Shown here piece by piece: positions 1 through 64,000 of a DNA stretch of 64,000 nt. Position numbers and translations under genes: made by a program. The stretch comes from Jiangella muralis (GTDB lineage: Bacteria > Actinomycetota > Actinomycetes > Jiangellales > Jiangellaceae). How positions within the stretch are numbered: the first letter of the stretch is position 1; every line of letters starts with the position of its first letter. The notes below the pieces were generated by a model that saw only the letters and a list, made by a program, of their open reading frames with translations, was not told where the DNA came from and made no database searches. The stretch covers positions 41,125 through 105,124 of the forward strand of contig NZ_KQ434752.1 in assembly GCF_001270745.1 (NCBI RefSeq), given 5' to 3'.

Positions 1-657
1 CTGGTGCACCTGCGGCTGCTGACGGGGCCGAAGTCGCTGTCGGCGAACCTCGCGTCGGTGCTGCTCGGCTTCGCCATGTTCACGGCGTTCACGCTGGTGT
101 CGAACCTCATCCAGACGCCGTCCGGCGTCGCGGGGTACGGCCTCACCGGCTCGGTGCTCGACGTCGGGCTGTACATGCTGCCGAGCACCGTCACCATGCT
201 GGTCTTCGCGGTGCTGGCCGGACGGTTCGAGGCCCGGCTCGGCGCGGCGTTCACGCTGTCCGTCGGCGCGACGTTCGCCGCGCTCAGCTACCTGTGGCTG
301 GCGATCAACCACGACACCCCGCTGGACGTCATGATCTTCAGCGGCATCCAGGGCATCGGCTTCGGCATCGCGTACGCGGCACTGGGCACGCTCGCCGTCG
401 AACACGTCCCGATGAATCAGAGCGGCATCGCCAGCGGCATCAACTCGCTGGTCCGCACGGCCGGCGGCAGCGTGGCCAGCGCGGCGACGGCGGCCATCCT
501 GACCGGCTCGCTCATCGCCGGCACGTCCATCCCGAAGGTCGACGGCTACGTGATCTCGTTCGTCCTCGCCAGCATCGCCGCCACGCTGACCGCCGTCATC
601 GCCGCCGTCCACGGGGTCCGGCACCGCCGCCCGGCGCCGGTGCCGCTCCCCCGCTGA
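1..657 (+). CDS. MFS transporter, DHA2-like, C-terminal part (5' end outside window)
   Basis: The frame is open from the first base and stops at 655-657, giving the last 218 residues of a membrane protein. I see at least five hydrophobic segments, starting with one around residues 18-38 and ending with one around residues 175-200, followed by a short basic tail. The pattern of long Ala/Gly/Leu helices with a GIQGIGFGIAYAALG-type helix fits the C-terminal half of a DHA2 (EmrB/QacA) drug:proton antiporter. Only four bases separate its stop from the stop of the convergent deacylase gene. The substrate cannot be inferred. The start and any regulator lie outside the window. Confidence 0.8.
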   Translation: MVHLRLLTGPKSLSANLASVLLGFAMFTAFTLVSNLIQTPSGVAGYGLTGSVLDVGLYMLPSTVTMLVFAVLAGRFEARLGAAFTLSVGATFAALSYLWLAINHDTPLDVMIFSGIQGIGFGIAYAALGTLAVEHVPMNQSGIASGINSLVRTAGGSVASAATAAILTGSLIAGTSIPKVDGYVISFVLASIAATLTAVIAAVHGVRHRRPAPVPLPR

Positions 658-661
658 CCGA

Positions 662-2326
662 TCAGTCGTCCGCCAGTACCTCCTCCGCCACCGGGACCAG
701 CGGGGCCGACGACGCCCGCCGGTACGCCGGGCCGCGCAGCGCCCGCCCCGGCCGGGCGCCGGTCATCGCGCCGTCGCGCAGCACCGCGGTGCCGGAGACG
801 AACACGTCGGTGACACCCTCGGCCAGCTGCCGCGGCCGCTCGAAGGTGGCCGGCGCCAGGCTGGCCTCCAGCGAGAACACGACGACGTCGGCCACGGCGC
901 CGTCGCGCAGCACGCCACGGTCGGACAGCCCGAGCCGCTGCGCCGGGAACGACGACATCTTGCGCACCGCCTCCGGCAGCGAGAGCAGTCGCTCCTCGCG
1001 GACGAAGTCGGCCAGCACCCGGGTGAAGCAGCCGTACGCCCGCGGGCTCGGCGCCAGCCCGATGAAGACCGCGTCGCTGGCGATCATGCCCAGCGGGTGG
1101 CAGACGAACTTCCACAGCGTCATCGCGTGCGGGCTCGGCCGGGTGAACGTCGCGCCCGGGTTCGCGGCGACGAGGTCGCAGACCGCCCGGCCGAGCGACA
1201 CCCCGAGCGTGCTCACCACCTCGGACAGGTACCAGCCCTCGAACCGGTCGTACTCGGGGCTGGTGAGGTAGCCCAGCCGCAGGTCCGAGAACGGCGCGCT
1301 GGCGACGTACTGCCGGGCGGCGCCGCTGGCCTCGACCTCGGCGGCGATGCGGTCGCGGGTCGCGCCGCCGGCCAGCCGCTCGCGCAGCCGGTCCGGCCCG
1401 CCCTCCTGCGCCCACAGCGGCAGCAGCCGGCTCAGCCGGGTGCCGCCCCACTCGTAGGTGTAGGTGTCGAACGTGACGTCGAGGCCGGCGTCGCGCTCGT
1501 CCTGCAGCAGGTCCAGCATCCGCTGCGCGCCGCCGGTGTAGGTCGCCCGGGCGGACCGGGAGAAGTGCGTGACCTGCAGCGGCGCGCCGGACCGGCGGGC
1601 GATCTCGGCCGCCTCGCGGAACGGGTCGAGGTACGTGTCGCCGAGGCCGTAGCGGACGTGCGTGTGGTACATCCCGCCCAGCTCGGCCGCCTCGGCCGCC
1701 AGCGCGACCAGCTCGTCAGTCGTCGCGTGCGCCCCCGGCGGGTAGTCCAGGCCGGTGGACAGGCCGAACGCACCGTCGTACATCGCGTCGCGCACCTGGC
1801 CGCGCATCCGGTCCAGCGCCGCGCCGTCCGCGACGCCTGGTTCCCAGCCGAGCGCGTTGACCCGCAGCGCGGTGTTGCCGACCAGCGTCGCGACGTTCAC
1901 CGCGACCCGCCGGTCGTACGCGTCCAGCTGGTCCGCGATCGAGCGCCAGCCCAGCGGCTCCGCGGGCAGCCCGGCGATGCCGCCGTTCTGCTCGGCGAAC
2001 CCGTGCAGGTCGGCCGGCCGGTCGAACGGCGCGTAGGACAGCCCGTCGACGCCGATGACCTCGGTGGTGACGCCCTGGCGGATCTTCATCTCCAGGTCCG
2101 GGTCGCCGAGCAGGACGAGGTCGGAGTGGCTGTGCAGGTCGATGAAGCCGGGCGCGACGGTCAGCCCGGTCGCGTCGATCCGCTCCCGCGCCGGCACGTC
2201 CGCCGTCGCGCCGCGCAGCAGCGTCACCCGTCCGTCCCTGATCCCGACGGCGGCCGTGAACGCCGGGTTGCCGGTGCCGTCGACGACGGTGCCGTGCTCG
2301 ATCAGCACGTCGAACGGGGCGCTCAT
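662..2326 (-). CDS. N-acyl-D-amino-acid deacylase family amidohydrolase
   Basis: A 554-residue protein of the urease-type amidohydrolase superfamily, close in layout to D-aminoacylases, which cleave N-acyl-D-amino acids to a D-amino acid and a fatty or acetic acid. An N-terminal beta-sandwich (1-60) leads to APGFIDLHSHSD at 59-69, the metal-binding HxH. Further His motifs (MYHTHVRYG, LQVTHFS) and a long alpha/beta barrel follow. In classical D-aminoacylases a Cys in a GNCG loop bridges the metals; here the aligned loop reads IGVDGLSY (91-98), so Asp probably replaces it. The ATG start overlaps the stop of the enolase-superfamily gene by 4 nt, so the two are cotranscribed and translationally coupled. 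No signal peptide, so cytosolic. A related dihydroorotase-like or hydantoinase-like activity is possible. Confidence 0.82.
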   Translation of the reverse strand: MSAPFDVLIEHGTVVDGTGNPAFTAAVGIRDGRVTLLRGATADVPARERIDATGLTVAPGFIDLHSHSDLVLLGDPDLEMKIRQGVTTEVIGVDGLSYAPFDRPADLHGFAEQNGGIAGLPAEPLGWRSIADQLDAYDRRVAVNVATLVGNTALRVNALGWEPGVADGAALDRMRGQVRDAMYDGAFGLSTGLDYPPGAHATTDELVALAAEAAELGGMYHTHVRYGLGDTYLDPFREAAEIARRSGAPLQVTHFSRSARATYTGGAQRMLDLLQDERDAGLDVTFDTYTYEWGGTRLSRLLPLWAQEGGPDRLRERLAGGATRDRIAAEVEASGAARQYVASAPFSDLRLGYLTSPEYDRFEGWYLSEVVSTLGVSLGRAVCDLVAANPGATFTRPSPHAMTLWKFVCHPLGMIASDAVFIGLAPSPRAYGCFTRVLADFVREERLLSLPEAVRKMSSFPAQRLGLSDRGVLRDGAVADVVVFSLEASLAPATFERPRQLAEGVTDVFVSGTAVLRDGAMTGARPGRALRGPAYRRASSAPLVPVAEEVLADD

Positions 2327-3498
2327 CGGGTGCCGCCGAGGTCCAGCACGAACCGGGGCTCGGACCGCTCCAGCTCGTCGATCCGCAGCCGCGGCCCCAG
2401 CCCGGGCGCGTCGTCGACCCGCCAGACGCCGTCGGTCACCTGCGGCGGATCCTCCACGTAGCGCTCCCAGTACGGCGCCTGCTCCGGCGTGATCATCGAC
2501 TCGCTGAGCAGGAAGTTCGGCAGCGTCGCCGAGAGTTGCCAGGTGGCGGCGCTCTGCAGTGGCCCGAACGGGTTGTGGAACGCGACGGAGATGCCGTGCG
2601 CCTCGGCCAGCGTGGCGATCTTCTTCGCCGGCGTCAGCCCGCCGCAGATGCCGACGTCGGGCTGCGCGACGGCGACCGCGTGCTGCTCGATGAACGGTGC
2701 GCTGGACAGGTGGTTGCCCCAGCGCTCGCCGGCCGCGATCGGCGTGCTGACCCGGCTGGACACCTCGCGCAGCCAGTCCGGCCGCTCGTACGGCACCGGC
2801 TCCTCGATGAACGTCAGGTCGTACGGCGCCAGCGCCTCGGCCAGCCGGATCGAGTTCGCGACGTTCAGCCGGCCGTGGCAGTCGACCATGAGGTGGACGT
2901 CCGGCCCGGCGGCCTCGCGGGCGGCGGCGAAGTACTCGGCGATGTGGCCGAAGATCCACGGCGGCAGCAGCTCGGTCTCCGTCTGCCGCGGCGGGACCAG
3001 CTGGACCCGTTCGTGCCGGACGCTGGTGACCTTCTCGTAGAACCCGGGCAGCGTCGTCTTGATCGCGGTGAACCCGGCCGCGACCCGTGCGCGGACCGCC
3101 TCGGCCAGCGCCTCCGGCGACTCGCCGGCCCGGGCGTGGGTGTAGACGCGCACCTCGTCGCGGAACGCGCCGCCGAGCAGCCGGTGCACCGGCACGCCGA
3201 GCGCCCGCGCGTTCAGGTCCCACAACGCCATGTCGATGGCGCTGATGCCGATGGTGAGCAGCGTGCCGCCGAGGAACGCGTCGCGGTACATGCGCTCGCT
3301 GAGCTGCTCGATCCGGGTCGGGTCCTGGCCGCGCAACTCGTCGCCGAGCTCCTCGAGCAGCGCCACGATCGACCGCGTCCGCCGCCGCATGGCGACCTCG
3401 GCCTCCCCGACCGCGCCGTCGTCCGTCTCCACCTGCACATACACGGCGTTGTAGAAGCCGAAATCCACCGGCCACGAGCGAATTCGATCGATCTTCAT
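2323..3498 (-). CDS. Enolase-superfamily dehydratase, D-galactonate dehydratase-like
   Basis: A 391-residue mandelate racemase/muconate lactonizing family member, full length for D-galactonate or D-gluconate dehydratases, which abstract the alpha proton of an aldonic acid and expel water to give a 2-keto-3-deoxy acid. Visible active-site residues: Asp206 and His208 in MVDCHGR, Glu232 in IEEP, Glu258 in AAGERW as metal ligands, and His308 in VAFHNPFGP as the acid. His rather than Lys after the first metal ligand fits the galactonate/mannonate subgroup. The start has a strong ribosome site (AAGGAGG, 6 nt upstream). It is the first gene of a two-gene operon divergent from the GntR gene, with a palindrome at 3516-3530 in the promoter. 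The exact sugar acid is inference. Confidence 0.85.
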   Translation of the reverse strand: MKIDRIRSWPVDFGFYNAVYVQVETDDGAVGEAEVAMRRRTRSIVALLEELGDELRGQDPTRIEQLSERMYRDAFLGGTLLTIGISAIDMALWDLNARALGVPVHRLLGGAFRDEVRVYTHARAGESPEALAEAVRARVAAGFTAIKTTLPGFYEKVTSVRHERVQLVPPRQTETELLPPWIFGHIAEYFAAAREAAGPDVHLMVDCHGRLNVANSIRLAEALAPYDLTFIEEPVPYERPDWLREVSSRVSTPIAAGERWGNHLSSAPFIEQHAVAVAQPDVGICGGLTPAKKIATLAEAHGISVAFHNPFGPLQSAATWQLSATLPNFLLSESMITPEQAPYWERYVEDPPQVTDGVWRVDDAPGLGPRLRIDELERSEPRFVLDLGGTR

Positions 3499-3515
3499 GG
3501 CACCTCCTTCCTAGA

Positions 3516-3530
3516 ACCTAGGACTTAGGT
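3516..3530. promoter_or_regulatory. Operator O1 of the ACCTA...TAGGT family
   Basis: ACCTAGGACTTAGGT, an inverted repeat with 5-bp arms and inner G/C positions that also match. It lies between the divergent dehydratase and gntR genes. On the minus strand TTGCTA, 17 bp, TAGGTT is a plausible promoter whose -10 overlaps the palindrome, so a bound repressor would block the dehydratase/deacylase operon. Very similar sites occur at 7747-7782, 21370-21384 and 24552-24566. Confidence 0.65.
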
Positions 3531-3606
3531 GTTTACTTAGCAAGTACTGAACTATGCTCGTTGCCCGGCCACACCCCGGCAACGGTCGAGAGGAAGTGAC
3601 GCGACG

Positions 3607-4386
3607 GTGGCGCGATCCGGCGCAGAGGTGGACGACCCCAGAACCACGACGAGCGACGACGACCGCCTCACCCGGCGGCTGTCCGATCACGGACGACGCG
3701 TGCCCCTGGGCGTCCAGGTGGCCGAGCGGATCCGGGCCGACATCTCCAAGGGCGGGCTGAAACCCGGCGAGGAGCTGCCGTCCGAGGCGGAGTACGGCGA
3801 GCGGTTCGAGGTCAGCCAGCGCGTGGTCCGCGACGCGCTGCGCACGCTGAACAACGAAGGCATCATCTCGACGCGGCAGGGCAAGCGCGCCGTCGTCGGC
3901 AGCCTGCGCCCGGACGCGATGGGCAACTACATCCGCTTCCTCGTCGACACCGATCCAGGGGCGATCGACGAGCTGATGGACTTCCGCGCCCTGCTCGAGG
4001 GGCACGCCGCCCGGCTCGCCGCCGAGCGGGCCACCGACGACGACATCGAGCAGATGAAGTCGGCGCTGGCCCGGGTGCTGGAGGCCGGCGACGACCTCGA
4101 GGCACGCGTCCCCGCCGACCTTCGGCTGCACGAGCTGATCTCGCGGTCGTGCGGCAACCGGCTGGTCGACAGCATGCTCGGCGTGCTGGCCGACACCCTG
4201 GCCGAGGAGCGCCGCCGCGGCGCCCAGATCACCCGCTCGAAGGGCATCGGGCACGACGAGACCAACCACCAGCACGTCGCCCTGATCGAGGCCATCGCCA
4301 CCCGCGACGGCGACGCCGCCGAGCGCAGCGCCGTCGAGATCGTCCAGCGTGCGCTCGGCTACTGGTCCGCGGCCGCCCGCCCATGA
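3607..4386 (+). CDS. GntR/FadR-family (FCD) transcriptional regulator
   Basis: A 259-residue regulator. A poorly conserved leader of about 30 residues precedes a winged-helix domain (about 33-100) with the GntR signature: VAERIRADISKGGLKPGEELPSE, then a recognition helix in FEVSQRVVRDALRTLNNEGI. The all-helical FCD domain follows (about 115-250), with the acidic and His residues that bind a metal and a carboxylate ligand (DFRALLEGHAA, RLHELI, ETNHQHVALIEAI). Such proteins usually repress catabolic genes and release DNA when bound to a sugar acid or other organic acid. The GTG start has AGAGGA about 11 nt upstream. It is divergent from the dehydratase operon and overlaps the next gene by 4 nt. 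It is the best candidate to bind the four ACCTA...TAGGT sites in the window, which is inference. Confidence 0.88.
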   Translation: MARSGAEVDDPRTTTSDDDRLTRRLSDHGRRVPLGVQVAERIRADISKGGLKPGEELPSEAEYGERFEVSQRVVRDALRTLNNEGIISTRQGKRAVVGSLRPDAMGNYIRFLVDTDPGAIDELMDFRALLEGHAARLAAERATDDDIEQMKSALARVLEAGDDLEARVPADLRLHELISRSCGNRLVDSMLGVLADTLAEERRRGAQITRSKGIGHDETNHQHVALIEAIATRDGDAAERSAVEIVQRALGYWSAAARP

Positions 4387-6758
4387 CCACCGCGGCGGCC
4401 CGCGGCGCCCGGGTGGTCCGGCACTGGGCGACCGGCGCCGACGTCCGCCAGGTCGCGGAGTTCGCCGGGCCCGGCGGCGCGCCGTGCGTGCTGGTGCTGG
4501 CCGGCGCGACGCTGCAGGCCTGGCGGTGGGACGGCACGCTGCTGTGGTCGGACGGCACGTCGGCGGTGACGCGGGTGCTGCACGTCCGCGACGACAGCGC
4601 GTTGGTGCTGTCCGGCGAGCGGCTGGTCCGCCGGCTGTCGCTGTGCACCGGCGCGTCGTCCTGGGCGGGCACGGTCCCGGACGGGACGAACCTGTCCGGG
4701 CCGGGGTCGTCCAAGCTGGCGCTCGTCGGCGGCCGCCTGCTCTGGTTCACCGCACCGGCCTACGCGACCGCCGTCACCTGCCGCGAGCTGCTGCCCGGCG
4801 GAGATGTCTCGACCGTGTGGGTGCGCGAGTTCGGCGGCCACTACGACGCGGGGTTCGGGCCGGTGCTGGTGGTGGCGGACGTGCTCGGCTCGGGCGAGCC
4901 GCAGCTGCTGCTGTCGACCCGCACCGGCTCCGGCTACGGGACCGGCGACGCGGACGTCAGCAGCGAACGGCTGGTGCTCGGGCGGGAGGACGGGCGGTTG
5001 CTGCAGCTGGTCCTGTCGGTGTCCGACGGCTCGACGCTGACGGAGGTCGCGTTCCGGCCCGACCCCGGCGACTACCCGTGCGCCCGTCCGTACGGACTGC
5101 TGACGACCGCCGCGGCGCCGGCCGGGCGGATCGTCGTGCTGGTGAGCTGCCAGGTCGAGGAGTACTACTCGGTGACGCGGGTGCGCGACGGCGAGCTGGC
5201 GCGGGCGTGGGGACGCTTCGTCGAGAAGGACTGGCCGCACGACGCGCAGGAGCTGCGGCCGCAGGTGTCCTCCGTCGTCGAGCGGCCCGACGGCAACCCG
5301 TGGCTGGTCACCGGCCACCACGACGGCGCCACCTGGACCACGGTGGTCGACGACGCGGTCACCGGCGAGCGGGTCGCGGCGCTGCCCGGGCACTACCTCT
5401 GGGGCGTGACGGGTTCGGTGGCCGTCGTGTCGCCGGCGGTCCCGCGCACCCTGACCGGGGCCGAGCCGACGCTGGCCGTGCGGCTGCCCGATCTCACCGT
5501 CGCAGCGTCGTTCACCGGTCATCCGGTGGTGTGCGGCGACGACGAGCTGCCCGCGGAGCTGTCCTTCCACGCCGAGCGGCGCTCACTGGTGGCGCTGGGC
5601 GACGGCGTGGTGATGCGGCTGCCGTCCGGCGCGGCGGCGTGGTGGTCGCCCGTCTCCGGCGCGTCGGCGCCGCTGGGCGTCGCGGACGTGGCCGGGGCCT
5701 TCCCGGGCGGGTCCGGCGCGGCGGTGCTGGTGTCGTCCGACGGTGCGCTGCACCGGGTTGGCGCCGACCTTGCGGCCGCGGGTTCGGTGCGGCCGGCGGG
5801 ACGGCGGGCGTCCGCGCTCCCCGTCACGTCCGCTGCGGGGCCGGTGGTGCTGCTGGACGGGCCGCGCGACAGCCGGGCCGTCCTCCCCGACGGTGTGGAG
5901 CTGCCGCTGCCCGGGCGGGTCGCGGCGGCCGGGCGGACGCCGTCCGGTGCGGTCGTCGTCGCCTGCCTGGAGGACACGGCGGTGCGCTGCTGGAAGCTGG
6001 GGTCGTCGGGCTGGGAGCCGGCCGGCGCCGTCACGACCCGCGGGCGGCCGAGTCACGCGCTGCTGTTCGACGACGCGTCGCTGCTGCTGGCGGCCTCGCG
6101 GACCGGAGTGCACACCGCCGATCTGGGGGTGTACCGGCTGGACGGGACGGCGCTGTGGCAGGACCCCGCGCAGGGTCCGCACCCCAACCTGCCCGCCGTC
6201 GCGCGGACGCCGTCCGGCCGGTGGCTCGCCGCGTACGACGACCACGGCCAGTTCACGGCGCGCGACGCCCACACCGGCGAGGTGCTGACGAAGGACGACT
6301 GGACCGCCGCCTACACGACGCCGCTGCGACTGGACACGCCGCCCGGCTGGCTCCGCGTCGGCGGCATCCACGGCATCGACCTCCTCGACGATTCCGGCGG
6401 CGTCCGCTGGCGGCACGGCGCGCCCCTGTGGACGTACTTCCCCGGCGAGGCCGCGGTGGCCGGGTCGGTGCTGGGCTGCATGACCCGGTCCGGCCGGCTC
6501 GACGCCTTCGACGTCGCTTCTGGCCGGGTGCTGTGGAACGTTGACCTCGGCCCCGTGGCGGCGCGGCCTCCCCTGGTGGCGCTCGACGATGGGTTCGTCG
6601 CCGGCACCGCTGCCGGCGCCCTCGTGGCCGTCGACGCCTCATCTGGGGACCGGCGCGAGCTGCTGTCGCTTGGCGCCGCCGTCGAGACGTTGGCCGTCGG
6701 TGGAGCGGGGTTGCTGGCGGGGACCGCCGACGGAGTGGTGCACGAGGTCGCCGTGTGA
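4383..6758 (+). CDS. Cytosolic beta-propeller (PQQ/WD40-like) protein
   Basis: A 791-residue protein with repeated short beta-strand units of the type VLVLAGATLQAWRWDG, LLLAASRTGVHTADLG and DAFDVASGRVLWNVDLG, which fit PQQ-like or WD40-like blades, probably two propellers. No signal peptide or membrane helix is visible, so it should stay in the cytoplasm, unlike the exported propellers later in the window. It starts at an ATG that overlaps the gntR stop (ATGA), so regulator and propeller are coupled. I see no catalytic motif. It may sense, scaffold or process the same ligand class as the regulator. A longer open frame upstream of 4383 reads gntR out of frame and is not coding. Confidence 0.75.
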   Translation: MTTAAARGARVVRHWATGADVRQVAEFAGPGGAPCVLVLAGATLQAWRWDGTLLWSDGTSAVTRVLHVRDDSALVLSGERLVRRLSLCTGASSWAGTVPDGTNLSGPGSSKLALVGGRLLWFTAPAYATAVTCRELLPGGDVSTVWVREFGGHYDAGFGPVLVVADVLGSGEPQLLLSTRTGSGYGTGDADVSSERLVLGREDGRLLQLVLSVSDGSTLTEVAFRPDPGDYPCARPYGLLTTAAAPAGRIVVLVSCQVEEYYSVTRVRDGELARAWGRFVEKDWPHDAQELRPQVSSVVERPDGNPWLVTGHHDGATWTTVVDDAVTGERVAALPGHYLWGVTGSVAVVSPAVPRTLTGAEPTLAVRLPDLTVAASFTGHPVVCGDDELPAELSFHAERRSLVALGDGVVMRLPSGAAAWWSPVSGASAPLGVADVAGAFPGGSGAAVLVSSDGALHRVGADLAAAGSVRPAGRRASALPVTSAAGPVVLLDGPRDSRAVLPDGVELPLPGRVAAAGRTPSGAVVVACLEDTAVRCWKLGSSGWEPAGAVTTRGRPSHALLFDDASLLLAASRTGVHTADLGVYRLDGTALWQDPAQGPHPNLPAVARTPSGRWLAAYDDHGQFTARDAHTGEVLTKDDWTAAYTTPLRLDTPPGWLRVGGIHGIDLLDDSGGVRWRHGAPLWTYFPGEAAVAGSVLGCMTRSGRLDAFDVASGRVLWNVDLGPVAARPPLVALDDGFVAGTAAGALVAVDASSGDRRELLSLGAAVETLAVGGAGLLAGTADGVVHEVAV

Positions 6759-6767
6759 TCTCGTTCG

Positions 6768-6894
6768 CCGTCCCCTGCTGCCCATTCTCTTGGCCGCGCA
6801 CGCGCGCCTCAAGCGGACTGACGGCGCTTCGCGCGGCGATGACCGCTTGACCCGCACGCACGCGGCCAAGAACGGGCAGCTATTAAGGGGACGG
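6768..6894 (-). repeat. REP-like palindromic element, copy 1 (inverted relative to copy 2)
   Basis: A 127-bp imperfect palindrome bounded by CCGTCCCC and GGGGACGG. Internal arms include TTGGCCGCG at one side and CGCGGCCAAG at the other, with a CTCAAGCGG / CCGCTTGA pair further in. The minus strand reads closely like copy 2 at 7354-7477: both contain GGTCAAGCGGT, CGCGCGAAGCGCC and CCGCTTGAGGCGCG in the same order. It begins 10 bp after the propeller stop and could also act as its terminator. No transposase is present, so it would be mobilised in trans, if at all. Confidence 0.7.
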
Positions 6895-7353
6895 GGAAAG
6901 ACTGGGCACGCCTCACTTCACGCGCGGCGGGCTCACCTCACCCGCGTCAGCACCGCATGACCGTCGATGACGGCTCTCATCCGGTGCTGCGGCGGGCGAA
7001 GTGCCCACGAGACGAGTGACGTCGACGACCTGGGTCGTCTTCGATGGCCAGAATCGTCCAAACGGCGCCCGGAACACGACTCCCGCCATCGAAGACGGCT
7101 CCGGGAATCGAGGACACCAACGGTGCACCGGCAGGAACGACGATTGGGTCCGAGTACGTGAGTCCTCGTGCCGCCATACAGAGCTGGCCGGAGAGAATGC
7201 CGCCGGCCGCTCACTGGCCGCTCGTGGTTGGCAGTTTGGTGGGCCCAGGGCGCCAGTAATCCGCCAACCATCGGCGGCCGCGCACGGTCGGCGAGGACGG
7301 CAGCCAGGCAAACGGCCAACGGTGCACCCGGGCGGGCTCTGCCCGCACTTTCC
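6895..7353. other. Structured intergenic stretch without a convincing gene
   Basis: No frame here has a plausible protein or ribosome site; several overlapping short frames read as low-quality shadows. The DNA is rich in inverted repeats. The clearest is a perfect 13-bp pair at 7036-7048 and 7085-7097 (CGTCTTCGATGGC and its complement) with a 36-nt loop. A second pair, CAGCACCG at 6948-6955 and CGGTGCTG at 6982-6989, lies upstream. A structured RNA or the debris of a mobile element lying between the two REP-like copies are both possible. Confidence 0.45.
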
Positions 7354-7477
7354 CCGTCCCCCTGATAACTGCCCGCACTTGGCCGCGGGTCAAGCGGTGC
7401 TTCGCACGCGCGAAGCGCCCTCTGGCTCCGCTTGAGGCGCGGTGCCGCGGCTAAGAACATGGGCAGCAGGGGGACGG
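7354..7477 (+). repeat. REP-like palindromic element, copy 2
   Basis: A 124-bp element starting CCGTCCCCCTGATAACTGCC and ending GCAGCAGGGGGACGG, with the same internal order of GGTCAAGCGGT, ACGCGCGAAGCGCC and CCGCTTGAGGCGCG as copy 1 on the opposite strand. The two copies are 459 bp apart and inverted. Shared outer ends and conserved internal stems argue that these are two insertions of one mobile palindrome family, not chance hairpins. Confidence 0.7.
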
Positions 7478-7481
7478 CCCA

Positions 7482-7628
7482 CTACCGCAAAGCGGCGAAC
7501 AGCAGCGCACCGATCAACGTCAGGACCACGGCCAACGTCACACGCCACCACACCCGGCCGCCCCGACAGGCCCCTGTGGTCACCCGCAGCCGGCGCCGCG
7601 CCCACAGCACGCGCCGCGCCCGCAGCAC
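7482..7628 (-). pseudogene. Possible small membrane peptide or gene remnant
   Basis: A minus-strand frame of 48 codons from a GTG at 7626-7628 to a TAG at 7482-7484. Its last 20 residues, VWWRVTLAVVLTLIGALLFA, form a convincing single membrane helix, but the part before it is almost entirely Arg/Val/Leu/Gly with no acidic residue and there is no ribosome site. The frame stays open about 80 nt further upstream without a good start. I think it is either a decayed C-terminus or chance coding in GC-rich DNA. Confidence 0.2.
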
Positions 7629-7746
7629 CCTGCAGCGCCCGCCGTCACCCCGTCCGCGTCCGCCTGCCCCATCGTCGCCAAGGCCGAGTCGACAGCCGTA
7701 CCCGTCTCCCCCGGTGAAACGGGGATAGACGGGGCAATTCGCGACA

Positions 7747-7782
7747 TGATAGGACCTAGGTCATGTAACTAAGGTCCTAGGT
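7747..7782. promoter_or_regulatory. Double operator O2 (two ACCTAGGT-type sites) before the FG-GAP gene
   Basis: Two copies of the same motif lie 21 bp apart, centre to centre. The first (7747-7761) ends in a perfect palindrome GACCTAGGTC at 7753-7762; the second (7768-7782) is ACTAAGGTCCTAGGT. Two helical turns of spacing would put two dimers on the same face of the DNA. The start codon of the exported protein is 19 bp downstream, so binding here should block transcription. Confidence 0.6.
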
Positions 7783-7801
7783 CTGTGGTAAGGAGCCCGC
7801 C

Positions 7802-9361
7802 ATGCCACATCGTCACCTGTTCCGGAACCTCATCGCCGCCGCCGCGACGACCGGCATCGTCGCCGGGAGCCTCGGAGTCAGCGCGGCCCCCGCCCACGCC
7901 GTCGCCCCCGAGGACGGCACCGTCATCCAGTTGGCCGACGGCAGCTACCTGCCGATCGTGCCGGTCACCGGCCACCCCGGCGTCGCAGCCGTCGGGTACC
8001 GGGTCAGCGGCGGCCAGTTGCGCGCCTACGACCAGGATGGCGTGCAGCTGTGGGCGCGGTCCACCACCGGCACCCAGCTGTCCGGCGGCTACGACTTCGA
8101 CGCCGACGGGTGGCCGGACGTCGCCGTCACGATCTCGGCGAACACCGGGTCCACCTGCGGCGTCAGCCCGCTCACCACCACGACGCTGCATTTCTACCAG
8201 GGCGCGACCGGTACGCAGCACACCCCGCTCAGCCCGATGAACGACATCTGCTGGTCGTTCCCCGGCACCACGCCGTACCCGACGCACCAGTGGTCGGAGC
8301 TGGCGCCGCTCTGGGGCGACGAGACCAGCACGCTGTTCACCTCCCCCTACTATGCGACGACGTCGTGGTACCTCGGCTTCGGCGGCGGCTCGTTCAACAC
8401 CGCCGGCGCGCTCTACTACCCGTCGACGTCGTCGTACGACAGCACGTACACCAACGCGCAGCCGAACACCTATCCGACCGGCACCGACTACATCCAGTAC
8501 GCGCACGTCGCCAACGGGCTCATCACGTCCGTCAGCGGGCAGAACCGTGCCGTGTTCTGGACCAGCGGGCGCGTCGTGCAGTACTCGATCGGCGCGCTCA
8601 GCAGCGGCCAGCTGGTCGCCGACCGGCCGTACCTGACCGGCGGCCGCACCGACATCGCCGGTCGCAACTACGGGCTCGTCGGCGTCGACCCGGGCAGCCC
8701 GAACTCGGTCGTCCTGCTCTCCGGGACGAGCAACTACTCGCTCTACCAGGATGCGATCACCGGCACCCAGAGCTACGACCAGTGGGGCGGCATCGAACGG
8801 CACGTGTCCGTCTACAACGCCGCCGCGAACACCGTCGACGACCGCTTCTTCAGCTACGCCCACGACGCCTCCGACGGGCACAAGTACCAGAACCGGGTCA
8901 GCTACCCGGCGCACCCGTTCGTCCAGCGCTCCGGCGCCTCGCGGCTGGCCTACAACGTGTTCCGCGACGGCCGCTGGCGGCTACACGTCAGCCAGCCCGG
9001 CTCGACGGCCTCGCTGTACGAGCTGGACGACGTGTTCCTGTGGGACATCGTCGACGTCGACGGCGACGGGACGCAGGAGTGGCTGATCAGCCCGACCCGC
9101 AACGCCGGCGACCCGCTCGGCCCGGCGTACTACTTCCCGAAGTGGCAGACCGGCGCCTACCACTGGAACGAGTCGGCCCTGACGCTGACCAGCATCGCCA
9201 CCTTCACCGACGCGATCCCGTACCTGCAGCGGACGTTCACCACCGCGAACACGACGAGCAGTGACGGCTCGCTGGCGGCGGCGCACGTCGTCGCAGACGG
9301 CGGTGTCCGCGAACTGCTCGTGCGCACCAGCTCCGGCGCCGTGCAGCGGCGAACGCTCTGA
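7802..9361 (+). CDS. Exported FG-GAP/VCBS-like beta-propeller protein
   Basis: A 519-residue protein with a classical Sec signal: basic start, hydrophobic core, and a likely cut after AHA near residue 33. The mature part has Asp/Gly-rich, calcium-loop-like turns (GYDFDADGWPDVAVT around residue 100; VDVDGDGTQEWLI near 425) typical of FG-GAP/VCBS blades, and many Tyr/Ser/Thr-rich strands. No catalytic motif is recognisable. The ATG has AAGGAG 6 nt upstream and follows the double operator. A second exported FG-GAP gene starts 29 bp downstream of the stop, so they form an operon. The likely role is binding or processing a carbohydrate-like polymer outside the cell. Confidence 0.75.
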   Translation: MPHRHLFRNLIAAAATTGIVAGSLGVSAAPAHAVAPEDGTVIQLADGSYLPIVPVTGHPGVAAVGYRVSGGQLRAYDQDGVQLWARSTTGTQLSGGYDFDADGWPDVAVTISANTGSTCGVSPLTTTTLHFYQGATGTQHTPLSPMNDICWSFPGTTPYPTHQWSELAPLWGDETSTLFTSPYYATTSWYLGFGGGSFNTAGALYYPSTSSYDSTYTNAQPNTYPTGTDYIQYAHVANGLITSVSGQNRAVFWTSGRVVQYSIGALSSGQLVADRPYLTGGRTDIAGRNYGLVGVDPGSPNSVVLLSGTSNYSLYQDAITGTQSYDQWGGIERHVSVYNAAANTVDDRFFSYAHDASDGHKYQNRVSYPAHPFVQRSGASRLAYNVFRDGRWRLHVSQPGSTASLYELDDVFLWDIVDVDGDGTQEWLISPTRNAGDPLGPAYYFPKWQTGAYHWNESALTLTSIATFTDAIPYLQRTFTTANTTSSDGSLAAAHVVADGGVRELLVRTSSGAVQRRTL

Positions 9362-9390
9362 CCCCACCCCCGCAACGATCGGAGACCGGC

Positions 9391-12186
9391 ATGCCCCCAG
9401 TACGTCGCCGAACGTTCCTCGCCGGCGCGGCGGCCGCCGCCGGCGCCGCTGCCATCCCGGGCCTCACCAGCACCGCGGCAGCGGTGACGGGACCGGGACG
9501 GATCACCCCCGGCCAGTGGCCGCTCCCCCGCGCCGACGCCCGCAACACCGGCCACCAGCCGCTCCCCGGCGGCCTGCGCCGGCAGCCGAAGGTCGTGGCC
9601 AGCGCCTACCTGGGCGGCTCGACGCCCTGGGTGATGGCGGCCGGCCTCGACGGCGACGGGTCGACGTCGCTGCTGTTCCTGACCGCGGGCTCGGTCGTCG
9701 CGACCGGGCCGCGGCTGGAACCGCGCTGGTCCGCGCCCGGCCTCTCCCCCGCCGACATCGCCGGCGTCTACGACCTGGCCGGCGACGGTGGCCGCCAGGT
9801 GGTCGTCATCGGTACGACGACGGTGGCGGTGCTGGACGCCGCGACCGGCGCGCAGCTGTGGTCGCACGACTTCGGCGCCGTCGTCGCGTTCGACTGGATG
9901 AGCATCGGCCCGCTCGCCGACGGCGTCGCCGGCCAGCAGATCGTCGTCTGGCCGTACCTCAGCCCCGTCGGCGTCGCCATCGCCTTCGACCGCGGCGTCG
10001 CCGAGGGCTACGAGCTGTGGCGCACGTCGCCCGACTACGTCGAGTGGGCCTACGCGCCCGAGCTGGTCATCGGCGACGTGGACGGCGACGGGCGGAACGA
10101 GCTGGTGATCGCCGGGTACGGGCAGATCCTCGCCTACGACGGCCGCACCGGCGCGCTGCTCGACACCGGGTCCGGCTGGCGCGGCCGCGTCGACTGGATC
10201 TCCGGCCCGGACGTCAACGGCCGCAACTACGGCCAGGTGCAGCTGATCGAGCTGGACGGCGACGGGCGGCTGGAACTGGTCGAGGTCTGCGACGGCGTCA
10301 CACTGCACGTCGCCGCCGTCGACAGCGACGCCGCCGGGCTGTCGCTGCTGTGGGACGAGTTCGTCGAGTTCCCGGAGAGCGGCAAGTCGCTGCGCACCAC
10401 CGTCAACGGGGTCGGCGACCTCGACGGCGACGGGCGGGTCGAGATCGCGGTGTCGGTGTTCAACCACACCGGCGACGGGCGCTGGCACGTGCTGGTCGTC
10501 GACGCGATCGAGGGGTTCGGCACGGTCAAGGCCGACCTCGCCGACCGGTACCTCTGGGGCGTCCAGGATCTCGACGGCGGCGGCGCGAGCCAGCTGCTGG
10601 TCAGCGTCGCGACGGACCAGACGCCGCCGGCCGTCGCGGACCTCGAGGTGTACGCGCTGGACGGCGCCGGGACGTGGGCGCCGGTGTGGTCGCTCGCGGC
10701 CGCGCAGTACGTCATGGACCCGCACACGCCGGTCCCGGCGACGCTGAGCCCGCACTCGCGCTCCGCCCGGTCCGAGATCCTGCGGGCGGGGCCGCTGGCG
10801 TCGTTCGTCGTCCGTGCCGGCGGCGAGCTGCGCGGCTTCGGCTACGCCGGCGGCGCCGTCACGCAGACGTGGACGCGGGCGGACGACGGCGGCGTGCTGC
10901 ACCGCGCCGGCGACCTCGACGGCAGCGGCACGGCGACGGTGCTGTACCAGCGCCCATCCGGCGAGCTGGTCGCCGAGGACGCCGCCGGCGCCGTCCTCGG
11001 CAGCACGCGGCTCGGCGCGTTGGTCTGCGACCCGGTCGTCGCCGATCTCGACGGACGCGGCCGCAGCAGCGTCGTCGTCAGCGCGTTCGACCGGATCAGG
11101 GTGCTGGACCTGCGCGGCAACACGTTCAAGGAGCGCTGGAGCGTGGCCGGCCGCGGCGAGTACGTGTACCTCGGCGGGCTGCAGTCGGCGACCGCGGCGG
11201 ACCTGGACGGCGACGGCCGCGCCGAGGTGGTGTTCGTCGACGCGGCCGGGCCGCGGTCGCGGCTGCGGGTGCTCGACGGCGCCGGGCACGAGGTGTGGAG
11301 CCACGTCTTCGCCGATCTGCCCGCGCCCACGTTCGCCGGCCCGAACGGCGTCTACCTGTGGACGTTCGGCGACTTCACCGGCGACGGCCACCTCGACGTC
11401 TACGTCGGCGCGAACAAGGCCGGCTACAACACCGAGGTGTCGCGGATCCTCGACGGCCGCGACGGCGCGCTGCTGGCGACCCGCGACAACGACGGGCCGG
11501 GGCACGCGGGTGGGCAGTTCGGGCCGTGGGTCGGCCCGCCGGCGGCCGCGGACCTCGACGGCGACGGCGTCGACAACGCCCTGTTCCTGGCCGCCGACCT
11601 GCTGTACGACGTCAACGGGACGGACTTCGCCGACCCGGGGATCGTGCAGGGTCACGTCGGGCTGTACCACACGCCGATCCTGGTGGACGTGGACGGCGAC
11701 GGCGCGCTGGAGGTGGTGCTGGCGGCCGGGTTCGACTACCTGGACGTCGTGACGTTCGCGTCGGCGCCGGCCGGGAGCACGCTCTGGCGGGTCGACACCG
11801 TGCCGGGCGCGCACCTGGGCCGCCAGCCCGGCATCGCCGACGTCGACGGCGACGGGCGGCTGGAGCTGGGCGTCCTGCTGAACGACGGCTCGTTCGAGTG
11901 CCGTGACGCCGCGACCGGCGCGCTGCGCTGGACGTTCGACGTCGGGGCCGCCGGCAGCGCCGTCACCACCCTCGACGTCGACCGCGACGGCCGCCCCGAG
12001 TTCGTCGTCGGCACGGTCGACGGCCGGGTCGTCTGCCTGACCGCCGACGGCGACCTGCCCCGGGTGAAGTGGACGGTGCAGCTCGGCCACAAGCTCGGCG
12101 ACGTCATCGCCGCCGACGTCGACGGCGACGGCCGCAGCGAGCTCCTCGTCACCGCCGACGACGGCTACCTCTACGTCATCGCCTGA
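9391..12186 (+). CDS. Tat-exported FG-GAP repeat (calcium-loop) propeller protein
   Basis: A 931-residue protein beginning MPPVRRRTFLAGAAAAAGAA, a twin-arginine signal. The rest carries about ten calcium-binding loops of the form DLDGDGRxExx, for example DVDGDGRNELV, ELDGDGRLELV, DLDGDGRVEIA, DVDGDGRLELG and DVDGDGRSELL, spread over the whole length. That is enough blades for two or more propellers. Tat export suggests that it folds, possibly with bound metal, before secretion. No enzyme signature is seen. It is the second gene of the operon from 7802 and ends in a region of four strong hairpins. Alternatives are a lyase or adhesin of a divergent propeller family. Confidence 0.78.
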   Translation: MPPVRRRTFLAGAAAAAGAAAIPGLTSTAAAVTGPGRITPGQWPLPRADARNTGHQPLPGGLRRQPKVVASAYLGGSTPWVMAAGLDGDGSTSLLFLTAGSVVATGPRLEPRWSAPGLSPADIAGVYDLAGDGGRQVVVIGTTTVAVLDAATGAQLWSHDFGAVVAFDWMSIGPLADGVAGQQIVVWPYLSPVGVAIAFDRGVAEGYELWRTSPDYVEWAYAPELVIGDVDGDGRNELVIAGYGQILAYDGRTGALLDTGSGWRGRVDWISGPDVNGRNYGQVQLIELDGDGRLELVEVCDGVTLHVAAVDSDAAGLSLLWDEFVEFPESGKSLRTTVNGVGDLDGDGRVEIAVSVFNHTGDGRWHVLVVDAIEGFGTVKADLADRYLWGVQDLDGGGASQLLVSVATDQTPPAVADLEVYALDGAGTWAPVWSLAAAQYVMDPHTPVPATLSPHSRSARSEILRAGPLASFVVRAGGELRGFGYAGGAVTQTWTRADDGGVLHRAGDLDGSGTATVLYQRPSGELVAEDAAGAVLGSTRLGALVCDPVVADLDGRGRSSVVVSAFDRIRVLDLRGNTFKERWSVAGRGEYVYLGGLQSATAADLDGDGRAEVVFVDAAGPRSRLRVLDGAGHEVWSHVFADLPAPTFAGPNGVYLWTFGDFTGDGHLDVYVGANKAGYNTEVSRILDGRDGALLATRDNDGPGHAGGQFGPWVGPPAAADLDGDGVDNALFLAADLLYDVNGTDFADPGIVQGHVGLYHTPILVDVDGDGALEVVLAAGFDYLDVVTFASAPAGSTLWRVDTVPGAHLGRQPGIADVDGDGRLELGVLLNDGSFECRDAATGALRWTFDVGAAGSAVTTLDVDRDGRPEFVVGTVDGRVVCLTADGDLPRVKWTVQLGHKLGDVIAADVDGDGRSELLVTADDGYLYVIA

Positions 12187-12196
12187 CGTCCGTTGG

Positions 12197-12376
12197 GTCA
12201 CCTGATCGTTCTCCAGGGAACGATCAGGTGACCTTCCCGCCCCGCCCGCCGCCGCTTCGTCACCTGATCATCTCCACCAGGTGGACTCGAAACGATCAGG
12301 TGACGTAGCGGCACCGAAAGCGGCGCTTTGGTCACCTGATCGCCGGGCGTCCGGATGCTGAAGATGATCAGGTGAC
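12197..12376. repeat. Three tandem hairpins sharing a GTCACCTGATC arm
   Basis: Three palindromes lie head to tail between convergent genes: 12197-12232 (perfect 14-bp stem, 8-nt loop), 12258-12305 (12-bp stem, 24-nt loop) and 12331-12376 (11-bp stem, 24-nt loop). Every arm is GTCACCTGATC or its complement while the loops differ. Terminators rarely share identical arms, so a protein-binding or recombination role, or an amplified palindromic repeat, is as likely as termination. Confidence 0.7.
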
Positions 12377-12383
12377 AAAGCGG

Positions 12384-12427
12384 CACGCTGCCCGCCCCCT
12401 CCGCACGTCGAGGGGGCGGGCAGCGTG
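12384..12427. terminator. Strong bidirectional hairpin terminator
   Basis: A perfect 17-bp GC-rich stem (CACGCTGCCCGCCCCCT and its complement) with a 10-nt loop, 7 bp after the stop of the minus-strand Gfo/Idh gene. It sits between convergent operons and lacks a long U tract, as is usual in actinobacteria. Confidence 0.75.
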
Positions 12428-12434
12428 GTCGGGA

Positions 12435-13385
12435 TCAGGCGGGCAGTGAGCCGGCCTCGAGGAGGGACTGGACCCGGGCGGCCGCGATCACGTCGGACGC
12501 CTGGACCAGCGGCGCCGGACCACCGGCGGCCGCGGCGAGGAAGGCGCGGTCCTGGGCGGCGACGGCGGCGAACTGCTCGGTCGCGACGGAGCCGCCGTCG
12601 TAGACGACGGTGCCGTTCTCCCGCAGCACGGCACCGTCGACCTGGAACGTGTGGTCCGGCGCGATCACCAGCACGTCACTCACCGGCACGCGCGAGTGGT
12701 ACGAGATCGCGACCGACGCCAGCCGGCCGTCCGAGGTGACCAGAGCGGCGGCGACGTCCATGGGCGACCCGCTGCCCGGCCACGGCGGCCCGGCGGTCCC
12801 TGCGACGGTGACCGGCTCGGCCGGGCGCAGGTGCCACAGCGCCGCGTCGATGATGTGCCCGCCGTGGTGCCACAGCGCGCTGTCGGTCCAGTCGCGCAGC
12901 TTCCCGGTCCAGCCGACGTCGCTCTGCCGGAGCATCAGCTGCCGCACGACGACCAGCGACGGCAGCGTGCCGGTCTCCTCCAGCCGCCCGGCGATCCGCC
13001 GGTGCGGCTCCCAGTAGCGCAGCGTGTACCCGACGGCGGCCACCCGCCCGGCCGCCTCGGCCGCCGACGCCACCGCGGCCGACGAGTCCAGCGACAGGCC
13101 GGTGGGGATCTCGCAAAGCACGTGCCGGCCGGACTCCAGCACCGCCACGGACTGCGCGGCGTGCAGGTGGCTGGGGGTCGCGACGATCACGGCCTCGACG
13201 TCGTCGTCGGCGAGCAGCTCGTCCAGCGAGAGGTACGTCCGCGGCACACCGTGCGCCGTCGCGAACGCGGCCAGCTCGTCCGGCTTGGGCCCGGCGACGG
13301 CGACCGGCGTGACGCCGATGGTGGCCAGCGCCTGGGCGTGCACGTCGCCGATGGCGCCCGGCCCCAGGATCGCGACCCCGGTCAC
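12435..13385 (-). CDS. Gfo/Idh/MocA-family oxidoreductase
   Basis: A 316-residue NAD(P)-dependent sugar or cyclitol dehydrogenase. The Rossmann motif GPGAIG lies near residue 10, then VIVATPSHLHA and a CEIPTGLSLD segment where most members have EKP; the change to EIP removes the usual Lys of this motif. Further on, DWTDSALWHHGGHIIDAALW matches the His-containing active-site helix. The start is GTG with AAGGAG 7 nt upstream and overlaps the stop of the preceding amidohydrolase (GTGA). It is the last gene of the nine-gene minus-strand operon and is followed by a strong terminator. A role in interconverting sugar acids or their lactones is inferred from the neighbours. Confidence 0.82.
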   Translation of the reverse strand: MTGVAILGPGAIGDVHAQALATIGVTPVAVAGPKPDELAAFATAHGVPRTYLSLDELLADDDVEAVIVATPSHLHAAQSVAVLESGRHVLCEIPTGLSLDSSAAVASAAEAAGRVAAVGYTLRYWEPHRRIAGRLEETGTLPSLVVVRQLMLRQSDVGWTGKLRDWTDSALWHHGGHIIDAALWHLRPAEPVTVAGTAGPPWPGSGSPMDVAAALVTSDGRLASVAISYHSRVPVSDVLVIAPDHTFQVDGAVLRENGTVVYDGGSVATEQFAAVAAQDRAFLAAAAGGPAPLVQASDVIAAARVQSLLEAGSLPA

Positions 13386-14167
13386 GAGTGTGCTCCTTCC
13401 GTGACGGACGCTGGCAGCCCGAACACCCGGGCGGCGGTGCGGCCGAGGACGTCGGCCGCCTGCGCGGCGGACAGCCCCCAGTGCGACAGCGCCAGCGACA
13501 CGGCCGCCGTGTACTCCCCCGGCGCCAGCCCGGCCCGGTTCCAGTCGCCGCTCCACATCGTCCGCTCCGACCCGAACGCCTCGAGGCACCGGTCCAGGTA
13601 CGGCCGCGCATCCGGGTAGGGGTACGGGGAGCCCGCGTTGGCGAAGAACCCCGACCACATGACGCTGACGTTCGGCAGCGCGGCCAGCGCCAGCAGCCGG
13701 TCGAACGACTCGACGTCCGGCGAGCCGGGCTGGTAGCGGAACCAGCCCAGGTGCTCCAGCCGGACGTGCAGCCGCGGCCGCGCCGCCACCACCTCCGCGA
13801 ACCGGTCCGCGACGACGTCCGCGAACGGCCCCGTCACACTGGCCACCGCACCCGCCGCGGCGAGCACGTCGAACACCTCGGCGCCGCTGCCGTCCGGCAG
13901 CCCGCCCGGCCCGACCCGCAGCCCGGCGAACCCCGCGGCCAGCGCCGCGTCCGCGTCGGACGCCCGGTCGACGACCGCGACGCCGGCGAACCGCGCGGGG
14001 TCGGACCGCACGGCGTCGAGCAGGTAGCGGTTGTCGCTGTTGCCGAGGTGCTGGACGAGCACGGCGGCGCCGATCCCCGACTCGGCCATGGCCGCCCGGT
14101 ACGCCGAGATCGGCGCGTACTTCGGCGGCCCCGAGTGGACGTGCGCGTCGACGACGGCCGGGCTCAT
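13382..14167 (-). CDS. Amidohydrolase-2 family hydrolase (lactonase-like)
   Basis: A 261-residue TIM-barrel protein of the amidohydrolase-2 group, which includes sugar lactonases and decarboxylases. Seen: VDAHVHSGPP at the N-terminus (HxH), LVQHLGNSDNR, HVRLEHLGW with a likely metal His, and SGDWNRAG near the C-terminus with the catalytic Asp. The barrel strand that usually supplies another His reads VASVTGPF, so the metal site is not fully canonical. It overlaps both neighbours by 4 nt in the nine-gene operon. Hydrolysis of a lactone formed by the neighbouring dehydrogenases is the likeliest job. Cytosolic. Confidence 0.75.
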   Translation of the reverse strand: MSPAVVDAHVHSGPPKYAPISAYRAAMAESGIGAAVLVQHLGNSDNRYLLDAVRSDPARFAGVAVVDRASDADAALAAGFAGLRVGPGGLPDGSGAEVFDVLAAAGAVASVTGPFADVVADRFAEVVAARPRLHVRLEHLGWFRYQPGSPDVESFDRLLALAALPNVSVMWSGFFANAGSPYPYPDARPYLDRCLEAFGSERTMWSGDWNRAGLAPGEYTAAVSLALSHWGLSAAQAADVLGRTAARVFGLPASVTEGAHS

Positions 14168-14898
14168 CCGGCGTCCACCGTGGCGCAGGCCGCCCGGAAG
14201 TCGTCGGCCGTCGACGTGTAGCCGACGTTGCACTCGATGTGCCGGATCGCGACGAAGTTCGCCCAGCCACCCTCGCGCGTCTCCGGCCACTCGAACGTCG
14301 ACACGCAGTCGCGCAGCACGACGACCCGGTAGTTGCGGTAGAGGGCGTCGACGACCGTGGTGCCCAGGCAGACCCGGCTGTCGAACCCGACGACGACCAG
14401 GTTGCGCACGCCGCGGTTGCGCAGCGCGCTGTCCAGCTCGGTCTCGTGGAATCCGCTGTAGTACTGCTTCCGGATCAGCACGTCGTCGTCGTCCGGCGCG
14501 ATCACCTTCGAGTGCTCCAGGATCGGCGTCGGCGGCTGCCAGTCGGTCAGCACGTCGACGCCGGTGACCCGCAGCGACATGTTGCGCCACTCGTTGCCCT
14601 CGTCGATGCCGGGCGACAGGTAGTTGGTGAGGTAGACGGTGGGCAGCCCGATCGCGCGGGCGGCGTCCTTCACCGGCCGGATCCGGTTGCGGACCATGTC
14701 GCGGGTCTCCGGGTCGACCGTGTAGATGCCGTCCAGGCCGTCCGCCGGCTCGTCGTCGAACCCGGCGCCGTACACGTCGACGATGAGCAGCGCGGTGTCG
14801 TCCAGGCCGAGTTCCAGCTCCTCCTCCGCGTGGCCGAGCGGTTCGGCGATGGTCGGCTTGAGCCGGTAGTAGCGGCCGGGCAGGCGCAGGGCGGTCAT
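14164..14898 (-). CDS. Isochorismatase-like cysteine hydrolase
   Basis: A 244-residue member of the isochorismatase-like hydrolases, which cleave amides, carbamoyl groups or vinyl ethers through a Cys nucleophile. The triad is visible: Asp41 in LLIVDVYG, Lys144 in LIRKQYYSGF and Cys177 in GFDSRVCLGTTVVDAL. Length is at the upper end for the family because of an N-terminal extension of about 30 residues. Close relatives include N-carbamoylsarcosine amidase, ureidoacrylate hydrolase and nicotinamidase types. It overlaps both neighbours by 4 nt. Together with the deacylase and creatininase-like genes it points to removal of an amide or carbamoyl group from the substrate. Confidence 0.83.
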   Translation of the reverse strand: MTALRLPGRYYRLKPTIAEPLGHAEEELELGLDDTALLIVDVYGAGFDDEPADGLDGIYTVDPETRDMVRNRIRPVKDAARAIGLPTVYLTNYLSPGIDEGNEWRNMSLRVTGVDVLTDWQPPTPILEHSKVIAPDDDDVLIRKQYYSGFHETELDSALRNRGVRNLVVVGFDSRVCLGTTVVDALYRNYRVVVLRDCVSTFEWPETREGGWANFVAIRHIECNVGYTSTADDFRAACATVDAG

Positions 14899-15785
14899 GG
14901 TCGGTCGTCCTCCTCGACGGTGGAGTGGTGCCGGACGGCGTGCCGGTAGAGCGCCTGGGTGCCCAGGTCGCCGTCGCCGGCGTCGGACAGCCAGCGGTAG
15001 CGCTCCTGGGCGGACCGGCCGGCGGCGAGGTCGAGCCCGTGCTCGTCGCCCGCGGCCAGTGCCAGCGTGAGGTCCTTGATCATGTGGTCGACCTTGAAGC
15101 CCGGCGCGAGGTCGCCGCCGGCGAGCCGCGGCCACATGAAGGCCAGCAGCGGGCTGGCGCCGAAGCCGCGGCCGACCACCTCCGCGACGATGGCCGGGTC
15201 CAGGCCGAGCGCGCCGGACAGCGCCCACGCGTCGGCGATGCCACCGGCGATGCCGCCGATCAGCAGCTGGTTGACCAGCTTGAGGCTCTGCCCGGCGCCC
15301 GGCCCGCCGACCAGCACCGCGGTGCCGAGTTCGGCGAGGACGGGCCGGGCCAGCGCGAACGCCTCGGACGTGCCGCCGGCCATGATGGTCAGCGTGCCGG
15401 CGGCGGCGCCGGGCGGGCCGCCGGAGACCGGAGCGTCCAGGGCGGCCACGCCGCGCGCCTCGGCCGCGGCAGCCAGCCGGCGGGCCAGCTCCGGCGGGCC
15501 GGTCGACATGTCGGCGACGACGGCCGGCGGCGTGGCCGCGGCCAGCAGCCCGTCCGGCCCGAGCACGGCCGCCTCGACCGTCGGCGGGTCCGGCAGGAAC
15601 GTGATGGCGACGTCCGCGCCGTCACCGGCGGCCGCGGCAGAGTCCGCCCAGGCGGCCCCGGCGGCGAGGGCCGGCCCGGCGCTCTCCTTCCGCCGCGTGT
15701 GGACGGTGACGTCGTGGCCGGCCTCGGCCAGCCGCACCGCCACGGGCAGCCCCATCAGACCGGTCCCCACGACAGCGACCTTCAT
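14895..15785 (-). CDS. Beta-hydroxyacid dehydrogenase (3-hydroxyisobutyrate/tartronate-semialdehyde type)
   Basis: A 296-residue NAD(P)-binding beta-hydroxyacid dehydrogenase. VGTGLMGLPVA (6-16) is the nucleotide motif; LDAPVSGGPPGA is the substrate-binding loop; the helix GQSLKLVNQLL carries the catalytic Lys (about 170) and Asn; FKVDHMIKDL near the C-terminus is also typical. Such enzymes reduce tartronate semialdehyde to glycerate or oxidise 3-hydroxy acids, a usual last step after sugar-acid dehydration and aldol cleavage. It overlaps the ABC ATPase gene upstream and the hydrolase gene downstream by 4 nt each. The exact substrate is not determined. Confidence 0.85.
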   Translation of the reverse strand: MKVAVVGTGLMGLPVAVRLAEAGHDVTVHTRRKESAGPALAAGAAWADSAAAAGDGADVAITFLPDPPTVEAAVLGPDGLLAAATPPAVVADMSTGPPELARRLAAAAEARGVAALDAPVSGGPPGAAAGTLTIMAGGTSEAFALARPVLAELGTAVLVGGPGAGQSLKLVNQLLIGGIAGGIADAWALSGALGLDPAIVAEVVGRGFGASPLLAFMWPRLAGGDLAPGFKVDHMIKDLTLALAAGDEHGLDLAAGRSAQERYRWLSDAGDGDLGTQALYRHAVRHHSTVEEDDRP

Positions 15786-16822
15786 CGGACCTCCTCCGTG
15801 ACGACCGACGGAACCGGCGCCGGCGACTCGTCGCCGGCGAAGTGGCAGGCGACGGCCGACCCGCCGGCGGTGGCGCGCAGGGCGGGCCGCTCGGTCAGGC
15901 ACCGGTCCGGCCGGCCCAGTTGCACGTGCAGCGGACAGGTCGCCGCGTAGTGGCACCCCGCGGCCGTCGCCGGCCCACCGGCCGCCGGCGCCGCGGCCGG
16001 CGCGTCGGCCGTGCTGACCTCGGCGCTGTCCCGCCCGCCCAGGCCGGGCACGGCCGCGATCAGCCGCCGCGAGTACGGGTGCAGCGGGTGCTCCAGCAGC
16101 CGCTCCCGGGGCGCGACCTCGACCAGCCGGCCCTGGTAGAGCACCGCGATGCGCTCGCACAGGAAGTACACCGCGCGCAGGTCGTGGCTGATGAACAGCA
16201 GCGACAGCCCCAGCTCGCGGCGCAGCCGGGAGAACAGGTTGAGCACCTGGGCCTGCACGGACACGTCCAGCGCGGAGACCGGCTCGTCGGCGACGATCAG
16301 CCGCGGGCCGAGGCTCAGCGCGCGGGCGACGCCGATGCGCTGGCGCTGCCCGCCGCTGAACTGGTGCGGGTAGCGGTCCAGCATCGACGCGCGCAGGCCG
16401 ACGCGCTCCATCAGCTCGCCGAGGGCGGCGTCGCGGCCGTCCGGCGCCGGCAGCCGGTGGATCTCGTACGGGTCGGCCAGGATGTCGCGGATCTTCCGCC
16501 GCGGGTTGAACGCGTGCTGGGTGTTCTGGAAGATCATCTGGACGGTGCGACGGTAGGCCAGCAGCTCCCGGCCACGCAGCCCGCCGACGTCACGGCCGTC
16601 GACCTGCACGGTGCCGCCGGTCGGGGTGAGCAGCTTGGCCACCACCCGGCCCAGCGTGGTCTTGCCGGACCCGCTCTCGCCGACCAGCGCCAACGACTCG
16701 CCGGCGCCGATGGTCAGCGAGACGTCGTCGACGGCGAGGTGGCCGCGGCGACCCGGGAGCAGCGCGCGGCGGGCGCCGAACTCGTGCGACACCCGGTCGA
16801 TGGACAGCAGCGGCTCGGTCAT
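15782..16822 (-). CDS. Oligopeptide-type ABC transporter, ATP-binding protein (DppF/OppF type)
   Basis: A 346-residue ATPase. Walker A GESGSGKT at 48-55, Q-loop in MIFQNTQHAFNPRR, signature FSGGQRQRIGVARAL, Walker B RLIVADEPVSALDVS and the H-loop in LLFISHDL are all present. The C-terminal oligopeptide domain follows, with the Cys cluster (CHYAATCPLHVQLGRPDRC and a later CHF) that can carry an iron-sulphur cluster in this family. It pairs with the ATPase encoded just upstream and the two permeases. Import of a dipeptide-sized or nickel/sugar-type solute is possible; here the neighbours suggest a modified sugar acid or amide. It overlaps its neighbours by 4 nt. Confidence 0.92.
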   Translation of the reverse strand: MTEPLLSIDRVSHEFGARRALLPGRRGHLAVDDVSLTIGAGESLALVGESGSGKTTLGRVVAKLLTPTGGTVQVDGRDVGGLRGRELLAYRRTVQMIFQNTQHAFNPRRKIRDILADPYEIHRLPAPDGRDAALGELMERVGLRASMLDRYPHQFSGGQRQRIGVARALSLGPRLIVADEPVSALDVSVQAQVLNLFSRLRRELGLSLLFISHDLRAVYFLCERIAVLYQGRLVEVAPRERLLEHPLHPYSRRLIAAVPGLGGRDSAEVSTADAPAAAPAAGGPATAAGCHYAATCPLHVQLGRPDRCLTERPALRATAGGSAVACHFAGDESPAPVPSVVTEEVR

Positions 16823-17835
16823 CGGCGCACCTCCTCCAACGGACTGTCATCCAACGGAAAGTGACAAGCAGCACTCAACGCCAGCCCGTCGGCGCTGCCC
16901 GGCCAGGTCGACGTGCACTCGTCCGGCTCGCCCAGCTCGGTGAAGTGCCGGCAGCGGGCCTGGAACCGGCAGCCGCCGGGCCAGGCGGCCGGGTCCGGCG
17001 GCATGCCGGAGACGGTCTCCAGCTGCTCCGGCGGGACGCCGCCCAGCGGCGGCACGCTGCCCAGCAGGGCCGCGGTGTACGGGTGCCGCGGTGCCGCGAG
17101 CACCTCGTCGGCGTCGCCCTGCTCGACGACCTGACCGGCGTACATGACGACCACCCGGTCGCAGATCTCCCGGACCGTGCTGATGTCGTGCGTGACGAAC
17201 ACGATCGCGGTGCCCAGCTCGTCCCGCAACTGCACCAGCAGCTTCAGGATCTCCGCCTGGATCGACACGTCCAGCGCGGTGGTCGGCTCGTCCGCCAGCA
17301 GCAGCTGCGGCTCGTTCTGCAGCCCCAGCGCGATCGCCGAGCGCTGCTGCATGCCGCCGCTGAGCTCGTGCGGGTACGCCGCCAGCGCCTGCTCCGGGCG
17401 GGCCAGCCGGGCCCGCCGCAGTGCGTCCAGCGCCCGGCCGCGGCGCTGCTGCGCGTTCAGCTCCGGGTGGTGGGTGCGCAGGCTGAGCCGCAGTTGCTTG
17501 CCCACCCGCGCGACGGGGTTCAGCGCGGCGCCGGCGTCGGACGGGATCAGCGCCACCTGGCGCCCGCGCAGCGACCGCAGCACCGACTGGTCGGCGCCGC
17601 GCAGGTCGCGACCGGCGAACGTGATGGCGCCGTTGACCACCCGGCCGCCGGCCGGCAGCAGGCCGAGCAGCGCGAGCAGGGTCAGGCTCTTGCCGCAGCC
17701 GGACTCCCCCACGATGCCGACGATCTCCCGCTCGCCGACCTCGAACCCGACGCCGTCGACCGGCCGGGACGTCGCCGCCCCGTGGCCGAACTCGACCGCG
17801 AGGTCACGCACGCTGAGCAACGGCTGGCCGGTCAT
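16819..17835 (-). CDS. Oligopeptide-type ABC transporter, ATP-binding protein (DppD/OppD type)
   Basis: A 338-residue ATPase partner. Walker A GESGCGKS at 43-50, signature LSGGMQQRSAIALGL, Walker B LLLADEPTTALDVS and switch His in VFVTHDI are all intact. The C-terminal extension has the CRFQARCRHFTELGEPDEC Cys pattern. Start at ATG 17833-17835, overlapping the stop of the upstream permease by 4 nt; a longer open frame upstream of it is the permease read out of frame. Works with the DppF-type ATPase as the motor of the importer. Confidence 0.92.
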   Translation of the reverse strand: MTGQPLLSVRDLAVEFGHGAATSRPVDGVGFEVGEREIVGIVGESGCGKSLTLLALLGLLPAGGRVVNGAITFAGRDLRGADQSVLRSLRGRQVALIPSDAGAALNPVARVGKQLRLSLRTHHPELNAQQRRGRALDALRRARLARPEQALAAYPHELSGGMQQRSAIALGLQNEPQLLLADEPTTALDVSIQAEILKLLVQLRDELGTAIVFVTHDISTVREICDRVVVMYAGQVVEQGDADEVLAAPRHPYTAALLGSVPPLGGVPPEQLETVSGMPPDPAAWPGGCRFQARCRHFTELGEPDECTSTWPGSADGLALSAACHFPLDDSPLEEVRR

Positions 17836-18689
17836 GTGCTCGCTCCCTGCGGGTCGAGCCGGTCGCGCAGCACGTCGGCCATGATGTTGATGCCGAGGAC
17901 GACCAGCAGGATCGGGACGCCGGCGATGACGCCGATCCACGGATGGCTGAGCACGAACCCGCGCGACTGCGCGAGCAGCGAGCCCCAGGACGCGTCCGGC
18001 GGCTGCACGCCCAGTCCGAGGAAGCCGAGCCCGGCCTCGTCGAGCACGGCGAACCCGAGCAGCACCGTCGTCTGGACGATGAGCAGCGGCAGCAGCGCCG
18101 GCAGGATCTCCTTGCGGATGATCCGCCACCGCCCGGCGCCGATCACCCGGGCCGCGTCGGTGTAGGCGAGGTCGCGGACGCCGACGACGGCGCTGCGCAC
18201 CAGCCGGGCGTAGAACGGCCAGAACGCCAGCCCGAGCGCCAGCAGCGTCGTGCTGAACGACGGCCCGAACAGGCCGACGATGCCGATGGCGACCAGCAGC
18301 GTCGGGATGGCGAAGAACAGGTCGACGACCCGCATGACCGCGAGGTCGACCCAGCCACCGAGGTACCCGGTGAGCAGGCCCAGCGGGATCGCGATGGCCG
18401 ACGCGAGCGCGACGGCGCCGAGCGCGATCAGCATGGTCATCCGGCCGCCGACGGCCATCCGGGTGAACAGGTCCCGGCCGAGGTCGTCGGTGCCGAGCCA
18501 GTGCTGCGCCGACGGGCCGGCGAAGCGCGCGTCCAGGTCGGTGGCGTTCGGGTCGTACCCGGAGATCAGCGGCCCGACCAGCATGAACAGCGCCAGGAAT
18601 CCCAGCAGCCCGCCACCGACGATGACCTTCCAGCCCCGCTTCACCCGGGGGCCGTCGGTGGTCGCGGCCACCACCGCCACGGCGCTCAT
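17832..18689 (-). CDS. Oligopeptide-type ABC transporter permease (DppC type)
   Basis: A 285-residue membrane protein with a cytosolic N-terminus, a first helix near 25-45 and five more helices. The periplasm-facing segment after helix 1 (DPNATDLDARFAGPSAQHWLGTDDLGRDLFTRM) is the DppC/OppC hallmark. The EAA-type loop that contacts the ATPase reads ARVIGAGRWRIIRKEILP. It overlaps the partner permease upstream and the ATPase downstream by 4 nt. Confidence 0.92.
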   Translation of the reverse strand: MSAVAVVAATTDGPRVKRGWKVIVGGGLLGFLALFMLVGPLISGYDPNATDLDARFAGPSAQHWLGTDDLGRDLFTRMAVGGRMTMLIALGAVALASAIAIPLGLLTGYLGGWVDLAVMRVVDLFFAIPTLLVAIGIVGLFGPSFSTTLLALGLAFWPFYARLVRSAVVGVRDLAYTDAARVIGAGRWRIIRKEILPALLPLLIVQTTVLLGFAVLDEAGLGFLGLGVQPPDASWGSLLAQSRGFVLSHPWIGVIAGVPILLVVLGINIMADVLRDRLDPQGAST

Positions 18690-19630
18690 GTGAGCCTCAC
18701 TCTCGGGTCCATCAGGCCCTGCAGGACCTCGGCGATGACGTTGACCACGATGAAGATCACGCCGTAGATCAGCATCAGCGCCTGGATCATCGGGTAGTCG
18801 CGCTCACTGACGCCGGCCGCGACCAGCCGGCCCATGCCGGGCCAGTTGAACAGCTCCTCGACGATGATCGAGCCGGCCAGCAGGAACCCGACGGTCAGCG
18901 CGACCGCGACGATCAGCGACGGAATCGAGATGCGCAGCACGACCGTGCGCGCCACCGTCCGCTCCGGCAGGCCCTGCGCCCGGGCGTACGCGACGCTCGG
19001 CTCGCCGCCGGTCTCGACGACGGCGGTGCGGGTCAGCCGGGCCAGGTATGGCGCGATCGCCAGCCCCAGCGTCAGCGCCGGCAGCACCAGCAGCCGCAGG
19101 TTCTGCGCCGGATCGACGTCGAACGGCACGTAGCCCTGGCTGGGCAGCCAGCCCAACTGCAGCGCGAGCAGCAGCATGAGCAGCGTGCCCAGCCAGAAGC
19201 CGGGCGTGGCCAGCCCCACCAGCGTGGCGCCGGTGATGACGTTGTCGGCCCGGCTGCCGCGCCGGAACCCGGCGTACAGGCCGGCCGGGATCGCGATCAG
19301 CAGGCCGACCAGCAGCCCGCCCAGCGCCAGTTCCAGCGTCGCCGGGATGCGGTCGACGAGGATGTCCGACACCGGCATCCGGGACCGGTACGAGAGCCCG
19401 AAGTCGCCGGTCAGCACGTTGCCGAGCCAGCTCAGGTACTGCTGGTACCAGGGCTCGTCCAGGCCGAGCTGGTCGCGCAGCCGCGCGACCAGCTCCGGAT
19501 CACTGTTGACCCCCAGCATCGCGGTCACCGGGTCACCCGGGATGACCCGGACGTAGGCGAAGGCCAGGATGCTCAGCCCGAACAGCAGCGGGACCGCGAG
19601 CAAGAGCCGACGCGCGATGTACTGGACCAC
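18686..19630 (-). CDS. Oligopeptide-type ABC transporter permease (DppB type)
   Basis: A 314-residue permease. The start is a GTG at 19628-19630 with GGGGGAGG 5 nt upstream, giving the usual N-terminus VVQYIARRLLLAVPLLFG; the longer frame upstream lacks this feature. RVIPGDPVTAMLG and DFGLSYRSRMPV are DppB hallmarks, and the coupling loop is RAQGLPERTVARTVVLRIS. Six helices are expected. It follows the solute-binding protein gene after 31 bp. Confidence 0.92.
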   Translation of the reverse strand: MVQYIARRLLLAVPLLFGLSILAFAYVRVIPGDPVTAMLGVNSDPELVARLRDQLGLDEPWYQQYLSWLGNVLTGDFGLSYRSRMPVSDILVDRIPATLELALGGLLVGLLIAIPAGLYAGFRRGSRADNVITGATLVGLATPGFWLGTLLMLLLALQLGWLPSQGYVPFDVDPAQNLRLLVLPALTLGLAIAPYLARLTRTAVVETGGEPSVAYARAQGLPERTVARTVVLRISIPSLIVAVALTVGFLLAGSIIVEELFNWPGMGRLVAAGVSERDYPMIQALMLIYGVIFIVVNVIAEVLQGLMDPRVRLT

Positions 19631-19661
19631 TGCACCTCCCCCTAGCTGGTCAGCGCCGACA

Positions 19662-21287
19662 TCACTCGGTGAGCGTGGCGTCGACCAGCGTGTACGAGTC
19701 GGCGTCGACACCGGGCTTGTAGTTCTGCACCCGCTGCGTCATGCCGACCTGTGGCCACTGGTATCCCACCACGAGCATCGGCAGCTCGTCGGCCTGCCAC
19801 TGCTCCAGCTCCTTGATGATCTCGATGGAGGTGGCCTCGTCGACCTGTTGCGCCTCGGTCACCTCGGCGTCGATCTCCGGGTCGTTCAGGTGCGTGGTGA
19901 GCGCGGTGAGCGAGCCGCCGGAGGCGAACCAGTTCGTGTAGAGGTCCATCGAGTCGGCCGCGCCGGCGCCGCCGTGGTACATCGTGAACAGGCCGTTGCC
20001 GACGTCGCCCCAGTAGGCGGCCGGGTCGTACTTGCGCGGCGTCACCTCGATACCGACCTCCTGCAGGTTCTGCTGCAGGATCTGCACGTGGCACTCGGCC
20101 GCGGGCCAGTTGCCCTCGTACGGGACCTCGAACGCCAGCGGGGTGCCGTCGTCGACGCCGTCGACGCCGTCCGCCACCCGGGTGCCGCCGCCGTCGGGCT
20201 CGACCCAGCCGGCCTCGTCCAGCAGGCTCGCGGCCTCGTCGAGGGCGTCCTCGCGGCTGTCCGCCTTGTACGTGTCGATCTCCTCGTACGCCGCGTCCCA
20301 GGGCCGCAGGATGTTGCCGTAGGTGAGGCCGCCGGTGCCGAACCAGCAGGCCTCCTGCTTGCCCTCGCGGTCGACGGCCCAGGCGACGGCCTGGCGCACC
20401 TGCTTGTCGTCGAACGGCGCCTTGGTCCGGTCCCAGCCCCAGAACAGCGGGGACAGCTGGTCGGACTGGATGACCTGGATGGTGCCCTCGGCCTTCAGCC
20501 GCTCGGCGTCGGAGTAGGCGACGCTGGCGACGTCGGCCGAGCCGGACTCCAGCGCGGCCGCGTTGGCCGTCGGGTCGTTGTTGAACGACACCTGGATGGT
20601 CGCGATGCCCGGCGGGCGGAAGTAGTGCTCGTTGGCCGTGAACGTCATCTGGCTCTTGGGCGTGTACTCCGACAGCGTCCAGGGACCGGAGGTGACGGTC
20701 GGCATGGTGAAGTAGTCCGGGTCGGCGGTGACCGCCGCCTCGGACAGGATCGCCGCGTTGGCCGGCCGCCCGACCAGCGCCGGGAAGGTGCTCATCGGCC
20801 CGGCGAGGGTGAACCTCACGGTCGTGTCGTCGACGGCCTCGACCGAGGTCAGCGTGCCCAGCTGGCCGGACAGCGCCTCGCCCTCCTTCGCCCGCTCGAA
20901 CGAGAACACCACGTCGGCCGCGGTGATCGGCGAGCCGTCGCTGAACGCGATCCCGTCGCGCAGGGTGAACGTGTAGACCGTGCCGTCGTCGGAAATCTCC
21001 CACGACTCGGCGAGGGCGCCGACGATCTCGCCGTCGCCGTCTCGTTCGGTGAGGGTCTCGTAGATCATCGCCATGGGGACGCGGGAGGCGTCGGCGAACG
21101 CGGTGGCCGGGTCGAAGCCCTGAGAGGGCTCCACGCCGAGCATGCGCAGCGGGCCGGCGGACTGGCCGCTCGAGCCGTCGCCGCCGTCGCCCGCCGTCGG
21201 ATCATCGCTCGACCCGCCGCCACAGCCGGCGAGCACGACCGCGGCCACCAGGCCAGCGGCCAGAACTCGGAACTGACGCTTCGACAT
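19662..21287 (-). CDS. ABC transporter solute-binding lipoprotein, peptide/nickel family (SBP_bac_5)
   Basis: A 541-residue lipoprotein. The signal is MSKRQFRVLAAGLVAAVVLAGC, with the lipobox LAGC and the modified Cys at residue 22, followed by a Gly/Ser/Asp linker. Family-5 binding-protein hallmarks follow: LRMLGVEPSQGFDPATAF, LAESWEISDDGTVYTFTLRDG and ITAADVVFSFERA. I chose the ATG at 21285-21287 because AAGGAG lies 6 nt upstream; a TTG five codons earlier has no such site. It is the first gene of the nine-gene operon and determines specificity. This family binds peptides, but many members bind oligosaccharides, opines or other solutes. Confidence 0.9.
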   Translation of the reverse strand: MSKRQFRVLAAGLVAAVVLAGCGGGSSDDPTAGDGGDGSSGQSAGPLRMLGVEPSQGFDPATAFADASRVPMAMIYETLTERDGDGEIVGALAESWEISDDGTVYTFTLRDGIAFSDGSPITAADVVFSFERAKEGEALSGQLGTLTSVEAVDDTTVRFTLAGPMSTFPALVGRPANAAILSEAAVTADPDYFTMPTVTSGPWTLSEYTPKSQMTFTANEHYFRPPGIATIQVSFNNDPTANAAALESGSADVASVAYSDAERLKAEGTIQVIQSDQLSPLFWGWDRTKAPFDDKQVRQAVAWAVDREGKQEACWFGTGGLTYGNILRPWDAAYEEIDTYKADSREDALDEAASLLDEAGWVEPDGGGTRVADGVDGVDDGTPLAFEVPYEGNWPAAECHVQILQQNLQEVGIEVTPRKYDPAAYWGDVGNGLFTMYHGGAGAADSMDLYTNWFASGGSLTALTTHLNDPEIDAEVTEAQQVDEATSIEIIKELEQWQADELPMLVVGYQWPQVGMTQRVQNYKPGVDADSYTLVDATLTE

Positions 21288-21332
21288 CACGCGCTCCTTC
21301 AAGTGGTCGATCCGCCGGAGGGGATGGACGGG

Positions 21333-21361
21333 AATCTAGGTTCACGTCAAAGTGTAGTCAA
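21333..21361 (-). promoter_or_regulatory. Predicted sigma-70-type promoter of the nine-gene ABC operon
   Basis: On the minus strand TTGACT (21361-21356), 17 bp, then TAGATT (21338-21333), about 46 bp before the ATG at 21287. This is one of the best consensus-like promoters in the window. The O3 palindrome lies 9 bp upstream of the -35 and could control this operon and the divergent aldolase operon together. Confidence 0.55.
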
Positions 21362-21369
21362 GTCTCTTG

Positions 21370-21384
21370 ACATAGGTCCTATGT
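21370..21384. promoter_or_regulatory. Operator O3 of the ACCTA...TAGGT family
   Basis: ACATAGGTCCTATGT, a perfect 7-1-7 palindrome, between the divergent ABC operon and the DapA-family gene. It matches O1 in length, in the inner GG-x-CC core and in the TA steps. A TTGACA at 21367-21372 overlaps it. Confidence 0.65.
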
Positions 21385-21401
21385 AAGGATTGGGTTACGA
21401 C

Positions 21402-22346
21402 ATGAGCGACGGCATCTCCCTGTCCGGGGTCTTCCCCGCGAGCTTGACGATGTTCGACGAGGCCGGCCGGCTGGACCTGCCGGCCACCCGCAGCCACCTG
21501 GAATCGCTGGTCGGCCAGGGTGCGCACGGTCTGGTGGTGGCCGGGACCAGCGGCGAGTTCGTCGCGATGTCCCCCGACGAGAAGGTCCGGCTGGTGGCGA
21601 CGGCGGTCGCGGCGGCCGACGGCCGGGTGCCGGTCGTGGCCGGCACCGGGACCGCGTCGACCGCCGAGTCCATCGAGCTGACCCGCGCGGCCGCCGCCGA
21701 GGGCGCCGCCGCCGCGCTGGTGATCCTCCCCTACTACATGCGTCCGCACCGCGAGGAGGTGCTGGCGCACGTCCGGGCCGTCGGCGCGGCCAGCCCGGTG
21801 CCGGTGCTGCTCTACAACAACCCGGCCAACAGCGGCACCACCGAGTTGGACGCCGTCGACGTCGGCATGCTCTACCGCGAGGGCGTCATCCACGGCGTGA
21901 AGAGCACCTTCCCCACCGTCCACCAGGTGCCCGAGGTGATCGACGAGACCGGGCCGGACTTCGCGCTGTTCTACGGCGGGTTCATGGCGCCGCTGTCCGG
22001 GCTGGCCGAGGGCGCGCACGGCTGGATCAGCGGCGTGCTCAACGTCGCGCTGCCCGAGGCGCTGGCACTGTACGCCGCCGTCCGCGACGCCGACCTGGAG
22101 TCCGCCCGGCGCTGGGCCGCGGCGATCCGTCAGTACCGCTACCTCTACACGCGGCACCCGCTCGGCGCGGCCGGCGACCTCGCCCTGTACCGGGCCATGC
22201 TGGAGATCCGCGGCGAGCACGGCGGGCACTGCCGCCCGCCGCTGCTGCCGCTGACGCCGGAGCAGCGCACCGAGCTGGCCCGGATCATGACGGAGAACCC
22301 GGCCCTGCGCGGCGAGGCCACGGCCGGCGCGGCCGCCCCGCGATGA
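21402..22346 (+). CDS. DapA-family lyase/aldolase (dihydrodipicolinate synthase/NAL superfamily)
   Basis: A 314-residue class I aldolase. GTSGE at 48-52 binds the keto-acid carboxylate, Tyr138 in VLLYNNP is the proton relay, and Lys167 in GVKSTF is the Schiff-base lysine, so the catalytic set is complete. Members split or make 2-keto-3-deoxy sugar acids, N-acetylneuraminate, dihydrodipicolinate and similar compounds; next to enolase-type dehydratases a 2-keto-3-deoxy acid is a sensible substrate. I prefer the ATG at 21402; a TTG at 21390 would add four residues. The gene lies 17 bp after O3 and overlaps the MFS gene by 4 nt. Confidence 0.88.
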   Translation: MSDGISLSGVFPASLTMFDEAGRLDLPATRSHLESLVGQGAHGLVVAGTSGEFVAMSPDEKVRLVATAVAAADGRVPVVAGTGTASTAESIELTRAAAAEGAAAALVILPYYMRPHREEVLAHVRAVGAASPVPVLLYNNPANSGTTELDAVDVGMLYREGVIHGVKSTFPTVHQVPEVIDETGPDFALFYGGFMAPLSGLAEGAHGWISGVLNVALPEALALYAAVRDADLESARRWAAAIRQYRYLYTRHPLGAAGDLALYRAMLEIRGEHGGHCRPPLLPLTPEQRTELARIMTENPALRGEATAGAAAPR

Positions 22347-24532
22347 CCAGGTCAAGACCGCCCACCGCCGCCCACCTCGTGGGCACCGCGATCATCGGCG
22401 CCGTCATGCTCAATCTCGACCTCGCCGCCATCAGCGTCGTGCTGCCGACGTTCCAGGCCGAGTTCGGCACGACCGTCGCCACCGCGGCCTGGACGATGAC
22501 CGCCTACACGCTCGCGCTGGCCACCGTCATCCCGTTCACCGGCTGGGCCACCGACCGGTTCGGCGCCCGGCGGCTGTACCTGGTCGCGCTGGCGCTGTTC
22601 GGGTCCGGCGCCCTGCTGTGCGGCCTGGCCTGGGACGTCGGGGCGCTGATCGGCGCGCGGACGCTGCAGGGGCTCGGCGGCGGGCTGCTGGTGCCGCTGG
22701 CCATGACGATCACCACCCGCGCCGCCGGGCCGGGCCGGGTCGGCCGCGCCACCGCCGTCCTGTTCGCGACGGCGGCCACCGGGGCGATCGCCGGGCCGAT
22801 CCTGGCCGGCTGGCTGCTCGGCATCGCCTCCTGGCCCTGGGTGTTCCTCGTCGAGCTGCCGGTCGTCGCCGTCGCGTTCGTGGCGGCGTACCGGCTGCTG
22901 CCGAGGGACCGCCCGCAGCGCCCGGCGGGGTTCGACTTCACCGGGCTGGCGCTGCTCTCCCCCGGCCTGGCGGCGCTGCTGTTCGCCGTGTCGTCCGCGC
23001 CGGGGCAGGGCTCGCTCGCCACGGCCGCGGTGCTGGCGCCGGCCGCGGCCGGGGTGCTGCTCGTCGTGGCGTTCGTCGTGCACGCGCTGCGCACCGACCA
23101 TCCGCTGATCGACCTGCGGATGTTCCGCAACCGGGAGCTGACCGTCGCCGCCGTGACGCTGGCGATGTTCTTCGTGGCGTTCACCGGCACGGGGCTGCTG
23201 CTGCCCGGGTACTTCGTCCAGGTCCGCGGCGAGAGCGCGCTGGCCGCCGGGCTGCTGATGGCGCCGCAGAGCGTCGCGGGCATCGTCACCATGATCGTGT
23301 GCGGCCGGTACGCCGACCGCGTCGGCCCGCGGCGGCTGGTGATCGGCGGCATGACGCTCGTCGCGCTGGGCATGACCACCCTCGCCCAGGTCCGGGCCGA
23401 CACCTCGTACGCGCTGCTGGCGGGGTCGCTGACCGTCGTCGGGCTGGGGCTCGGGATGACGACGCTGCCCCTGACGGCCGCGGCGCTGGCCAGTCTCCGC
23501 CACGCCGAGGTGGCCCGCGGCTCCACGCTGATCACCATCGTCCAGCAGACCGGCGCGGCCGTCGCGACCGCCGTCATGTCGGTGCTGCTGACCAGCCGGC
23601 TGCTGGACGTGTCCGCCGCCGACCGCCCGGGGATGGCCCGCGCGTTCGCCTCGACCTACACGGTGGCGGTCGCCCTGGTGGTGCTGTCGATCGTCCCGGC
23701 GCTGTTCCTGCCCCGCACCCGCAGGTCAGTGCTCGGCGCGCCGGGCGGCGCAGCGCCGGCAGTCCGGCCGGCCGCAGACGGCGGCGAGCGGGTCGCGCCG
23801 GAACACGTCCGCCGCGGCCGCCAGCGTCTGGGCCGCCGGGTACGCCCGCCACCGGCTGGCGCCGGCGCCGCCGGTCCGCTCCAGGTGGGCGAGTGCCGGC
23901 GCCAGCCGCTCGAACCCGCGCGAGCAGCCGCCGTGCCGGGTCGGCGCCACACCCGGTGCGCCGGCCACCCGGGCCCAGCGGGTCAGCGGCGCGTGCCCGG
24001 CGTCCTCCTCGGCGGCGTGCAGCAACGTCAGCGCGTCCAGCCCGACCCCGGCCAGCAGCACCGCGCCGTCACGGGCGGCCAGCTCGCGCAGCGGCGCGAA
24101 CACGTCCGCGGCGCTCTGCCCGGCCACCAGCACGTCCGCCAGCGGCCCAACCGCGGCGAACGACGACAGCGCGTTGGCGCCGCGGGCGCGGCCGGGCCGG
24201 GCCAGTACCGCCCGCACGATCGCCCCCATCTCCCGGCCGACGGAGTCCGTCGCCGGGTCGTACGTCTCTGCCGGGAGGACGGCCGGGATCGAGCCGTCAT
24301 CCTCGGCGTTGCTCGGCAGCGCGACGTGCCCGGCCGGCGGCGGCCCCGCGAACGCCGGGCTCTGCGCGGGCACCAGCAGCGTCCCGCCGCCGGCCAGCAA
24401 CCCGTCGATCACGGCATCCGCTCCCCCGCGCACCCGGCCGAACGACGACAGCGACGAGTGCAGGCAGACCGGTCGCCCGGCCAGCCCGAGCCGCTCCGCC
24501 GCGGCCCGCACATCCGCCGTCGACACCTCTAG
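22343..24532 (+). CDS. DHA2-type MFS exporter whose frame runs on, antisense to the next gene
   Basis: Residues 1 to about 461 form a complete DHA2 (EmrB/QacA, 14-helix) transporter: helix 1 with NLDLAAISVVLP, the loop GWATDRFGARRLY, RTLQGLGGGLLVP, and later FQV-type helices ending at ALFLPRTRR. No stop codon follows at 23726; the frame stays open for a further 268 codons to 24532. That extra part is Arg/Gly/Pro-rich with no domain and is exactly the antisense of the AAC(3)-like gene. Neither of the other two plus frames has a stop just after 23726, so a single frameshift would not restore a short end. Either the exporter has lost its stop, or a very long overlapping tail is made. It overlaps the aldolase gene by 4 nt. 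Confidence 0.75.
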   Translation: MTRSRPPTAAHLVGTAIIGAVMLNLDLAAISVVLPTFQAEFGTTVATAAWTMTAYTLALATVIPFTGWATDRFGARRLYLVALALFGSGALLCGLAWDVGALIGARTLQGLGGGLLVPLAMTITTRAAGPGRVGRATAVLFATAATGAIAGPILAGWLLGIASWPWVFLVELPVVAVAFVAAYRLLPRDRPQRPAGFDFTGLALLSPGLAALLFAVSSAPGQGSLATAAVLAPAAAGVLLVVAFVVHALRTDHPLIDLRMFRNRELTVAAVTLAMFFVAFTGTGLLLPGYFVQVRGESALAAGLLMAPQSVAGIVTMIVCGRYADRVGPRRLVIGGMTLVALGMTTLAQVRADTSYALLAGSLTVVGLGLGMTTLPLTAAALASLRHAEVARGSTLITIVQQTGAAVATAVMSVLLTSRLLDVSAADRPGMARAFASTYTVAVALVVLSIVPALFLPRTRRSVLGAPGGAAPAVRPAADGGERVAPEHVRRGRQRLGRRVRPPPAGAGAAGPLQVGECRRQPLEPARAAAVPGRRHTRCAGHPGPAGQRRVPGVLLGGVQQRQRVQPDPGQQHRAVTGGQLAQRREHVRGALPGHQHVRQRPNRGERRQRVGAAGAAGPGQYRPHDRPHLPADGVRRRVVRLCREDGRDRAVILGVARQRDVPGRRRPRERRALRGHQQRPAAGQQPVDHGIRSPAHPAERRQRRVQADRSPGQPEPLRRGPHIRRRHL

Positions 24533-24538
24533 GATCAT
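23726..24538 (-). CDS. AAC(3)-like N-acetyltransferase (Antibiotic_NAT family)
   Basis: A 270-residue protein. PVCLHSSLSSFGRVRGGADAVIDGLL (23-48) is the classic N-terminus of aminoglycoside 3-N-acetyltransferases, and DSVGREMGAIVRAVLARPG and VGLDALTLLHAAEE carry the substrate and acetyl-CoA contacts, including the catalytic His. Many relatives are housekeeping acetyltransferases that do not act on aminoglycosides. The C-terminus CGRPDCRRC may bind a metal. It is divergent from the dimethylformamidase-like gene, with operator O4 between them. It lies almost wholly on the opposite strand of the open exporter frame, but its motifs are clear, so I consider it the real gene there. Confidence 0.8.
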   Translation of the reverse strand: MILEVSTADVRAAAERLGLAGRPVCLHSSLSSFGRVRGGADAVIDGLLAGGGTLLVPAQSPAFAGPPPAGHVALPSNAEDDGSIPAVLPAETYDPATDSVGREMGAIVRAVLARPGRARGANALSSFAAVGPLADVLVAGQSAADVFAPLRELAARDGAVLLAGVGLDALTLLHAAEEDAGHAPLTRWARVAGAPGVAPTRHGGCSRGFERLAPALAHLERTGGAGASRWRAYPAAQTLAAAADVFRRDPLAAVCGRPDCRRCAARRAEH

Positions 24539-24551
24539 CCCGTCACCCCGA

Positions 24552-24566
24552 ACCTAGGTCTTATGC
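24552..24566. promoter_or_regulatory. Operator O4 of the ACCTA...TAGGT family
   Basis: ACCTAGGTCTTATGC, matching O1 and O3 in spacing, with one weak end base. It lies between the divergent AAC(3)-like gene (start 24538) and the 24577 operon. A TATGCT that could serve as a plus-strand -10 overlaps its right half at 24562-24567. Confidence 0.55.
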
Positions 24567-24576
24567 TGGAGGCCTC

Positions 24577-26151
24577 ATGCTAGTGGGCTATGTCAGCGAC
24601 GAGAACGACGTCGCCATCGCGGACGTTGCCGTCGAGCTGATCGGCGCCGACGACGTCCCGGTCAGCTGCCGGTCCAGTGCGAGCGGCCGGATCGACGCCG
24701 CCGTCGCGCCCGGCCGGTACGACGTCGTGCTGGCCCGCGACGGCTACGGGCCGAAGCGGACCGGCGCCGACGTGGGTGCCGAGCCGGTCCGGTTCCGGCT
24801 GCTCGGCGACCACACCTACGGGTTCGTCTGGCCGAAGGAGGCGACGTCGGGCAGCACGGCCGAGATCCGGGTGTCCTGCCCGCGGCCGTACCGGCTGTCG
24901 CTCTGGCGCTACGGCGACGGCCGCGAGCACGTCGCGCCGCTGGGCGTCGGCGAGCACGAGCCGGGCGCCACGGCCATCCCGCTGCCCGACGGCGACGTCG
25001 CCGGGTCCGGCGTGGACTGGTCGCCGGGCGAGTTCCCCGGCCAGCGGGTGGTCGCGCCGGAGCGGAGCGGCCTGTACTTCGTGCACGTCGACGACGACGG
25101 CGGCGGCTTCCACGGGCTGCCGTGGATCGTGTCGCCGTCCGCCCCGGCGGCGCCCGTCGCGGTGCTGGCCAGCGACCTGACCTGGACGTCATACAACTCG
25201 TTCGGCGGGCGCAGCAACTACCTCAACCCGGCCGGGCTGCCGCCGGCGCCCGCGGTGTCGCGGCGCCAGGACCTCGCGTTCTACGCGACCCCGGAGCGCG
25301 GCGAGTGGGAGGACGAGCACTACCCGCCGCTGTCGCTGCGCCGCCCGGACCCGGACGCGTCCATACCGCTCGCCGAGGACGTGGACGGGCCGACGACCAC
25401 CCGGTCCGGCCCGCACCTGGCCGCCGCCGACTGGCGGCTGCTGGCCTGGCTGGAGCGGCAGGGCTACGGCTACGACCTGTACGCGGAGTCGCGGCTGGAC
25501 CGCGGCGAGGTGCCGCTGGACGCGTACCGGGTGCTGGTGCTCGGCTGCCACCCGGAGTACTGGACGTACGGCATGTTCCAGCGGGTGCGCGACTGGGTGC
25601 ACGCGGGCGGGCGGCTGCTGCATCTCGGCGGCAACGGGCTCAACTGCGAGGTCGAGTTGCTCGACGACGACCGCATGCTGGTGCACAACGGCGACACCCG
25701 GAAGCTCGGCCCCGGCGACGGGCCGGACTGGAGCCGATTCACCCACCGGCGCGAGCCCGAGGCCGCGCTGCTCGGCGTCGGCTACGACCAGCGCGGCCTG
25801 CTGACGGCGGCGCCGTACGAGGTCGTGTCGCCGGACCACTGGGCGTTCGCCGGGACCGGCCTCGCCGCGGGCGAGCGGTTCGGCGAGCGCTCGCTGAACG
25901 GGCGGATCCTCGGCGGAGCGTCCGGCCACGAGACGGACAAGCTCTCGCCGCACTCCCCGCCCGGCACGACGCTGCTGGCCCGTGGCGTCAACGCGGACGG
26001 CGGCGGCGCGCACCTGGTGCACGTGCCGGCGCTCGGCCGCGGCGAGGTGGTGTCGACCGGCTCCATCGCGTACGTCATGTCGCTGCTGGCCGACGACGTC
26101 GTCTCGGCGCTGACGCGGAACGTGCTGGACCGCTTCCTGGCGGACCGATGA
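24577..26151 (+). CDS. N,N-dimethylformamidase large-subunit-like protein with N-terminal beta domain
   Basis: A 524-residue protein. Residues 1-75 resemble a carboxypeptidase-regulatory-like beta-sandwich (VGYVSDENDVAIADVAVELIG). From about 80 on it matches the large-subunit fold of N,N-dimethylformamidase: the strand motif YNSFGGRSNY at 206-215 and CHPEYWTYGMFQRVRDWV at 324-341, with the Tyr/Glu-type iron site and glutaminase-like fold of that family. Dimethylformamidase hydrolyses an N-alkylated amide; many relatives in polysaccharide clusters have unknown substrates. Start ATG with GGAGG 5 nt upstream. It is the first gene of a three-gene operon under O4 and overlaps the next gene by 4 nt. 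No small-subunit gene is seen. Confidence 0.72.
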   Translation: MLVGYVSDENDVAIADVAVELIGADDVPVSCRSSASGRIDAAVAPGRYDVVLARDGYGPKRTGADVGAEPVRFRLLGDHTYGFVWPKEATSGSTAEIRVSCPRPYRLSLWRYGDGREHVAPLGVGEHEPGATAIPLPDGDVAGSGVDWSPGEFPGQRVVAPERSGLYFVHVDDDGGGFHGLPWIVSPSAPAAPVAVLASDLTWTSYNSFGGRSNYLNPAGLPPAPAVSRRQDLAFYATPERGEWEDEHYPPLSLRRPDPDASIPLAEDVDGPTTTRSGPHLAAADWRLLAWLERQGYGYDLYAESRLDRGEVPLDAYRVLVLGCHPEYWTYGMFQRVRDWVHAGGRLLHLGGNGLNCEVELLDDDRMLVHNGDTRKLGPGDGPDWSRFTHRREPEAALLGVGYDQRGLLTAAPYEVVSPDHWAFAGTGLAAGERFGERSLNGRILGGASGHETDKLSPHSPPGTTLLARGVNADGGGAHLVHVPALGRGEVVSTGSIAYVMSLLADDVVSALTRNVLDRFLADR

Positions 26152-27803
26152 GCTTCCGCGACCGGGTGATCGACGGCCTGCGGGCCGACGCGCGGGCGTG
26201 GGCGGGCCGGCCGGTGGACGCCGAGTGGATCGCGCCGGTGGCCGACGACCCGGTGTACGAGAACCTCTACGACCGGTTCTGGGCGATCATGTCCGACGCC
26301 GCCGTGCTCGAGCAGCTCGCGCTGACGGCGCACCTGGACGGCTCGGAGTGGGTGACGGACGCGGCCGCGGCCCGGCTGGTGGGCACGGCCCGGCGGTGGC
26401 GGCGGGAGGCGGAGCTGGCGCCGGACTACGGGACCGCCTACGCGACGACGCGCATCGTCAAGGCGCTGGCCACCGGGTACGACCTGCTGCGCGACGCGCT
26501 GCCGGGACCGGCCGCCGACGAGGTGACCGGTGTGCTGGCGGACTGCCTGCGGCCGCTGGCGGCGGACTGGTTCGGCCGGCCGCCGATCCGCGGCCCGGTC
26601 GGCACCGGCGCCGACCGGCACTCGCCGCACCACTCCAGCGTCGAGTGGTCCGCGTTCGGGATCGGCGCGCTGGCCCTGCTGGACCGCCTCCCCGAGGCGG
26701 CCGGCTGGGTGGCCGGCGCCGAGCGGCAGTTCCGCGACCACCTGCTGCCCGGCGCGCTGGCGGCGGACGGCAGCGCGCCCGAGGGCATGGAGTTCTGGGC
26801 GTCGACGGTGCTCAGCCAGGTGCAGTTCCTCGACCGGCTGCGGGACGTGACCGGGCGCGACCTGCTGACGGAGCACGCCCGCACGCTGGACCCCACGCCC
26901 GGGCTGGCGATCTACCTGCCGTCGCGGCCGGCGACGGCGGACGGACACCCGCACTACGGGCCGAGCACCGGGCTGTGCGCGGTGCTGTCGGCGCTGGCCC
27001 GGGAGCGCGCGGACCCGCGGCTGGCCGCCGTCGCCGCCCGGGAGGCCGCGCCGGGACGGCTGGAGGTCTGGCCGGCCCGGACGCCGCGCCGCGGCGAGCA
27101 GCTGCGGATGGCCTGGAGCGGATACGCGGCGCTCTGGCACCCCGGTGACACCGGCGACGCGCCCGAGCCGGCCGCGCTGAGCTGGCACTCCCCCGCGCTC
27201 GGCGAGGTGCACGTGCGCACCGGCTGGGGCCCGGACGCCGTCGCCGTCACCGTCCGTCGCGGCAAGGTCACCGTCTGGGCCGGTGGCGAGTGCGCGTTCG
27301 CCGACCTCACGCCGGAGACCGTCGTCGACGTCGAGGAGTCGCGGCGCACCGGCTCCGGCGTCTACCGCACCGAGCCGGGCGGCCTGGAGCCCGCGGCGCT
27401 GCGGGTGGCCGAGGTCGGCGACGCGGCGGTCGTCACCGGCACGGACGCGGCCGGCCGGCCCCTGCTGCGGCTCACGCTGGACCGGCGCCGCCGCACGGTC
27501 ACCGTCGTCCGGCTGGACGGCGCGCCGCGGCGCTGGTGGTGGGGCACGCCCGCCACGCCCGCCGTCACCGTCGGAACCGTCACCGGCGTGACACCCGGCG
27601 GGTACCGCCCGGACCTGCGGGCCGGCTACGGCCTGCAGGACGTGGTCGAGACCGACCCGCGCGCGTACCCCGTCGCGGCCGTGCTGGCGGACGCGGGCCG
27701 GATCGAGGTGGCGCTGCGACTGGGCAAGAACCGGCCTGGCGCATCCGCCCGGGACCGGCAGGATCGGACCGACGACGCCCGGCGACAGGAGGACTCCGCA
27801 TGA
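26148..27803 (+). CDS. Heparinase II/III-like (alpha/alpha toroid plus beta-sheet) protein
   Basis: A 551-residue protein. The first 320 residues are helical and repeat-like, with features of polysaccharide-lyase toroids: HSPHHSSVEWSAFGIGALALL, EGMEFWASTVLSQVQFLDRL and HPHYGPSTGLCAVLSALAR, rich in conserved His, Tyr and Trp. The last 230 residues are beta-rich (HSPALGEVHVRTGWGPDAV). This two-part design is typical of heparinase II/III-like and related uronate lyases. No signal peptide, so it would act on imported oligosaccharides. It overlaps both neighbours by 4 nt. The family assignment rests on architecture, and an alpha/alpha-barrel hydrolase is an alternative. Confidence 0.55.
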   Translation: MSFRDRVIDGLRADARAWAGRPVDAEWIAPVADDPVYENLYDRFWAIMSDAAVLEQLALTAHLDGSEWVTDAAAARLVGTARRWRREAELAPDYGTAYATTRIVKALATGYDLLRDALPGPAADEVTGVLADCLRPLAADWFGRPPIRGPVGTGADRHSPHHSSVEWSAFGIGALALLDRLPEAAGWVAGAERQFRDHLLPGALAADGSAPEGMEFWASTVLSQVQFLDRLRDVTGRDLLTEHARTLDPTPGLAIYLPSRPATADGHPHYGPSTGLCAVLSALARERADPRLAAVAAREAAPGRLEVWPARTPRRGEQLRMAWSGYAALWHPGDTGDAPEPAALSWHSPALGEVHVRTGWGPDAVAVTVRRGKVTVWAGGECAFADLTPETVVDVEESRRTGSGVYRTEPGGLEPAALRVAEVGDAAVVTGTDAAGRPLLRLTLDRRRRTVTVVRLDGAPRRWWWGTPATPAVTVGTVTGVTPGGYRPDLRAGYGLQDVVETDPRAYPVAAVLADAGRIEVALRLGKNRPGASARDRQDRTDDARRQEDSA

Positions 27804-28903
27804 AGATCACCTCGGTGACGGCCATCCCGATCCGCGCGCGGCGGATCACCCCGATGGTGGCGACGCAGGGCGCCATCGACGTGTCGGAGTTCGGCGTCGT
27901 GCGCGTCGAGACCGACGAGGGGTTGACCGGCTGGGGCGAGATCGCGATGTCGTGGGGCCGCGTCGGCCGCGGCCTGTGCCAGGACGTCGAGCTGATCCTC
28001 GGTCCGGCGGTCACCGGCCTGGACCCGTGCGACCTGCCGCGATGCGCCGCCGCGATGCAGGCGCGGCTGCCGCTGCCGATGGACGGCGGGCACGCGGCCC
28101 GGGCCGCCGTGGAGATGGCGCTGCTGGACGTGGCCGGCAAGGCGTTCGAGCTGCCTGCGTACCAGCTGCTCGGCGGGCGCGCCCGCGACGCCGTCCCGGT
28201 GGCCTGGCCGATCCCGTGGGGCTCCGTCGAGGCCACCGTCGCCGCCGCCGAGGAGGCGGTCGCGGCCGGCTTCCCCACCGTCAAGCTCAAGATCGGCCGG
28301 CCCGGCCGGACCGACGACACCGTGGTCGCGGCCGTGCGGGCCGCCGTCGGCGACGAGATCGCGATCAAGGTCGACGCGAACATGGCCTACCGCAGCGCCA
28401 CCCAGGCGCTGGCCGCGCTGCGCCCGCTGGAGCGGCACGGGCTGCAGCTGATCGAGCAGCCGCTGCCGCCGCGCGACCTCGACGAGCTGGCCCGGCTGCG
28501 GGACCGGCTGGAGACGCCGCTGCTGCTGGACGAGTCCTGCTGGGAGCTGCGCGACATCGGCGAGATCGTCCGCCGCGGCGCCGCCGACGTGCTCAACGTG
28601 TACGTGACGGAGATGGGCGGGCCGCTGCAGGCGGTGAAGGCGTTCGCCGCGGCCGAGGCGGCCGGGCTGACCGGCCTGCTGGGCAGCCAGTGCGAGCTGG
28701 GCCTCGCGACCGCCGCCTGCGCACACGTCGGGGTCGCCGTCGCGAACCTGGCCTACGAGTCCGACGTGGTCGGGCCGCTGCGCTACGTCCGCGACATCGT
28801 CGCCGAGCCGCCGGTCATCGCCGCCGGCCTGCTGGTGCCGCCGGACCGCCCGGGCCTCGGGGTCGAGGTCGACCCCGAGGCCGTCGAGGCGATGCGCTGT
28901 TGA
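27800..28903 (+). CDS. Enolase-superfamily protein, muconate-lactonizing-type with altered second lysine
   Basis: A 367-residue enolase-superfamily member. The KxK pair is present in TVKLKIGRPG (Lys162, Lys164), and the metal ligands are Asp192 (VDAN), Glu219 (LIEQPL) and Asp244 or Glu245 (LLLDESCW). In the muconate-lactonizing subgroup a second catalytic Lys normally stands three residues before a GG pair; here that position is Glu271 in VYVTEMGG. Racemase or epimerase chemistry needing two lysines is therefore unlikely, and a one-base dehydration or lactone isomerisation is more plausible. It is the third gene of the 24577 operon, overlapping its neighbour by 4 nt, and ends 5 bp from the convergent BNR-like gene. 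Confidence 0.83.
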   Translation: MKITSVTAIPIRARRITPMVATQGAIDVSEFGVVRVETDEGLTGWGEIAMSWGRVGRGLCQDVELILGPAVTGLDPCDLPRCAAAMQARLPLPMDGGHAARAAVEMALLDVAGKAFELPAYQLLGGRARDAVPVAWPIPWGSVEATVAAAEEAVAAGFPTVKLKIGRPGRTDDTVVAAVRAAVGDEIAIKVDANMAYRSATQALAALRPLERHGLQLIEQPLPPRDLDELARLRDRLETPLLLDESCWELRDIGEIVRRGAADVLNVYVTEMGGPLQAVKAFAAAEAAGLTGLLGSQCELGLATAACAHVGVAVANLAYESDVVGPLRYVRDIVAEPPVIAAGLLVPPDRPGLGVEVDPEAVEAMRC

Positions 28904-28908
28904 CGCGG

Positions 28909-30216
28909 TCAGTCCTTGTAGCGGACGAACAGCAGCGGGTGGAACGCCGCGTCGCCGCTGGTCTGGCCGGCCATCAGCATGCCGACGGTCGGCCGCCGGC
29001 TGCTGAACCCGGGCGGGACCCGGCTGCCCTGGCGGGCGCTGAGCAGGTTCGGCCACAACGCGGCGGTGACACCCGGGATGGTGTGCCGCTCGATCGACCA
29101 GTCGACGCCGTCGGTGCTGGTGGCGACGACCAGCGCGGCGCCCTCGCTGGAGAACACGCTGATCTTCCCGTCCGGTGCGACGAGGATCTGCGAGTGGTTG
29201 TCCATCGGCCCGACGGCGACCGGGTCGCCGTCCCACCCGCGCTGGTAGTAGAGCGTGCCGACGCCGCCGTCGCGCCGGTAGAACACGGTGTGGACCGCAC
29301 CGTCCGGCCCGACGGTGAGGTCGGACGCGTCGACCCAGTTGCCGTCGCCGTCCGGCGCCGGGTTCGAGGTCAGCACCTCCTGGTGCGCGAACGTGCGGCC
29401 GCCGTCGTCGGACGAGAACAGCAGCGCCGCGTCCAGGTAGGCGGAGTTCGGCGTGCCGAGCACGTACTGGCTGAAGCTCAGCGACACCTCGCCCGGCTCC
29501 GTGCCCGGCTGCACCCGCGGGTACAGCCAGGCGCGGCCGGCCGGCGGGCGGCCGACCTCGCTGGTGTGCACGTCCTCGCCGGTGACCGTGTCGAACACGT
29601 TGATCCACAGGTCCCAGCCGTCGACGGCGTACGCCGAGTACAGGTACCGGCCGGTCGGGTCGACGGCCATGCCCTGGTAGTACCGCTCGCTGCCGGCGGC
29701 GCGGACGGTGTGGTCGGTGAAGTCGGCGAAGTCGACCGAGCCGTCGGGGTTGCGGTCGGTGAACTCCACCCGCACCGGGTAGACGGCGGCCTGCTCGCCG
29801 CCGGGCGCCGGCTCGACGCCCGGGTAGCACTCGGCGCCGGTGTAGCAGGCCACCTGCAGGTGCAGGTCGCCCTCGCCGTCGACGAGCAGGCCGACCGGCT
29901 GGTAGACGTGCCCCGGCAGCCGCAGGACGGGCGTCCAGCTGGTGCCGTTGCGGGACCGCCACACCTGCGCGGACCACGGGTACTGCGCGCCGTCGCCGTC
30001 CAGCGTCGCGGCGTAGTAGAAGTGGCCGTCGTAGACGACCTTCGGGATCTGCGCGCCCCACGTGGGCACGACGTTCGTCACCGCCAGGTCGTCGGAGACC
30101 ACCGACGCCCGGACGACGGCGGGCGGATCCGGGTCGGCGGCCGCGGATCCACCCGCCCCGGCGAGGACGGCGGCCACCGTCGCGGCGGCGAACAAGCGGG
30201 AACGGTGCTTGGGCAT
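28909..30216 (-). CDS. Exported BNR/sialidase-like propeller protein, paralogue 1
   Basis: A 435-residue protein with a Sec signal (MPKHRSRLFAAATVAAVLAGAGGSAAA). The mature part has Asp-box-like and WxSxDG turns (VWRSRNGTSWTPVL, LLFSSDDGGRTFAH, VATSTDGVDWSIE) typical of BNR/sialidase propellers, and a conserved CYTGAECYPGV loop that probably forms a disulphide. It is clearly homologous to the 48930 protein: QIPKVV / QLPKIV, AATLDGDGAQYPW / AVTLDGSGTSYPW, YQPVGLLVDG / YQPPSLLLDS and SERYYQGMAVD / AERYYGGMAID. Typical sialidase Arg triads are not obvious. Its promoter carries the GGGCAA-N28 module. A role in polymer binding or cleavage outside the cell is inferred. Confidence 0.75.
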   Translation of the reverse strand: MPKHRSRLFAAATVAAVLAGAGGSAAADPDPPAVVRASVVSDDLAVTNVVPTWGAQIPKVVYDGHFYYAATLDGDGAQYPWSAQVWRSRNGTSWTPVLRLPGHVYQPVGLLVDGEGDLHLQVACYTGAECYPGVEPAPGGEQAAVYPVRVEFTDRNPDGSVDFADFTDHTVRAAGSERYYQGMAVDPTGRYLYSAYAVDGWDLWINVFDTVTGEDVHTSEVGRPPAGRAWLYPRVQPGTEPGEVSLSFSQYVLGTPNSAYLDAALLFSSDDGGRTFAHQEVLTSNPAPDGDGNWVDASDLTVGPDGAVHTVFYRRDGGVGTLYYQRGWDGDPVAVGPMDNHSQILVAPDGKISVFSSEGAALVVATSTDGVDWSIERHTIPGVTAALWPNLLSARQGSRVPPGFSSRRPTVGMLMAGQTSGDAAFHPLLFVRYKD

Positions 30217-30246
30217 GGCGGCTCCCTGGTGTCGTTGGTGCCCCCG

Positions 30247-30311
30247 ACGCTAGGGACCCGCCGCCGTCCCGGCAGGACGCCTGCTTGCCCTCCCGACCCC
30301 CGAACTTGCCC
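30247..30311 (-). promoter_or_regulatory. GGGCAA-N28-CCTANNNT promoter module B
   Basis: Read on the minus strand: GGGCAAGT (30311-30304), 13 bp, GGGCAAGC (30290-30283), exactly 28 bp, then CCTAGCGT (30254-30247), followed 30 bp later by the start codon. The two octamers are direct repeats 21 bp apart. The same layout occurs at 52666-52729, and single-octamer versions at 45967-46010, 45915-45958 and 59936-59979. Confidence 0.65.
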
Positions 30312-30350
30312 GGTCGGCCCACCCCGGCGGCCGGTGGGTCGCCGGCGGGT

Positions 30351-30555
30351 GGTTGCGATCGGGCGCGTTGACACCAGCGCCAACAGTTGGCATCGGTGTC
30401 AACACGCCCGGCAAGAGATGGCGCGGTCAGCGGCCGATGCCGCCGAACACCCCGCCACGCGTCACCCCCGGACGGTTGCGAACGGGCGCGTTGACACCAG
30501 CGCCAACAGTTGGCATCGGTGTCAACACGCCCGGCAAGAGATGGCGCGGTCAGCG
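30351..30555. repeat. Two direct copies of an 82-bp palindrome-containing repeat
   Basis: Units at 30351-30432 and 30474-30555 are almost identical (one visible difference near the start) and 123 bp apart. Each contains a large imperfect hairpin: GGGCGCGTTGACACC on one side, GGTGTCAACACGCCC on the other, with a central GCCAAC/GTTGGC pair. The second copy reaches into the stop codon of the aminotransferase gene (30550-30552), so the first looks like a duplication of that gene's terminator region. Nothing else is seen between 30312 and 30549. Confidence 0.8.
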
Positions 30556-31899
30556 CCGGAGGTCGTCGAACTCCCCGTCACGGAGGACGTCGGCGACGAC
30601 CTCCACCGTGTGGTCGATGTCCGCTTCGGTGTGGGCCGCCGAGAGGAACCACAGGCCGCGCGGCACGATGTTGATGCCGCGACGCAGCAGCCCGGCGTGC
30701 AGCCGGGCCATGCCGGCGCGGTCGGTGGCGGCGAAGTCGCGGTAGTCGCGCACGGCGTCGGCGCTGGTCAGGTAGGTCTGGAAGACCGGTCCGGGTCCGT
30801 CGACCAGCATCGGCACGCCGGCCGCCGCCGCCACGTCGCGCAGCCCCGCCATCAGCCGTCCGCCCAGCGTGCGCAGCCGCGGGTACAGCTCGTCGCCGTC
30901 GCGCTGGAGCCGGCCGAGCGTCGCGACGGTCGCGGCCATGCCGATCGGGTTGCTGTTGAAGGTACCGGCGTGGCCGACGGTGCCCGCCGTGATCTGGTCC
31001 ATCACCTCGGCGCGGCCGGCGATGGCGGCGACCGGCAGCCCGCCGGCGATCGCCTTGCCGTACACCGCGAGGTCCGGCACGACGCCGAACCACTCCTGCG
31101 CGCCGCCGCGGGCCAGCCGGAACCCGGTGATGACCTCGTCGAACACCAGCAGCGCCCCGGCCGCCGACGTCTGCTCACGCACCGCTTCCAGGAAGCCCGG
31201 CGCCGGCGAGATGCAGCCGGTGTTGCACAGCAGCGGCTCCATGACGACGGCGGCGATCTCGTCGCGGTGTGCCGCGAGCAGCGCGGTGAACGCGTCGAGG
31301 TCGTTCCAGGGCGCGACGACGAGGTCGGCGCCCGCGCTGGCCTGCTGGCCGCCACTCGCCGGCACCGGCACCGGCGCCTGCCGGGGGCCGGCCGCGTCGA
31401 CCGGCGGGTGCAGGCTCCACAGCGCGGCGTCCAGCCAGCCGTGGTAGTGCCCCTCGAACTTGAGGATCTTCTGCCGGCCGGTGAGGCCGCGGGCCAGCCG
31501 CCACGCGCCGATGACCGCCTCGGAGCCGACGGTGTTGAATCGCACCAGGTCAGCGCCCGGCACCATCGCCTGCACCAGCTCGGCCGCCTCGATCTCCAGC
31601 GCGTGCTGGCCGGCGTACGCCTGGCCGCGGGCCACCTGCCGGGTGACGGCCTCGACCACCTCGGGCGCGCTGTGGCCCAGGATCATCGGGCCCTGGCCGA
31701 GCACGTAGTCGATGTAGTCGTTGCCGTCGACGTCGGTCAGGTGCGCGCCGGCGGCGTGGTCGACGTACACCGGCTCGGGCAGGCCACGCCGGGCGTCGCT
31801 GGACACGCCGGCAGGCAGCACGCGGCTCGCGCGGGCGGCCAGCTCGGCGCCGCGCCGCAGCGGCGTGCGGGTACCTGCGGCGACGGTCGGGTTCGTCAT
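30550..31899 (-). CDS. Class III aminotransferase, glutamate-1-semialdehyde-aminomutase-like
   Basis: A 449-residue PLP enzyme of fold type I. RFNTVGSEAVIGAWRLAR binds the phosphate, LLVFDEVITGFR contains the Asp that binds the pyridine nitrogen, and Lys282 in LAVYGKAIAGGLP forms the Schiff base. The sequence resembles glutamate-1-semialdehyde 2,1-aminomutases but stands in a catabolic cluster, not with haem genes, so an omega- or beta-aminotransferase role is more likely. Start ATG with GAGGAGG. It is divergent from the Gfo/Idh operon at 32098. It could remove the amino group from an amino-sugar or amino-acid product. Confidence 0.85.
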   Translation of the reverse strand: MTNPTVAAGTRTPLRRGAELAARASRVLPAGVSSDARRGLPEPVYVDHAAGAHLTDVDGNDYIDYVLGQGPMILGHSAPEVVEAVTRQVARGQAYAGQHALEIEAAELVQAMVPGADLVRFNTVGSEAVIGAWRLARGLTGRQKILKFEGHYHGWLDAALWSLHPPVDAAGPRQAPVPVPASGGQQASAGADLVVAPWNDLDAFTALLAAHRDEIAAVVMEPLLCNTGCISPAPGFLEAVREQTSAAGALLVFDEVITGFRLARGGAQEWFGVVPDLAVYGKAIAGGLPVAAIAGRAEVMDQITAGTVGHAGTFNSNPIGMAATVATLGRLQRDGDELYPRLRTLGGRLMAGLRDVAAAAGVPMLVDGPGPVFQTYLTSADAVRDYRDFAATDRAGMARLHAGLLRRGINIVPRGLWFLSAAHTEADIDHTVEVVADVLRDGEFDDLRR

Positions 31900-31926
31900 C
31901 GATCCTCCTCGATCTGCGGTGGTCTG

Positions 31927-31957
31927 ACCGTAGAGTCCCTCGTCACAGGCGTGTCAA
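31927..31957 (-). promoter_or_regulatory. Possible promoter of the aminotransferase gene
   Basis: Minus strand TTGACA (31957-31952) and TACGGT (31932-31927), spaced 19 bp, ending 28 bp before the ATG. The -35 is a perfect consensus but the spacing is long. Confidence 0.35.
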
Positions 31958-31983
31958 CCGTGCCGTACCGTCACAGCGGAACA

Positions 31984-32048
31984 GGACAACTACGGGCCCT
32001 CGACGACACGAACAGCGCTTGCTGGCGCGGTCGCACGGCCCCTAGCGT
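31984..32048 (+). promoter_or_regulatory. Promoter of the Gfo/Idh-ABC operon, with a possible distal GGACAACT site
   Basis: TTGCTG (32019-32024), 18 bp, TAGCGT (32043-32048) is a good promoter. The -10 lies in CCTAGCGT as in module B. At the positions where the GGGCAA module predicts octamers, the distal one is GGACAACT (31984-31991) but the proximal one (32005-32012, GACACGAA) is poor. Membership in the same regulon is therefore uncertain. Confidence 0.4.
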
Positions 32049-32097
32049 GACGGCTTCGCCGCACTTCCGCAGCGGCCGACGGGGAGGACACCGCATC

Positions 32098-33129
32098 GTG
32101 GATCAGCTCGGCATGGGCATCGTGGGCACGGGCATCATGGCCCGCCAGCACGCCGCCGTCCTCGCCGCCTACCACCGCAGCCGCGTCGCCGGGTGGAGCA
32201 GCCGCAACCCGGCGGCGGCCACCGGCCTGGACGAGTTCGGCCCGGCGCCGGTGTACGGCGACCTGGCAGCACTGCTCGCCGACGACTCCGTCGGCGCCGT
32301 CCTCGTCGCCACCCCCGACCACGCGCACGCCGAGGCGGCGCTGGCCGCCATCGCGGCCGGCAAGTCGGTGCTGATCGAGAAGCCGCTGGCCACGACGGCG
32401 GACGACGCCCGCCGCATCCGGGACGCGGCGCGATCCGCCGGGGTCACCGCGATGACGCTCTACAACCACCGCTGGGTGCCGGCCTACTGGCAGGCGCACG
32501 AGCGGTCAGCCGGCGGCGCCCTGGGCCGGCCGGTGCTCGCCTACGCCCGCAAGAACGACACCATCTACGTGCCGACGCAGATGCTCGACTGGGCCGATCA
32601 GACGACGCCGTCGCTGTTCCTGTCCGGGCACGACCTCGACCTCATCCTCTGGTACTTCGAGGAGCACGTGGTCGAGGTCTACGCGACCGCGGTGCACGGC
32701 GTGCTCCGCGACCGCGGCATCGACACCCCCGACGCCGTCCAGGCCCAGCTGCGGCTGTCCGGCGGCGCCGTCGTCACGCTCGAGGCGTGCTGGATCTACC
32801 CCGACACCTTCCCCACCATGACCGACTCGTTCCTCGAGCTCGTGTTCAGCGACGCGGTGATCCACCTGGACCGCAAGCACGAGCAGATCGAGCTCGCCAC
32901 ACACGAGTCGTTCGCGTATCCGCGTAACCAGCTCGCGGGCCGGGTCGGCGGCAAGCCGTCCGGCTCGATCGCGGGTGCGGTCGAACACTTCGTCGACGCC
33001 GTGCTGGACGGCCGGCCGCCGATCGTGTCGATCGACAGCTCGGTGCACGTCACCGAGGTTCTCGCCGCCATCGACCGGTCCTGGCGCTCTGGCCGGCCGG
33101 TCGACCTGACCGTGGAGTCCAACTCATGA
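32098..33129 (+). CDS. Gfo/Idh/MocA-family oxidoreductase
   Basis: A 343-residue dehydrogenase. The Rossmann motif GIVGTGIMARQHA follows the start, then VLVATPDHAHAEAAL and the canonical VLIEKPLATTADDARR with its catalytic Lys. LSGHDLDLILWYFEEHV carries the active-site His/Asp helix. I take the GTG at 32098-32100, with GGGGAGG about 11 nt upstream; an ATG five codons later is the alternative. It is the first gene of an eight-gene plus-strand operon and overlaps the solute-binding protein gene by 4 nt. Oxidation of an imported sugar or sugar acid at a ring carbon is the likely role. Confidence 0.85.
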   Translation: MDQLGMGIVGTGIMARQHAAVLAAYHRSRVAGWSSRNPAAATGLDEFGPAPVYGDLAALLADDSVGAVLVATPDHAHAEAALAAIAAGKSVLIEKPLATTADDARRIRDAARSAGVTAMTLYNHRWVPAYWQAHERSAGGALGRPVLAYARKNDTIYVPTQMLDWADQTTPSLFLSGHDLDLILWYFEEHVVEVYATAVHGVLRDRGIDTPDAVQAQLRLSGGAVVTLEACWIYPDTFPTMTDSFLELVFSDAVIHLDRKHEQIELATHESFAYPRNQLAGRVGGKPSGSIAGAVEHFVDAVLDGRPPIVSIDSSVHVTEVLAAIDRSWRSGRPVDLTVESNS

Positions 33130-34487
33130 AGACACGTTCGCTCCTCCGCGCCACCGCCGTGGCGACCGCCGTCATGCTGAGCCTGTCGGCCTGCATCACC
33201 GGCTCCGACTCCGGCGACGAGCCGGAGACCGAGAGCACGGGTGGCGGCGACGCCAGCGGCGGCGCCGCGGCCGAGATCACCGGCCCGCTCGAGGTCGTCA
33301 GCTTCTACCCCGAGGGCTCGCCCGACTTCGACCGGCTCAGCGGCCTGGCCGAGGAGTTCGAATCGCGGCACCCGGGCGTCGACGTGACGCTCACCTTCGG
33401 CGGCGGCCAGGACGTGCCGCAGATCGAGGCCCGCTGGCGGGCCGGCGACCCGCCGGACGTCAACTACGGCTTCCTCGACGCGTCCGTGCCGGACGGCGGC
33501 CCGTGGGTGTCGGCCGGCCAGGTGCTGCCGCTGGATGACCCAATGCAGCAGCCGCTCGAGGGCTACGACGGCAGCTGGGAGGACGCGATCCTGCCCGGCG
33601 TGCGGCCGCTGCTCAGCGTCGACGACACGATCTACAGCGCACCCGAGTCGGTGACGACGCTGCAGTTCTTCTACAACGCCGCGCTCTTCGCCGAGAACGG
33701 CATCGAGGCGCCGCAGACCTTCGAGGACCTCGTCGCCGCGGCCGACACGCTGAAGGCGGCCGGCGTCGCGCCGTTCACCGTCACCGGCACGTTCCTGCCG
33801 TACCTGCAGATGTACTGGGACTACCTGGCGTTGCGCCACATCGGGCTGGAGGGCCTGCAGCAGGCCATCGCCGGTGAGGTCGAGCTGGCGTCGCTGCCCG
33901 GCGCCGCCGAGGCGGCCGCCGACCTGGAGCGGCTGACGTCCGGCGGGTACTTCCTCGACGGCTTCCGCGGCGTCGACTTCACCTCCGCGCAGATGTCGTT
34001 CTTCCAGGGCGACGCGGCGATGATCCTGATGGGCTCGTGGCTGATCGGCGAGATGTCCGCCGCCATCCCCGAGGGCTTCGAGGTCGGCACGTTCGCGTTC
34101 CCGACGGTCGACGGCGGCAGCGGCGACCAGGACGGCCTGTTCGGCGGCACCAACGGGCAGATCGTCGCGAAGGACGGCGAGAACCCCGACGCCGCCGTGG
34201 CGTGGCTGCAGTTCGTCGCGGAGCCGGAGAACCAGACCGCCTACGTCCAGAACACCGGCGGTATCTCCGCCTACACCGGCATCGCCGCGCCGGAGGGCTT
34301 CGAGGACGTCACCGCCATGCTGGAGGACGGCGCCGCGTTCGCCCCGTCGTACATGGGCATCCTCGCGCTGAGCCAGGAGGTCCAGAACGCCTACCAGCAG
34401 CCGATCGCGCAGCTGTTCTTCGGCGAGATCGACGGCGCCACCATGCTCAGCCAGATGTCCGACGGCCTGCAGTCGGCCGCGGGCTGA
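33126..34487 (+). CDS. Sugar ABC transporter solute-binding lipoprotein (SBP_bac_1)
   Basis: A 453-residue lipoprotein with signal MKTRSLLRATAVATAVMLSLSAC, lipobox LSAC and the lipidated Cys at residue 23, then a Gly/Ser/Glu linker. Family-1 (maltose/multiple-sugar) features follow: GLAEEFESRHPGVDVTLTFGGG, QIEARWRAGDPPDVNYG, AAMILMGSWLIGEM and the Trp/Tyr-rich ligand cleft. It overlaps the Gfo/Idh gene by 4 nt and precedes two MalF/MalG-type permeases. No ATPase gene is in the operon, so a shared MsmK-type ATPase encoded elsewhere would be needed. Confidence 0.9.
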   Translation: MKTRSLLRATAVATAVMLSLSACITGSDSGDEPETESTGGGDASGGAAAEITGPLEVVSFYPEGSPDFDRLSGLAEEFESRHPGVDVTLTFGGGQDVPQIEARWRAGDPPDVNYGFLDASVPDGGPWVSAGQVLPLDDPMQQPLEGYDGSWEDAILPGVRPLLSVDDTIYSAPESVTTLQFFYNAALFAENGIEAPQTFEDLVAAADTLKAAGVAPFTVTGTFLPYLQMYWDYLALRHIGLEGLQQAIAGEVELASLPGAAEAAADLERLTSGGYFLDGFRGVDFTSAQMSFFQGDAAMILMGSWLIGEMSAAIPEGFEVGTFAFPTVDGGSGDQDGLFGGTNGQIVAKDGENPDAAVAWLQFVAEPENQTAYVQNTGGISAYTGIAAPEGFEDVTAMLEDGAAFAPSYMGILALSQEVQNAYQQPIAQLFFGEIDGATMLSQMSDGLQSAAG

Positions 34488-34518
34488 CCGCCGCCCGTAC
34501 CCGCGGAGAGGAGAGACG

Positions 34519-35418
34519 GTGCCACGCAGCCGGCCCAACCTGCTCGAGCGACAACGCCGCCGCCTCGTGGTGCCGTTCCTCCTGCCGGCCCTGGTGCTGT
34601 ACGCGCTGTTCATGCTGTACCCGGCGGTCACGACGTTCTACGTGGCGCTGACCAAGTGGGACGGCGTGAACGCACCGGAGTGGGCCGGCGCGGCCAACTT
34701 CACCCGGCTCACCGAGGACTCGCTGTTCAGCAGCACGATCACGCACACGATCGTGTTCACGGTGCTCGGCGCGCTGGTCCTGTTCCCCGGCGCGATGTTC
34801 TTCGGCTACGTGACGCAGCGGATGCGGCTGGGCCGGGTGTACCGGTTCCTGATCCTGGCGCCGGTCGCGCTGTCCGTCACCACCGCGGCGCTGCTGTGGA
34901 AGTTCCTGGTCGACCCGAACTTCGGCGCGGTGCAGAGCGTGCTGCGCGCGATCGGGCTGGACTCGCTCGCCTCGGTGGAACTGCTCGGCCGGCCGTCGAC
35001 GGCGATGCTCATGGTGGTGCTGGCGACGGTCTGGCACGGCATCGGGCTGTGGATGATGTTCTTCGCGGCCGCCGCCGAGCGGGTTCCGGCCGAGCTCAAG
35101 GAGGCCGCGACGCTGGACGGCGCCAGCTCGTTCCAGGTGTTCCGTCACGTCGTCTGGCCACTGATGTGGGAGGTCACCCGGACGCTGCTGATCCTCTGGA
35201 TGATCCAGGGGCTGCAGACGTTCGCGTTCATCATCGCGATGACGAACGGCGGCCCGCTGCGCGCCACCGAGGTGATCGGGACCTACCTCTACAAGGTCGC
35301 GTTCGCGTCGTCCGAGTTCGGCTACGCCGCGGCCATCGCCGTCGTGCTGTTCGCGGCGATCCTCGTCCTCACGCTGCTCTCCCAGCGGCTCACCCGGCGC
35401 GAAAGCGAGCAGTACTGA
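34519..35418 (+). CDS. Sugar ABC transporter permease (MalF type)
   Basis: A 299-residue membrane protein with six helices; the first (FLLPALVLYALFMLYPAVTTFYVAL) is typical of MalF/UgpA-type permeases. The coupling loop for the ATPase is ELKEAATLDGASSFQVFRHVVWPLM. The GTG start has GGAGAGGAGAG just upstream. It lies 31 bp after the binding-protein gene and overlaps the next permease by 1 nt. Confidence 0.9.
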   Translation: MPRSRPNLLERQRRRLVVPFLLPALVLYALFMLYPAVTTFYVALTKWDGVNAPEWAGAANFTRLTEDSLFSSTITHTIVFTVLGALVLFPGAMFFGYVTQRMRLGRVYRFLILAPVALSVTTAALLWKFLVDPNFGAVQSVLRAIGLDSLASVELLGRPSTAMLMVVLATVWHGIGLWMMFFAAAAERVPAELKEAATLDGASSFQVFRHVVWPLMWEVTRTLLILWMIQGLQTFAFIIAMTNGGPLRATEVIGTYLYKVAFASSEFGYAAAIAVVLFAAILVLTLLSQRLTRRESEQY

Positions 35419-36326
35419 TGACGACCCCGACCGCCACCCCGCCGGCCGTCGCCGCGGCTCCCCCGCCGGCGCCGTCGCCGCCGCGGCGCCGGCCACCGGT
35501 CCGGCCCGGCCGCATGCTCAGCCACCTCGCGCTGGTGTCGTACTGCCTGACGTCGGTCAGCGCGTTCGTCTGGTGCGTCATGGTGTCACTGAAGACGAAC
35601 CCGGAGTTCTTCTCCAGCAGCCCGTGGTCGCTGCCGCAGGACCCACAGTTCGGCAACTACGCCGAGGCGTGGAACGGCGCGCAGATCAGCCGGTTCTTCC
35701 TCAACAGCCTCTACGTGACGGTCACCAGCGTCGGCGTGAGCCTGCTGTTCGCGGTGATGGCGGCGTACGTGCTAGCCAGGGTGGACTTCCCGGGGAAGTC
35801 GGTGGTGCGGCTGGTGTTCCTCAGCGGGCTGATGATGCCGGCCTTCCTGGTGATCGTGCCGCTGTACTTCCTGCTCCGGAACCTCGGCCTGCTCGGGTCG
35901 CTGCACGGGCTGGTGCTGGTGTACATCGCCACCCAGATCCCGTTCAGCATCTACCTGCTGAGCAGCTTCTTCCAGTCACTGCCGAAGGAGCTGGAGGAGG
36001 CCGCCTGCATGGACGGCGCCTCGCCCACCCGCACGTTCTTCTCCGTCGTGCTGCCGCAGGTGTCGCCGGCGGTCGCCAGCGTGGCGCTGCTGAACACGCT
36101 GACGATCTGGAACGAGTTCTTCTTCGCCCTGGTGTTCCTCACCGACCCGCAGCAGCAGACGATCCCCGTCGGCCTGCTCGGACTCTCGGTGAACGCGCAG
36201 TACAGCGCCAACTGGGTGCAGTTGTTCGCGGGCCTGGTGATCACCATGATCCCGATGCTCATCCTCTTCGCCTTCGCGCAGGACCGCATCGCGCGGGGCG
36301 TCAGTGTCGGCGCGTTGAAGGGCTGA
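35418..36326 (+). CDS. Sugar ABC transporter permease (MalG type)
   Basis: A 302-residue permease. A Pro/Ala-rich cytosolic leader of about 30 residues precedes six helices. Typical MalG features: MVSLKTNPEFFSSSPWSLP, NYAEAWNGAQISRFFLNSLYVT and the EAA loop LPKELEEAACMDGASPTRTFFSVVLP. TGATG junction with the MalF-type gene, and one base between its stop and the next ATG. Confidence 0.9.
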   Translation: MTTPTATPPAVAAAPPPAPSPPRRRPPVRPGRMLSHLALVSYCLTSVSAFVWCVMVSLKTNPEFFSSSPWSLPQDPQFGNYAEAWNGAQISRFFLNSLYVTVTSVGVSLLFAVMAAYVLARVDFPGKSVVRLVFLSGLMMPAFLVIVPLYFLLRNLGLLGSLHGLVLVYIATQIPFSIYLLSSFFQSLPKELEEAACMDGASPTRTFFSVVLPQVSPAVASVALLNTLTIWNEFFFALVFLTDPQQQTIPVGLLGLSVNAQYSANWVQLFAGLVITMIPMLILFAFAQDRIARGVSVGALKG

Positions 36327-36327
36327 G

Positions 36328-38487
36328 ATGACCGACGTACGACTGAACGTCAGCGAGGAGATCGGCGTCGCCCGGTCCGGCGAGGTGGTGGTGTGCGGCG
36401 TGCCGTTCGCTGCTGCCGGGCCGGTGTCGGTGCTGGTGGACGGCGCCGTGGTGCCGCACCAGTCGCTGTGGCGGCGGGGCGGGTGGGCCGGGCTGGCGTT
36501 CCCGGTGTCCGTCGGCGCGCGGGCGTCGGCGGAGGTGGTCGTGCGGCCGGCGGGTGAAGCTGGTCCCCCGCCGGCCGTGACGTCTTCGGCCGGGGCGTCC
36601 GGGCTGTCGCTGACGACGGGGGTGGTGACGGCGGAGATCGGGCTGTCCCCGTTCACCGTCGCGATCCCAGCGCTGGGCGTGCCCGCGGCCTCGGTGGTCC
36701 TGGTCGACGGCGACGGTGTCCGGCACGCCGCAGTGGTGCCGGACGGCGGTGTCACCGTCACGCAGGCCGGGCCGCTGCTCGCGGAGGTCTCGCTGACCGG
36801 GCGGTACGGGTCGTCGTGGGGGTTCCGGGCCCGGCTGACGGCCAGGGCCGGGGCCTCCTCGGTGGACCTCTCCGTCGGGCTGGTCAACGACGACGACGCG
36901 GCGGAGAGCGAGGTCGCCGAGTGGGCCGTCGAGCTGGACGCCGGGCCGGTGGCGACCGCCGTCACCGGCGTCTTCGGGGCCGCCCACCGCGGCGCCCCGC
37001 CGTACGCCGTCCAGCACCGCGGCGAGGGCCACCCGCGCGGCATCTTCGCGACGTCGCAGGTGGTGGGCGGGTCGGGCTGGCAGGACGTCAGCGACCCGGA
37101 CTACTGGTCGCGCTGGGAATGGGCCGAACTGCACGGCCGTCAGGCGGTGAACTGGCTGGTCGCGTCGCGGCCGGGCGGCGAGGATGTCACCGTCGCCGTC
37201 CACCGGTTCGCCGAGAACCACCCGAGCGACCTCGCCGTGTCACCGTCCGGCGTGACCGTCCGGTTCTGGCCGTCCGACGCGGGCGCGCTGCGGCTCACGC
37301 AGGGCGCGGCGAAGACCCGGCAGCTGCGGCTGACCGGCGGCGACGACCGGCGGGCCGGGCCGGTGCTGGACTCGCCGCTGGTGCCCGCCCTCCGCTCGGC
37401 CGTCCCCGGCTACCTGCCGTACCTGCCGGAGCGCTACCCGAACCTGGAATCGCACATCCGCGAGGAGCTGTCCAGCTGGTACCAGTCCGGGCAGTCGCTG
37501 GGCTTCCACGACTTCGGTGACAGCGTGCAGGGCATCACGACCGGCCCGCGCACCGGGTACAGCGCGAACAACGAGCACGACGCGCTGCTGGCGCTGTCGC
37601 TGCACCACCTGCGCTCCGGCGAACGGGCGTACTACGACTCCGCCCAGGCCTACGCCGACCACCTGTGCGACGTCGACCTCATCCACCACAGCACCCACCC
37701 GCACGAGGTCGGCGGGCTGCGGGCGCACGGGCGGGCGCACGTGCACTACGTCTCCGCGCGGACCCCCGACGGGCCGGTGCGGACGTCGATCGACACCGGG
37801 CACCTGTGGACCGAAGGGCTGGTGCTGTTCGGGCAGCTGTCCGGCGAGACCCGGTACCTGGACGCCGCGCGGCAGGTGGCCGACTGCATCGTCGGGCTCG
37901 TCGACCTCGGCTGGACCCGGCCGGAGCCGGGGCCGCGCAACAGCGGCTGGCCGCTGATGGCACTGTGCGCCGTCGCATCGGCGACCGGTTCGTCCGTCTA
38001 CCTGGACGCCGCTCTGCGGACCGCCAAGGCGGCGGTGGCCGCGCAGCACCCGGACGGGCGCTGGCTGATGCGGCTCGGGCTGGCCGACGACTACTGCGCC
38101 TGGCAGAACGCCGTCCTGCTGATCGGGCTGGCCCGGCTGCAGGCGCTGTCGCCGTCGTCCGAGGTGGCCGCGGCCTTCGACGCCGGGGCGCGGGCGCTGC
38201 TGACGCTCGGCCGCAACCCCGACGGCAGCTTCGTCTACCTGTCCCGGTTCGACTACCGGTGGGCGAACCGGGCGGCGCTGATCCGCGAGGCGCTGGCGCT
38301 CGCCTTCGACGCCACCGGCGACGACGCGTACCTGCGGGCCGGGCTGGCCGGCGGGTCGCGCTGGTACCGGCCGCGGACGCTGGCGCCGGCGCTGAGCAAC
38401 GACGTCGCCGAGTGGCGCGGGCACCTGCCGTTCCTGCTCCGGGCGCATGAGGCCGGGCTGCTCACCGACCTGCCGGACGCCGGATGA
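36328..38487 (+). CDS. YetA/PcRGLX-like carbohydrate-active protein
   Basis: A 719-residue protein. Residues 1 to about 340 are beta-rich; the start (VVVCGVPFAAAGPVSVLVDGAVVPHQSLWRRGGWAGLAFPVSV) matches the N-terminal beta-sandwich of YetA and the Penicillium exo-rhamnogalacturonan lyase family. Residues 370-710 are an alpha/alpha toroid: NNEHDALLALSLHHLRSG, HSTHPHEVGGLRAHGRAHVHY, DTGHLWTEGLVLFGQLSGE and NSGWPLMALCAVASATG, with conserved His and Trp residues. No signal peptide, so it would act on imported oligosaccharides. The context with a sugar importer supports a role in uronide or glycoside breakdown. Lyase activity is inferred from family resemblance. Confidence 0.65.
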   Translation: MTDVRLNVSEEIGVARSGEVVVCGVPFAAAGPVSVLVDGAVVPHQSLWRRGGWAGLAFPVSVGARASAEVVVRPAGEAGPPPAVTSSAGASGLSLTTGVVTAEIGLSPFTVAIPALGVPAASVVLVDGDGVRHAAVVPDGGVTVTQAGPLLAEVSLTGRYGSSWGFRARLTARAGASSVDLSVGLVNDDDAAESEVAEWAVELDAGPVATAVTGVFGAAHRGAPPYAVQHRGEGHPRGIFATSQVVGGSGWQDVSDPDYWSRWEWAELHGRQAVNWLVASRPGGEDVTVAVHRFAENHPSDLAVSPSGVTVRFWPSDAGALRLTQGAAKTRQLRLTGGDDRRAGPVLDSPLVPALRSAVPGYLPYLPERYPNLESHIREELSSWYQSGQSLGFHDFGDSVQGITTGPRTGYSANNEHDALLALSLHHLRSGERAYYDSAQAYADHLCDVDLIHHSTHPHEVGGLRAHGRAHVHYVSARTPDGPVRTSIDTGHLWTEGLVLFGQLSGETRYLDAARQVADCIVGLVDLGWTRPEPGPRNSGWPLMALCAVASATGSSVYLDAALRTAKAAVAAQHPDGRWLMRLGLADDYCAWQNAVLLIGLARLQALSPSSEVAAAFDAGARALLTLGRNPDGSFVYLSRFDYRWANRAALIREALALAFDATGDDAYLRAGLAGGSRWYRPRTLAPALSNDVAEWRGHLPFLLRAHEAGLLTDLPDAG

Positions 38488-40115
38488 CCGGCGACGTGCG
38501 GATCGACGCGAACGTCGTCGTCGGGCCGTGGCCGTCCGACGCGCACGCGTCGTGGACCGTCGACGACGTCGAACGGCACCTGGACCGGTACGGCCTGTCG
38601 TACGGGCTGGTGCGGTCCGCGCTCGCCGTCACGTACGACGCGCCGTCGGGGAATTCCTCGCTGCTGAAGGAGGTCGAGGGGCACCCGCGGCTGCTGCCGT
38701 CGTTCGTGCTGGGACCGCTGGACTGCGGTGAGCACGGCGCCGATGCGGTCGCCGAGGCGAAGGCGATCTGGCTGTTGCCGGCGCGGCACGGGTGGAATCT
38801 CACGGGACCGGAGGCCGGCTCGCTGCAAGACGTGCTGCGGCGGGCCGGTCTCCCCGTGTTCGTGGAGCTCGAGGAGACCGACTGGTCCGGGATCGACGCA
38901 CTCTGCGCCGCGCTCCCCGACGTCGACGTCGTCGTCTGCGGCATCGGGTACCGGACGCTGCGGCAGGCGCTCCCCGTCATGGACCGGCGGCCGCGGCTGC
39001 ACCTGGACCTCTCCTATTTGGCCGCGCTGGACGGGCTGGAGCTGTTCGCCGCCCGGTACGGCGCGTCGCGGCTGCTGTTCGGCACCGGCGCCCCCGTCCG
39101 CGACGAGGCGGCGCCGTCGTTCCTGCTGGAGCGCTCGGGGTTGTCGGCGGACGACCGGGCGATGGTGGCCGGCGGGACGGCCGCCCGGCTGCTCGGCCTC
39201 GCCGGCGGCGTTGCCGCCCAGCCCACGCCCGCCGACGCCGTTCACGCCACGTTGTCACAGCCCGCCCGTAGGGTGGGAGCCCTCCCGGCCGGGCGGGGTC
39301 CAGCTACGGTCGCGAACCGCGCCGGCCGCACCGAGTACCCGGACATCGTCGACGCGCACGCTCATCTGGGCCGCTGGCCGTCGTCGTGGCTGCCGCACCC
39401 CGAGGCGGACACGCTGCTGGCCGCGTACGACCGCACCGGCACCCGGCACGCCGTCATCTCGCACCTGAGCGCCATCTGGGGTGGCGACACCCCCGCCGGG
39501 AACGCGGCCGCGCTGGCCGCCGCGGCCGCCCACCCGGACCGGCTCTCCGTCTGGCTGGTCGCGAACCCGAACCGGCCGCAGGACGCCGGGTTGCTGGCCG
39601 AGCAGCTGGGCTCCCCACTGGTGCGCGGATTCAAGGTGCACCCGGACACCCACGACTGCCCGATCGACGACGCCCGCTACGACTGGGTGTGGCGACTCGC
39701 GCTGAACGCGTCCGTGCCGGTGCTGGCGCACGGGTTCGCCGGGACGACGCACAGCGACCCGCTGCTGTTCGGCCACGTCGCCGCGCGGCACCCCGGGCTG
39801 CCGCTGATCGTCGGCCACTCCGGCGCCACCGTCGACGGGTTCCGCCGCACCATCGACGTCGGCCTGCGCTACCCGTCCATCCTGGCCGAGACCTGCGGTT
39901 CCTGGATGACCGGCCGGTGGCTGCGCCGCCTGGTCGCCGCGCTCGGTGCGTCACGCGTGCTGCACGGCACCGACGCGTGCCTCATCGATCCCCGGTACGG
40001 CGTCGGGCGGGTGCTCGGCGCCGGTCTCGACCCGGCCGATCTGGCCCTCGTGCTCGGCGGCAACGCCCGCCGGGTACTCGGGCTGTCTTCACCGTCCCCG
40101 CTTGGAGGTCACTGA
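38484..40115 (+). CDS. Double amidohydrolase: inactive-looking N half fused to an intact amidohydrolase-2 domain
   Basis: A 543-residue protein with two tandem TIM-barrel domains. The C half (from about 285) has the full amidohydrolase-2 set: DIVDAHAHLG, FKVHPDTH, VPVLAHGF, IVGHSGATV and VLHGTDACL. The N half (1 to about 250) has the same strand order but no ligand: RIDANVVVG in place of DxHxH, VFVELEE and VVCGIGY where His residues belong, and LFGTGAP without the Asp. It is therefore a pseudo-enzyme fused to an enzyme. The linker (about 250-285) is Ala/Arg/Pro-rich. It overlaps the neighbouring genes by 4 nt and 1 nt. The genes 56031 and 56762 show the same pairing as separate proteins. Confidence 0.8.
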   Translation: MTGDVRIDANVVVGPWPSDAHASWTVDDVERHLDRYGLSYGLVRSALAVTYDAPSGNSSLLKEVEGHPRLLPSFVLGPLDCGEHGADAVAEAKAIWLLPARHGWNLTGPEAGSLQDVLRRAGLPVFVELEETDWSGIDALCAALPDVDVVVCGIGYRTLRQALPVMDRRPRLHLDLSYLAALDGLELFAARYGASRLLFGTGAPVRDEAAPSFLLERSGLSADDRAMVAGGTAARLLGLAGGVAAQPTPADAVHATLSQPARRVGALPAGRGPATVANRAGRTEYPDIVDAHAHLGRWPSSWLPHPEADTLLAAYDRTGTRHAVISHLSAIWGGDTPAGNAAALAAAAAHPDRLSVWLVANPNRPQDAGLLAEQLGSPLVRGFKVHPDTHDCPIDDARYDWVWRLALNASVPVLAHGFAGTTHSDPLLFGHVAARHPGLPLIVGHSGATVDGFRRTIDVGLRYPSILAETCGSWMTGRWLRRLVAALGASRVLHGTDACLIDPRYGVGRVLGAGLDPADLALVLGGNARRVLGLSSPSPLGGH

Positions 40116-40987
40116 TGTTCCTCTGCCGTATCCGCACCGACGCCGGCGTCGTCCCCGCCGTCCGCATCGACGACGAGACACTGCTCGACCTGACGCCCGT
40201 CGCCCGCGCGGCCGGGGACGACCTGGTCGCGCTGGCCGCGACGCCCGGACTGGCGGCCGCCGTGGCATCGCTCGCGGAGGACGACGCCGCCGTGCGGATC
40301 CCGGTGGCGTCGGCGCGGTTCGAGGTGCCGGTCGCCCGCCCGCAGAAGATCGTCTGCGTCGCCCTCAACTACGTCGCGCACGCCGAGGAGGGCGCGCAGG
40401 CCGTCCCGGCCGAGCCGGTGATCTTCTTCAAGCCGCCGTCGTCGCTGCTCCCGCACGGCGAGACCGTCCGCTGCCCGGAACGGTCGTCGCGGCTGGACTT
40501 CGAGGTCGAATTGGCCGTCGTCATCGGGACGCGGGCCCGCGACGTCGCGGTCGCCGACTGGCGCGACGTCGTCGCCGGCTACACCGTCCTCAACGACATG
40601 ACGGCGCGCGACCTCCAGCTGGTCGCGATCGAGAAGAACCAGCCGTGGGACCACAGCAAGGGCTTCGACACGTTCGCGCCGTGCGGCCCGTACCTCGTCA
40701 CGGCCGACGAGATCGCCGACCCCGGCTCGCTCGATCTCTCCCTGACGACCGACGGCGTGCTGCGCCAGTCGTCGAACACCCGGCACATGGTGTTCGGCGT
40801 GCCGGAGCTGATCTCCGTCATCTCGGCCGGGATCACCCTCGAGCCGGGCGACATCATCGCCACCGGCACCCCGTCCGGCATCGGCCGGGTCGACGACGGC
40901 GGCACCATGGTCGCCACCGTCGAGGGCGTCGGCTCGCTGGTCAACCCGGTCGCGTACGACCGCGCCGCCGTCGCCGCCCCCGCCTGA
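40115..40987 (+). CDS. Fumarylacetoacetate hydrolase (FAH)-family protein
   Basis: A 290-residue FAH-superfamily protein, which in known members cleaves C-C bonds, decarboxylates or hydrates keto acids with a divalent metal. Visible: KIVCVALNYVAHAEEG, PVIFFKPPSSL, the metal ligands Glu130 and Glu132 in LDFEVELAVVIG, Asp161 in VLNDMTARDLQ, WDHSKGFDTFAPCGPYLVT, and GDIIATGTPSGIG. An N-terminal beta segment (1-70) is normal for the 2-keto-3-deoxy acid and hydroxyhepta-dienedioate type. TGATG junctions with both neighbours. A late step on a 2,4-diketo-3-deoxy sugar acid would fit the dehydrogenase and lactonase genes nearby. Confidence 0.88.
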   Translation: MFLCRIRTDAGVVPAVRIDDETLLDLTPVARAAGDDLVALAATPGLAAAVASLAEDDAAVRIPVASARFEVPVARPQKIVCVALNYVAHAEEGAQAVPAEPVIFFKPPSSLLPHGETVRCPERSSRLDFEVELAVVIGTRARDVAVADWRDVVAGYTVLNDMTARDLQLVAIEKNQPWDHSKGFDTFAPCGPYLVTADEIADPGSLDLSLTTDGVLRQSSNTRHMVFGVPELISVISAGITLEPGDIIATGTPSGIGRVDDGGTMVATVEGVGSLVNPVAYDRAAVAAPA

Positions 40988-41781
40988 TGCCCGTCGCGGT
41001 CGCGTGCGCCCAGGTCGCTCCGGTCCTGGGCGCGGTCCCGTCCAACCAGGCCCGCTCGGCGGCCCAGGCCCGCTCGGCCGCCGCTGCCGGCGCGTCGCTG
41101 GTGGTGTTCCCGGAATGCGCGGTGACCGGGTACCCGTTCTCGCGCGAAGACGCCTCGGCGGTGGCCGGGCCGGCCGACGCCGTCGGCTCGCTGGCCGCCT
41201 CCCTGGGCGTGCACATCGCCGCCGGCCACATCGAGGCGGCCGGCCCGGACCTGTACGACGCGCTCTCGCTGTTCGGCCCCGACGGCGCACGGCTGGCGAC
41301 GTACCGGAAGGCGCACCTGTTCAGCACCGAGCGGACGGTCTACGCGGCGGGCTCGTCACCGGTCGTCGTCGACACCGCGGTGGGCCGGCTCGGGCTGACG
41401 GTCTGCTACGACCTGATCTTCCCCGAGTACGTCCGCGCCCTCGTCGACGCCGGCGCGTCGATGATCGTCAACGCGACCAACTGGATCACCGACCCGTGGC
41501 AGGCCGGGATGGGCTGGGACGGCTCGATGGTGCGGTCGCTGGCGCGGGTGCGGGCCCTGGAGAACGGCGTGCCGGTGGTGATGTCGTGCCTGGCCGGCTC
41601 GGGCGGCGGCTTCACCAGCATCGGCCACTCCACCATCGCCGGCCCGTCCGGCCGCGTCCTGGCCACCCTCGACGCCGCTGAAGGCGTCGCCGTCGCCGAG
41701 GTCGTTACCGACGACGCCGACGCCCGCCGCTGGTCCGAACTCGCCACCTACCGCGCCGATCGCCGCCCGGACCTCTACTGA
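40987..41781 (+). CDS. Nitrilase-superfamily carbon-nitrogen hydrolase
   Basis: A 264-residue hydrolase with the intact triad Glu43 (VVFPECAVTGYP), Lys108 (TYRKAHLFSTE) and Cys140 (LTVCYDLIFPEYVR). It is full length and closest to the aliphatic or omega-amidase-type branch, which hydrolyses amides rather than nitriles. It is the last gene of the eight-gene operon, joined by TGATG to the FAH-family gene. A degraded copy of its 3' end lies 350 bp downstream (42125-42193). Confidence 0.87.
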   Translation: MPVAVACAQVAPVLGAVPSNQARSAAQARSAAAAGASLVVFPECAVTGYPFSREDASAVAGPADAVGSLAASLGVHIAAGHIEAAGPDLYDALSLFGPDGARLATYRKAHLFSTERTVYAAGSSPVVVDTAVGRLGLTVCYDLIFPEYVRALVDAGASMIVNATNWITDPWQAGMGWDGSMVRSLARVRALENGVPVVMSCLAGSGGGFTSIGHSTIAGPSGRVLATLDAAEGVAVAEVVTDDADARRWSELATYRADRRPDLY

Positions 41782-42112
41782 GTCAGCGCTCGGTGGACCT
41801 CTCGCCCATCGAGGAAGAGCCAGCCGCAGGCGATGTCGTGGTCGGCGTCCTCCGACCACAGCATGCCCGCGACCCGCCAGAGCGAACTGACCGTGTCGCG
41901 AAGTGCCCCGACCTCGGTGACCTCCGCATAGGTCCACGGCAACGGACGTCGCTGGAGAACCGCAGCTCTCTCATCTCGGTGCAGCGAAGCACGTGCGGCG
42001 TGAGGGTGCCGTACGACTTCAATTCGACGCGCAGGTCACACGTGCGGGCGAGACCACCTCCACCGCCAGCTCGCGTGAGCGTGCTCCCCCACAGTTCCGC
42101 CGCGAAGTTCAT
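41775..42112 (-). pseudogene. Frameshifted hypothetical gene next to the islet
   Basis: On the minus strand a frame starting MNFAAELWGSTL at 42112 gives good-looking protein to about LRCTEMRELRFSSDV. A second frame then continues convincingly from about 41945 as PLPWTYAEVTEVGALRDTV and then LWRVAGMLWSEDADHDIA, ending at a TAG at 41775-41777 inside the 3' end of the nitrilase-family gene. One indel near 41941-41950 would join them into a protein of about 110 residues. I do not recognise the family. It may be a decayed gene or a sequencing error in a small real gene. Confidence 0.4.
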
Positions 42113-42124
42113 GCCGACGGGGGC

Positions 42125-42193
42125 GCCTCCGAGGGCTTCGCCGTCGCCGAGGTGGCCACCTACCGCGCCGACCGACGCCGGAGACCTCTACAC
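42125..42193 (+). pseudogene. Degraded duplicate of the 3' end of the nitrilase-family gene
   Basis: One plus-strand frame here reads EGFAVAEVATYRADRRRR, which matches the C-terminus of the hydrolase at 40987 (EGVAVAEV, then LATYRADRRPDLY) with an internal deletion of about 12 residues. An extra A near 42184 shifts the last codons, but the bases ACCTCTAC survive. The repeat of a gene's 3' end on the far side of a piece of foreign DNA is what many insertion events leave behind. Confidence 0.6.
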
Positions 42194-42221
42194 CCGTTGA
42201 TCGATAGAGGCCGCCAGGTAC

Positions 42222-42809
42222 CTAGACGCGACCTTGCGCTTTCGCAATGCGCTGTGCGCCACTGACGTTCAAGCGCCATCGGACCATGTCCGCACTACAG
42301 CCGAACCTACTGGCAGCTTCGGCAACGGACATGCCTACTCGTGCGATCCACCGAGCGCCCTTCCCCGGGATCAGCAGGGCCCCGCCGAGGTAGCTCGCCT
42401 CGTCCTCGACATCGCCAGCCCAGTTCCGGCACCCGCGATCGTCGATCGCGGCAGACGCCGGGTGAAGTAGGAGCCCGTGTGCCAGCTCGTGCGTGATGTT
42501 GCTGGCTTGTCTTCCCGTGTCGTGTCGGTCATTGTGCACGATCACGCGTTCTGGACCTCGAAATACGGTCATCGCAGAGAAGGCGTCGCTGCTCTGAGAT
42601 TGAAGCTCGAGGATCGCCTCCTTCACACTGCGGCCATCTTCGGAGCCGCTCGATCGTCCGCTGACGTCAGTCAAGGTCCACACCGGGATCTCAAGATGAT
42701 CAGCAAGTATTTGCGGGTCCAGGCGCTTGGTGTTGCCAAGGTCCAGTTCTGCTCTCATCTCCTCGGCCAGCGCCTCGGCCTCAGACTTGAAACCCCTCCT
42801 GAGCGCCAT
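42222..42809 (-). CDS. ImmA/IrrE-family metallo-endopeptidase
   Basis: A 195-residue protein with the zinc-protease motif HELAH (107-111) in ASNITHELAHGLLLHP, followed by VEDEASYLGGALLIPG with the third ligand Glu; both are hallmarks of ImmA/IrrE proteins. ImmA cleaves or unseats an XRE repressor of an integrative element, and related proteins act as the regulatory or toxin partner in XRE-paired modules. The C-terminus GMSVAEAASRFGCSADMVRWRLNVSGAQR is the usual helical end. It lies 6 bp after the XRE gene in the same direction. Codon use looks less GC-biased than in neighbours, in keeping with acquisition. Confidence 0.9.
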   Translation of the reverse strand: MALRRGFKSEAEALAEEMRAELDLGNTKRLDPQILADHLEIPVWTLTDVSGRSSGSEDGRSVKEAILELQSQSSDAFSAMTVFRGPERVIVHNDRHDTGRQASNITHELAHGLLLHPASAAIDDRGCRNWAGDVEDEASYLGGALLIPGKGARWIARVGMSVAEAASRFGCSADMVRWRLNVSGAQRIAKAQGRV

Positions 42810-42815
42810 GGGCCG

Positions 42816-43184
42816 TCATCTCTTGGGTGCAACTGCGTCATAGGTGGCCTTCACGACCTTGGCGATGGCTTCGGCCGCCTCCGGCGTGAGGCTTCGATCG
42901 GCTCTGAGGTAAGTGGAGATCGCCGCCACCGGATCCGGCTCTGGCTCCCCGTGAACCCGACGTACAAAGTCGTCAGCTCGAAGGCTCGCCCAATCGACGA
43001 GCGCCGCGAGGCTGTCGACATCGGGTCGTTTGCCTTGCGCTAATCGTGTGAGGGTCGAAGGACTGACGTGGGCCGCCTTGGCCACGTCCTTCCAGAGCAA
43101 CTCTTGCTCCTGTCGCCGCCGATCTAGCGCCTCAAAGAAGGCTCCTGCATCAAACGATCCACGATCCGCCACCCAGCACCCCAT
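42816..43184 (-). CDS. XRE-family transcriptional regulator
   Basis: A 122-residue protein. The helix-turn-helix lies at about 28-80: ELLWKDVAKAAHVSPSTLTRLAQGKRPDVDSLAALVDWASL. The C-terminal part is acidic and helical. I place the start at ATG 43182-43184, since upstream frame in that direction reads as the antisense of the small plus-strand genes. No ribosome site is obvious; a GATAGT -10-like element lies just upstream, so a near-leaderless transcript is possible, and a GTG 12 nt downstream is an alternative start. It is cotranscribed with the ImmA/IrrE gene and divergent from the two small genes, which it probably represses. Confidence 0.85.
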   Translation of the reverse strand: MGCWVADRGSFDAGAFFEALDRRRQEQELLWKDVAKAAHVSPSTLTRLAQGKRPDVDSLAALVDWASLRADDFVRRVHGEPEPDPVAAISTYLRADRSLTPEAAEAIAKVVKATYDAVAPKR

Positions 43185-43201
43185 TCGACTATCGACATCG
43201 G

Positions 43202-43231
43202 TTTGCACTCTTGAAATCGACCGCCTAGGCT
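43202..43231 (+). promoter_or_regulatory. Promoter and possible XRE operator of the small-gene pair
   Basis: TTGCAC (43203-43208), 17 bp, TAGGCT (43226-43231) is a good plus-strand promoter for the 43308 gene. An imperfect dyad TTTGCACTCTTGAAA (43202-43216) covers the -35 and would overlap a minus-strand TTTCAA -35 for the XRE gene, as expected for an autoregulating XRE repressor. Confidence 0.5.
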
Positions 43232-43307
43232 GTTCGCCTGTAGACGCCTGATTGCAGGCTAGCAACTCGCGCGAGGATCCCCTAGGACCGTCGGAAAGGA
43301 GGAGCAC

Positions 43308-43445
43308 ATGTCTCGGAGGACCACGAGCAGCTCGCGTGGCCGCAGCGCGATCACGGGCAGGTTCGTCATGCAGTCGACCGTCAAGCGGAGCCCGAAGACC
43401 ACGGTCAATGAATCCACGAAGGCGAAGTCCAAGGGGAAGCGCTGA
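43308..43445 (+). CDS. Small basic protein of the SAITGRFV...TTV type
   Basis: A 45-residue protein starting MSRRTTSSSRGRSAITGRFV and ending KAKSKGKR, with a strong ribosome site (GGAAAGGAGG, 5 nt spacing). It has a motif of the kind RSAITGRFVMQSTVKRSPKT followed by TTVNES, which I recall from many short uncharacterised actinobacterial and proteobacterial proteins often found beside XRE or toxin-antitoxin genes. It is very basic and probably unstructured. No function is assigned. It is divergent from the XRE-ImmA pair and 37 bp before the DUF2188 gene. Confidence 0.75.
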   Translation: MSRRTTSSSRGRSAITGRFVMQSTVKRSPKTTVNESTKAKSKGKR

Positions 43446-43482
43446 GGTGGCGTTCCCCCACACAACCCGAGAGGTCACCAAG

Positions 43483-43707
43483 ATGCCCGTGAGGAAGATC
43501 TACTTCGTCCAGTACCTCGACTCGCGCTGGAAGGTGCGGCACAACCAGAACACCGTGAGCGCCCACGCGGTGAAGACCGACGCCGTGACGGCCGGGGTCA
43601 AGGTCGCGAAGTCGAACGCGCCCAGCACGCTGAAGATCTGCCGGATCGACGGCACGATCGAGGACGAGCGCACCTACGAGGACGACCCGTTCCCGCCGCG
43701 CGGCTGA
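43483..43707 (+). CDS. DUF2188-like small protein
   Basis: A 74-residue protein: a beta-hairpin start (KIYFVQYLDSRWKVRHN), a middle helix (VKTDAVTAGVKVAKSN) and a C-terminus CRIDGTIEDERTYEDDPFPP, matching the DUF2188 pattern in which a two-stranded wrapper ends in a DP.PP.G motif. The ATG at 43483 has AGAGG 8 nt upstream; a GTG at 43447 is less likely. The function of DUF2188 is unknown; it frequently occurs in accessory islets. A terminator follows at 43722. Confidence 0.75.
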   Translation: MPVRKIYFVQYLDSRWKVRHNQNTVSAHAVKTDAVTAGVKVAKSNAPSTLKICRIDGTIEDERTYEDDPFPPRG

Positions 43708-43721
43708 CGGATCGCACCCTG

Positions 43722-43754
43722 GGGGCCGTCGATCAAATACTGGTCGACGGCCCC
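43722..43754 (+). terminator. Hairpin terminator after the small-gene pair
   Basis: A perfect 11-bp stem (GGGGCCGTCGA and its complement) with an 11-nt AT-rich loop, 14 bp after the DUF2188 stop. It marks the right edge of the islet before the convergent propeller gene. Confidence 0.7.
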
Positions 43755-43867
43755 GACTCACGTCCAAGAACTCAGGCCGGCGCGGGGCCGACGATAACGC
43801 CCATCTCCGTCTCCGCATGTGAGGTGCACTTACCGCGGGTCTGAGGAGGTCTAACCTGGGCGGCGGC

Positions 43868-45886
43868 TTACGGGGTCCAGCGCATCACCTTCGTGCCGCT
43901 CCCCCAGTACACCCGCCCCGCGTCGTCGAAGGCGATGGTGCGGTAGTAGCCGCCACCCACCTCGGCCAGCGTCGTGACGGCGTCCGTGGCGGGGTCGATG
44001 CGGAACAACGCGCTGCCGCCGGTGCCGTACACCCACCCGTCCGGGCCGGTGGCCAGGGCGTTCGCCGAGCCGAGCGGGAACGCGCCCAACCCGGTCACCG
44101 TCCGCGTCGACGGGTCGAAGCGGAACCACTGGCCGTCGAGGGTCGACCCGTAGACCTGGCCGTTGCCGGCCACCGCGAGCGAGGCGATCCACGTCGAGCC
44201 GGGTACCGGGACCACCGCATGCGTCACCGTCGAGGACGACTCGTCGAACACGAGCAGCTGGGCGTCGCCGGAGGCCGTGACGCCGTCGCCGTGGGTGGTG
44301 GTGCCCGCGTAGACCTCGCCGTCGCCCGCGGCCAGCGCGAACAGGTTCTGGTCGCCGGCCAGCCCGCGCCACGACGAGACCGAGTGCGTCGCCGGGTCGA
44401 TCCGCGACAGCGCGCCGCCCAGCTGGCCGTACGCCGCCCCGGACGCGAGGAACACGTCGCCGGACGAGCCCTGGACCATGTCCCACGGCCGGTACTGCTC
44501 GTCGCCGACGGGGCCGAGGTCGAGCGGGTTCGACGCACCGGGGTCGGTCCCCGGCGCCCAGGGTCGCGCGGGGTCGTACACGGTCACCACGTTGTGCGTG
44601 TACGAGCCCATGTACAGCTCGTCGTCGGTGGCGGCGAGGGACAGGATCTCCCCGCTCCGCCCGGCGGCGACACCGCCCAGGACGGTCGTCGCCCCAGAAG
44701 CAGGGTCGATCCGGAACAGCGCGTTCGTCTCATAGGTGCCGCCGTAGATCGCGCCGTCCGGCCCGGTCCGCAGCGCCGTCACGTTGCTGCCGGAACCGGT
44801 GAAGGCCAGCTGCGACGTCACCACCTCGCCGGTCTCCGGGTTGTAGCGGCCGAACAGGCCCTTCGACCCGACCCCGACCAGCCACTCCGACCCGTCGTCG
44901 AGAACGGTCCGGGACAGCTGCCCGGACACCCACGACGCGTCGGTCAGCCACTCGCAGCCGCCGGTGCGGAAGTCGTAGCGGACGATGCCGTACGCGGAGC
45001 CCGGGCAGGTCCCGACGGCGTACGCGCGGTTCGCGTCGATCGGGACGATGCCGGTCCCGCTCAGCCCCGGCACCTCGCCGGCGAACACCGTCCGGGTGCC
45101 GCGCAGCTCGAACCGCAGCACCCGCTGGTCCGGCACCACCAGCTGCACCAGCAGGGTGGTGCCGACGACGGCGGCGTTGTAGGCGAACGAGTAGTCCGCG
45201 TACTCGGGCGGCAGGATCGACGTCGCGACGCCGGTGCGGGTGTCGACGATGTTGGCGGACGCGGGGGTGCCGCCGCCGACGAAGACGCGGCGGCCGTCGA
45301 GGGGCGCGATCGCCTTCGCGTACAGCCGGTCGGCCTGGACGGTGCCGAGGTCGGTCAGCGCCGACGACTCCTGGTCGTACGAGAACAGCTTCCCCGACGG
45401 GTAGCTGCCGAGGTACGTCTTGCCGCCGCGGCCGGCGCCGACCCCGAAGAAGAACGTGTGCCCGATGTCCGTCTCGTCGCTGGTGGCGACGATCTCCACC
45501 AGCTCGGTGGCCGGGTCGTAGCGCCACAGGTGCGCCAGCCCGTCGCCGTGCTGGGTGGCGAGGTACACGCGGCCGTCCGAGCCGATCGACGTGTGGTAGC
45601 CGCCCCACGAGTCGGGCATCGGCAGCTCCTTGACCAGCTCGCCGGTCTCGACGTCGATGGCGAAGAACGAGACGCCGGGCGAGCTGGCCGCGTAGGTGCT
45701 GCCGTACAGGGTGGGACGGCCGTCGCGGTCGGCGCCGACGACGCTGTCCAGGATGAGGTAGTTCGAGATCGGCACGCCGAGGTCCTCGACGGTGCCGGTC
45801 GTGGCGGGAGTGGCGGGCGCCGCGGCGCCCGCGGTCGCCGTCGTCACGAGGACGGTGGCGAGCACAGCGGTGATCCATCTGAGCAT
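43868..45886 (-). CDS. Exported large beta-propeller protein, paralogue 1
   Basis: A 672-residue protein with a Sec signal (MLRWITAVLATVLVTTATAGAAA). The mature chain has about eight or more repeat units of the form DGRVYLATQHGDGLAHLWRYDP, GAIYGGTYETNALFRIDP and GWVYGTGGSALFRIDP, as in PQQ-like/WD40 propellers. It shares long segments with the 50278 protein: VEDLGVPISNYLILD / VENLGIPISTYLVLD, PMPDSWGGYH / PMPGAWGGYH, YGGTYETNALF in both, and DEQYRPWDM / DNQYRPWDM. No enzyme motif is recognised. I start at the ATG with GAGGAG upstream. The promoter carries the GGGCAA-N28-like module C. It probably acts at or outside the cell surface. Confidence 0.75.
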   Translation of the reverse strand: MLRWITAVLATVLVTTATAGAAAPATPATTGTVEDLGVPISNYLILDSVVGADRDGRPTLYGSTYAASSPGVSFFAIDVETGELVKELPMPDSWGGYHTSIGSDGRVYLATQHGDGLAHLWRYDPATELVEIVATSDETDIGHTFFFGVGAGRGGKTYLGSYPSGKLFSYDQESSALTDLGTVQADRLYAKAIAPLDGRRVFVGGGTPASANIVDTRTGVATSILPPEYADYSFAYNAAVVGTTLLVQLVVPDQRVLRFELRGTRTVFAGEVPGLSGTGIVPIDANRAYAVGTCPGSAYGIVRYDFRTGGCEWLTDASWVSGQLSRTVLDDGSEWLVGVGSKGLFGRYNPETGEVVTSQLAFTGSGSNVTALRTGPDGAIYGGTYETNALFRIDPASGATTVLGGVAAGRSGEILSLAATDDELYMGSYTHNVVTVYDPARPWAPGTDPGASNPLDLGPVGDEQYRPWDMVQGSSGDVFLASGAAYGQLGGALSRIDPATHSVSSWRGLAGDQNLFALAAGDGEVYAGTTTHGDGVTASGDAQLLVFDESSSTVTHAVVPVPGSTWIASLAVAGNGQVYGSTLDGQWFRFDPSTRTVTGLGAFPLGSANALATGPDGWVYGTGGSALFRIDPATDAVTTLAEVGGGYYRTIAFDDAGRVYWGSGTKVMRWTP

Positions 45887-45914
45887 CCGGGTCTCCTCTG
45901 TTGTGATCACCCGG

Positions 45915-45958
45915 ACGGTAGGGCCTGCGGCGGGTCCGGCCCAGGCTCGTGTTTGCGC
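45915..45958 (-). promoter_or_regulatory. GCGCAAAC-N28-CCTACCGT promoter module C
   Basis: On the minus strand GCGCAAAC (45958-45951), exactly 28 bp, CCTACCGT (45922-45915), then 28 bp to the start codon. No second octamer is seen 20-21 bp upstream. It lies back to back with module A of the divergent gene; the octamers are 8 bp apart and inverted. Confidence 0.55.
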
Positions 45959-45966
45959 ACTACAGA

Positions 45967-46010
45967 GGGCAAGAATCCGCCCTGTGCCGGACGGCGGCGG
46001 TGCCTATCGT
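45967..46010 (+). promoter_or_regulatory. GGGCAAGA-N28-CCTATCGT promoter module A (leaderless)
   Basis: GGGCAAGA (45967-45974), exactly 28 bp, CCTATCGT (46003-46010). The TATCGT -10 ends 7 nt before the ATG at 46018, so the transcript should be leaderless, which agrees with the absence of a ribosome site there. Confidence 0.6.
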
Positions 46011-46017
46011 GGCCGCA

Positions 46018-47694
46018 ATGATCCGGATCTTCACCGACCAGAAGGCGGCCGAGGCGACCCGGCGGGCCGGCCGCGACGTCTGGTCGGCGCCCGCCGCCGC
46101 GGAGGCGCTGGCCGTCCTCGGCGTCCCCGCCACTGTCCACGACCTCGCCGACGGCCCGCTGCCGGCCGAGACCGCGCCCGTCCTCGTCGTCGACCATCCC
46201 GGCGACGAGACCGCGGCCGTCCTGCTGGCCTGGACGGCGGACGGCGGCGGCCTGGTAGTCTGCGGCCACGACCCGGGCTGGACCGGCATCGCGGCGACGC
46301 CCGCGCCGGACGAGGCGGTCGTCACGCTCGGCGCCGACCGGCTGCGCGCGTTCGGCGGCTGGGCCCTCGACGAGACCGGCGAGGTCGTCGCCCACTGGGC
46401 CGACGGCCGTCCGGCCATCGTGACGTCGCCGCACGGGCGCGGCAGCATCGCCGTCGTCGGGCCGGACCTGTGGCACACGCTGGTGCGGATCACGCAGGGC
46501 CACCCGGTGCACGCCGACGGCGTCCCGCCCGCGGACGGCTCGGCGCCGGTCGACGACGGCTGGCTGAAGACCGACGACGGCATCGCGCTCTCGTGGGCGG
46601 AGGACCGTGCCGTCCCCGACGCGGACGCCCCCTACGAGCACGTCCACCCGCCCGCGCGCAGCCTGCCGTACTTCGCCACCGCGCAGGCCGACCGGTGGCG
46701 CGAGGCGCTGCTCGGCCTGCTGCTCGACGCCGCCGGCGACGCCGCGATCCCGCTGGTCGCACCCTGGCCGGACGGCGCGCCCGCCGCGGCGCACGTCAGC
46801 CACGACTCCGACGCCAACGACGACCCGTCCGCCCGCGCCGCGCTGGACGCGTTCGCCGCCGCGGACATCCCCGTGACCTGGTGCTTCCTGTACCCGGGCG
46901 GCTACTCGCCGGCGGTGTACGACGAGGTGGTGGCGGCCGGGCACGAGCCGGGGCTGCACTACAACGCGATGCTCGACACCCCGGACTGCACGTGGGGCTT
47001 CGACCGGCTGCGCGACCAGCTGGCGTGGGCGACGTACCAGGTGCGCGGCGCCGCGATCGTCACGAACAAGAACCACTTCACCCGCTGGGAGGGGTGGGAC
47101 GAGTTCTACCTGTGGTGCGAGCGGCTGGGCCTGCGGGTCGACCAGAGCCACGGCCCGAGCGTCCAGGGCGCGATCGGTTTCCCGTTCGGCAGCTGCCACC
47201 CGCATCACCCGATCCTGGGCGCCGCGCACGGCAACCGCCCCGCCGACGTGCTCGACCTGCCGCTACAGACCCAGGATCTCTGGCTCACCTGCACGGACGA
47301 GGTCCGCGACGGCTTCGTGGACGAGGCGCTGCGCCGGCACGGCGTGGTGCACCTGCTCTTCCACGGCCAGCACCTGCAGCACCACGCCGAGGTCCGCTCG
47401 GCCCTCGCCGAGACGGTGGCCCGGCTGCGCGCCGCCGGGGCCGCGTTCCACACCAGCGTCGCGCTGGCCGACTGGACGGAGCGACGGCGGGCGCTGCGGG
47501 TGCACACGACCACGCACGACGGCGGCGTCACCGTGACGGTGGAGGGCGGGCCCGGCGTCGACGGCGTCGCGCTGCTGCTCCCGCCGTACCTCGTCCCGGC
47601 CGGCGGCGAGCCGCACGAGCGGGTGCAGCGCTACGGCCGCGCGTTCACCCAGGTGGTCCTGCACGGCCGCACCCTCCGGCTGGTCGCGGCATGA
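46018..47694 (+). CDS. Polysaccharide-deacetylase-like protein with N-terminal alpha/beta domain
   Basis: A 558-residue protein. Residues 1 to about 160 look like a glutamine-amidotransferase-type alpha/beta domain (APVLVVDHPGDETAAVLLAWTADGGGLVVCG). Residues 245-480 resemble a carbohydrate esterase family-4-type barrel: AAHVSHDSDANDDPSARAALDAF, IPVTWCFLYPGGYSPAVYDEVVAAGHEPGLHYNAM and later VHLLFHGQHLQHHAEV, which could give the Asp-His-His metal site. No signal peptide, so cytosolic. The ATG overlaps a predicted leaderless promoter. It is coupled by ATGA to a DegT aminotransferase gene. Removal of an N- or O-acetyl group from an imported sugar is a reasonable guess. Confidence 0.6.
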   Translation: MIRIFTDQKAAEATRRAGRDVWSAPAAAEALAVLGVPATVHDLADGPLPAETAPVLVVDHPGDETAAVLLAWTADGGGLVVCGHDPGWTGIAATPAPDEAVVTLGADRLRAFGGWALDETGEVVAHWADGRPAIVTSPHGRGSIAVVGPDLWHTLVRITQGHPVHADGVPPADGSAPVDDGWLKTDDGIALSWAEDRAVPDADAPYEHVHPPARSLPYFATAQADRWREALLGLLLDAAGDAAIPLVAPWPDGAPAAAHVSHDSDANDDPSARAALDAFAAADIPVTWCFLYPGGYSPAVYDEVVAAGHEPGLHYNAMLDTPDCTWGFDRLRDQLAWATYQVRGAAIVTNKNHFTRWEGWDEFYLWCERLGLRVDQSHGPSVQGAIGFPFGSCHPHHPILGAAHGNRPADVLDLPLQTQDLWLTCTDEVRDGFVDEALRRHGVVHLLFHGQHLQHHAEVRSALAETVARLRAAGAAFHTSVALADWTERRRALRVHTTTHDGGVTVTVEGGPGVDGVALLLPPYLVPAGGEPHERVQRYGRAFTQVVLHGRTLRLVAA

Positions 47695-48923
47695 GCCGGC
47701 TCGCCGTCGACGGCGGGACGCCGGTGCGCACGCGCCCGCTGCCCACCGTCCTCGACCCGGCCGGCCGGACGTTCGGCGCCGAGGAGCGCGCCGCCGTGCT
47801 CGAGGTGCTGGACGGCGCCGTCCTCAACGCGTCCTGCGGCGGGCCGTGGCTGCCCGACCTGGAGGCGACGATGGTCCGGCTGCACGGCGGCGGGCACGCC
47901 GTCGCCAGCTCGTCCGGGACGGCGGCGCTGCACCTGGCGGTCGCGGGGATCGACCCGGAACCGGGCGACGAGATCGTCACCACTCCCCTGACCGACTTCG
48001 GCACCATCGCCGCGATCCTCGCCCAGAACGCCGTCCCCGTCTTCGCCGACGTCGACCCACTGACCGGCAACCTGGACCCGTCGTCCGTCGAGGCGTGCCT
48101 GTCGCCGCGGACCCGCGCCATCCTCGTCGTGCACCTGTTCGGGGCGGCCGCTCCGGTCGCCGCGCTGCGCGCCCTGGCCGACCGCGCCGGCGTCGCGCTG
48201 ATCGAGGACTGCGCGCAGGCCTACCTCGCCCGGCCCGCCCCCGACGCGCCGCCGGTCGGCACGTACGGCGCCGTCGGCTGCTTCAGCCTGCAGCAGTACA
48301 AGCACGTCACCGCCGGCGACGGCGGGCTGTGTCTCACCGGCGACGCCGCGCTGGCCGAGCGGATGCGGCTGTTCGCCGACAAGGCGTGGCCGCGCGACCA
48401 GGGCCGGTTCCACCAGTTCCTCGCGCTGAACTACCGGATGACCAACCTCACCGCCGCCGTCGCCGCCGTCCAGCTGCGCCGGCTGCCCGAGGTGGTGCGG
48501 CGCCGGCGACGGCTGGCGGCCCGGCTGCTGGCCGCCGTCGGCGACCTCCCCGGCGTGGTGCTGCCGCCGGACCCCGACCTGCACGCCTGGTGGGTGCTGC
48601 CGCTGGTGGTCGACGGCGGCAACCGGCGCTGGGCGTCGGCGCTGACGGCGGAGGGGGTGCCGGCGCACGCGGGCTGGCTGCAGTCGCCGGTCTACCTGTA
48701 CCCGGCGCTGGCCGAGCGGCGTACGTATGGGACGTCCGGGTTCCCGCTGACCAGCCCGCCGGCCCGGCGCGACTGGACGTATCGGCGAGGACTGTGCCCG
48801 GTCACCGAGCGCCTGATCGACGACACCCTCGTCGTGCTGCAGTGGAACGAGAACTACACCGACGCCGACGTCGACGACATCGCCGCCGCCCTCACGAAGG
48901 TGGCGGCGGCGATGTCGTCCTGA
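47691..48923 (+). CDS. DegT/DnrJ/EryC1/StrS-family aminotransferase
   Basis: A 410-residue PLP enzyme. ASSSGTAALHLAVAGI binds the cofactor phosphate, LIEDCAQAY holds the ring-binding Asp, and Lys204 in CFSLQQYKHVTAGDGG is the internal aldimine lysine; RMTNLTAAVAAVQL is the usual dimer segment. Family members transaminate keto sugars or cyclitol ketones. It is the second gene of the operon from 46018 and ends 6 bp from the convergent BNR-like gene. Next to Gfo/Idh dehydrogenases it could aminate or deaminate a keto sugar or inosose. Confidence 0.88.
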   Translation: MSRLAVDGGTPVRTRPLPTVLDPAGRTFGAEERAAVLEVLDGAVLNASCGGPWLPDLEATMVRLHGGGHAVASSSGTAALHLAVAGIDPEPGDEIVTTPLTDFGTIAAILAQNAVPVFADVDPLTGNLDPSSVEACLSPRTRAILVVHLFGAAAPVAALRALADRAGVALIEDCAQAYLARPAPDAPPVGTYGAVGCFSLQQYKHVTAGDGGLCLTGDAALAERMRLFADKAWPRDQGRFHQFLALNYRMTNLTAAVAAVQLRRLPEVVRRRRRLAARLLAAVGDLPGVVLPPDPDLHAWWVLPLVVDGGNRRWASALTAEGVPAHAGWLQSPVYLYPALAERRTYGTSGFPLTSPPARRDWTYRRGLCPVTERLIDDTLVVLQWNENYTDADVDDIAAALTKVAAAMSS

Positions 48924-48929
48924 CCGGTT

Positions 48930-50255
48930 CTACGTCGGCGTGTAGACCAGGTAGTCCAGCCGGCTGAAGTCGGACGAGCCGGTCGGCCGGGTCGACAGCA
49001 GCATCCGGATGCCGGTCCCGGCGTCAGGCACCCAGGAGCCGGTCTCCTTGCGCTCCAGGTTCGGCGAGTACACCTGCGCCGCCCCGCTGACCGGGAACGT
49101 CTCCGTCGTCCAGCTCGTGCCGGTCGTGGAACGCAGCACGTTCAGTGAGCTGGAGCCGGCCGCCGGAGTGCCGAGCACGAACCGCTCACCGCTCGCGGCG
49201 ACCGCCAGCTGGGCGTGGTTCTCGTACGTGCCGAGGTCCGTGGGGCTGCCGGGCAGCGTCACCGAGCCGGCGTTGCCCTGCCAGTAGTAGAGGTGCGAGA
49301 CCCCGGAGATCATCTTGTAGAACAGCACGTGTGGCCGGTTCGACGAGTCGACGACGAGGTCGGCGGCGTCGGTCCAGTTGTTCACCCCGTCCGGCGATGG
49401 GCTGGACGAGACCATGTAGCGCTGCCCGGAGGGGAACGACGCGCCGCCGTCGGTCGACCGCCACAGTTGCACGCCGTGGATGGTCGCGCTGCTGCCGGTG
49501 TTGAGCACGGTCTGGTTGAACAGCAGCCACACCTCGCCGCTGGTCGTGCCTGGCCGGACCCGTGGATACAGGTACGCCTCGTTCACCCCGGGGTTGGCCA
49601 CCAGCGACGTCGTCTCGGTGTTCGTCCAGGTGTCGAACTTGCTGACGTTCAGGCTCCAGTCGGCCTTGCTGTAGGCGTGGTAGATGTAGCGGCGGTCGTT
49701 GTCGATGGCCATGCCGCCGTAGTAGCGCTCCGCGCCGGCCGAGCGCACGGACTGGTCGCTCCACGAGCCGAAGTCGAACGAGCCGTCGCCCAGCCGCGAC
49801 GAGAACTGCAGCCGCACCAGGTAGACGCGTTCCATGGACGCGCCACTGGCGGAGGCGACGCCCGGGTAGCACTGGCCGCCGGTGTAGCAGGGGACGGTCA
49901 CCCAGAGCCGGTTGCCGGAGTCCAGCAGCAGCGACGGCGGCTGGTAGACCCACTGGTTGAGCGTGACGGCGAGGGTCCAGTTGACGCCGTCGGGCGACTT
50001 CCAGATCCGCGAGATCCACGGGTACGACGTGCCGGAGCCGTCCAGCGTCACCGCGTAGCGCCAGCCGTTCGAGTCCTGGACGATCTTGGGCAGCTGCGGG
50101 CTGTGCATCGGGGTGACGTTGGTGGCGCCGATGGTGGACGAGATCGTCGAGACGGTGGTGGACGACGCGGCGGCGGGCGCGATCGGCCCGGCGACCGCGG
50201 TCGCGACGAGGGTCGCGACGGCGAGCGCCGCGGCCAGTGGACGGGGCAATCTCAT
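48930..50255 (-). CDS. Exported BNR/sialidase-like propeller protein, paralogue 2
   Basis: A 441-residue protein with a Sec signal (MRLPRPLAAALAVATLVATAVAGPIAPAAA). It is the paralogue of the 28909 protein, with the same block order, the shared disulphide-like loop CYTGGQCYPGV and Asp-box-like turns (IWKSPDGVNWTLAV, LWRSTDGGASFPS). I take the ATG at 50253-50255 with GAGGAG upstream; a longer frame to 50330 runs into the upstream gene. It lies 22 bp after the large propeller gene and is cotranscribed with it, so both exported families share one operon here. Confidence 0.76.
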   Translation of the reverse strand: MRLPRPLAAALAVATLVATAVAGPIAPAAASSTTVSTISSTIGATNVTPMHSPQLPKIVQDSNGWRYAVTLDGSGTSYPWISRIWKSPDGVNWTLAVTLNQWVYQPPSLLLDSGNRLWVTVPCYTGGQCYPGVASASGASMERVYLVRLQFSSRLGDGSFDFGSWSDQSVRSAGAERYYGGMAIDNDRRYIYHAYSKADWSLNVSKFDTWTNTETTSLVANPGVNEAYLYPRVRPGTTSGEVWLLFNQTVLNTGSSATIHGVQLWRSTDGGASFPSGQRYMVSSSPSPDGVNNWTDAADLVVDSSNRPHVLFYKMISGVSHLYYWQGNAGSVTLPGSPTDLGTYENHAQLAVAASGERFVLGTPAAGSSSLNVLRSTTGTSWTTETFPVSGAAQVYSPNLERKETGSWVPDAGTGIRMLLSTRPTGSSDFSRLDYLVYTPT

Positions 50256-50277
50256 GACGGGCTCCTCACTTCGGGGG

Positions 50278-52611
50278 TTACCGGCCGGGTCCGACGATGA
50301 CCCGGATCGGCGTGGAGGTGCTCGGTGCATGTGCCAGGTCGCCGCCGTACGTCGCGACCAGCTGGTAGAGACCCGGCCCGCCCACGTCGGACGCCTTGAC
50401 GGTGACGGTGGCGGCGCCGTCGCGCAGCTCCCCCGTCGCGACGGCCGCGCCCGGCGACCCGTCGGGCCGGACCCGGTGCAGCGTGACCGCGCCGGTCGGC
50501 TCGCCGGGCGGGCTACCGACCTCGACGCTCACCACGGCCGGCCCGCCGGCCGACGCCGGGCGCAGCCCCGTCGACGCGGTGGTGGAGGTCGGCGCGGGCG
50601 CGATGTCGGGCAGCGTCCGCAGCAGCGCGCCGCCGCTCCCCCAGTACGCGCGGTCCGATCCGTCGAACGCGAGCGTCCGGTAGTACCCGCTGCCCGGCGT
50701 CGCCACGGTCTCGACGGTGTCGGTGCCGGCCGGGATCCGGACGATCGCGCCGCCGGTGTGCCCGTACAGGTCGCCGCCGGGACCGTCGATCAGGCCCAGC
50801 AGCGTGCCGCCCGGGAACGCGCCCAGCACCGTCACGACGCCGGTGGCCGGGTTCATCCGGAACCAGGTCCCGTCCGCCGACCCGTACAGCGTGCCGTCGG
50901 CGGCGGTCTCCAGCGTGAGGATCCGGGTCGCGCCCGGCACCGGCACGACGGACGCGAGCACCGTCCCGTCGTCCGGGTCGACGGTGAGCAGCTGGGCGTC
51001 GCCGCCGGCGTCGGTGTCGTCGCCGTAGCGCGTCGTACCCCCGTAGATCACCCCGTCGCCGGCCGCGACGGAGAAGAAGTGCTGGTCGCCGGCCAGGCCG
51101 CGGAACGACTCGACGGCGTACGTCACCGGGTCGATCGCGGTCAGCGCGCCGCGCAGCGCGCCGTACGCCCCCGACGACGCGACCCAGACCCGGCCGTCCG
51201 GCCCGACCTCCATGTCCCACGGCCGGTACTGGTTGTCACCGACCGGGCCGAGGTCGCGCGGGTTCGACGTCGGCGAACTGCCCGGGTTCCAGGGCTGCGC
51301 CGGGTCGAAGACGGTGACGACGTTGTTGATGTACGAGCCGATGAAGATCTTGCCACCGGTCGTCGTCATGGACAGGATCTCGCCGGTGCGGCCGGGTGCG
51401 ACGTTGCCGTAGACGGTGGTGTCACCGGTGTCGGCGTCGTAACCGAACAGCGCGTTGGTCTCGTAGGTGCCGCCGTAGACGTCGCCGTCCGGGCCCTGGA
51501 CCAGCGCGGTGATGTTCGTCGGGTCGCCCGGCAGCGACAGCTGGTGGGTCCAGACCTCGCCGGTCGCCGGGTTCCACCGGCCGAGCAGCCCGTTGCTGCC
51601 GACGCTGGCGAACCACTGCTGCCCGCCGATCGTCACCGGCTGCATCTGCGCCGCCGACACGAACGTCGGCGCCGTGCCGGTGCTGGTCGTGGCGAGCGTG
51701 TCACCGTCGACGGCGACGATGCCGCCGGGGCCGGTCGCGTAGAAGTCGTTCGGGTCGGCGCCGCCCTGCGCGGCGAAGCCCATCCCGGTGATGCCCAGCA
51801 CCTCGGCGTCGAACGTCATCGTCGCCGCGTCGAACCGGATGATCTTCGAGTCCGGCGTCACCAGCTGCACGTACACCCAGTCGCCGATGCGCAGCGAGTT
51901 GTAGGCGAACGAGTAGTGCTGGTACGCCGCCGGCAGCACCTCGGTCGTCGCGCCGGTGGCGATATCGACGACCAGGACGCTCGCGTCGGTGCCCTGCGCG
52001 ACCACGAGCCGGTTCGCGTCGAGCACCGTCAGGCCCTTGGGGTAGGTGCGGGCGGAGACGACGAGGCGCACGGCGCCGGTGACCGGGTCGTACTCGTAGA
52101 CGCCGGCGCCGGAGTGCACGCCGCAGTAGACCTTGCCGGTGTACGGCGACACCGTGATGCCGAAGCACATGATGCCGGTCGGCATCGTCGCCACCAGCGA
52201 CACGGTGTCGGCGACCGGGTCGTACTCCCAGAGCTGCGACGCGCTGGACGAGTTCAGCGGGCCGAGGTAGATGCGCCCGTCCGGCGCGGCGGCGACGTGG
52301 TAGCCGCCCCACGCGCCGGGCATGGGCAGCTCGGTGCGGACGGCGCCGGTCTCCGGGTCGACGCCGAAGAACGTCACGCCGTCGCTGGGCGCATTGTACG
52401 TGCTGCCGTAGAGGGTCGGGTCGCCGTTGGCGTCGTCGGCGAGGACGGTGTCGAGGACGAGGTAGGTGGAGATGGGGATGCCGAGGTTCTCGACGACACC
52501 GGGCGCGACGGGATCCGCGGGAGCCGCCGCGGCCGGTGCCAGCAGCACCGTCGCGGCGACCGCGGCCAGCGCGGCGAGACGTCGTGGGAATCGTGCACGC
52601 AAGGAAGGCAT
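50278..52611 (-). CDS. Exported large beta-propeller protein, paralogue 2, with C-terminal Ig-like domain
   Basis: A 777-residue protein with a Sec signal (MPSLRARFPRRLAALAAVAATVLLAPAAAA). Residues 40 to about 655 repeat the propeller seen in the 43868 protein with many identical blocks. It has about 100 extra residues at the end: a short linker (APAPTSTTASTGLRP) and an Ig-like beta-sandwich (VVSVEVGSPPGEPTGAVTLH and later YQLVATYGGDLAHAPS) of the kind found at the ends of actinobacterial secreted proteins. No catalytic motif seen. The ATG has AGGAG 4 nt upstream. Its promoter carries module D with two octamers. Confidence 0.76.
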   Translation of the reverse strand: MPSLRARFPRRLAALAAVAATVLLAPAAAAPADPVAPGVVENLGIPISTYLVLDTVLADDANGDPTLYGSTYNAPSDGVTFFGVDPETGAVRTELPMPGAWGGYHVAAAPDGRIYLGPLNSSSASQLWEYDPVADTVSLVATMPTGIMCFGITVSPYTGKVYCGVHSGAGVYEYDPVTGAVRLVVSARTYPKGLTVLDANRLVVAQGTDASVLVVDIATGATTEVLPAAYQHYSFAYNSLRIGDWVYVQLVTPDSKIIRFDAATMTFDAEVLGITGMGFAAQGGADPNDFYATGPGGIVAVDGDTLATTSTGTAPTFVSAAQMQPVTIGGQQWFASVGSNGLLGRWNPATGEVWTHQLSLPGDPTNITALVQGPDGDVYGGTYETNALFGYDADTGDTTVYGNVAPGRTGEILSMTTTGGKIFIGSYINNVVTVFDPAQPWNPGSSPTSNPRDLGPVGDNQYRPWDMEVGPDGRVWVASSGAYGALRGALTAIDPVTYAVESFRGLAGDQHFFSVAAGDGVIYGGTTRYGDDTDAGGDAQLLTVDPDDGTVLASVVPVPGATRILTLETAADGTLYGSADGTWFRMNPATGVVTVLGAFPGGTLLGLIDGPGGDLYGHTGGAIVRIPAGTDTVETVATPGSGYYRTLAFDGSDRAYWGSGGALLRTLPDIAPAPTSTTASTGLRPASAGGPAVVSVEVGSPPGEPTGAVTLHRVRPDGSPGAAVATGELRDGAATVTVKASDVGGPGLYQLVATYGGDLAHAPSTSTPIRVIVGPGR

Positions 52612-52665
52612 GGTGCTCCTGACGGCCGGGGGGACGATTCGGGTGAAGCCAGGACGCTTGCCGTG

Positions 52666-52729
52666 AACCTAGGTGCGCGGCGTACGCGGCGACAGCCGGA
52701 TAGTTGCCCCGAGGGCCGGAGACTTGCCC
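52666..52729 (-). promoter_or_regulatory. GGGCAA-N28-CCTANNNT promoter module D
   Basis: On the minus strand GGGCAAGT (52729-52722), 12 bp, GGGCAACT (52709-52702), exactly 28 bp, CCTAGGTT (52673-52666), then 54 bp to the ATG. The octamers are direct repeats 20 bp apart. The -10 happens to contain ACCTAGGT, half of the other operator family. It lies in the 302-bp gap 52612-52913. Confidence 0.65.
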
Positions 52730-52765
52730 CGTTGCCTCGGCCCCTCGCGTGCTGGTCTGCCGTCA

Positions 52766-52831
52766 CGTCCTGGTTCTGGGTAGCGTTTCCGGGGCCGAAA
52801 GGGCCGAACAACGCCACTGGGAACCAGGACG
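52766..52831 (-). terminator. Possible terminator of the AraC-amidohydrolase operon
   Basis: An 11-bp perfect inverted repeat (CGTCCTGGTTC at 52766-52776, complement at 52821-52831) enclosing a smaller GGGGCC-GAAA-GGGCC structure. It lies 83 bp after the amidohydrolase stop and upstream of module D. Confidence 0.4.
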
Positions 52832-52913
52832 CGACGCAGGACCAGGACGCCGGGCCCGCCGCGCACCTCGAAAACGCGTCGGCCCGCCTCCGGACGAACG
52901 CCGCCCGGCCGGG

Positions 52914-53804
52914 TCAACCGGCGTGGAAGAAACGCTTCCAGTTCTCGTGCACGATCTGGTCCTGCACGTCCACCGGCAGCGTCGGCAGCGGCGTCCCGGC
53001 GACGACGTCGTTCACCCGGCGCAACCCCTCCAGGGTCTGCTGCACCGTGGCGCTCGGGAAGTCCGACGCGAACAGCAGCTTGCCCGTCACGCCGTACTCG
53101 AACGCCGTCGTCATCGCGTGCCAGAACCGGTACGGCCGGTAGTGCAGTGCGGAGATGTCGGCGTAGACGTTGGGCGCCTTGCGCATCAGCGCGACGACGT
53201 CCTCCTCCCACGGGTGGCCGAGGTGCGCGATGATCACCCGCAGCGACGGGAACCGCATGACCAGCCGTTCCAGCAGCAGCGGCTGGGCGAACTCCAGCCG
53301 CGCCGTCGTCGGGAAGGTGGTGCCCTGGTGGACGATGACGGGCAGGTCGTGCCGCGCGCAGTACTCGAACACGCCCCACAGTGACGTGTCGCGCGGGTCC
53401 CAGTGCTGGTACGTCGGGCCGACCTTGAGGCCGCGCAGGCCGAGGTCCTCGACACAGCGGACCAGCTCGTCGACGGCGCCGGGCTCGCCCGGGTTCACCG
53501 ACGCCCACCCCTCGAGCCGGTCCGGGTGCTCCCGGACGTACGACGCGATGACGTCGTTGGGCACGTCGAACCCGGTCGGCTTGGCGGCCATCCCGAACAC
53601 GACGACGCGGTCCGCCTGCTGCGCCGCCGCCCAATGCTCTGACGGCGTGGAGTCGTAGCAGTGCAGGTCGAGGTGGGCGGCGTTGGTGAGACCGCCGCTG
53701 CGCTCGAGCTTGACCAGCTTCGCGGCCAGCGCCTCGCCGGCGGTGCGGTCGCTGATGTGGTCCGGGTACCACATCACGTGCGTGTGGACGTCGACGACGG
53801 CCAT
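52914..53804 (-). CDS. Amidohydrolase-2 family hydrolase
   Basis: A 296-residue TIM-barrel hydrolase. VVDVHTHVMWYPDH gives HxH near the N-terminus; LKVGPTYQHWDPRD, LPVIVHQGTTFP, RVIIAHLGHPWEED and LLFASDFPSATVQQ supply the remaining metal His residues and the catalytic Asp. Relatives are lactonases and gamma-resorcylate or ACMSD-type decarboxylases. The ATG overlaps the AraC stop by 1 nt (TGATG), so it is made with the regulator. Cytosolic. Confidence 0.85.
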   Translation of the reverse strand: MAVVDVHTHVMWYPDHISDRTAGEALAAKLVKLERSGGLTNAAHLDLHCYDSTPSEHWAAAQQADRVVVFGMAAKPTGFDVPNDVIASYVREHPDRLEGWASVNPGEPGAVDELVRCVEDLGLRGLKVGPTYQHWDPRDTSLWGVFEYCARHDLPVIVHQGTTFPTTARLEFAQPLLLERLVMRFPSLRVIIAHLGHPWEEDVVALMRKAPNVYADISALHYRPYRFWHAMTTAFEYGVTGKLLFASDFPSATVQQTLEGLRRVNDVVAGTPLPTLPVDVQDQIVHENWKRFFHAG

Positions 53805-54997
53805 CAGCCGACCGCCCGCAGCACCGGCGTCGTGACCTGGCGGCGGTACTCGCTCGGTGTCACGTGGAAGGTCCGCTTGAACAGCTCGCGGAACCGCTTC
53901 GGCGCCTGGTAGCCGACCTGCTCGGCGACCAGCTCGACCGGCAGGTCGGTCTCGGCCAGCAGCCGCCGCCCGTGCCGCATCCGCACCGCCGTCAGGTATT
54001 TGAGGAACGTGGTGCCGAGTTCGCGCTGGAACAGGTGGCTGATGTAGTACGGGCTGACGAACACCGCCTCGCTGACGGTGACCAGCCGCAGGTCGTCGGC
54101 GTAGTGGTCCTGGATGTGCCGCTCGACGACGGCGAGGACGTGCCGGGCCGGCGACGGCGCGGCGTGCGAGGCGACGATCCGCGGCAGCAGTTGCTCCAGC
54201 CACAGCACCAGGTAGGAACGGTCGTGGATGTCGTACATCTCGGCCACCTCGTTGAGCGGCAGCCGCGAACAGGCCGCGATCCAGTCCGTCGAGCCGTCCG
54301 ACAACCGGCGTTGCCCCGCCACCTCCAGCGCGTACAGCACCTCGGCGGCCAGCCACTCGCGCAGCACGTCCGGCGTCACACCGTCGACGGCGCTGACCCG
54401 CTCGATCCAGGACCGCAGCGTCGCCACCGCGCCGGTCGCGTCGCCGCGGCGGATGCAGCGGGCCAGCCGTTCCTCCACCCGGTCCGGCACCGGCACCGGC
54501 CCGGCTCCGGCCGCCCGCGCGACCCGCACGTCGGCGAGGTCGTACACCGCGTCGCCGCCGCTGACCAGCTTGTGGTCCAGCGCGGCCACCGCCTCCGCCG
54601 TCGCCGCCTCGACCCGCGCCGGCCCGGTGCTGGTCCGGCTGATGCCCACCGTCACGGCCACCCCGCAGGCGGCCTGGACGCGGTCGCGCACGAGCGCGGC
54701 GAACCGCCGCCCGGTGGCGCGCAGCTCGGTCGGGTCGGCGCCGTGGAAGGTCACCATCCAGGCGTCCGGCGGGACGGCGACGACGGCGCCGTGCCGCTCC
54801 GGCGCGTAGCCGGCGGCGCAGCGTTCGACGGCGGCCGCGGCGGCCTCCAGCATGCCCGCCGCCCACTCGTCGCCGCGGGACAGCCGGTTCACCTCGAAGT
54901 CGTCGATGTCGGCCAGGACCACGAGCACGTGGCCCTCGTCACCGGCCTGGTCCGGCACGGTGATCGCCTGGCCGAGGACGGTCGAGTGGTGTCGCAT
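53804..54997 (-). CDS. AraC-family regulator with degenerate GGDEF-like N-terminal domain
   Basis: A 397-residue protein. Residues 15-165 resemble a nucleotide-cyclase/GGDEF fold (VLVVLADIDDFEVNRLSRGDEWAAGML, then VAVTVGISRT) but without a GGDEF sequence, so a sensing role is likely. A helical middle (175-290) follows. The C-terminal about 100 residues are two AraC helix-turn-helices: VSEAVFVSPYYISHLFQRELGTTFLKYLTAVRM and LVAEQVGYQAPKRFRELFKRTFHVTPSEYRR. Start ATG with GGAGGAG upstream. It is divergent from the 55117 operon and cotranscribed with an amidohydrolase gene. AraC activators bind direct repeats about 21 bp apart near -35, so it is the best candidate for the GGGCAA modules; this is inference. 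Confidence 0.82.
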   Translation of the reverse strand: MRHHSTVLGQAITVPDQAGDEGHVLVVLADIDDFEVNRLSRGDEWAAGMLEAAAAAVERCAAGYAPERHGAVVAVPPDAWMVTFHGADPTELRATGRRFAALVRDRVQAACGVAVTVGISRTSTGPARVEAATAEAVAALDHKLVSGGDAVYDLADVRVARAAGAGPVPVPDRVEERLARCIRRGDATGAVATLRSWIERVSAVDGVTPDVLREWLAAEVLYALEVAGQRRLSDGSTDWIAACSRLPLNEVAEMYDIHDRSYLVLWLEQLLPRIVASHAAPSPARHVLAVVERHIQDHYADDLRLVTVSEAVFVSPYYISHLFQRELGTTFLKYLTAVRMRHGRRLLAETDLPVELVAEQVGYQAPKRFRELFKRTFHVTPSEYRRQVTTPVLRAVG

Positions 54998-55075
54998 GGC
55001 TCCTCCAGTGATCGGCTCGCCCGCTGCCGGCACCCCTTGACCGACGCGGAACGGGCTGTTCAGTAGCCGCTGATG

Positions 55076-55089
55076 TCTGATATACCAGA
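55076..55089. promoter_or_regulatory. TCTGATATACCAGA operator between araC-type and DapA-type genes
   Basis: A 14-bp inverted repeat (12 of 14 positions symmetric) of the TGGTATACCA kind bound by many FCD-type GntR proteins. It lies 27 bp before the GTG of the 55117 operon, which carries its own GntR gene, and in the divergent promoter of the AraC gene. It is unlike the ACCTA...TAGGT sites, so it probably belongs to the 58518 regulator. Confidence 0.5.
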
Positions 55090-55116
55090 GCCGTCCCCTT
55101 CGTGGAAAGGCCAACC

Positions 55117-56034
55117 GTGGATCTGCAGAACTTGCGCGCCTCGCTGCGCGGCGTCCTCGCCTTCGCCCCGACGTCGATGCACGACGACGGCGCCCTCGAC
55201 CTCGACAGCCAGCGCAGTCACGTGGCCTTCCTCGCCGGCAGCGGCGTCGGGGCGGTCGTGGTCGGCGGTGGCGTCGGCGAGTTCTACGCGCTGGACGAGC
55301 CGGAATACGCGGCGCTGGTCCGCGAGAGCGTCGACGCCGTCGGCGGCCGGGTGCCGGTGCTGGCCGGCGTCGGGCACTCGACCGCGATCGCCTCCCGGCT
55401 GGCCCGCATCGCGGCGGACGCCGGGGCCGACGGGCTCATGGTCAACCCGCTGTACTTCGTCACGCCGGACCGCGACGGCATGGTCCGCCACTACCGCGAG
55501 ATCGGCGCCGCGTCCGGCCTGGGCATGATCGTGTTCAGCACGACCGGCGCGGTCTACGACGACGCCGACCTCGAGCGGCTGGCCGAGGTCGAGGCCGCGG
55601 TCGCGGTGAAGGACGAGGCCGGCGACCAGGAGTTGTTCGCCCGCTGCGTCCAGCGGCTCGGCGACCGGTACGTCTGGATCAACGGCATGGCCGAACTGCC
55701 CGCCGTCGACTACGCCCGCCTGGGCGCGGTCGCGATGACCTCCGGCCTGGTCAACCTCGACCCGGACGTCGCGCTGGCCGTGTGGGCGGCCGCGCTGGAC
55801 GGCGACGCCGAGCGGCACGCGACGCTGCTGCGCGAGCGGATCGCCCCGATCGCGGAGCTGCGCGCGGCCCGCCCGGGGTACCACATCACCGTCATCAAGG
55901 AGGCCATGCACCTGCTCGGACGGGGCGGGCCGGCGGTGCGGCTGCCGCTGCTGCCGCTGCGCCCGGAGGACCGCGCCGCGCTGGCCGAGCACCTGGACCG
56001 CTGTGGCTACCGCCGCCCGGAGCCCGTCGCGTGA
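55117..56034 (+). CDS. DapA-family protein lacking the usual tyrosine
   Basis: A 305-residue dihydrodipicolinate-synthase-superfamily protein. The Schiff-base lysine is present in AVAVKDEAGDQ, and the carboxylate loop reads GGGVGEFYAL, as in 5-dehydro-4-deoxyglucarate dehydratases. The strand that normally supplies the catalytic Tyr reads MIVFSTTGAVYD, so that Tyr is missing or replaced. The sugar-acid dehydratase/decarboxylase branch is more likely than an aldolase. I start at GTG 55117 with AAAGG upstream; GTG 55102 is an alternative. It is the first gene of a six-gene operon, joined by GTGA to the next gene. Confidence 0.78.
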   Translation: MDLQNLRASLRGVLAFAPTSMHDDGALDLDSQRSHVAFLAGSGVGAVVVGGGVGEFYALDEPEYAALVRESVDAVGGRVPVLAGVGHSTAIASRLARIAADAGADGLMVNPLYFVTPDRDGMVRHYREIGAASGLGMIVFSTTGAVYDDADLERLAEVEAAVAVKDEAGDQELFARCVQRLGDRYVWINGMAELPAVDYARLGAVAMTSGLVNLDPDVALAVWAAALDGDAERHATLLRERIAPIAELRAARPGYHITVIKEAMHLLGRGGPAVRLPLLPLRPEDRAALAEHLDRCGYRRPEPVA

Positions 56035-56765
56035 CAACGGACGCCCACGTCGCCGCCGGCGAGCACCCCAGCCTGCCGACGCTCGGCGTCGACGACCTGC
56101 TGCGGGCGCTGGACGGCGGCGGCGTCGACCGGGCCGTGCTCGGCCCGGTCGGGCGCTGGCTCGCCGTCGACAACGAGGACGGCAACCGCACGCTGGCGAG
56201 CTGGTGCGACGCGCACCCGGACCGGCTGGCGCACTGGGCCACCGTCAACCCCTGGTACGGCGACCGCGCGGTGGCGGAGCTGCGCAGAGCGTTCGCCGCG
56301 GGCGCGCGCGGGCTGAAGCTGGCGCCGTCCGTGCAGGGATTCGGGCTGCTGTCGCCGCTGCTGGAGCCGGTGCTCGACGTCGCCGAGGAGCACGGCCGGC
56401 CGGTCTACGTCGTCACCGGCGTGCCGGTGGCGAGCGAGCCGCTGCAGCTGGCCGAGCTGGCGCTGCGCCGTCCCGGCGTCACGTTCGTCATGGGCCGGTC
56501 CGGGCGCACCGACTTCTCCCTCGACCTCATGCCCGCGCTGAGCACCGGCCCGAACCTGGTGGCCGAGACGGCGTACAACGGGGCGTCGCTGATCGCCGGT
56601 ATGGTCGCCGCGCTGGGCGCCGATCGGGTGCTGTTCAGCAGCGACGTGCCGTTCAACGACCTCGCGCCGGAGCTGGAGCGGGTCGACCGCGCCGGACTGG
56701 CCGGCCCGGACCGCGCCGCGGTGCTCGGCGGCACCGCCGCGACGCTGCTGGGGGTGGCCGCGTGA
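56031..56765 (+). CDS. Amidohydrolase-fold protein without metal ligands (pseudo-enzyme)
   Basis: A 244-residue amidohydrolase-2-like protein in which the ligands are lost: TTDAHVAAG instead of DxHxHxG, GLKLAPSVQGF instead of KLHP, VYVVTGVP where the second-strand His belongs, and FVMGRSGRTD where the third belongs. Only the SSDVPF near the C-terminus keeps an Asp. The fold and length look normal, so it is a structural or regulatory partner rather than debris. It overlaps both neighbours by 4 nt, and the next gene encodes an intact relative. The same pair is fused in the 38484 protein. Confidence 0.75.
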   Translation: MTTDAHVAAGEHPSLPTLGVDDLLRALDGGGVDRAVLGPVGRWLAVDNEDGNRTLASWCDAHPDRLAHWATVNPWYGDRAVAELRRAFAAGARGLKLAPSVQGFGLLSPLLEPVLDVAEEHGRPVYVVTGVPVASEPLQLAELALRRPGVTFVMGRSGRTDFSLDLMPALSTGPNLVAETAYNGASLIAGMVAALGADRVLFSSDVPFNDLAPELERVDRAGLAGPDRAAVLGGTAATLLGVAA

Positions 56766-57514
56766 GCTTCGTCGACCTGCACACCCACCTGCCGTCCGCG
56801 TCCGCGCCGGAGTGGGCGTCGTGGCGGCAGTCCGGCGTGCTGGCCGAGATGGACCGGTTCGGCATCGCCCGGGCCGCCGTCATGACGCTGGACGGGCTCG
56901 GCTACGACGCGGTGAGCGGCAACGACGTCGTCGCCCAGGTGTGCGCGGGGTCGGACGGGCGGCTGCTCCCGTTCGGCAGCGTCGACCCGCGCCGGCCGGA
57001 CGCCGCCGACGAACTGCGCCGCTGCGCCGACCGCGGCTTCCACGCGATCAAGCTGCACCCGTGGATGCAGGGATTCTCGCCGCTGGAGACGTACATGGAC
57101 CCGGTGGCGGAGGCGGCGATCGAGCGCGGGCTGCCGTTGGTCCTGCACGACGGCACCCCGCCGTACGCGTCGCCGTTGCAGATCGCCCGGCTGGCGGCCC
57201 GGTTCCCGGAGCTGACGGTGGTGCTGGCGCACGGCGGCCTGTTCGACCTGTGGGAGGACGCCGTCGCCGCGGCCCTGCGGTACCCGAACGTGCACATCAC
57301 GATGTGCGGGACGGCGCCGCGGGCGGTGTTCCGGGAGATCAGCCGGCGGGTGCCGGCGGCGAAGCTGACGCTGGGCACCGACGGCGGCTTCGGCGACCCG
57401 GACCTGCGCCGGCACCGACTGTCCGTGCATCGTGCCATCCTGGCGGAACTGCCGGACGACGACGCCGCCGCGCTGGCACACCGCAACGCCGAACGACTCC
57501 TGGGGCTGACGTGA
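56762..57514 (+). CDS. Amidohydrolase-2 family hydrolase (intact)
   Basis: A 250-residue hydrolase with every expected ligand: FVDLHTHLPS, AIKLHPWMQGF, PLVLHDGTPP, VVLAHGGLFDLW and LTLGTDGGFGDP. It is slightly short for the family. The partner of the ligand-free protein just upstream, with a GTGA junction. A lactone, imide or decarboxylation reaction on a ring-opened or cyclic acid is plausible. Confidence 0.85.
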   Translation: MSFVDLHTHLPSASAPEWASWRQSGVLAEMDRFGIARAAVMTLDGLGYDAVSGNDVVAQVCAGSDGRLLPFGSVDPRRPDAADELRRCADRGFHAIKLHPWMQGFSPLETYMDPVAEAAIERGLPLVLHDGTPPYASPLQIARLAARFPELTVVLAHGGLFDLWEDAVAAALRYPNVHITMCGTAPRAVFREISRRVPAAKLTLGTDGGFGDPDLRRHRLSVHRAILAELPDDDAAALAHRNAERLLGLT

Positions 57515-58524
57515 GCGTAGAAACCCTGCCGATGGTGCAGGTGGGCTGCGGCGACATCGCGACGACGGGGCACCTGCCGGCGCTGGACCGCTCCCCCGCC
57601 GTCACGCTGGTGGGCGTCGTCGACGTCGTCCCCGAGCATCGCGACGCCGCCGCCGCGGCCTACGGCGTCCCCGCCTGGACGGACCTCGGCCCGGCCGTCG
57701 CGGCGGGCGCACGGGCCGCCGTCGTCGCCGTCCCGCCGCACGTCGCGCCGGAGCTGACGCTGGCCGCCGTCGACGCCGGGCTGGACGTGCTGTGCGAGAA
57801 GCCGATGGCCGTCGACCTCGCGTCGGCGCAGCGGGTGCACGACGCCGGGCGAGCGGCCGGGCGGATCGTCCAGATCGGCTTCAAGAACCGGTTCTCGCCG
57901 CTGGTCCGGGCCGCGCGGCGGTGGCTGGACGACGGCCTGATCGGGTCGCCGGTCGTGTACACGCTGGCCGGCTTCGACGAGCGCTACGACGCCGCCGACA
58001 CCGTCCACACCGGGCGCATCCAGGAGTTCCTCGCCCACGGGCCGTCCTACCTGCACGAGGGCGCGCACCTGGCCGACTACGTCGCGTACCTGACCGGCGC
58101 GTCGCCGGTGCGGGTGCGCGCCGCCGGGCTGCGGTCGCGGCCGTCGTTCCGGGGCGAGAACTTCGCGTCCACGCTGGTCGACTATGACAACGGCGACGTC
58201 GCCCGCATGGAGGTGGGCTGGTTCTTCCCCACCTCGCCGAAGGGCGACTTCCGCATCCTCGGGCCGCGCGGCGTCGCGCTGATCGACCGGCCCGAGCAGG
58301 TGGCCACGCTGACCACCCGCGAGGACGGCACGCTGCGCACCGAGGAGGTGCGGTTCGAGCGGCCGTGGAACGACGAGTGCTTCGACCGGCAGCTGGCCCA
58401 TTTCGTCGAGTGCGTGCGCACCCGGGCCGAGCCGGAGACGTCGACGGCGGCCGGGCTCGCGTCGCTGCGCATCGGGGCGGCCGTGACGGAGTCGCTGCGA
58501 GAGGGGACGGTGGTGGCATGGTGA
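57511..58524 (+). CDS. Gfo/Idh/MocA-family oxidoreductase
   Basis: A 337-residue dehydrogenase. The cofactor loop reads VGCGDIATTGHLPAL, then AAVVAVPPHVAPEL and the canonical VLCEKPMAVDLASAQ with the catalytic Lys; HGPSYLHEGAHLADYVAYLTG is the substrate helix with the conserved His. GTG start overlapping the previous stop by 4 nt. The third Gfo/Idh member in the window; the three differ in the EKP motif and in length, so they are not recent copies. Confidence 0.86.
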   Translation: MSVETLPMVQVGCGDIATTGHLPALDRSPAVTLVGVVDVVPEHRDAAAAAYGVPAWTDLGPAVAAGARAAVVAVPPHVAPELTLAAVDAGLDVLCEKPMAVDLASAQRVHDAGRAAGRIVQIGFKNRFSPLVRAARRWLDDGLIGSPVVYTLAGFDERYDAADTVHTGRIQEFLAHGPSYLHEGAHLADYVAYLTGASPVRVRAAGLRSRPSFRGENFASTLVDYDNGDVARMEVGWFFPTSPKGDFRILGPRGVALIDRPEQVATLTTREDGTLRTEEVRFERPWNDECFDRQLAHFVECVRTRAEPETSTAAGLASLRIGAAVTESLREGTVVAW

Positions 58525-59195
58525 CCGAGGACCGGCCCGTGATCCGCGAGGTTCCGCTGATCCGCGACCAGGTGTACCAGGTGCTGCTGACCAAGCTGAT
58601 CAACGGCGAGCTGACACCCGGCGACAAGATCACCGAGCGGGTCACGGCGCAGGAGCTGGGCATCAGCACGACGCCGGTGAAGGAGGCGCTGCGCCGGCTC
58701 GAGAACGAGGGGTTCGTGCGCACCATGCCACGCCGCGGCATCGTCGTCGGCGAGAACGCGCTGACCTCGTTCGAGCAGGTCATCACGGTGCGCGGGTGGC
58801 TGGAAGGGCTGGCCGCCCGGCTGTGCGCGGTGCGGGTGGCCGACGGCGACCTGACCGGCGTCGCCGCGCTGGCCGAGCCGCTGGAGCTGATGAAGGACCC
58901 GATCCTGCGCCCGGTCCCGGAGATCATCGAGATCAACGCCGCGTTCCACGACGCGATCCGGGACCTGTCCGGCAACCGCGTCATCGTCCAGTTCCTCGGC
59001 ACCCTGCTCGGGGTCGACGCCGCCGTGCGCGAGCGCGCGCTGCAGGACCCGGACGAGCTGCAGCGCGGCAACGCCGAGCACATCGACGTCGGCGACGCGA
59101 TCCTCGACGGCGACCCGGACCGCGCCGAGGCGCTGATGCGCAGCCACGTGCTGCGCTCCGGCGACCACACGCTGCACGCCAGGATCGGGTCGTGA
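58518..59195 (+). CDS. GntR-family (FCD) transcriptional regulator
   Basis: A 225-residue regulator. The winged helix is at about 8-75 (LIRDQVYQVLLTKLINGELTPGDKI, and LGISTTPVKEALRRLENEGFV); the FCD domain fills the rest (ITVRGWLEGLAARLCA, INAAFHDAIRDLSGN, AEHIDVGDAILDGD). It is not close to the 3607 protein in the recognition helix (STTPVKEAL versus SQRVVRDAL), so a different operator is expected. ATG 58518, or GTG 58521 with a GTGA overlap. It sits inside the operon it probably controls through the palindrome at 55076-55089. Confidence 0.87.
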   Translation: MVTEDRPVIREVPLIRDQVYQVLLTKLINGELTPGDKITERVTAQELGISTTPVKEALRRLENEGFVRTMPRRGIVVGENALTSFEQVITVRGWLEGLAARLCAVRVADGDLTGVAALAEPLELMKDPILRPVPEIIEINAAFHDAIRDLSGNRVIVQFLGTLLGVDAAVRERALQDPDELQRGNAEHIDVGDAILDGDPDRAEALMRSHVLRSGDHTLHARIGS

Positions 59196-59947
59196 CGGCG
59201 CTGCTGGCCGAGCTGACCCGGACCGCGGTCGCACGGCGGGCGCCGGACGCCGTCGCCGTCGTGCCGGTCGGGGCGTGCGAGCAGCACGGGCCGCACCTGC
59301 CGCTGAGCACCGACCTCATGGTGGCCGAGCACCTGGCCCGCGACGCGGCGGATCGGCTGGCGGGGTCGGTGGACGTCGTCGTGGCGCCGGGCGTCGCCGT
59401 CGGGTACTCGCCGCACCACGTGCCGATCGGCGCGACGCTGACCGCGGGGGTGGGCACGCTGCTGGCCCAGCTGCGCGACACCTGCGCCGGGCTGGCGGCG
59501 GCCGGGTTCGGCCGGATCTTCCTGCTCAACGGGCACGGCGGCAACGCCGAGCTGATCGTCGTCGCCGCCAGGGAGGCCGGGCAGGCGCTGCGGGTGCCGG
59601 TCGGCGCCGGGTCGTACTGGGTGATGGCGTGGGACGATCTGGTCGCGGCCGGCGCGCAGGACCACGGCCGGCTGCCCGGCCACGCCGGCGCGTTCGAGAC
59701 GTCGCTGGTGCTGGCGCTGCGCCCGGACCTCGTCGACGACCCGCCGCACCGGCCGGGCGCCCCGTTCGCGCGCAACCCGGCCGGCTACTGGGGCCGCTAC
59801 CACGTGGAACGGCCCGACGCGATGGCCCAGGGCGACGGCTGCTCCGACGACCCGTCGGCCGGCACCGCCGACGACGGCCGCCGCTACCTCGACGCCGCCG
59901 CGGGCGCCGTCGCCGCGGCGCTGCGTGAGTTCGCAGGACAAGTCTGA
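59192..59947 (+). CDS. Creatininase-family amidohydrolase
   Basis: A 251-residue protein with the family motifs intact: VPVGACEQHGPHLPLSTDLMVAE (Glu30, His32, Asp41 as metal ligands) and IFLLNGHGGNAELI. The family includes creatinine amidohydrolase, MftE-like peptidases and formamide hydrolases acting on cyclic amides. FETSLVLALRPDLV near the C-terminus supplies the last Glu. GTGA junction with the GntR gene; it is the last gene of the operon. It adds a third type of amide-cleaving enzyme to the window. Confidence 0.88.
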   Translation: MTALLAELTRTAVARRAPDAVAVVPVGACEQHGPHLPLSTDLMVAEHLARDAADRLAGSVDVVVAPGVAVGYSPHHVPIGATLTAGVGTLLAQLRDTCAGLAAAGFGRIFLLNGHGGNAELIVVAAREAGQALRVPVGAGSYWVMAWDDLVAAGAQDHGRLPGHAGAFETSLVLALRPDLVDDPPHRPGAPFARNPAGYWGRYHVERPDAMAQGDGCSDDPSAGTADDGRRYLDAAAGAVAAALREFAGQV

Positions 59948-59979
59948 GCCTGTCGCGGCCGTACCCCGTTCCGTAGCCT
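59936..59979 (+). promoter_or_regulatory. GGACAAGT-N28-CGTAGCCT promoter module E
   Basis: GGACAAGT (59936-59943, inside the end of the creatininase-family gene), exactly 28 bp, CGTAGCCT (59972-59979) with TAGCCT as -10, then 35 bp to the GTG at 60015. It is the most divergent of the five copies but keeps the spacing. No second octamer is seen upstream. Confidence 0.45.
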
Positions 59980-60014
59980 CGATCTCGACCGGACACCGCT
60001 CGATGGAGGATGCC

Positions 60015-61403
60015 GTGCAGGAGCACCCCGACTACCGCACGCTGGAGGAACGGCTCGCCGAGTGGCGCACCGAGATCCTCACCCGCATGGACCGCGCGGA
60101 CGAGCTGTCCGTGCTGCCGTCCTACCCGCGGGTGAACCTGGCCCGCGAGGCCGGCACCACGGTGCGCGTCGACAGCTACCTCGGCTCCGCCAATCCCGCC
60201 GACGCCGGCGCCGTCTACTACGACGTCACCGCGCCCGCGCCGGCCGGCGCCGTCCCGTTCGCGTCGGAGGACCCGGACCACCCGGTGCTGGCCGAGCTGC
60301 GCCGCCGCTTCCCGCTGGCCGACGTCGCCGGCGACGGCACCGACGTCGAGAAGGCGGTGCGGCTGCGCGACTGGATCAAGTCGCTGTTCCCGCACCACAT
60401 CCCGTACCGGATGCCGGAATGGAACGCGCTGCTCATCCTCGACCGCGGCTCCCGCGGCGTCGAGCACTTCATCTGCGTCCACTACTCGGTGGCGCTGGTG
60501 CAGAGCTGCCTCGCGCTGGGCATCCCGGCCCGGATGATCAACCTGCACCGCGGCATCTCCGACAGCTACCGCATCGGCGACGAGGCGGTCGCCGACCCGC
60601 CGGTCGACGAGCACGTCGTCGCCGAGATCTGGTCGTCCGAGCAGGGCGGCTGGGTGATGATGGACACCGACTTCGACGTCCACTACGAGCGCGACGGCCA
60701 GGCGCTGTCGGCGTGGGACATCCACCGGGCGTTCGCCGACGACGAGCTGGCCAAGATCGAGCCCCGGCGCGGCCCGCACTCGCTGTCGTTCAACGCCTAC
60801 GGCGAGCGGCTGCCCGACGAGGACGAGTTCTTCGCCGCGAAGCTGCCGGCCTACTACGCGCACATCACCGTGCTGATGCGCAACGACTTCCTCAGCGACA
60901 CCGACGGCCCGGTCACCATGGCGCACCCCGTCGACGGCACCGCGACGCCGATCCTGTGGCACCGCGGCTCGGACAACCGGCTGCAGCCGCACCTCATGGG
61001 CCCGGTCGTCGTCGCGCAGCCGTACACCGAGGTCACACCGGTGCTCACGGACGGCAACCGGCGCACCGGCTGGGCGTCGGCCGATGCCGCCGGCCCGCAC
61101 GCCGTCGAGGTCGCGCTGGCCGGGCCGCGGCTGCTCGGGCGCGCCGTCCTGCACTGGCCGGAGTACCGGCTGAGCTACCACAGCAGCGCGGTCTACCGGC
61201 TGGAGACCCGCGACGGCGACGACGGCGCCTGGGAGCCCTGGATCGACGTCACCGACGGCGCCGAGGCGCCCCACTCGGTGCACGACGCCCCCACCCGCCG
61301 CGCGACCCACGTCCGGGTGGTGCAGCCGGCCGGCGGCGGCTCGGCGGACTTCCCGGACCGGCTCTGGCTCACCCAGCTGGAGCTCTACGCGCCGCCGGCC
61401 TGA
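60015..61403 (+). CDS. Transglutaminase-like protein with C-terminal discoidin-like domain
   Basis: A 462-residue protein. The transglutaminase-like core has the Cys-His-Asp triad: Cys154 in EHFICVHYSVALVQSCLALGIPARMI, His200 in VDEHVVAEIW and Asp217 in GWVMMDTDF. Residues about 340-460 form a beta-rich domain resembling F5/8 type C (TDGNRRTGWASADAAGPHAVEV, LGRAVLHWPEYRL). No signal peptide. I choose GTG 60015, with GGAGG 4 nt upstream; an ATG at 60003 would add four residues. Bacterial members are mostly Cys proteases or amidases; no substrate can be named. Promoter module E lies upstream. Confidence 0.78.
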   Translation: MQEHPDYRTLEERLAEWRTEILTRMDRADELSVLPSYPRVNLAREAGTTVRVDSYLGSANPADAGAVYYDVTAPAPAGAVPFASEDPDHPVLAELRRRFPLADVAGDGTDVEKAVRLRDWIKSLFPHHIPYRMPEWNALLILDRGSRGVEHFICVHYSVALVQSCLALGIPARMINLHRGISDSYRIGDEAVADPPVDEHVVAEIWSSEQGGWVMMDTDFDVHYERDGQALSAWDIHRAFADDELAKIEPRRGPHSLSFNAYGERLPDEDEFFAAKLPAYYAHITVLMRNDFLSDTDGPVTMAHPVDGTATPILWHRGSDNRLQPHLMGPVVVAQPYTEVTPVLTDGNRRTGWASADAAGPHAVEVALAGPRLLGRAVLHWPEYRLSYHSSAVYRLETRDGDDGAWEPWIDVTDGAEAPHSVHDAPTRRATHVRVVQPAGGGSADFPDRLWLTQLELYAPPA

Positions 61404-61407
61404 CCCT

Positions 61408-61461
61408 CATGATCATCAACCGGTGGCGACATCATGGCGTCGCCACCGGTTGATGATCATG
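61408..61461. terminator. Perfect 23-bp-stem bidirectional terminator
   Basis: An inverted repeat with 23 perfect base pairs (61408-61430 and 61439-61461) and an 8-nt loop, exactly between the convergent transglutaminase-like and PucR-type genes. The arms contain CATGATCATC and CCGGTGGCGAC. Confidence 0.8.
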
Positions 61462-61472
61462 AAAGGGATGGG

Positions 61473-63122
61473 CTAGCCGTCGTCGTCGCCGCCGAGGACG
61501 GACCAGCCGCGGACGGCGACGTGCAGGTTGAGGCGGATGTCGGGGTCGCCGAGGTCGAGGCCGGTGAGGTCGCGGATGCGCTGCAGCCGGTAGCGCAGCG
61601 TGCTGCGGTGGATGATCAGCGCGGCCGCGGTCTCGTCGTAGCTGCCGCCGTGGTCCAGGTACGTGCGCAGCGTCCGGGTCAGCTCGCTGTGGCTCTCGGC
61701 GTCGTAGCGCAGCAGCGCGCCCAGCCACTCGTCGACGTAGCGTTCGAGGTCGCCGCTGCCGGCGCCGGTCCCGAGGATGCGGTACAGGCCCAGTTCGTCG
61801 TCGACGGTGACGCCGTCGCGCTGGCGGCCACCGGCCCGCACGGCGTAGGCCCGCTGCGCGTCGCGCCACGACTGCGCGAGCCCGGCCGGCCCGTCCGCCG
61901 GGCGCCCCACCCCGACGGCCACCTCGGCGGCGCCGAGGCGCTGCGAGATCGACGCGTGCAGCCGCTCCCACGTCGCCGCGGCGGCCACGCGCGGCGGGTC
62001 CGGCGTCAGCAGCACGACGTGGTCGGCGCGGCGTCCGAGCAGGGCCGGCAGCCCGAGCCCGGCGACGGCCCGCTCGACGGCCGCCGTCAGCGCGTCGCCG
62101 GCCGGCGCCGCCGGGGAGCCGATGACGACGGCGCGGTGCGGCGGGCCGAGGTCGTAGCCCACGGCCTCGGCCCGGGCCAGCACGCCGGTCTCGTCGACGC
62201 CGTCGAGCAGGTCCTCGACGAGGTCGCGCCGCTGCTTCCCCTCCACTTCGGCCACCGCCTGGACGTGCGCCAGCTCGCCGGACAGCACCAGCGCGGCGTG
62301 CGTCAGCGCGAACCGGTCGCGCTCGCCCGCCATCCGGCCCGGGTCGACCAGCGCGATCGTGCCGAGCACCTCCTGCCGCGGCTGCGCGGCCGCGACCAGG
62401 CGGTCGCCGTCGCGGACCGGCAGCGGGCCGCGCAGGTCCGGCGCGCCGGCCTGCGCCGCGGGCGCCTCGGGCGGCTCGGCCAGGCCGGACCACGCGCGGG
62501 CCTGCCCGGACGCATCCTCGATGACCACCGGCAGGCCGGTGATCGCGTGCAGCGCCTCGGCGATGGCGCGGATGCGGTCCTCGGTGGCGTCGACGGCGGC
62601 ACGGGCCAGCGTCTCCTGAACGGCGACCTGCTGGCGCAGCTGCGCCTCGGCCCGGTGGAGGTCGCCGGTGGTCCGGCGCAGCCGGCGGCGCAGCGCGTCC
62701 TGGCCGAGCGCGACGGCGGTGTAGCGGGCCAGGCTGGCGAGCAGGAACCGGTCGTCGGTGCTGGGCGGCCGGTCACCGCCGACCACGAGGTGGCCCTGCG
62801 GGCCGTTCGCGGCGTGCATGGCGTACGCCCACGCCCAGCCGTGCCCCTTGGCGCCGACCCGGCCGCCGGCGGCGCGCAGGCCGCTGATCCCGGCGGCGGA
62901 CGCGTCGCCCGCCTTGCGTGGGACGGCCACCACCTCGCACGCGGTCCAGGAGCGGACGGCGCCGCGGGCCAGCTCGACGATCTGCGCCGCCGGCCGCCCG
63001 TCGGCCATCAGCAACGACAGGGCCAGCAGCTCACGCAGCCGCGCTGGGCCGCGCCGGGCCGCCGAGGTTCCCACGACAGGCGGCTGCGGCGCCCCACCCC
63101 GAGCGCTGCCGCTGTGCGACAT
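61473..63122 (-). CDS. PucR-family transcriptional regulator
   Basis: A 549-residue regulator. A GAF-like sensory region (about 40-160) and a helical segment (RRTTGDLHRAEAQLRQQVAVQETLARAAVD) precede a second sensory part (200-300) and a GGDEF-like/CdaR region (370-450). The C-terminus is the PucR-type helix-turn-helix: TLRTYLDHGGSYDETAAALIIHRSTLRYRLQRIRDLTGLDL. Such proteins activate purine, amino-acid or polyhydroxy-acid catabolism. The ATG at 63122 is chosen; a GTG at 63143 would add seven residues and neither has a good ribosome site. Whether it acts on the catabolic genes here is unknown. Confidence 0.85.
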   Translation of the reverse strand: MSHSGSARGGAPQPPVVGTSAARRGPARLRELLALSLLMADGRPAAQIVELARGAVRSWTACEVVAVPRKAGDASAAGISGLRAAGGRVGAKGHGWAWAYAMHAANGPQGHLVVGGDRPPSTDDRFLLASLARYTAVALGQDALRRRLRRTTGDLHRAEAQLRQQVAVQETLARAAVDATEDRIRAIAEALHAITGLPVVIEDASGQARAWSGLAEPPEAPAAQAGAPDLRGPLPVRDGDRLVAAAQPRQEVLGTIALVDPGRMAGERDRFALTHAALVLSGELAHVQAVAEVEGKQRRDLVEDLLDGVDETGVLARAEAVGYDLGPPHRAVVIGSPAAPAGDALTAAVERAVAGLGLPALLGRRADHVVLLTPDPPRVAAAATWERLHASISQRLGAAEVAVGVGRPADGPAGLAQSWRDAQRAYAVRAGGRQRDGVTVDDELGLYRILGTGAGSGDLERYVDEWLGALLRYDAESHSELTRTLRTYLDHGGSYDETAAALIIHRSTLRYRLQRIRDLTGLDLGDPDIRLNLHVAVRGWSVLGGDDDG

Positions 63123-63332
63123 CGTCCCAGTCTGCCCCGTCACGGGTCACATGTCAGGCCATTCGGCCGGGACACGCCCGGCAGACTGGTCCGTCCACCC
63201 CTCTCGACCTGCCAGGACGGTCCGCGCGGGCCCCTCTCGTCCCGTCAGGCCGAAGCCGTTTCCGCTGGTCGGTGACATCGTCGACAGCAGGACCAGCCGA
63301 TTTTCAGGTACGAGGCGACGGGGGCGGAGCCG

Positions 63333-64000
63333 ATGACCACGGACCAAGCGATGACCACGGGGCCCAAGACGGCCTGTGCCCTGCTGACCAGCAGCGGCAC
63401 GTTGCACGACTTCCTGACCGGCCTGGCCGGCAGCATCGCGCACGAACTGGGCGGCGGGGTGTCCTGCTCGGTGACGGTGCGGCGCGGGCCGCGACTGCCG
63501 GTGACGTCGGGCAGCAGCGACGCCGTCGCCGCGGCCCTGGAGGAGACGCAGTACATCACCCAGGAGGGGCCGACACTGCAGGCGGTCCAGACCGGCGAAC
63601 CGGTGACCGTGGAGTACCTGCCGGTCGACGTGCGCTGGCCGGAGCTGACGCTGCGCGGCGCCGCCGACGGCGTGGCGACGGTGTTCGCGGCGCCGGTCGA
63701 TGGCGACCTCGCGCCGCTCGGCGCCGTCACCGTCTACGCGCGGCGGGCGGAGGCGCTGGACGCCGCGGCCCGGGCCCGGACGGCGGAGCTGGCCGGTCGG
63801 CACGCCGACGCGTTGCACATCGCGCTGCGGATGTTCGAGTACGCGGCCCACGCCGAACACCTGCGCGTCGCGCTGACCTCGCGCTACGTCATCGACCAGG
63901 CGCTCGGGGTGCTGATGAGCAAGCACAGCTGCAACGCCCGTACGGCGTTCGAGGTGCTGCGCCGCCGCTCGCAGCGCGACAACGTCAAGCTGCGCAAGAT
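63333..64000 (+). CDS. GAF and ANTAR domain protein (3' end outside window)
   Basis: A frame open from the ATG at 63333 to the window end, 222 residues so far. Residues about 15-135 are a GAF domain (FLTGLAGSIAHELGGGVSCSVTV, YITQEGPTLQAVQTGEPVTVEYL). Residues from about 165 are the ANTAR RNA-binding domain (LTSRYVIDQALGVLMSKHSCNARTAFEVLRRRSQRDNVKLRK). ANTAR proteins bind paired hairpins in nascent RNA and prevent termination. It is divergent from the PucR gene across a 210-bp gap in which I see no clear motif. A second in-frame ATG at 63351 follows a short repeat of the first codons. Confidence 0.88.
   Translation, partial: MTTDQAMTTGPKTACALLTSSGTLHDFLTGLAGSIAHELGGGVSCSVTVRRGPRLPVTSGSSDAVAAALEETQYITQEGPTLQAVQTGEPVTVEYLPVDVRWPELTLRGAADGVATVFAAPVDGDLAPLGAVTVYARRAEALDAAARARTAELAGRHADALHIALRMFEYAAHAEHLRVALTSRYVIDQALGVLMSKHSCNARTAFEVLRRRSQRDNVKLRK

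Follow-up and report, generated by a model that had tools for sequence, protein, structure and literature searches.

The locus examined here raises the question of whether genes for secreted propeller proteins, enzymes and an importer, scattered along one stretch of Jiangella DNA, share a promoter element, and through which regulator such an element would act. The window (the whole 64-kb stretch of DNA analysed, G000:C2:41125-105124) has J. endophytica, J. ureilytica and J. anatolica as its nearest named relatives. In an original prediction five promoter 'modules' (A to E) had been described in it, each consisting of an octamer exactly 28 bp before a -10 element, and had been attributed to an AraC-type protein encoded at 53804 that would control a surface-protein regulon.

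Anatomy of the promoter modules

The five-module observation is confirmed: all of the octamer/-10 pairs were found where they had been placed, to the base, as were the second octamers of B and D, which lie 21 and 20 bp further up (start to start). The pattern GNRCAANNN-N28-CNTANNNT has exactly five matches in the whole 64-kb window (30247-30290, minus strand; 45915-45958, minus; 45967-46010, plus; 52666-52709, minus; and 59936-59979, plus), a count that is circular because the pattern was drawn from those same sites; in 100 shuffles it occurred 0.04 times on average and once at most.

Module A (45967-46010, plus strand) joins the octamer GGGCAAGA to CTGTGC and the -10 element CCTATCGT, ahead of gene A (ATG 46018); its TATCGT ends 7 nt before that ATG, so that the gene A transcript is probably leaderless. 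Divergent from it, module C (45915-45958, minus) precedes a propeller gene (43868-45886). Module B (30247-30311, minus; distal octamer at 30311) precedes BNR paralogue 1 (28909-30216), module D (52666-52729, minus; distal octamer at 52729) precedes the second propeller gene (50278-52611) together with BNR paralogue 2 (48930-50330), and module E (59936-59979, plus) precedes a transglutaminase-like gene (GTG 60015 to 61403). This gene order is the one originally given, except that the label 'deacetylase-like' for gene A finds no counterpart in Pfam, where the gene has no family above cut-off. Directly 3' of gene A lies a DegT/DnrJ/EryC1 aminotransferase domain (47724-48923, plus) within a longer frame (45792-48923); the two are possibly co-transcribed as a putative operon, with 47724 a possible start.

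The place of the -35 element in each module is occupied by the CTG element, which corrects the earlier description. CTGnnn and TAnnnT are separated by 17 or 18 bp in the window and by 17-19 bp in the aligned orthologous promoters described below, which is the tolerance of an ordinary -35/-10 pair; by reading, the -35 region of the modules is weak compared with the TTGACA of the neighbouring aminotransferase promoter.

Two further promoters can be added to the set. Module F (27722-27764, plus) carries GGGCAAGAACCGGCCTGGCG and the -10-like sequence CAGGAT, which is without the first T, and starts 78 bp before an enolase-superfamily (MR_MLE) gene (27800-28903). Its GGGCAAGAACCGGCCTGGCG box and CAGGAT are identical in all seven genomes that were compared, a conservation to which coding constraint contributes, since F falls within the 3' end of the frame before it; third codon positions in F are likewise fixed. 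Module G (31984-32048, plus) comprises a distal octamer GGACAACT, a degenerate proximal copy, TTGCTG and the -10 element CCTAGCGT, of which the distal site and the -10 are present in 7/7 genomes (one octamer base differs in G001). It stands before an oxidoreductase gene (32098-33129), whose relatives in the PDB are inositol and sugar dehydrogenases, and then importer genes. Downstream, on the plus strand and ending at 40115, follow genes for a solute-binding protein (33126-34487), a permease (34519-35418), a second permease (in a frame ending at 36326), a 719-aa protein (36328-38487) and an amidohydrolase (38484-40115); their order and strand suggest common transcription. When the PDB was searched by sequence, gene A, the amidohydrolase, the 719-aa protein and the frame at 25122 all stayed without a match at the thresholds chosen. 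With conserved sites also at the enolase-superfamily gene and at the oxidoreductase/ABC-importer operon, the term 'surface-protein regulon' proves too narrow, and these two targets suggest a substrate-utilisation regulon instead.

The direct repeats at B, D and G are 20-21 bp apart, and the nearer copy abuts the -35 region; measured from the start of the distal octamer, the -10 octamer is 57 bp away at B and G, and 56 bp away at D. No clear distal copy was seen at A, C, E or F.

Conservation and confinement to the locus

Gene A, BNR paralogue 1, the gene behind module E and the AraC orthologue occur in the same seven of 12 Jiangella genomes (its own included), the AraC orthologues being 90-95% identical. 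Orthologous promoters could be aligned for A in 7 genomes, B in 6, C in 5, D in 7 and E in 7, giving 32 sites. Module A keeps its box and -10 in 7/7 genomes, with a different first octamer base in two; D and E are each kept in 7/7. Module B is kept in 6/7, with other sequence in its place in G005, whose row was dropped from the column counts for B because the promoter is replaced there. Module C is kept in the five genomes that have its propeller gene at the locus, and both module and gene are missing there in G005 and G008. Two islands stand out in the aligned promoters, the octamer-CCTG part and the -10: invariant columns number 34/40 in the octamer, 19/27 in the middle, 30/36 in CCTGnn and 37/40 in the -10, against 24/80 in the spacer and 76/172 upstream.

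The alignment also qualifies the claim of 'exactly 28 bp'. That distance holds at all five window sites and at 23 of the 32 aligned sites, but it is 29 bp in the other 9/32 and about 27 bp in F, so that the exact value is a property of this genome only.

When each module in turn was left out of a matrix and searched for with the remainder, A, B, D and E each ranked first among the window's non-training positions, and C, the weakest of the five, came third. On this held-out recovery and the conserved islands, chance was rejected as the origin of the modules. A sequence-only model built on the 32 sites was then run on 20 genomes, with 150 candidates scored per genome. Its 32 matches at E<1e-3 were the training sites themselves; since the model was built from the sites that it found, only its silence elsewhere is informative. 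Outside the training sites no match reached E<1e-3 among the 150 candidates of each of the 20 genomes (a depth at which weak sites could be missed), the best other match having E=0.0105, and in the five Jiangella genomes without the locus the best E values ranged from 0.06 to 0.30. Module F was found by the model in four relatives (E 0.117 to 0.765), while its own-genome copy was not among the matches listed. Within the window the module appears only from 27.7 kb on, and the regulon seems confined to this locus.

Several weaker candidates were discarded. A box-like match at 20366 (minus) is kept in 6/6 relatives, but lies inside the frame of a solute-binding protein, where coding conservation accounts for it; G004:C4:116202 is a promoter with CCTGTC and CCTAGCGT and without the octamer; G005:C77:74850 shows no recognisable module; and a match at 43093 has no aligned relative. 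Near this last match, the stretch 42222-43481 encodes a Peptidase M78 (IrrE-like) protein beside an HTH_3 regulator, and the missing alignment suggests that the stretch may be an insertion.

The candidate regulator and its rivals

The AraC-family protein at 53804 (53804-55114, minus; likely start ATG 54997) contains HTH_18 and GGDEF_2 domains, and its double helix-turn-helix (residues ~330-426) finds its best PDB match in 6swi, followed by AraC (2k9s) and YesN (3lsg). Anatomy, direct repeats and conservation speak strongly for a shared AraC-like promoter module. From its co-occurrence with the genes of the locus and from a paralogue beside an octamer in G005, this protein appears to be the likeliest regulator of the modules, with a probability that we would put at about 0.75; the module itself would, at the same probability, serve a local AraC-type activator regulon as both operator and core promoter. 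Both the binder and the activation we infer, a GntR protein of the locus shares the distribution of the AraC orthologue, and the control originally proposed is partly supported. Each site, of ~17-20 bp (GGRCAAG, some 7-8 bp, then CCTG), would end in the weak -35 region, with the -10 (TAnnnT) 17-18 bp after CTGnnn in this genome; the second copy 20-21 bp upstream at B, D and G would make room for two subunits on direct repeats. On a signal, the AraC protein would occupy the sites and, as a class II activator, bring in RNA polymerase, switching on the secreted propeller proteins, the transglutaminase-like protein and gene A, as well as the enolase-family enzyme and the oxidoreductase/importer/amidohydrolase genes. 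Against the AraC reading stand the lack of a clear distal copy at A, C, E and F and a 1-bp variation in the distance from GGRCAA to CTG, which a rigid AraC site would not usually show. At the promoter of the AraC gene itself we saw no module either.

Paralogous loci offer some further guidance. On contig C219 of G005, an AraC paralogue (52%) is the immediate upstream neighbour of a propeller paralogue (66% to the propeller of module C), at whose promoter GGACAAGT precedes ACTAGCGT by 57 bp, as the distal octamer does the -10 octamer in B and G. Another propeller paralogue, on contig C77, has GAGCAAGA, then 21 bp on GCGCAAGA, and 36 bp further on CCGAGCAT, a poor -10. In distant clusters an AraC homologue was found near the same aminotransferase, amidohydrolase and oxidoreductase genes in all five that were examined (the absence of the enolase-family, DegT and second permease genes from this comparison is uninformative, as those queries were out of frame). 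Exact GGRCAAGW occurs in three of the five distant aminotransferase promoters and near copies in the other two, against 0.019 expected per 300 bp and strand; being related to each other, the five clusters do not count as independent cases, and the distances to their -10s are different.

In the C219 paralogue the AraC protein's first recognition-helix region is almost unchanged, and three homologues of the g5 genus have a similar first region but a diverged second one; in two Jiangella cluster-2 homologues the first helix differs although the box is kept. With the exception of these last two, the pattern is that expected if the first helix reads the retained GGRCAAG, an assignment modelled on AraC, RhaS and MelR.

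A regulator of the GntR/FCD type (GntR2, 58365-59195), encoded at the same locus, is the first of the proteins that might bind the modules instead. Its orthologues occur in the same 7/12 genomes, and on C219 a homologue of 49% is the neighbour of the AraC paralogue, so that the C219 locus does not separate the two proteins. Operators of GntR-type proteins are usually dyads or palindromes; the aligned modules, by reading, show direct repeats and no dyad, while an imperfect dyad (TGATATACCA / TCTGGTATATCAGA) at 55078-55087, between the AraC gene and an aldolase-family gene, is unchanged in 7/7 genomes and is itself a candidate GntR2 operator. As no homologue of GntR2 was found in 16-kb stretches of three g5-genus clusters either, we consider its binding to the modules unlikely. 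A regulator encoded elsewhere in the genome, such as a response regulator, is a slightly poorer prospect: sequence offers no proof that the binder is local, and the AraC query has 22 matches in the own genome (mostly to its DNA-binding part), but every genome with a module match at E<1e-3 bears the locus, and at C219 an AraC paralogue travels with the site.

Two conserved blocks at a constant distance within one genome might also recall an alternative (ECF) sigma factor that reads octamer and -10 without any activator. The -35 and -10 elements of ECF promoters are, however, ~16-17 bp apart, and the 28-29 bp from octamer to -10 is far above such a spacer; the -35 place is already filled by the CTG element 17-18 bp from TAnnnT, an octamer-free promoter with CCTGTC and CCTAGCGT exists elsewhere, and the distal copies at B, D and G would be unexplained, all of which makes this reading very improbable. 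The chance that a PucR-type regulator (61473-63143) binds the module is close to negligible: it sits at the border of the locus and carries a GGDEF-like domain, but at E<=1e-100 it is without a match in G001 and G011, two genomes that retain all five modules. A SARP activator was rejected on spacing, because SARP sites are repeats in 11-bp steps of which the last is ~8 bp from the -10, and the repeats here are 20-21 bp apart with the nearer octamer 28-29 bp from the -10 octamer.

Known systems, gene content and other elements

The architecture to which the AraC reading points, direct-repeat sites next to the -35, is already known from rhamnose regulators and from MtlR. For the AraC-family L-rhamnose regulators of Bacillales, Bacteroides and Enterococcus, 21-bp direct repeats common to all three have been described (PMC3870299); those regulons resemble the present one in being local AraC-family utilisation regulons with a similar repeat distance (20-21 bp here), but differ in motif, and several sites here have one clear copy only. 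At the mannitol promoter of Pseudomonas fluorescens, MtlR uses two similar 15-bp blocks, directly repeated at -72 to -58 and -50 to -36, that adjoin the -35, the upstream block being experimentally the stronger site (PMC4514859). Similarly, the distal copy is the better one in module G, but MtlR concerns one promoter and another motif and was characterized by experiment, whereas the modules here are known from sequence; the sensor domain of the AraC protein likely differs from that of MtlR. Likeness to the PDB matches (6swi, a two-component response regulator, 2k9s and 3lsg) extends over the double helix-turn-helix, but the AraC protein has a GGDEF-like domain and, in Pfam, no receiver domain. 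According to one study, whose subject is an AraC-type response regulator, it has not been possible to identify a consensus site for the family (PMC3572039). Searches of titles and abstract openings on Jiangella AraC proteins or regulons returned nothing on this locus, those on Streptomyces AraC direct repeats found none, and those on YesN gave unrelated work only; within the literature on the first two subjects, the motif and regulon appear unreported.

Taken by their families, the genes resemble the parts of a system that locates, takes up and degrades a complex substrate, probably a glycan. A conserved motif and seven promoters can now be listed for one candidate AraC-type regulator, and one likely switch ties secreted propeller proteins of unknown function to an importer and enzymes, which offers a route to the substrate. 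A broader and doubtful proposal is that the GGDEF-like AraC regulators in this actinobacterial family make up a class of sensor for one kind of complex substrate, in which the first helix-turn-helix would read a slowly changing GGRCAAG half-site common to genera and the second a fast-changing -35 half, so that related clusters would keep one architecture yet stay separate, with an optional distal copy grading promoter strength. Paralogous and cross-genus sites could reveal how either half of an AraC site changes.

Other elements share the window. A second, palindromic motif occupies its left half (best copy ACATAGGTCCTATGT, perfect at 21370 and near-perfect at 3516, 7747, 7768 and 24552), at promoters that start beside a GntR/FCD gene at 3607; with up to three mismatches there are 11 matches on both strands against 0.66 expected, and the motif is conserved in 7/7 genomes at two of those promoters that were inspected. 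It probably marks a separate GntR regulon. Between an aminotransferase gene and BNR paralogue 1 lies a 123-bp tandem repeat with inner inverted repeats (30351-30582), which has extra copies in one relative (L053). Finally, paired inverted repeats (CCATGATCAT ... ATGATCATGG) of constant 56-bp length recur between genes (L139, L142, L144, L147, L071 and L130), and are possibly a small repeated element.
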